Assembly: GCF_000003605.2 (NCBI RefSeq)
Contig: NW_003120651.1
Location: 1 to 26,198, forward strand
Length of the DNA: 26,198 nucleotides
DNA from: Saccoglossus kowalevskii
Lineage: Eukaryota; Hemichordata; Enteropneusta; Harrimaniidae
Direction of reading: 5' to 3'
Under the pieces are notes generated by a model. The model was not told the origin of the DNA. It did no database searches and worked only from the letters and a program-made list of their open reading frames with translations. Positions 1-26,198 of this stretch are shown one piece after another. Made by a program: the position numbers and the translations under genes. The stretch's first letter is position 1; each line of letters begins with the position of its first letter.

Positions 1-120
1 TCATTATCATGACAACCCCCCAGTTAAATTTCGAAAACATTAAGTAAATTTATCGATAATGCCTCATATATTAGCAGAATATCACAACAGCCAACTGAAA
101 AATCGACAACAAACTACATA

Positions 121-148
121 CAAAGTTGCAAAAAGCGATTGCAAAGTT
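121..148 (+). repeat. Second CAAAGTT pair, 21 bp apart (representative, M1)
   Basis: CAAAGTT at 121-127 and 142-148 are exactly two helical turns apart, with a CAAAAAG tract between. The second motif continues GGTAG, as does the last motif of the five-fold cluster in most units, so the two clusters probably share an origin by internal duplication. Conserved in most units; M24 is disturbed (AAAGTTGAAAAAAGTGATAG near 21438). Confidence 0.6.
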
Positions 149-276
149 GGTAGTTTCATTCGTGATTTTTACCTGTGATATCATATTAACAAGTCCCATA
201 GTTAAAAGTTCGAAAATATGAATAAATATTTCTGAAAAAGCTGTTAAACTTCCGTAGTGTTACTCCAAGCTTGTCG

Positions 277-289
277 AGGTCATAGGTCA
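277..289 (+). promoter_or_regulatory. Perfect AGGTCA-T-AGGTCA direct repeat (DR1-like, representative, M1)
   Basis: Two AGGTCA half-sites separated by one base match the DR1 consensus bound by nuclear receptor dimers in animals. By eye it is intact in 21 of 28 monomers. M12 has lost one repeat by a 7-bp deletion. M13, M14, M16, M21, M23 and M28 carry substitutions in the second half-site. Binding is not shown. The motif could equally be a small internal duplication without function. Confidence 0.35.
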
Positions 290-312
290 ATTCTAGAATG
301 TACCTGTGCCAG

Positions 313-320
313 CGATATCG
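313..320. other. Palindrome CGATATCG (representative, M1)
   Basis: An 8-bp perfect palindrome just upstream of the TATA-like tract. It is present in most monomers and changed to CGATGTCG in M3, M5, M20, M26, M27 and M28, and to CTATATCG in M9 and M10. No role is known to me. Confidence 0.4.
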
Positions 321-330
321 ATTTTAAAAC
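321..330 (+). promoter_or_regulatory. TATA-like tract upstream of the inferred 5S start (representative, M1)
   Basis: ATTTTAAAAC lies about 30 bp before the point (near 355) where nucleotide 1 of a colinear 5S gene would fall, allowing for the 11-bp displacement. Many animal 5S genes use a TATA-like element near -30. The tract is kept in nearly all units (M13 and M14 read GATTTAAAAG, M28 GATTTAAACG). In AT-rich DNA the match is weak evidence. Confidence 0.25.
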
Positions 331-348
331 ATCCAAAAAACATGAAAT

Positions 349-364
349 AGCCGCCAATTCGGCT
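349..364 (+). other. Hairpin-forming inverted repeat AGCCG-N6-CGGCT (representative, M1)
   Basis: AGCCG at 349-353 and CGGCT at 360-364 are perfect complements around CCAATT. It lies at the inferred 5' end of the 5S-like unit. M6-M8 change only the loop (CCAAGT). M11 and M12 break one arm (CGACT) and M16 has CGGAT. Most units keep both arms. Confidence 0.5.
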
Positions 365-397
365 TAATTTCACATCAGCCATGCGGCTTTGTGGTTA

Positions 398-476
398 GGT
401 CATCTACGAATGTTTAAATTAAAGCGCAATCGGGCGTGGTTAGTAATTGCATGGGAGACTCCCTGAATAAACGACC
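398..476 (+). pseudogene. 5S rRNA-derived segment, M1
   Basis: Reference description for the set. From TCGGGC (near 430) onward the sequence follows eukaryotic 5S rRNA from about nucleotide 62 to 104: TCGGGC, a G for C, TGGTTAGTA, TTG, C for G, ATGGGAGAC, then CCTG and AATA. This covers the intermediate element and box C of the Pol III internal control region. Upstream, AAG..AAGC matches the box A area. A TCACCGA-like block matches 5S positions near 42-48 but is displaced by about 11 extra bases. The 5' third of 5S is not recognisable, and the 3' strand of helix I is lost, so it cannot encode a normal 5S rRNA. In this copy box C reads TAGTAATTGC (one change) and TCACCGA reads TCATCTA. A run of eight T follows at 488-495. 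Confidence 0.85.
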
Positions 477-654
477 TGTTGAATCCATTTTTTTTGATTC
501 ATCACTCATCTATAAAACATATAAAAAAACGATCCTGCATTCTTATTTACAGTGATGTCAATCATTTATAGTGAAAAATCGTAGAATTCTTGTAACCATT
601 TTAATTAATGAAAAGTGTTTTAATTCCTAATAATTTCCAAGGACAAGTTGTTCA

Positions 655-665
655 TGCCGTCGGCA
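655..665. other. Inverted repeat TGCCG-T-CGGCA (representative, M1)
   Basis: Five-base arms around a single T, in the most GC-rich spot of the monomer. Arms are broken by single changes in M2, M13, M18, M25 and M26 and intact elsewhere (deleted in M23). No known site is recognised. Confidence 0.45.
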
Positions 666-697
666 CGTAGTGGATTTTAAGCTGTTAACACACCGTG

Positions 698-746
698 CAA
701 AGTTGTTCAAAGTGAATGCAAAGTTGTACAAAGTTATTGCAAAGTT
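698..746 (+). repeat. Helically phased CAAAGTK cluster (representative, M1)
   Basis: CAAAGTT or CAAAGTG starts at 698, 708, 719, 729 and 740: intervals of 10, 11, 10 and 11 bp, averaging one B-DNA turn. The cluster is present in nearly all monomers. In M13-M18 and M25 the first motif reads CGAAGTT. M23 lost the cluster in its deletion. Such phasing places the same bases on one DNA face, giving intrinsic curvature or an aligned protein-binding array. Confidence 0.7.
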
Positions 747-949
747 TGTAGATAAATTTGTATATATGACCTAAGTAGTTGGCATATAAAAACGCGCAGT
801 TGTATGGTCGACATATTAAATAAAAGTTAGTTGAAAGCAGGCTATAGATGTTCTCATGAGCTGAGTGTAAAATGTTAGAAAAAAGTGTGCAAAGTTTGAG
901 AAAACGAAAGAAATGTTGCCGGAGTTGCTTATATATTTAACCTAAGTCA

Positions 950-961
950 TTGTCATGACAA
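950..961. other. Perfect 12-bp palindrome TTGTCATGACAA (representative, start of M2)
   Basis: Used here as the monomer boundary. A 10-bp core TGTCATGACA remains in the units with CACCCCCGC after it (for example 2842-2851). M1 (TTATC), M8 (CATAACA), M15 (TTGCC), M27 (CATTACA) and M28 (TTGTTATG) have lost symmetry. Confidence 0.5.
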
Positions 962-1340
962 CCCCAGTTAAATTTCGAAAACATTAAGTAAATGCATCGA
1001 TAATGCCTCATATATAAGCAGAATATCACAACAGACATCTGAAAAATCGACAACAAACTACATACAAAGTTGCAAAAAACGATTGCAAAGTTGGTAGTTA
1101 CATTCGTGATTTTTACCTGTGATATCATATTAAAAAGTCCCATAGTTAAAAGTTCGAAAATATGAATAAATATTTCTGAAAAAGCTGTTAAATTTCCGTA
1201 GTGTTACTCCAAGCTTGTAGAGGTCATAGGTCAATTCTTGAATGTACCTGTGCCAGCGATATCGATTTTAAAACATCAAAAAACATGAAATAGCCGCCAA
1301 TTCGGCTTAATTTCAAATAATCTATCCAGCTTTGTGGCTA

Positions 1341-1419
1341 GGTCACCGACGAATGTTTAAAATAAAGCTCAATCGGGCGTGGTTAGTACTTGCATGGGAG
1401 ACTCCCTGAATAAACGACC
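1341..1419 (+). pseudogene. 5S rRNA-derived segment, M2
   Basis: Box C core is intact (GGTTAGTACTTGCATGGGAG at 1381-1400) and TCACCGA is present. The box A area reads AATAAAGCTCAATCGGGC. GGGAGACTCCC at 1396-1406 forms a perfect inverted repeat. T8 at 1431-1438 is the likely Pol III stop. One of the best-preserved copies. Confidence 0.87.
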
Positions 1420-1430
1420 TGTTGAATTTA

Positions 1431-1438
1431 TTTTTTTT
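1431..1438 (+). terminator. Candidate Pol III terminator (representative, M2)
   Basis: A run of eight T begins 11 bp after the 5S-like segment. Pol III stops at runs of four or more T on the non-template strand. Equivalent runs follow almost every copy (individual positions are in the 5S entries): T8-T9 in most type A units, T6-T7 in type B, T4 in type C. M21 has only T3 and M23 none. Function is inferred from position relative to the box C match. Confidence 0.4.
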
Positions 1439-2287
1439 GTTTCATCACACATCTATAAAACATATAAAACAACGATCCTGCATTCTTTTTTTACAGTGAT
1501 GTCAATCATTTATAGTGAAAAATCGTAGAATTTATGTAACTATTTTAATTAATGAAAAGTGTTTTAATTCCTAATAATTTCCAAGGACAAGTTGTTCATG
1601 CTGTCGGCACGTAGTGGGTTTTAAGCTGTTAACACACCGTTCAAAGATGTTCAAAGTGAATGCAAAGTTGTACAAAGTTATTGCAAAGTTGGTAGATGTA
1701 TTTTTATATATGACCTAAGTAGTTGGCATATAGAAACGCGCAGTTGTAAAGTCGACAAATTAAATAAAAGTTAGTTGAAAGCAGCCTATAGATGTTCTCA
1801 TGAGGTGAGTGTAAAATGTTAGAAACAAGTGTGCAAATTTTTGGGAAAACGAAAGAAATGTTGGCGGAGTTGCTTTTATATTTAACCTAAGTCATTGTCA
1901 TGACAACACCACAGTTAAATTTCGGAAACATTAAGTAAATGTATCGATAATGCCTCATATATAAGCAGAAAATCACAACAGCCAACTGAAAAATCGACAA
2001 CAAACTACATACAAAGTTGCAAAAAGCGATTGCAAAGTTGGTAGTTTCATTCGTGATTTTTGCCTGTGATATCATATTAACAAGTCCCATAATTAAATGT
2101 TCGAAAATATGAATAAATATTTCTGAAAAAGCTGTTAAATTACCGTAGTTTTACTCCAAGCTCGTAGAGGTCATAGGTCAATTCTAGAATGAACCTGTAC
2201 CAGCGATGTCGATTTTAAAACATCGAAAAACATGAATTAGCCGCCAATTCGGCTTAATTTCAAATAATCAATGCAGCTTTGTGGTTA

Positions 2288-2366
2288 GGTCACCGACGAA
2301 TGTTTAAAGTAAAGCGCAATCGGGCGTGGTTAGTACTTGCATGGGAGACTCCCTGAATAAACGACC
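2288..2366 (+). pseudogene. 5S rRNA-derived segment, M3
   Basis: Intact GGTTAGTACTTG and GGGAGACTCCC, with box A area AAGTAAAGCGCAATCGGGC. The type A ending ACGACCTTTTG replaces CCTGTTG. T8 at 2378-2385. Confidence 0.87.
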
Positions 2367-3233
2367 TTTTGAATTTATTTTTTTTGTTTCATCACACATC
2401 TATAAAACATATAAAACAACGATCCTGCATTCTTTTTTACAGTGATGTCAATCATTTATAGTGAAAAATCGTAGAATTTTTGTAACTATTTTAATTAATG
2501 CAAAGTGTTTTAATTCCTTCTAATTTTCAAGGACAAGTTGTTCATGCCGTCGGCACTTAGTGGGTTTTAAGCTGTTAACACACCGTGCAAAGATGTTCAA
2601 AGTGAATGCAAATTTGTACAAAGTTATTGAAAAGTTGGTAGATGTATTTTTATATATGACCTAAGTAGTTGGCATATAGAAACGCGCAGTTGTAAAGTCG
2701 ACAAATTAAATAAAAGTTAGTTGAAAGCAGCCTATAGATGTTCTCATGAGGTGAGTGTAAAATGTTAGAAACAAGTGTGCAAATTTTTGGGAAAACGAAA
2801 GAAATGTTGGCGGAGTTGCTTTTATATTTAACCTAAGTCATTGTCATGACACCCCCGCAGTTAAATTTCGATTACATTAAGTAGATGTATCGATAATGCC
2901 TTATATATAGGCAGAATATCACAACAGCCAACTGAAAAATCGACAACAAACTACATACAAAGTTGCAAAAAGCGATTGCAAAGTTGGTAGTTTCCTTCGT
3001 GATTTTTACCTTTGAAATCATATTAACAAGTCCGACAATTAAATGTTCGAAAATATGAATAAATATTTCTGAAAAAGCTGTTAAATTACCGTAGTTTTAC
3101 TCCAAGCTTGTAGAGGTCATAGGTCAATTCTAGAATGTACCTGTGCCAGCGATATCGATTTTAAAACATCCAAAAACATAAAACAGCCGCCAATTCGGCT
3201 TAATTTCAAATAATCTATGCAGCTTTGTGGTTA

Positions 3234-3311
3234 GGTCACCTACGAATGTTTAAAGTAAAGCGCAATTGGGCGTGGTTAGTACTTGCATGGAGACTCACTG
3301 AATAAACGACC
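3234..3311 (+). pseudogene. 5S rRNA-derived segment, M4
   Basis: One G is missing from the GGG of box C (CATGGAGACTCACTG), and CCCTG has become CACTG, so the local inverted repeat is lost. TTGGGC replaces TCGGGC. T8 at 3319-3326. Confidence 0.84.
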
Positions 3312-4177
3312 TGTTAAATTTTTTTTGTTTCATCACACATCTATAAAACATATAAAACAACGATCCTGCATTCTTTTTTTACAGTGATGTCATTCATTTA
3401 TAGAGAAAAATCGTAGAATTTTTGTAACTATTTTAATTATTGAAAAGTGTTTTAATTCCTTCTAATTTTCAAGGATAAGTTGTTCATGCCGTCGGCACTT
3501 AGTGGGTTTTAAGCTGTTAACACACCGTGCAAAGATGTTCAAAGTGAATGCAAAGTTGTACAAAGTTATTGCAAAGTTGGTAGATGTATTTTTATATATG
3601 ACCTAAGTAGTTGGCATATAGAAACGCGCAGTTGTAAAGTCGACAAATTAAATAAAAGTTAGTTGAAAGCAGCCTATAGATGTTCTCATGAGGTGAGTGT
3701 AAAATGTTAGAAACAAGTGTGCAAATTTTTGGGAAAACGAAAGAAATGTTGGCGGAGTAGCTTTTATATTTAACCTAAGTTATTGTCATGACAACACCAC
3801 AGTTAAATTTTGGAAACATTAAGTAAATGTATCGATAATGCCTCATATATAAGCAGAAAATCACAACAGCCAACTGAAAAATCGACAACAAACTACATAC
3901 AAAGTTGCAAAAAGCGATTGCAAAGTTGGTAGTTTCATTCGTGATTTTTGCCTGTGATATCATATTAACAAGTCCCATAATTAAATGTTCGAAAATATGA
4001 ATAAATATTTTCTGAAAAAGCTGTTAAATTACCGTAGTTTTACTACAAGCTCGTAGAGGTCATAGGTCAATTCTAGAATGAACCTGTACCAGCGATGTCG
4101 ATTTTAAAACATCGAAAAACATGAATTTAGCCGCCAATTCGGCTTAATTTCAAATAATCAATGCAGCTTTGTGGTTA

Positions 4178-4256
4178 GGTCACCGAAGAATGTTTAAAGT
4201 AAAGCGCAATCGGGCGTGGTTAGTACTTGCATGGGAGACTCCCTGAATAAACGACC
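4178..4256 (+). pseudogene. 5S rRNA-derived segment, M5
   Basis: Box C matches M3. TCACCGAAG replaces TCACCGACG. T9 at 4268-4276. The whole monomer is close to M3, two units upstream. Confidence 0.87.
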
Positions 4257-5124
4257 TTTTGAATTTATTTTTTTTTGTTTCATCACACATATATAAAACA
4301 TATAAAACAACGATCCTGCATTCTTTTTTACAGTGATGTCAATCATTTATAGTGAAAAATCGAAGAATTTTTGTAACTATTTTAATTAATGCAAAGTGTT
4401 TTAATTCCTTCTAATTTTCAAGGACAAGTTGTTCATGCCGTCGGCACCTAGTGGGTTTTAAGCTGTTAACACACCGTGTAAAGTTGTTCAAAGTGAATGC
4501 AAAGTTGTACAAAGTTATTGCAAAGTTGGTAGATGTATTTGTATATATGACCTAAGTAGTTGGCATATAGAAACGCGCAGTTGTAAAGTCGACAAATTAA
4601 ATAAAAGTTAGTTGAAAGCAGCCTATAGATGTTCTCATGAGGTGAGTGTAAAATGTTAGAAACAAGTGTGCAAATTTTTGGGAAAACGAAAGAAATGTTG
4701 GCGGAGTTGCTTTTATATTTAACCAAAGTCATTGTCATGACACCCCCGCAGTTAAATTTCGAAAACATTAAGTAAATGTATCGATAATGCCTAATATATA
4801 AGCATAATATCACAACAGCCAAATGAAAAATCGACAACAAACTACATACAAAGTTGCAAAAAGCGATTGCAAAGTTGGTAGTTTCATTCGTGATTTTTAC
4901 CTGTGATATCATATTAACAAGTCCCATAATTAAATGTTCGAAAATATGAATAAATATTTCTGAAAAAGCTGTTAAATTACCGTAGTTTTACTCCAAGCTT
5001 GTAGAGGTCATAGGTCAATTCTACAATGTACCTGTGCCAGCGATATCGATTTTAAAACATCCAAAAACATGAAATAGCCGCCAAGTCGGCTTAATTTAAA
5101 ATAATCCATGCACCTTTGTGGTTA

Positions 5125-5203
5125 GGTCACCGACGAATGTTTAAAGTAAAGTGCAATGGGGCGTGGTTAGTACTTGCATGGGAGACTCCCTGAATAAACG
5201 ACC
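5125..5203 (+). pseudogene. 5S rRNA-derived segment, M6
   Basis: TCGGGC has become TGGGGC and box A reads AAAGTGCAA. Box C is intact. T8 at 5215-5222. The flanking GCACCTTTGTGG is private to M6-M8. Confidence 0.86.
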
Positions 5204-6072
5204 TTTTGAATTTATTTTTTTTGTTTCATCACACATCTATAAAACATATAAAACAACGATCCTGCATTCTTTTTTACAGTGATGTCAATCATTTATAGTG
5301 AAAAATCGTAGAATTTTTGTAACTATTTTAATTAATGCAAAGTGTTTTAATTCCTTCTAATTTTCAAGGACAAGTTGTTCATGCCGTCGGCACCTAGTGG
5401 GTTTTAAGCTGTTAACACACCGTGTAAAGTTGTTCAAAGTGAATGCAAAGTTGTACAAAGTTATTGCAAAGTTGGTAGATGTATTTGTATATATGACCTA
5501 AGTAGTTGGCATATAGAAACGCGCAGTTGTAAAGTCGACAAATTAAATAAAAGTTAGTTGAAAGCAGCCTATAGATGTTCTCATGAGGTGAGTGTAAAAT
5601 GTTAGAAACAAGTGTGCACATTTTTGGGAAAACGAAAGAAATGTTGGCGGAGTTGCTTTTATATTTAACCAAAGTCATTGTCATGACACCCCCGCAGTTA
5701 AATTTCGAAAACATTAAGTAAATGTATCGATAATGCCTAATATATATTAGCATAATATCACAACAGCCAACTGAAAAATCGACAACAAACTACATACAAA
5801 GTTGCAAAAAGCGATTGCAAAGTTGGTAGTTTCATTCGTGATTTTTACCTGTGATATCATATTAACAAGTCCCATAATTAAATGTTCGAAAATATGAATA
5901 AATATTTCTGAAAAAGCTGTTAAATTACCGTAGTTTTACTCCAAGCTTGTAGAGGTCATAGGTCAATTCTACAATGTACCTGTGCCAGCGATATCGATTT
6001 TAAAACATCCAAAAAAATTAAATAGCCGCCAAGTCGGCTTAATTTTAAATAATGCATGCACCTTTGTGGTTA

Positions 6073-6151
6073 GGTCACCGGCGAATGTTTAAAGTAAAGT
6101 GCAATCGGGCGTGGTTAGTACTTGCATGGGAGACTCCCTGAATAAACGACC
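6073..6151 (+). pseudogene. 5S rRNA-derived segment, M7
   Basis: TCGGGC and box C are intact, with TCACCGGCG in place of TCACCGACG. T8 at 6163-6170. Confidence 0.87.
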
Positions 6152-7018
6152 TTTTGAATTTATTTTTTTTGTTTCATCACACATCTATAAAACATATAAA
6201 ACAACGATCCTGCATTCTTTTTTACAGTGATGTCAATCATTTATAGTGAAAAATCGTAGAATTTTTGTAACTATTTTAATTAATGCAAAGTGTTTTAATT
6301 CCTTCTAATTTTCCAGGACAAGTTGTTCATGCCGTCGGCACCTAGTGGGTTTTAAGCTGTTAACACACCGTGTAAAGTTGTTCAAAGTGAATGCAAAGTT
6401 GTACAAAGTTATTGCAAAGTTGGTAGATGTATTTGTATATATGACCTAAGTAGTTGGCATATAGAAACGCGCAGTTGTAAAGTCGACAAATTAAATAAAA
6501 GTTAGTTGAAAGCAGCCTATAGATGTTCTCATGAGGTGAGTGTAAAATGTTAGAAACAAGTGTGCAAATTTTTGGGAAAACGAAAGAAATGTTGGCGGAG
6601 TTGCTTTTATATTTAACCAAAGTCATTGTCATAACACCCCCGCAGTTAAATTTCGAAAACATTAAGTAAATGTATCGATAATGCCTAATATATAAGCATA
6701 ATATCACAACAGCCAACTGAAAAATCGACAACAAACTACATACAAAGTTGCAAAAAGCGATTGCAAAGTTGGTAGTTTCATTCGTGATTTTTACCTGTGA
6801 TATCATATTAACAAGTCCCATAATTAAATGTTCGAAAATATGAATAAATATTTCTGAAAAAGCTGTTAAATTACCGTAGTTTTACTCCAAGCTTGTAGAG
6901 GTCATAGGTCAATTCTACAATGTACCTGTGCCAGCGATATCGATTTTAAAACATCCAAAAACATGAAATAGCCGCCAAGTCGGCTTAATTTAAAATAATC
7001 CATGCACCTTTGTGGTTA

Positions 7019-7097
7019 GGTCACCGGCGAATGTTTAAAGTAAAGTGCAATGGGGCGTGGTTAGTACTTGCATGGGAGACTCCCTGAATAAACGACC
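7019..7097 (+). pseudogene. 5S rRNA-derived segment, M8
   Basis: Shares TGGGGC with M6 and TCACCGGCG with M7. Box C is intact. T8 at 7109-7116. Confidence 0.86.
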
Positions 7098-7963
7098 TTT
7101 TGAATTTATTTTTTTTGTTTCATCACACATCTATAAAACATATAAAACAACGATCCTGCATTCTTTTTTACAGTGATGTCAATCATTTATAGTGAAAAAT
7201 CGTAGAATTTTTGTAACTATTTTAATTAATGCAAAGTGTTTTAATTCCTTCTAATTTTCAAGGACAAGTTGTTCATGCCGTCGGCACCTAGTGGGTTTTA
7301 AGCTGTTAACACACCGTGTAAAGTTGTTCAAAGTGAATGCAAAGTTGTACAAAGTTATTGCAAAGTTGGTAGATGTATTTGTATATATGACCTAAGTAGT
7401 TGGCATATAGAAACGCGCAGTTGTAAAGTCGACAAATTAAATAAAAGTTAGTTGAAAGCAGCCTATAGATGTTCTCATGAGGTGAGTGTAAAATGTTAGA
7501 AACAAGTGTGCAAATTTTTGGGAAAACGAAAGAAATGTTGGCGGAGTTGCTTTTATATTTAACCTAAGTCAATGTCATGACACCCCCGCAGTTAAATTTT
7601 GAAAACATTAAGTAAATGTATCGATAATGCCTCATATATAAGCAGAATATCACAACAGCCAACTGAAAAATCGACAACAAACTACATACAATGTTGCAAA
7701 AAGCGATTGCAAAGTTGGTAGTTTAATTCGTGATTTTTACCTGTGATATCATATTAGCAAGTCCCATAGTTAAAAGTTCGAAAATATAAATAAATATTTC
7801 TGAAAAAGCTGTTAAATTACCGGAGTGTTACTCCAAGCTTGTAGAGGTCATAGGTCAATTATAGAATGTACCTGTGTCAGCTATATCGATTTCAAAACAT
7901 CCAAAACATGAAATAGCCGCCAATTCGGCTTAATTTCAAATAATCAATGCAGCTTTGTGGTTA

Positions 7964-8042
7964 GGTCACTGACGAATGTTTAAAGTAAAGCGCAATCGGG
8001 CTTGGTTAGTACTTGCATGGGAGACTCCCTGAATAAACGACC
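7964..8042 (+). pseudogene. 5S rRNA-derived segment, M9
   Basis: The intermediate-element region reads CGGGCTTGG instead of CGGGCGTGG, a change shared only with M10. TCACTGA replaces TCACCGA. T7 at 8054-8060. Confidence 0.86.
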
Positions 8043-8906
8043 TTTTGAATTTATTTTTTTGTTTCATCACACATCTATAAAACATATAAAACAACGATCC
8101 TGCATTCTTTTTTACTGTGATGTCAATCATTTATAGTGAAAAATCGTAGAATTTTTGTAACTATTTTAATTAAAGAAAAGTGTTCTAATTCCTTCTAATT
8201 TTCAAGGACAAGTTGTTCATGCCGTCGGCACGTAGTGGGTATTAAGCTGTTAACACACCGTGCAAAGTTGTTCAAAGTAAATGCAAAGTTGTACAAAGTT
8301 AATGCAAAGTTGGTAGATGTATTTGTATATATGACCTAAGTAGTTGGCATATATAAACGCGTAGTTGTAAAGTCGACAAATTAAATAAAAGTTAGTTGAA
8401 AGCAGCCTATAGATGTTCTCATGAGGTGAGTGAAAAATGTTAGAAACAAGTGTGCAAATTTTTGGGAAAACGAAAGAAATGTTGGCGGAGTTGCTTTTAT
8501 ATTTAACCTAAGTCATTGTCATGACACCCCCGCAGTTAAATTTCGATTACATTAAGTAGATGTATCGATAATGCCTTATATATAAGCGGAATATCACAAC
8601 AGCCAACTGAAAAATCGACAACAAACTACATACAAAGTTGCAAAAAGCGATTGCAAAGTTGGTAGTTTCATTCGTGATTTTTACCTGTGATATCATATTA
8701 ACAAGTCCCATAATTAAATGTTCGAAAATATGAAGAAATATTTCTGAAAAGCTGTTAAATTACCGGAGTGTTACTCCAAGCTTGTAGAGGTCATAGGTCA
8801 ATTATAGAATGTACCTGTGTCAGCTATATCGATTTCAAAACATCCAAAACATGAAATAGCCGCCAATTCGGCTTAATTTCAAATAATCAATGCAGCTTTG
8901 TGGTTA

Positions 8907-8985
8907 GGTTACCGACGAATGTTTAAAGTAAAGCGCAATCGGGCTTGGTTAGTACTTGCATGGGAGACTCCCTGAATAAACGACC
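8907..8985 (+). pseudogene. 5S rRNA-derived segment, M10
   Basis: Carries the M9 variant CGGGCTTGG and also GGTTACCGACG. Box C is unchanged. T7 at 8997-9003. Confidence 0.86.
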
Positions 8986-9850
8986 TTTTGAATTTATTTT
9001 TTTGTTTCATCACACATCTATAAAACATATAAAACAACGATCCTGCATTCTTTTTTACTGTGATGTCAATCATTTATAGTGAAAAATCGTAGAATTTTTG
9101 TAACTATTTTAATTAATGCAAAGTGTTTTAATTCCTTCTAATTTTCCAGGACAAGTTGTTCATGCCGTCGGCACGTAGTGATTTTTAAGCTGTTAACACA
9201 CTGTGCAAAGTTGTTCAAAGTAAATGCAAAGTTGTACAAAGTTATTGCAAAGTTAGTAGATGTATTTGTATATATGACCTAAGTAGTTGGCATATAGAAA
9301 CGCGCAGTTGTAAAGTCGACAAATTAAATAAAAGTTAGTTGAAAGCAGCCTATAGATGTTTTCATGAGGTGAGTGTAAAATGTTAGAAACAAGTGTGCAA
9401 ATTTTTGGGAAAACGAAAGAAATGTTGGCGGAGTTGCTTTTATAGTTAACCTAAGTCATTGTCATGACACCCCCGCAGTTAAATTTCGATTACATTAAGT
9501 AGATGTATCGATAATGCCTTATATATAGGCAGAATATCACAACAGCCAACTGAAAAATCGACAACAAACTACATACAAAGTTGCAAAAAGCGATTGCAAA
9601 GTTGGTAGTTTCATTCGTGATTTTTACCTGTGATATCATATTAACAAGTCCCATAATTAAATGTTCGAAAATATGAAGAAATATTTCTGAAAAGCTGTTA
9701 AATTACCGTAGTTTTACTCCAAGCTTGTAGAGGTCATAGGTCATTTCTACAATGTACCTGTGCCAGCGATATCGATTTTAAATCATCCAAAAACATGAAT
9801 TAGCCGCCCATTCGACTCAATTTCAAATAATCAATGCAGCTTTGTGGTTA

Positions 9851-9929
9851 GGTCACCGACGAATGTTTAAAGTAAAGCGCAATCGGGCGTGGTTAGTACT
9901 TGCATGGGAGACTCCCTGAATAAACGACC
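9851..9929 (+). pseudogene. 5S rRNA-derived segment, M11
   Basis: Carries the type A consensus throughout: TCACCGACG, AAGCGCAATCGGGCG and an intact box C. T8 at 9941-9948. Confidence 0.87.
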
Positions 9930-10788
9930 TTTTGAATTTATTTTTTTTGTTTCATCACACATCTATAAAACATATAAAACAACGATCCTGCATTCTTTTT
10001 TACAGTGATGTCAATCATTTATAGTGAAAAATCGTAGAATTTTTGTAACTATTTTAATTAATGCAAAGTGTTTTAATTCCTTCTAATTTTCAAAGACAAG
10101 TTGTTCATGCCGTCGGCACTTAGTGGGTTTTAAGCTGTTAACACACCGTGCAAAGATGTTCAAAGTGAATGCAAAGTTGTACAAAGTTATTGCAAAGTTG
10201 GTAGATGTATTTTTATATATGACCTAAGTAGTTGGCATATAGAAACGCGCAGTTGTAAAGTCGACAAATTAAATAAAAGTTAGTTGAAAGCAGCCTATAG
10301 ATGTTCTCATGAGGTGAGTATAAAATGTTAGAAACAAGTGTGCAAATTTTTGGGAAAACGAAAGTAATGTTGGCGGAGTTGCTTTTATATTTAACCTAAG
10401 TCATTGTCATGACACCCCCGCAGTTAAATTTCGATTACATTAAGTAGATGTATCGATAATGCCTTATATATAAGCGGAATATCACAACAGCCAACTGAAA
10501 AATCGACAACAAACTACATACAAAGTTGCAAAAAGCGATTGCAAAGTTGGTAGTTTCATTCGTGATTTTTACCTGTGATATCATATTAACAAGTCCCATA
10601 ATTAAATGTTCGAAAATATGAAGAAATATTTCTGAAAAGCTGTTAAATTACCGTAGTTTTACTCCAAGCTTGTAGAGGTCATTTCTACAATGTACCTGTG
10701 CCAGCGATATCGATTTTAAATCATCCAAAAACATGAATTAGCCGCCCATTCGACTTAATTTCAAATAATCAATGCAGCTTTCTGGTTA

Positions 10789-10866
10789 GGTCACCGACGA
10801 ATGTTTAAAGTAAAGCGCAATTGGGCGTGGTTAGTACTTGCATGGGAGACTCACTGAATAATGACC
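10789..10866 (+). pseudogene. 5S rRNA-derived segment, M12
   Basis: TTGGGC and CACTG as in M4, then AATAATGACC in place of AATAAACGACC. T6 at 10874-10879, closer than usual because GAATTTA upstream of the T run is shortened. Confidence 0.84.
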
Positions 10867-11727
10867 TGTTGGATTTTTTGTTGTTTCATCACACATCTAT
10901 AAAACATATAAAACAACCATCCTGCATTCTTTTTTACAGTGATGTCAATCATTTATAGTGAAAATCGTAGAATTTTTGTAACTATTTTAATTAATGAAAA
11001 GTGTTTTAATTCCTTCTAATTTTCAAGGACAAGTTGTTCATGCCGTCGGCACGTAGTGGGTTTTGAACAGTTAACACACCGTGCGAAGTTGTTCAAAGTG
11101 AATGCAAAGTTGTACAAAGTTATTGCAAAGTTGGTAGATGTATTTGTATATATGACCTAAATAGTTGGCATATAGAAACGCGCAGTTGTAAAGTCGACAA
11201 ATTTAATAAAAATTAGTTGAAAGCAGCCTATAGATGTTCACATGAGCTGTGTGTAATATGTTAGAAAAAAGTGTGCAAAGTTTGGGAAAACGAAAGAAAT
11301 GTTGGCGGAGTTACTTTTATATTTAACCTAAGTCATTGTCATGACAACACCACAGTTAAATTTCGAAAACATTAAGTAAATGTATCGATAATGCCTCATA
11401 TATTAGCAGAATATGACAACAGCCAACTGAAAAATCGACAACAAACTACATAGAAAGTTGCAAAAAGCGATTGCAAAGTTGGTAGTTTCATTCGTGATTT
11501 TTACCTGTGATATCATATTAAAAAATCCCATAGTTAAATGTTCGAAAATATGAATAAATATTTCTGAAAAAGCTGTTAAATTACCGTAGTGTTACTCCAA
11601 GCTTGTAGAGGTCATCGGTCAATTCTAGAAGGTATTTGTGCCAGCGATATCGATTTAAAAGTTCTGAAAACATGTAATAGCCGCCAATTCGGCTTAATTT
11701 CAAATAATCCATGCAGCTTTGTGGTTA

Positions 11728-11806
11728 GGTTACCGAAGAATGTTTAAAGTAAAGTGCAATCGGGCGTGGTTATTTCTTGCATGGGAGACTCCCTGATTAA
11801 ACGACC
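11728..11806 (+). pseudogene. 5S rRNA-derived segment, M13
   Basis: Box C is altered: GGTTATTTCTTGC replaces GGTTAGTACTTGC. The type B ending CTGATTAAACGACC appears. T7 at 11818-11824. Confidence 0.82.
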
Positions 11807-12670
11807 TGTTGAATTTATTTTTTTGTTTCATCACACATCTATAAAACATATAAAACAACGATCCTGCATTCTTTTTTACAGTGATGTCAATCATTTATAC
11901 TGTAAAATCGTAGAATTTGTGTAACTATTTTAATTAATGAAAAGTGTTTTAATTCCTTCTAATTTTCATGTACAAGTTGTTAATGCCGTCGACACGTAGT
12001 GGGTTTTAAGCTGTTAACACACCGTGCGAAGTTGTTCAAAGTGAATGCAAAGTTGTACAAACTTATTGCAAAGTTGGTAGATGTATTTGTATATATGACC
12101 TAAGTAGTTGGCATATAGAAACGCGCAGTTGTAAAGTCGACAAATTAAATAAAAGTTAGTTGAAAGCAGCCTATAGATGTTCACATGAGCTGTGTGTAAA
12201 ATGTTAGAAAAAAGTGTGCAAAGTTTGGGAAAACGAAAGAAATGTTGGCGGAGTTACTTTTATATTTAACCTAAGTCATTGTCATGACAACACCACAGTT
12301 AAATTTCGAAAACATTAAGTAAATGTATCGATAATGCCTCATATATTAGCAGAATGTGACAACAGCCAACTGAAAAATCGACAACAAACTACATACAAAG
12401 TTGCAAAAAGCGATTGCGAAGTTGGTAGTTTCATTCGTGATTTTTACCTGTGATATCATATTAACAAATCCCATAGTTAAAAGTTCGAAAATATGAATAA
12501 ATATTTCTGAAAAAGCTGTTAAATTACCGTAGTGTTACTCCAAGCTTGTAGAGGTCATCGGTCAATTCTAGAAGGTATTTGTGCCAGCGATATCGATTTA
12601 AAAGTTCTGAAAACATGTAATAGCCGCCAATTCGGCTTAATTTCAAATAATCCATGCAGCTTTGTGGTTA

Positions 12671-12749
12671 GGTTACCGACGAATGTTTAAAGTAAAGTGC
12701 AATCGGGCGTGGTTATTTCTTGCATGGGAGACTCCCTGATTAAACGACT
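12671..12749 (+). pseudogene. 5S rRNA-derived segment, M14
   Basis: Shares GGTTATTTCTTGC with M13. The end reads ACGACTT. The T run is cut to T4 (12761-12764) by a TTTTGTTTGTTTG tract. Confidence 0.82.
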
Positions 12750-13619
12750 TGTTGAATTTATTTTGTTTGTTTGTTTCATCACACATCTATAAAACATATA
12801 AAACAACGATCCTGCATTCTTTTTTACAGTGATGTCAATCATTTATAGTGAAAAATCGTAGAATTTTTGTAACTATTTTAATTAATGAAAAGTGTTTTAA
12901 TTCCTTCTAATTTTCAAGTACAAGTTGTTCATGCCGTCGGCACGTAGTGGGTTTTAAGCTGTTAACACACCGTGCGAAGTTGTTCAAAGTGAATGCAAAG
13001 TTGTACAAAGTTATTGCAAAGTTGGTAGATGAATTTGTATATATGACCTAAGTAGTTGGCATATAGAAACGCGCAGTTGTAAAGTCGACAAATTAAATAA
13101 AAGTTAGTTGAAAGCAGCCTATAGATGTTCACATGAGCTGAGTGTAAAATGTTAGAAAAAAGTGTGCAATGTTTGGGAAAACGAAAGAAATGTTGGCGGA
13201 GTTGCTTTTATATTTAACCTAAGTCATTGCCATGACAACCCCCCAGTTAAATTTCGAAAACATTAAGTAAATGTATCGATAATGCCTCATATATTAGCAG
13301 AATATGACAACAGCCAACTGAAAAATCGACAACAAACTACATACAAAGTTGCAAAAAGCGATTGCAAAGTTGGTAGTTTCATTCGTGATTTTTACCTGTG
13401 ATATCATATTAACAAATCCCATAGTTAAAAGTTCGAAAATATGAATAAATATTTCTGAAAAAGCTGTTAAATTACCGTAGTGATACTCCAAGCTTGTAGA
13501 GGTCATAGGTCAATTCAAGAATGTACCTGTGCCAGCGATATAGATTTTAAAACATCCAAAAACATGAAATAGCCGCCAATTCGGCTTAATTTCAAATAAT
13601 CCATGCAGCTTTGTGGTTA

Positions 13620-13698
13620 GGTCAACGACGAATCTTTAAAGTAAAGTGAAATCGGGCGTGGTTAGTTCTTGCATGGGAGACTCCCTGATTAAACGATC
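13620..13698 (+). pseudogene. 5S rRNA-derived segment, M15
   Basis: Box C variant GGTTAGTTCTTGC, TCAACGACG upstream, and AAGTGAAATCGGGC in the box A area. The end reads ACGATC. T7 at 13710-13716. Confidence 0.84.
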
Positions 13699-14563
13699 TG
13701 TTGAATTTATTTTTTTGTTTCATCACATATCTATAAAACATATAAAACAACGATCCTGCATTCTTTTTTACAGTGATGTCAATCATTTATAGTGTAAAAT
13801 CGTAGAATTTTTGTAACTATTGTAATTAATGAAAAGTGTTTTGATTCCTTCTAATTTTCAAGTACAAGTTGTTCATGCCGTCGGCACGTAGTGGGTTTTA
13901 AGCAGGTAACACACCGTGCGAAGTTGTTCAAAGTGAATGCAAAGTTGTACAAAGTTATTGCAAAGTTGGTAGATGTATTTGTATATATGTCCTAAGTAGT
14001 TGGCATATAGAAAGGCGCAGTTGTAAAGTCGACAAATTAAATAAAAGTTAGTTGAAAGCAGCCTATAGATGTTCACATGAGCTGAGTGTAAAATGTTAGA
14101 AAAAAGTGTGCAAAGTTTGGGAAAACGAAAGAAATGTTGGCGGAGTTGCTTTTATATATAACCTAAGTCATTGTCATGACAACCCCGCAGTTAAATTTCG
14201 AAAACATTAAGTAAATGTATAGATAATGCCTCATATATTAGCAGAATATGACAACAGCCAACTGAAAAATCGACAACAAACTACATACAAAGTTGCAAAA
14301 TACGATTGCAAAGTTGGTAGTTTAATTCGTGATTTTTACCTGTGATATCATATTAACAAGTCCCATAGTTAAAAGTTCGAAAATATGAATAAATATTTCT
14401 GAAAAAGCTGTTAAATTACCGTAGTGATACTCCAAGCTTGTAGAGGTCATATGTCAATTCTAGAATGTACCTGTGCCAGCGATATCGATTTTAAAACATC
14501 CAAAAACATTAAATAGCCGCCAATTCGGATTAATTTCAAGTAAGTCATGCAGCTTTGTGGTTG

Positions 14564-14642
14564 GGTCAACGACGAATGTTTAAAGTAAAGTGAAATCGGG
14601 CGTGGTTAGTTCTTGCATGGGAGACTCCCTGATTAAACGACC
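14564..14642 (+). pseudogene. 5S rRNA-derived segment, M16
   Basis: Same box C and box A variants as M15, with GGTTGGGTCAACG just upstream. T7 at 14654-14660. Confidence 0.84.
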
Positions 14643-15507
14643 TGTTGAATTTATTTTTTTGTTTCATCACACATCTATAAAACATATAAAACAACGATCC
14701 TGCATCCTTTTTTACAGTGATGTCAATCATTTATACTGTAAAATCGTAGAATTTTTGTAACTCTTTTAATTAATGAAAAGTGTTTTAATTCCTTCTAATT
14801 TTCAAGTACAAGTTGTTCATGCCGTCGGCACGTAGTGGGTTTTAAGCTGTTAACACACCGTGCGAAGTTGTTCAAAGTGAATGCAAAGTTGTACAAATTT
14901 ATTGCAAAGTTGGTAGATGTATTTGTATATATGACCTAAGTAGTTGGCATATAGAAAGGCGTAGTTGTAAAGTCGACAAATTAAATAAAAGTTAGTTGAA
15001 AGCAGCCTATAGATGTTCACATGAGCTGAGTGTAAAATGTTAGAAAAAAGTGTGCAATGTTTGGGAAAACGAAAGAAATGTTGGCGGAGTTGCTTTTATA
15101 TTTAACCTAAGTCATTGTCATGACAACCCCGCAGTTAAATTTCGAAAACATTAAGTAAATGTATCGATAATGCCTCATATATTAGCAGAATATGACAACA
15201 GCCAACTGAAAAATCGACAACAAACTACATACAAAGTTGCAAAATACGATTGCAAAGTTGGTAGTTTCATTCGTGATGTTTACCTGTGATATCATATTAA
15301 CAAGTCCCATAGTTAAAAGTTCGAAAATATGAATAAATATTTTTGAAAAAGCTGTTAAATTACCGTAGTGATACTCCAAGCTTGTAGAGGTCATAGGTCA
15401 ATTCAAGAATGTACCTGTGCCAGCGATATCGATTTTAAAACATCCAAAAACATGAAATAGCCGCCAATTCGGTTTAATTTCAAATAATTCATGCAGCTTT
15501 GTGGTTA

Positions 15508-15586
15508 GGTCAACGACGAATGTTTAAAGTAAAGTGAAATCGGGCGTGGTTAGTTCTTGCATGAGAGACTCCCTGATTAAACGACC
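15508..15586 (+). pseudogene. 5S rRNA-derived segment, M17
   Basis: GGTTAGTTCTTGC is followed by ATGAGAGAC, so the conserved GGG of box C is broken. T7 at 15598-15604. Confidence 0.83.
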
Positions 15587-16451
15587 TGTTGAATTTATTT
15601 TTTTGTTTCATCACACATCTATAAAACATATAAAACAACGATCCTGCATTCCTTTTTACAGTGATGTCAATCATTTATACTGTAAAATCGTAGAATTTTT
15701 GTAACTATTTTAATTAATGAAAAGTGTTTTAATTCCTTCTAATTTTCAAGTACAAGTTGTTCATGCCGTCGGCACGTAGTGGGTTTTAAGCTGTTAACAC
15801 ACCGTGCGAAGTTGTTCAAAGTGAATGCAAAGTTGTACAAAGTTATTGCAAAGTTGGTAGATGTATTTGTATATATGACCTAAGTAGTTGGCATATAGAA
15901 ACGCGCAGTTGTAAAGTCGACAAATTAAATAAAAGTTAGTTGAAAGCAGCCTATAGATGTTCACATGAGCTGTTTGTAAAATGTTAGAAAAAAGTGTGCA
16001 AAGTTTGGGAAAACGAAAGAAATGTTGGCGGAGTTACTTTTATATTTAACCTAAGTCATTGTCATGACAACACCACAGTTAAATTTCGAAAACATTAAGT
16101 AAATGTATCGATAATGCCTCATATATTTGCAGAATATGACAACAGCCAACTGAAAAATCGACAACAAACTACATACAAAGTTGCAAAAAGCGATTGCAAA
16201 GTTGGTAGTTTCATTCGTGATTTTTACCTGTGATATCATATTAACAAGTCCCATAGTTAAAAGTTCGAAAATATGAATAAATATTTCTGAAAAAGCTGTT
16301 AAATTACCGTAGTGTTACTCCAAGCTTGTAGAGGTCATAGGTCAATCCTAGAATGTACCTGTGCCAGCGATATCGATTTTAAAACATCCAAAAACATAAA
16401 ACAGCCGCCAATTCGGCTTAATTTCAAATAATCCATGCAGCTCTGTGGTTA

Positions 16452-16530
16452 GGTCACCGACGAATGTTTAAAGTAAAGTGAAATCGGGCGTGGTTAGTTC
16501 TTGCATGAGAGACTCCCTGATTAAACGACC
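16452..16530 (+). pseudogene. 5S rRNA-derived segment, M18
   Basis: Shares ATGAGAGAC with M17 but has TCACCGACG rather than TCAACGACG. T7 at 16542-16548. The damaged stretch of this monomer begins just downstream. Confidence 0.83.
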
Positions 16531-17388
16531 TGTTGAATTTATTTTTTTGTTTCATCACTCATCTATAAAACATATAAAACAACGATCCTGCATTCTTTTT
16601 ACAGTGATGTCAATCATTTATACTGTAAAATCGTAGAATTTTGTAACTATTTTAATAATGAAAAGTGTTTAATCCTTCTAATTTGCAAGTACAAGTTGTT
16701 CATGCCATCGGCACGTAGTGGGTTTTAAGCTGTTAACCAACCGTGCGAAGTTGTTCAAAGTGAATGCAAAGTGTAAAAATTTATTGCAAAGTTGGTAGAT
16801 GTATTTGTATATATGACTAAGTAGTTGGCATATAGAAACGCGCAGTTGTAAAGTCGACAAATTAAATAAAAGTTAGTTGAAAGCAGCCTATAGATGTTCA
16901 CATTAGCTGAGTGTAAAATGTTAGAAAACAGTGTGCAATGTTTGGGAAAACGAAAGAAATGTTGGCGGAGTTACTTTTATATTTAACCTAAGTCATTGTC
17001 ATGACAACACCGCAGTTAAATTTCGAAAACATTAAGTAAATGTATCGATAATGCCTCATATATTAGCAGAATATGACAACAGCCAACTGAAAAATCGACA
17101 ACAAACTTCATACAAAGTTGCAAAATACGATTGCAAAGTTGGTAGTTTAATTCGTGATTTTTACCTGTGATATCATATTAACAAGTCCCATAGTTAAAAG
17201 TTCGAAAATATGAATAAATATTTCTGAAAAAGCTGTTAAATTACCGTAGTGATACACCAAGCTTGTACAGGTCATAGGTCAATTCTAGAATGTACCTGTG
17301 CCAGCGATATCGATTTTTAAACATCCAAAAACTTGAAATAGCCGCCAATTCGGCTTAATTTCAAATAATCCATGCAGCTTTGTGGTTA

Positions 17389-17467
17389 GGTTACCGACGA
17401 ATGTTTAAAGTAAAGTGCAATCGGGCGTGGTTATTTCTTGCATGGGAGACTCCCTGAATAAACGACC
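17389..17467 (+). pseudogene. 5S rRNA-derived segment, M19 (B/A recombinant)
   Basis: The first part carries the M13/M14 box C variant GGTTATTTCTTGC, but the end reads CCTGAATAAACGACC (type A) instead of CTGATTAAACG. The change of type falls between about 17440 and 17460. T6 at 17479-17484. Confidence 0.83.
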
Positions 17468-18330
17468 TGTTCAATTTATTTTTTGTTTCATCACACATCT
17501 ATAAAACATATAAAACAACGAACCTGCATTCTTTTTTACAGTGATGTCAATCATTTATAGTGAAAAATCGTAGAATTTTTGTAACTATTTTAATTAATGC
17601 AAAGTGTTTTAATTCCTTCTAATTTTCAAGGACAAGTTGTTCATGCCGTCGGCACGTAGTGGGTTTTAAGCTGTTAACACACCGTGCAAAGTTGTTCAAA
17701 GTAAATGCAAAGTTGTACAAAGTTATTGCAAAGTTGGTAGATGTATTTGTATATATGACCTAAGTAGTTGGCATATAGAAACGCGCAGTTGTAAAGTCGA
17801 CAAATTAAATAAAAGTTAGTTGAAAGCAGCCTATAGATGTTCTCATGAGGTGAGTGTAAAATGTTAGAAACAAGTGTGCAAATTTTGGGGAAAACGAAAG
17901 AAATGTTGGCGGAGTTGCTTTTATATTTAACCTAAGTCATTGTCATGACACCACCGCAGTTAAATTTCGAAAACATTAAGTAAATGTATGGATAATGCCT
18001 CATATATAAGCAGAATATCACAACAGCCAACTGAAAAATCGACAACAAACTACATACAACGTTGCAAAAAGCGATGGCAAAGTTGGTAGTTTCATTCGTG
18101 CTTTTTTACCTGTGATATCATATTAACAAGTCCCATAATTAAATGTCCGAAAATATGAATAAATATTTCTGAAAAAGCTGTTAAATTACCGTAGTTTTAC
18201 TCCAAGCTTCTAGAGGTCATAGGTCAATTCTAAAAACCTGTGCCAGCGATGTCGATTTTAAAACATCCAAAAACATGAATTAGCCGCCAATTCGGCTTAA
18301 TTTCAAATAATCAATACAGCTTTGTGGTTA

Positions 18331-18409
18331 GGTCACCGACGAATGTTTAAAGTAAAGTGAAATTGGGCGTGGTTAGTACTTGCATGGGAGAATACCTGAA
18401 TAAACGACC
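18331..18409 (+). pseudogene. 5S rRNA-derived segment, M20
   Basis: Box C GGTTAGTACTTGC is intact, but GAGACTCCCTG has become GAGAATACCTG, removing the inverted repeat. TTGGGC replaces TCGGGC. T8 at 18421-18428. Confidence 0.83.
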
Positions 18410-19276
18410 TTTTGAATTTATTTTTTTTGTTTCATCACACATCTATAAAACATATAAAACAACGATCCTGCATTCTTATTTACAGTGATGTCAATCATTT
18501 ATAGTGAAAAATCGTAGAATTTTTGTAACTATTTTAATTAATGCAAAGTGTTTTAATTCCTTCTAATTTTCAAGGACAAGTTGTACATGCCGTCGGCACG
18601 TAGTGGGTTTTAAGCTGTTAACACACCGTGCAAAGTTGTTCAAAGTGAATGCAAAGTTGTACAAAGTTATTGCAATGTTGGTAGATGTGTTTGTATATAT
18701 GACCTAAGTAGTTGGCATATAGAAACGCGCAGTTGTAAAGTCGGCATATTAAATAAAAGTTAGTTGAAAGCAGCCTATAGATGTTCTCATGAGCTGAGTG
18801 TAAAATGTTAGAAACCAGTGTGCAAATTTTAGGGAAAACGAACGAAATGTTGGCGGAGTTGCTTTTATATTTAACCTAAGTCATTGTCATGACAATCCCG
18901 CAGTTAAATTTCGAAAACATTAACTAAATGTATCGATAATGCCTCATATATAAGCAGAATATCACAACAGCCAACTGAAAAATCGACAACAAACTACATA
19001 CAAAGTTGCAAAAAGCGATTGCAAAGTTGGTAGTTTCATTCGTGATTTTTACCTGTGATATCATATTAACAAGTCCCATAATTAAATGTTCGAAAATATG
19101 AATAAATATTTCTGAAAAAGCTGTTAAATTACCGTAGTTTTACTCCAACCTTGTAGAGGTCATAGATCAATTCTACAATGTACCTGTGCCAGCGATATCG
19201 ATTTTAAAACATCCAAAAACATGAATTAGCCGCCCATTCGGCTTAATTTCAAATAAGCAATGCAGCTTTGTGGTTA

Positions 19277-19355
19277 GGTCACCGACGAATGTTTAAAATA
19301 AAGCGCAATCGGGCGTGTTTAGCACTTGCATGGGAGACTCCCTGAATAAACGACT
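19277..19355 (+). pseudogene. 5S rRNA-derived segment, M21
   Basis: Reads GTGTTTAGCACTTGC, the type C box C with one further change. The end is CGACTT. Only T3 follows (19367-19369), so this copy lacks an obvious Pol III stop at the usual place. Confidence 0.82.
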
Positions 19356-20219
19356 TGTTGAATTTATTTGGTTTGTTTCATCACACACCTATAAAACATA
19401 TAAAACAACGATCCTGCATTCTTTTTTACAGTGATGTCAATCATTTATAGTGAAAAATCGTAGAATTTTTGTAACTATTTTAATTAATGAAAAGTGTTTT
19501 AATTCCTTCTAATTTTCAAGAACAAGTTGTTCATGCCGTCGGCACGTAGTGGGTTTTAAGCTGGTAGCACACCGTGCAAAGTTGTTCAAAGTGAATGCAA
19601 AGTTGTACAAAGTTTTTGCAAAGTTGGTAGATGTATTTGTATATATGACCTAAGTAGTTGGCATATAGAAACGCGCAGTTGTAAAGTCGACGAATTAAAT
19701 AAAAGTTAGTTGAAAGCAGCCTATAGATGTTCACATGAGCTGAGTGTAAAATGATAAAAAAAGTGTGCAAAGTTTGGGAAAACGAAAGAAATGTTGGCGG
19801 AGTTGCTTTTATATTTAACCTAAGTCATTGTCATGACAACCCCCAGTTAAATTTCGAAAACATTAAGTAAATGTATCGATAATGCATCATATATTAGCAG
19901 AATATCACAACAGCCAACTGAAAAACCGACAACAAACTACATACAAAGTTGCAAAAGGCGATTGCAAAGTTGGTAGTTTCATTCGTGATTTTTACCTGTG
20001 ATAACATATTAACAAGTTCCATAGTTAAAAGTTCGAAAATATGAATAAATATCTCTGAAAAAGCTGTTAAATTACCGTAGTGTTACTCCAAGCTTGTAGA
20101 GGTCATAGGTCAATTCTAGAATGTACCTGTGCCAGCGATATCGATTTTAAAACATCCAAAAACATGAAATAGCCGCCAATTCGGCTTAATTTCAAATAAT
20201 CCCTGCAGCTTTGTGGTTA

Positions 20220-20298
20220 GGTCACCGACGAATGTTTAAAATAAAGCGCAATCGGGCGTGGTTAGCACTTGCATGGGAGACTCCCTGAATAAACGACT
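20220..20298 (+). pseudogene. 5S rRNA-derived segment, M22
   Basis: Type C box C GGTTAGCACTTGC with AAAATAAAGCGCAATCGGGC upstream. GGGAGACTCCC is intact. T4 at 20310-20313. Confidence 0.84.
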
Positions 20299-20765
20299 TG
20301 TTGAATTTATTTTGTTTGTTTCATACACACCTATAAAACATATAAAACAACGATCCTGCATTCTTTTTTACAGTGATGTCAATAATTTATAGTGAAAAAT
20401 CGTAGAATTTTTGTAACTATTTTAATTAATGAAAAGTGTTTTAATTCCTTCTAATTTTCAAGAACAAGTTGTTCATGCCGTCGGCACGTAGTGGGTTTTA
20501 AGCTGCACACCGTGCAAAGTTGTTCAAAGTGAATGCAAAGTTGTACAAAGTTTTTGCAAAGTTGGTTGATGTATTTGTATATATGACCTAAGTAGTTGGC
20601 ATATAGAAACGCGCAGTTGTAAAGTCGACGAATTAAATAAAAGTTAGTTGAAAGCAGCTTATAGATGTTCACATGAGCTGAGTGTAAAATGATAAAAAAA
20701 GTGTGCAAAGTTTGGGAAAACGAAAGAAATGTTGGCGGAGTTGCTTTTATATTTAACCTAAGTCA

Positions 20766-21325
20766 TTGTCATGACAACTCCCAGTTAAATTTCGAAAACA
20801 TTAAGTAAATGTATCGATAATGCCTCATATATTAGCAGAATATCACAACAGCCAACTGAAAAATCGACAACAAACTACATACAAAGTTGCAAAAAGCGAT
20901 TGCAAAGTTGGTAGTTTCATTCGTGATTTTTACCTGTGATATCATATTAACAAGTCCCATAGTTAAAAGTTCGAAAATATGAACAAATATTTCTGAAAAA
21001 GCTGTTAAATTACCGTAGCGTTACTCCAAGCTTGTAGAGGTCATAGGTAAATTCTAGAATGTACCTGTGCCAGCGATATCGATTTTAAAACATCCACAAA
21101 CATGAAATAGCCGCCAATTCGGCTTAATTTCAAATAATCCATGGAGCTTTGTGGTTAGGTTACCGACGAATGTTTAAAGTAAAGTGCAATCCGACGTGGT
21201 TAGTACTTGCATGGGAGACTATAGATGTTCACATGAGCTGAGTGTAAAATGTTAAAAAAAGTGTGCAAAGTTTGGGAAAACGAAAGAAATGTTGGCGGAG
21301 TTGCTTTTATATTTAACCTAAGTCA
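20766..21325 (+). repeat. Truncated monomer M23 (560 bp)
   Basis: The unit is normal up to GAGACT at 21220 and then continues with ATAGATGTTCACATGAGC. Compared with M22 about 378 bp are missing, from the 3' end of the 5S-like segment through the T run, the TATAAAACATATAAAAC tract, TGCCGTCGGCA and the phased CAAAGTT cluster. The dinucleotide CT is shared at both deletion ends, so short-homology joining or slippage is plausible. Confidence 0.9.
21158..21220 (+). pseudogene. 5S rRNA-derived segment, M23, cut off by deletion
   Basis: GGTTAGTACTTGCATGGGAG is present, but the copy stops at GAGACT and continues directly into ATAGATGTTCACATG, which normally lies about 380 bp further on. The 3' end and T run are gone. 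CAATCCGACG replaces CAATCGGGCG. Confidence 0.85.
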
Positions 21326-21712
21326 TTGTCATGACAATCCCAGTTAAATTTCGAAAACATTAAGTAAATGTATCGATAATGCCTCATATATTAGCAGAAT
21401 ATCACAACAGCCAACTGAAAAACCGACAACAAACTACAAAGTTGAAAAAAGTGATAGCAAAGTTGGTACTTTCATTCGTGATTTTTACATGTGATATCAT
21501 ATTAACAAGTTCCATAGTTAAAAGTTCGAAAATATGAATAAATATCTCTGAAAAAGCTGTTAAATTACCGTAGTGTTACTCCAAGCTTGTAGAGGTCATA
21601 GGTCAATTCTAGAATGTACCTGTGCCAGCGATATCGATTTTAAAACATCCAAAAACATGAAATAGCCGCCAATTCGGCTTAATTTCAAATAATCCATGCA
21701 GCTTTGAGGTTA

Positions 21713-21791
21713 GGTCACCGACGAATGTTTAAAATAAAGCGCAATCGGGCGTGGTTAGCACTTGCATGGGAGACTCCCTGAATAAACGACT
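21713..21791 (+). pseudogene. 5S rRNA-derived segment, M24
   Basis: Type C (GGTTAGCACTTGC, ending ACGACTTG), nearly identical to M22 over this stretch. T4 at 21803-21806. Confidence 0.84.
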
Positions 21792-22263
21792 TGTTGAATT
21801 TATTTTGTTTGATTCATCACACACCTATAAAACATATAAAACAACGATCCTGCATTCTTTTTTACAGTGATGTCAATCATTTATAGTGAAAAATCGTAGA
21901 ATTTTTGTAACTATTTTAATTAATAAAAAGTGTTTTAATTCCTTCTAATTTTCAAGAACAAGTTGTTCATGCCGTCGGCACGTAGTGGGTTTTAAGCTGT
22001 TAGCACACCGTGCAAAGTTGTTCAAAGTGAATGCAAAGTTGTACAAAGTTTTTGCAAAGTTGGTAGATGTATTTGTATATATGACCTAAATAGTTGGCAT
22101 ATAGAAACGCGCAGTTGTAAAGTCGACGAATTAAATAAAAGTAAGTTGAAAGCAGCCTATAGATGTTCACATGAGCTGAGTGTAAAATGTTAAAAAAAGT
22201 GTGCAAAGTTTGGGAAAACGAAAGAAATGTTGGCGGAGTTGCTTTTATATTTAACCTAAGTCA

Positions 22264-23205
22264 TTGTCATGACGACCCCCAGTTAAATTTCGAAAACATT
22301 AAGTAAATGTATCGATAATGCCTCATATATTAGCAGAATATCACAACAGCCAACTGAAAAATCGACAACAAACTACATACAAAGTTGCAAAAAGCGATTG
22401 CAAAGTTGGTAGTTTCATTCGGGATTTTTACCTGTGACATCATATTAACAAGTCCCATAGTTAAAAGTTCGAATGTATGAATAAATATTTCTGAAAAAGC
22501 TGTTAAATTACCGTAGCATTACTCCAATCTTTAGAGGTCATAGGTCAATCCTAGAATGTACCTGTGCCAGCGATATCGATTTTAAAACACCCAAAAACAT
22601 GAAATAGCCGCCAATTCGGCTTAATTTCAAATAATTCATGCAGCTTTGTGGTTAGGTCAACGACGAATGTTTAAAGTAAAGTGAAACCGGGCGTGGTTAG
22701 TTCTTGCATGGGAGACTCCCTGATTAAACGACCTGTTGAATTTATTTTTTTGTTTCATCACACATCTATAAAACATATAAAACAACGATCCTGCACTCTT
22801 TTTTACAGTGATGTTAATCATTTATACTGTAAAATCGTAGAATTTCTGTAACTATTTTAATTAATGAAAAGTGTTTTAATTCCTTCTAATTTTCAAGTAC
22901 AAGTTGTTCATGCTGTCGGCACGTAGTGGGTTTTAAACTGTTAACAAACCGTGCGAAGTTGTTCAAAGTGAATGCAAAGTTGTAAAAAGTTATTGCAAAG
23001 TTGGTAGATGTATTTGTATATATGACCTAAGTTGTTGGCATATAGAAACGCGCAGTTGCAAAGTCGACAAATTAAATAAAAGTTAGTTGAAAGCAGCCTA
23101 TAAATGTCCCCATGAGCTGAGTGTAAAATGTTAGAAAAAAGTGTGCAAAGTTTGAGAAAACGAAAGAAATGTTGGCGGAGTTGCTTTTATATTTAACCTA
23201 AGTCA
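22264..23205 (+). repeat. M25, type B unit after the type C block
   Basis: Carries CAAGTACAAG, CGTGCGAAG and the B-type 5S segment. Its 5' part has CGAATGTATG in place of CGAAAATATG and ATTACTCCAATCTTTAG. It lies directly after type C units, indicating transfer between blocks. Confidence 0.65.
22655..22733 (+). pseudogene. 5S rRNA-derived segment, M25
   Basis: Carries the M15-M17 type B signature (TCAACGACG, AAGTGAAACCGGGCG, GGTTAGTTCTTGC, CTGATTAAACG) although its upstream neighbour is type C. T7 at 22745-22751. Confidence 0.84.
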
Positions 23206-24146
23206 TTGTCATGACAACCCCGCAGTTAAATTTCGAAAACATTAAGTAAATGTATCGATAATGCCTCATATATTAGCAGAATATCACAACAGCCAACAGA
23301 AAAATCGACAACAAACTACATACAAAGTTGCAAAAAGCGATTGCAAAGTTGGTAGTTTCATTCGTGATTTTTACCTGTGATATCATATTAACAAATCCCA
23401 TAGTTAAAAGTTTGAAAATATGAATAAATATTTCTGAAAAATCTGTTAAATTACCGTAGTGTTACTCCAAGCTTGTAGAGGTCATAGGTCAATTCTAGAA
23501 TGTACCTGTGCCTGCGATGTCGATTTTAAAACATCCTAATATATGAAATAGCCGCCAATTCGGCTTAATTTCAAATAATCCATGCAGCTTTGTGGTTAGG
23601 TCACCGTCGAATGTTTAAAGTAAAGCGCAATCGGGCGTGGTTAGTACTTGTGTGGGAGACTCCCTGAATAAACGACCTGTTGATTTTTTTTGTTTCATCA
23701 CACATCCATAAAACATATAAAACAACAATCCTGCATTCTTTTTAACAGTGATGTCAATCATTTATAGTGAAAAATCGTAGAATTTTTGTAACTATTTCAA
23801 TTAATGAAAAGTGTTTTAATTTCCTTCTAATTTTCAAGGACAAGTTGTTCATGCTGTCGTCACGTAGTGGATTTTAAGCTGTTAACACACCGTGCAAAGT
23901 TGTTCAAAGTGAATGCAAAGTTGTACAAATTAATTGCAAAGTTTGTAGATGTATTTGTATATATGACCTAAGTAGTTGGCATATAAAAACGCGCAGTTTT
24001 ATGGTCGACATATTAAATATAAGTTAGTTGAAAGCAGCCTATATATGTTCACATGAGCTGAGTGTAAAATGTTAGAAAAAAATGTGCAAAGTTTGAGAAA
24101 ACGAAAGAATTGTTGGCGGAGTTGCTTTTATATTTAACCGAAGTCA
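23206..24146 (+). repeat. M26, unit resembling M1
   Basis: Shares with M1 the rare variants CATATAAAAACGCGCAG, TATGGTCGACATATTAAAT, GCAAAGTTTGTAGAT, AGTGGATTTTAAGC and AAAGTTTGAGAAAACG. M27 also begins CCCCCCAG like M1, so M26-M27 parallel the first units of the window about 23.2 kb away. Confidence 0.6.
23599..23677 (+). pseudogene. 5S rRNA-derived segment, M26
   Basis: Box C reads TTAGTACTTGTGTGGGAGAC, with CA changed to TG. TCACCGTCG lies upstream. T8 at 23684-23691, directly after GTTGA. Confidence 0.84.
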
Positions 24147-24539
24147 TTGTCATTACAACCCCCCAGGTAAATTTCGAAAACATAAAGTAAATGTATCGAT
24201 AATGCCTCATATATAAGTAGAATATCACAACAGCCAACTGAAAAATCGACAACAAACTACATACAAAGTTGCAAAAAGCGATTGCAAAGTTGGTAGTTTC
24301 ATTCGTGATTTTTACCTGTGATATCATATTAACAAGTCCCATAGTTAAAAGTTCGAAAATATGAATAAATATTTCTGAAAAAGCTGTTAAATTACCGTAG
24401 TGTTACTCCAAGCTTGTAGAGGTCATAGGTCAATTCTAGAATGTACCTGTGCCAGCGATGTCGATTTTAAAACATCCAAAAACATGAAATAGCCGCCAAT
24501 TCGGCTTAATTTAAAATCATCCGTGCAGCTTTGTGGTTA

Positions 24540-24618
24540 GGTCACCGACGAATGTTTAAAGTAAAGCGCAATCGGACGTGGTTAGTACTTGCATGGGAGA
24601 CTCCCTGAATACACGATC
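24540..24618 (+). pseudogene. 5S rRNA-derived segment, M27
   Basis: Intact GGTTAGTACTTGC with AATCGGACG in the 5S core. The end reads AATACACGATC. T4 at 24630-24633, in the type C TTTTGTTTGTTTC tract. Confidence 0.84.
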
Positions 24619-25475
24619 TGTTGAATTTATTTTGTTTGTTTCATCACACACCTATAAAACATATAAAACAACGATCCTGCATTCTTTTTTACAGTGATGT
24701 CAATAATTTATAGTGAAAAATCGTAGAATTTTTGTAACTATTTTAATTAATGAAAAGTGTTTTAATTCCTTCTAATTTTCAAGAACAAGTTGTTCATGCC
24801 GTCGGCACGTAGTGGGTTTTAAGCTGGTAGCACACCGTGCAAAGTTGTTCAAAGTGAATGCAAAGTTGTACAAAGTTTTTGCAAAGTTGGTTGATGTATT
24901 TGTATATATGACCTAAGTAGTTGGCATATAGAAACGCGCAGTTGTAAAGTCGACGAATTAAATAAAAGTTAGTTGAAAGCAGCTTATAGATGTTCACATG
25001 AGCTGAGTGTAAAATGATAAAAAAAGTGTGCAAAGTTTGGGAAAACGAAAGAAATGTTGGCGGAGTTGCTTTTATATTTAACCTAAATCATTGTTATGAC
25101 AACCCCGCAGTTAAATTTCGAAAACATTAAGTAAATGTATCGATAATGCCTCATATATAAGCAGAATATCACAACAGCCAACTGAAAAATCGACAACAAA
25201 CTACATACAAAGTTGCAAAAAGCGATTGCAAAGTTGGTAGTTTCATTCGTGATTTTTACCTGTGATATCATATTAACAAGTCCCATAGTTAAAAGTTCGA
25301 AAATATGAACAAATATTTCTGAAAAGCTGTTAAATTACCGTAGCGTTACTCCAGCTTGTAGAGGTCATATGTCATGCTAGATGTACCTTGTGCCAGCGAT
25401 GTCGATTTAAACGTCCAAAAACATGAAATATCCACCAATCGGCTTAATTCAAATAATCCTTGCAGTTTGTGGTTA

Positions 25476-25553
25476 GGTCACCGACGAATGTTAAAGTAAA
25501 GCGCAATCGGGAGTGGTTAGTACTTGCATGGGGGACTCCCTGAATAAACGACC
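25476..25553 (+). pseudogene. 5S rRNA-derived segment, M28
   Basis: Reads CGGGAGTGGTTAGTACTTGC, then ATGGGGGACTCCC. One T is missing upstream (ATGTTAAAG). It is followed by the longest T run of the array, T13 at 25560-25572. Confidence 0.83.
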
Positions 25554-26023
25554 TTTTGATTTTTTTTTTTTTCATCACACATTTATAAAACATATAAACC
25601 AACGATCCTGCATTCTTTTTTAAAGTGATGTCAATCATATATAGTCGAAAATCGTGGAATTTTTGTAACTATTTTAATTAATGAAAAGTGTTTTAATTCC
25701 TTCTAATTTTCAAAGACGAGTTGTTCATGCCGTCGGCACGTAGTGGGTTTTAAGCTGTTAACACACCGTGCAAAGTTGTTCAAAGTGAATGCAAAGTTGT
25801 ACAAAGTTATTGCAAAGTTTGTAGATGTTTTTGTATATATGATCTAAGTAGTTGGCATATAGAAAGGCGCAGTTGTAAAGTCGACATATTAAATAAAAGT
25901 TAGTTGAAAGCAGCCTATAGATGTTCTCATGAGCTGAGTGTAAAATGTTAGAAACAAGTGTGCAAATTTTAGGGAAAACGAACGAAATGTTGGCGGAGTT
26001 GCTTTTATATTTAACCTAAGTCA

Positions 26024-26198
26024 TTGTCATGACAACCCCGCAGTTAAATTTCGAAAACATTAAGTAAATGTATGGATAATGCCTCATATATAAGCAGAAT
26101 ATCACAACAGCCAACTGAAAAATCAACAAACTACATACAAAGTTGCAAAAAAGCGATTGCAAAGTCGGTCGTTTCATTCGTGATTTTTACCTGTGATA
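26024..26198 (+). repeat. M29, partial monomer cut by window end
   Basis: The first 175 bp of a further unit. ATGTATGGATAATGCC is shared with the start of M20 (near 17984). A deletion gives AAATCAACAAAC where other units have AAATCGACAACAAAC, and AAAGTCGGTCG replaces AAAGTTGGTAG. Confidence 0.9.

Follow-up and report, generated by a model that had tools for sequence, protein, structure and literature searches.

A composite satellite of Saccoglossus kowalevskii with a 5S rRNA gene-derived core in every unit, a putative Pol III factor site

The 26,198 nucleotides of Saccoglossus kowalevskii contig NW_003120651.1 analyzed here, referred to below as the window, form a satellite array in which, according to an earlier note, each monomer carries a fragment of 5S rRNA. 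This raises the questions of where the fragment came from, how it became part of so long a unit, and whether it is retained for what it might bind or has simply been carried along. The long array comprises homogeneous units arranged head to tail (n = 28, of which 27 are full and one is truncated), with pairwise identities of 92 to 99% (mean, 94.7%). Twenty-six units measure 935 to 949 bp and the last reaches the end of the window; the count of 28 given in the earlier note is correct, but the unit at positions 20777 to 21331 is shortened to 555 bp.

With the host's own 5S gene as the BLASTN query, a check that had been proposed along with the original claim, all 28 units were matched, every one on the plus strand and at a single phase (E values of 9e-10 to 4e-7), bearing out the presence of a 5S-derived fragment in each. 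Most matches span 5S nucleotides (nt) 49 to 91 or 49 to 110, and one covers nt 63 to 110 only. The second proposed check, a covariance search of the window with RF00001, yielded zero matches at the gathering score or at E values up to 1, and an Rfam scan of the window was empty. The fragment had been placed at about nt 62 to 104; the match to 5S stands, but it begins at nt 49 and includes box A, in addition to the intermediate element (IE) and box C that it had been said to contain. The core is given here as the 43 nt on the plus strand equivalent to nt 49 to 91 of the host gene (Table 1).

In ungapped counts over the 28 units, 32 to 38 of the 43 core positions are as in host 5S (mean, 36.0). 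Nucleotides 68 to 91 retain a mean of 23.0 of 24 positions (minimum, 19), and nt 49 to 67 retain a mean of 13.0 of 19, with about a third changed. Aligned with host 5S, the consensus reaches a score of 35, a value that none of 2,000 dinucleotide shuffles equaled (shuffle maximum, 18.5). Judged by this likeness, nt 49 to 91 are shown to have descended from a 5S gene.

Table 1. Positions of the array, the 5S cores, and representative unit features in the window. Core rows correspond to 5S nt 49 to 91 (43 nt each), as located by BLASTN with the host 5S gene.
Feature	Position	Strand	Remarks
Satellite array, whole window	1..26198	+	28 5S-bearing units, all cut at one phase
5S core, unit 1	417..459	+	
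5S core, unit 2	1360..1402	+	
5S core, unit 3	2307..2349	+	
5S core, unit 4	3253..3295	+	box C with one base deleted
5S core, unit 5	4197..4239	+	
5S core, unit 6	5144..5186	+	
5S core, unit 7	6092..6134	+	
5S core, unit 8	7038..7080	+	
5S core, unit 9	7983..8025	+	
5S core, unit 10	8926..8968	+	
5S core, unit 11	9870..9912	+	
5S core, unit 12	10808..10850	+	
5S core, unit 13	11747..11789	+	
5S core, unit 14	12690..12732	+	
5S core, unit 15	13639..13681	+	
5S core, unit 16	14583..14625	+	
5S core, unit 17	15527..15569	+	
5S core, unit 18	16471..16513	+	
5S core, unit 19	17408..17450	+	
5S core, unit 20	18350..18392	+	
5S core, unit 21	19296..19338	+	
5S core, unit 22	20239..20281	+	
5S core, unit 23	21177..21219	+	inside the truncated 555-bp unit
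5S core, unit 24	21732..21774	+	
5S core, unit 25	22674..22716	+	BLASTN match itself nt 63 to 110 only
5S core, unit 26	23618..23660	+	
5S core, unit 27	24559..24601	+	
5S core, unit 28	25494..25536	+	
Sub-repeat A (~173 bp), unit 2	1019..1194	+	approximate, from consensus 60-235
5S-holding module, unit 2, flanked by sub-repeats A and B	1199..1613	+	consensus about 240-655
T8 run, unit 2	1431..1438	+	28 nt after the 5S core, 5S-terminator position
Sub-repeat B, unit 2	1614..1794	+	approximate, from consensus 655-835
Sub-repeat C, junction of units 2 and 3	1789..1970	+	approximate, from consensus 830-945 plus 1-63

Beyond the core, a consensus of eight distant relatives aligns without gaps to 5S nt 30 to 106, and its likeness to 5S continues, more weakly, to the 3' end of the gene; the score 3' of nt 91 was reached by 14 of 5,000 shuffles. 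Upstream, the match of nt 30 to 48 taken alone is not significant (its score was reached by 82 and 167 of 2,000 shuffles), and when the test is anchored to nt 1, 3,118 of 5,000 shuffles do as well as the eight-relative consensus. With nothing significant upstream of nt 49, the 5' part of 5S is indeed unrecognizable, as previously noted, and these units could not give rise to normal 5S rRNA.

A run of T usually follows the core, again as previously described. Runs of at least seven T's lie within 36 nt after the core in 20 of the 28 units, as opposed to an expected fraction of 0.03, and there are only 22 such runs in the whole window. Runs of at least five begin 28 nt past nt 91 in 18 units, approximately the position of 5S nt 120, and 23 nt past it in 4 units; the remaining 6 have none behind the core. 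The T run sits where a 5S gene would terminate, and it is also present behind the examined cores of other length classes of the satellite.

The body of the unit is composite. Pairwise alignments reveal three diverged sub-repeats of ~173 bp, with scores of 75 (A-B), 63 (A-C), and 77 (B-C), exceeding the respective maxima of 39, 45, and 39 among 300 simple shuffles per pair. A tandem arrangement on a single strand and at a single phase, with a 5S piece in every unit, is what a decayed 5S rDNA cluster would look like, each unit representing an old 5S gene and the spacer that went with it, and this origin had been among those suggested. Evidence against it comes from the sub-repeats, which make up much of the remainder, from the likeness to 5S on the 5' side of nt 49, which is not significant, and from the spacers themselves: when one monomer was compared with the two host 5S spacer types (5S units of 1,139 and 1,579 bp), nothing outside the core was better than E = 0.05. 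By sequence comparison, what lies outside the core is distinct from 5S spacer, and we consider a decayed cluster highly improbable.

The satellite belongs to a superfamily whose units range from 728 to ~956 bp, falling into classes of 728 and 925 to 956 bp, together with scattered fragments; one 16-mer from outside the 5S segment has 2,541 exact copies in the 572-Mb assembly. Mitochondrial gene order in this assembly points to a Saccoglossus-like acorn worm; a lancelet host was set aside, the gene order given for Asymmetron in PMC2034537 being at odds with it. The 728-bp class and the 944-bp unit align along their length, interrupted by a few large gaps, at 67% identity where aligned, and such alignments show the length classes to share descent. 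The genome also has a second 5S-like satellite. The likeness of a 216-bp repeat to the 944-bp consensus is confined to the 5S core, and a fusion of two satellites (728 + 216 = 944) was rejected, since the 728-bp class aligns along the unit and the 216-bp repeat matches only the core. Among eight loci chosen by a non-5S anchor, one (L051) is without a recognizable core, and some relics, L048 among them, have a changed box C.

Dispersed copies bear on whether the satellite was seeded by a mobile element with a 5S promoter, which could be a SINE of the SINE3 type or an animal equivalent of Cassandra, an element of plants. In the excerpts of PMC7215508, Cassandra is a terminal-repeat retrotransposon in miniature (TRIM) of vascular plants, with the 5S promoter within its long terminal repeat (LTR), that forms tandem arrays, and the combination of a 5S-derived promoter core and a terminator in each tandem unit resembles such arrays as they appear there and in parts of PMC10853983. 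Cassandra, however, is an LTR element of plants with a primer-binding site, whereas this satellite is from an animal and shows no fixed ends at the dispersed loci examined. At six such loci (for one of which, L050, the left end lay outside the fetched stretch), copies end at different unit coordinates and three extend over more than one unit, in contrast to insertions with fixed termini. No element ends are common to these six loci, neither the shared 5' end at a Pol III start with a shared 3' tail that characterizes SINE3 nor the two LTRs with fixed termini of a Cassandra TRIM. The internal repeats that were found are the three ~173-bp copies, and the 5' end of 5S is absent. Seeding by a 5S-derived SINE, as the earlier note had suggested, thus finds no backing in these loci, and a retroelement of either type has very little probability. 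The idea of a tRNA-5S chimera, with an A box of tRNA type lying 5' of the core, was also discarded: among eight representatives, only L049 (8 of 9 positions; P = 0.012) scored clearly above shuffles. The SINE-derived satellite PcH-Sat of the limpet Patella, thought in the available portion of PMC11121367 to have a Pol III-type origin, differs in its source, as no SINE-like insertion pattern was found at the dispersed loci here.

A 5S fragment captured once might also have been carried passively by amplification and homogenization, without function, any conservation then reflecting sampling noise or a slowly mutating GC-rich stretch. Within the array, the core shows no extra conservation, as expected of such a passenger: 96% of 903 windows equal or exceed the 43-nt core, and 68% do so when CpG columns are removed. 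The comparison between relatives argues the other way. In multiple alignments of complete stretches, picked by the non-5S anchor and blind to the core, identity over nt 67 to 91 is 86.4%, 84.4%, and 80.6% in sets of 8, 9, and 7 sequences (the last omitting the 944- and 728-bp consensuses), against 58.5%, 60.1%, and 58.3% in the rest of the alignment, with 4, 9, and 19 of 445 windows matching this conservation. The effect is weaker for the full 43-nt core (its level is reached by 22, 35, and 57 of 427 windows), and in pairwise global alignments of 12 anchor-started units, some of which end before the core, the core is only within the top 10% of windows. Constraint is further called into question by the changes in about a third of nt 49 to 67 and by the altered box C of some relics.

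An initial result, in which the core was the best of all 43-nt windows, was dropped, as four of five classes had been chosen through exact core matches; that this strong signal stemmed partly from the choice of loci is itself in keeping with passive carriage, as are the locus without a core and a second island (consensus about 92 to 125, in sub-repeat A), of no known meaning, that is conserved equally or better. The T run behind the core, in most units of the window and in the examined cores of other classes, points away from it. Passive carriage retains an appreciable probability, although we would not bet on it. RNA structure was rejected as the conserved feature: folds predicted for 13 satellite sequences differ between classes, with none in common, and it is probably not the RNA fold that is maintained.

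The reading that we favor, with a modest degree of confidence, is that the satellite is composite and took up a promoter module from a 5S gene, retained as a putative TFIIIA-type/Pol III site. The window would be one array of an old composite superfamily, the unit of which was formed from three diverged ~173-bp sub-repeats and a module holding a piece of host 5S; the captured piece would start at nt 49, or perhaps nt 30, and run to the 3' end, T-run terminator included. This composite would then have been amplified, split into the 728- and 925- to 956-bp length classes, and dispersed as fragments. Within its site, TFIIIA binds tightly to the IE and the 5' portion of box C, and weak selection may have maintained these as a DNA site. 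If so, the units would bind TFIIIA, with TFIIIC and Pol III as possible further partners, and short RNAs that end at the T run may be made from them. Conservation between relatives lends moderate support to the predicted factor-binding landmark put forward before this analysis.

The array has the features of a 5S-derived satellite: homogeneous tandem units, a 5S-like segment, and a remainder that is not spacer. A satellite of this kind in the fish Hoplias malabaricus is presumably the one named 5SHindIII. By their titles alone, as cited in PMC12692304, the satellites of H. malabaricus and of the Plantago lagopus B chromosome are 5S rDNA derived, and the accounts in parts of PMC11675491 and PMC12692304 place 5S-derived satellites in frogs, a fish, and a plant. 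According to the excerpts of PMC11675491, PcP190 of hyloid frogs has a ~190-bp unit with a 120-bp region ~70% like the 5S gene, is reported to be transcribed, with the role of the transcripts still open, and resembles the present array in that its conserved region comes from the 5S gene and the remaining unit is unlike 5S spacers. The present satellite falls outside the PcP190 family (~190-bp unit, ~120 bp 5S-like): its array unit is ~944 bp with a 43-nt core (728 to 956 bp across classes), the 5' part of 5S is unrecognizable, and much of the body consists of sub-repeats.

What is new is a hemichordate 5S-derived satellite that is composite and has subfamilies of very different age; the kind itself was already known. 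A bolder and rather doubtful reading is that a large animal satellite superfamily acts as an array binding TFIIIA or Pol III factors, in which the 5S IE-box C segment and terminator were held while length and body turned over, and which might be organized around a Pol III landmark, perhaps with work at chromatin boundaries or centromeres. The range of ages within one genome makes it possible to ask directly whether selection preserves a Pol III factor site in a satellite.

The window, positions 1-26198 of contig C1321 in a 572-Mb assembly of 4830 contigs, is a satellite array from end to end, and each of its 28 units contains a 5S piece. Cutting the array at one phase yields 26 units of 935-949 bp, one of 555 bp, and a final piece of 1105 bp comprising a unit and the beginning of the next, which bears out the earlier note's 28 units at constant phase; the mean pairwise identity of the units is 94.7%. 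The truncated 555-bp unit (20777-21331) retains the 5S core. With the host 5S gene as query, all 28 units match on the plus strand, most over nt 49-91 or 49-110. The plus-strand 5S match claimed in that note is therefore upheld, but its Rfam check found nothing in the window, presumably because so short and interrupted a 5S piece escapes the model. In most units nt 49-91 align without gaps, so box A and box C lie as far apart as in a 5S gene. The 43-nt cores (nt 49-91) match the host gene at a mean of 36.0 of 43 positions, and at 23.0 of 24 within nt 68-91, and the score of the unit consensus against the host gene was reached by 0 of 2000 shuffles.

The host has ordinary tandem 5S genes in two true classes, with units of about 1139 and 1579 bp. 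All 47 candidates scored (from 18,217 at first look) exceeded the Rfam cut-off, and the host genes score 105-113 bits; the spacer of the 1579-bp class contains internal repeats. Host gene and satellite units share two bases, in GGGCGTGG and TTGCATGG, which are unusual for a 5S gene, and this common possession suggests that the satellite 5S piece arose within the host lineage.

The limits of the piece were assessed from eight aligned relatives, one per contig or class (the 944-bp consensus, C115, C7, C62, C129, C203, C275, and C74), whose majority consensus matches 5S nt 30-106 without gaps. On the 3' side of nt 91, 14 of 5000 shuffles reached the anchored score of this consensus, with single sequences ranging from 0 of 2000 shuffles (L046) to a P value of 0.17 (L049). 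Upstream of nt 49, the test anchored to nt 1 fails (3118 of 5000 shuffles), and the 944-bp consensus is equalled or exceeded by 82 and 167 of 2000 shuffles. These shuffle tests support a 5S-derived piece running from nt 49 to the 3' end and are only suggestive for nt 30-48.

The unit itself is composite. Pairwise alignment within the unit reveals three related stretches of ~173 bp in the order B-C-A, the pairs scoring 75, 63, and 77, whereas simple shuffles, 300 for each pair, peaked at 39-45. The rest of the unit, ~415 nt here and about 220 nt in the 728-bp class, contains the 5S piece and has no clear relation to these sub-repeats apart from two weak hints: one pairs sub-repeat A with the stretch preceding the core (2 of 300 shuffles do as well), the other sub-repeat B with the core region (10 of 300).

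The satellite belongs to a larger set of classes (Table). Exact-match counts, which are lower bounds on repeat number, give 679 occurrences in the assembly of a 31-mer spanning the window-class core and 3' flank, 1631 of the 24-mer core where the next base is not T (with true 5S genes and a 216-bp repeat among those counted), and 2541 of a 16-mer distant from the 5S piece. At 728-956 bp each, 2541 copies amount arithmetically to ~1.8-2.4 Mb, or 0.3-0.4% of the assembly. The first 100 places listed for the 24-mer are other arrays; the first 100 for the 16-mer are mostly arrays, with seven single places on six large contigs. Where they align, the 728-bp class and the 944-bp consensus share 67% of positions, as against 93% in the core. 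At six dispersed loci, the start and end of the match vary in unit coordinates (the left end at L050 lies beyond the fetched stretch), and at three of the six the match spans more than one unit. Such differing ends argue against SINE or LTR insertion, and these copies are what would be expected of array fragments.

Satellite classes, host 5S genes, and the second conserved island
Feature	Location	Length or spacing	Remark
Satellite class	window	944 bp	
Satellite class	C743	938 bp	
Satellite class	C820	927 bp	
Satellite class	C879	941 bp	
Satellite class	C115	728 bp	
Satellite class	C275	about 956 bp	
Satellite class	C74		
Host 5S genes	C3485 (L009)	about 1139 bp	
Host 5S genes	C2212 (L010), C3801 (L011)	about 1579 bp	
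Second conserved island	e.g., about 1051-1084		contains motif CAAAGTT

A 216-bp tandem repeat on C111 (L033, L038) contains a full-length 5S-like stretch, and, judged by spacing, the same repeat is probably present on C242, C404, C554, C576, and C588; some of its steps are 118 bp. Rfam matches at the two C111 loci comprise 26 that are complete, scoring 59-92 bits, and 2 truncated at the locus end, and among 28 distinct C111 units the 5S part (nt 16-120) is more conserved than the spacer (0.949 versus 0.897). As read from the alignment and folds, two stems of its consensus carry paired changes relative to host 5S. This repeat could represent a diverged type of 5S gene or else a satellite like PcP190. 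PcP190 is the nearest known kind to the window satellite but is closer in kind to the 216-bp repeat, and the nearest known layout is that of plant Cassandra arrays. Among the matches listed in open-licence literature on hemichordate or Saccoglossus satellites, no paper describes the window repeat.

On the mitochondrial contig (C4830; L054, L055; 17,037 bp), tRNA-Lys has the anticodon TTT, AAA is used 51 times, at conserved lysines, and AGA occurs at a conserved serine; cox1 is inverted and nad2 precedes nad1. Passages of PMC3121625 describe, for Saccoglossus relative to Balanoglossus, an inverted COX1 and a transposed ND1 or ND2, with the usual tRNA-Lys anticodon kept. By this comparison the host is probably a Saccoglossus-like acorn worm.

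Within the array, the core displays no excess conservation: 96% of 903 windows equal or surpass it, as do 68% when CpG columns are omitted, although this test is weak because the array is homogenised. A between-class comparison that placed the core on top was discarded, four of its five classes having been picked by the core. For an unbiased test, loci were listed by the above 16-mer as an anchor in non-5S satellite sequence, and eight were fetched (six dispersed and two arrays); seven contain a recognisable core, the exception being L051. In a pairwise version that included truncated units, the core ranked among the best 10% of windows. L047 was left out of the first multiple alignment because its unit following the anchor was cut short, and entered the later one through its preceding unit. 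Identity over nt 67-91 was 86.4% versus 58.5% elsewhere with 8 sequences (4 of 445 windows equal or better), 84.4% versus 60.1% with 9 (9 of 445), and 80.6% versus 58.3% with the 7 that exclude the 944- and 728-bp consensuses (19 of 445), the background being lowered by a stretch deleted in some relatives and scored as mismatches. The effect is weaker for the full 43 nt (22, 35, and 57 of 427 windows, respectively). A second island, at about 92-125 of the consensus in sub-repeat A, is conserved between relatives equally or more; its motif CAAAGTT is present seven times in the unit consensus. The alignments provide moderate evidence, short of proof, that the intermediate element, together with the 5' portion of box C, is under constraint.

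The T run expected as a terminator after the 5S piece is found in most units: 20 of 28 window cores are followed within 36 nt by seven or more Ts, of which the whole window has 22 runs, against a chance expectation of 3% of positions. Six of the 28 lack even five Ts at the expected place, as does the C203 relic within the stretch aligned. Runs of five or more follow all 13 cores found, by an incomplete search, at loci of other classes (3 in C115, 2 each in C275, C74, and C743, 3 in C820, and 1 in C879). In these counts, units from the same array do not amount to independent cases. Predicted folds of the 5S piece vary among 13 satellite sequences and, at -12 to -18 kcal/mol, are weaker than that of host 5S (-26.5 kcal/mol). 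Box C and the intermediate element carry most of the contacts of the 5S factor TFIIIA. What is kept in this satellite family, if anything, is likely a DNA site rather than an RNA structure.
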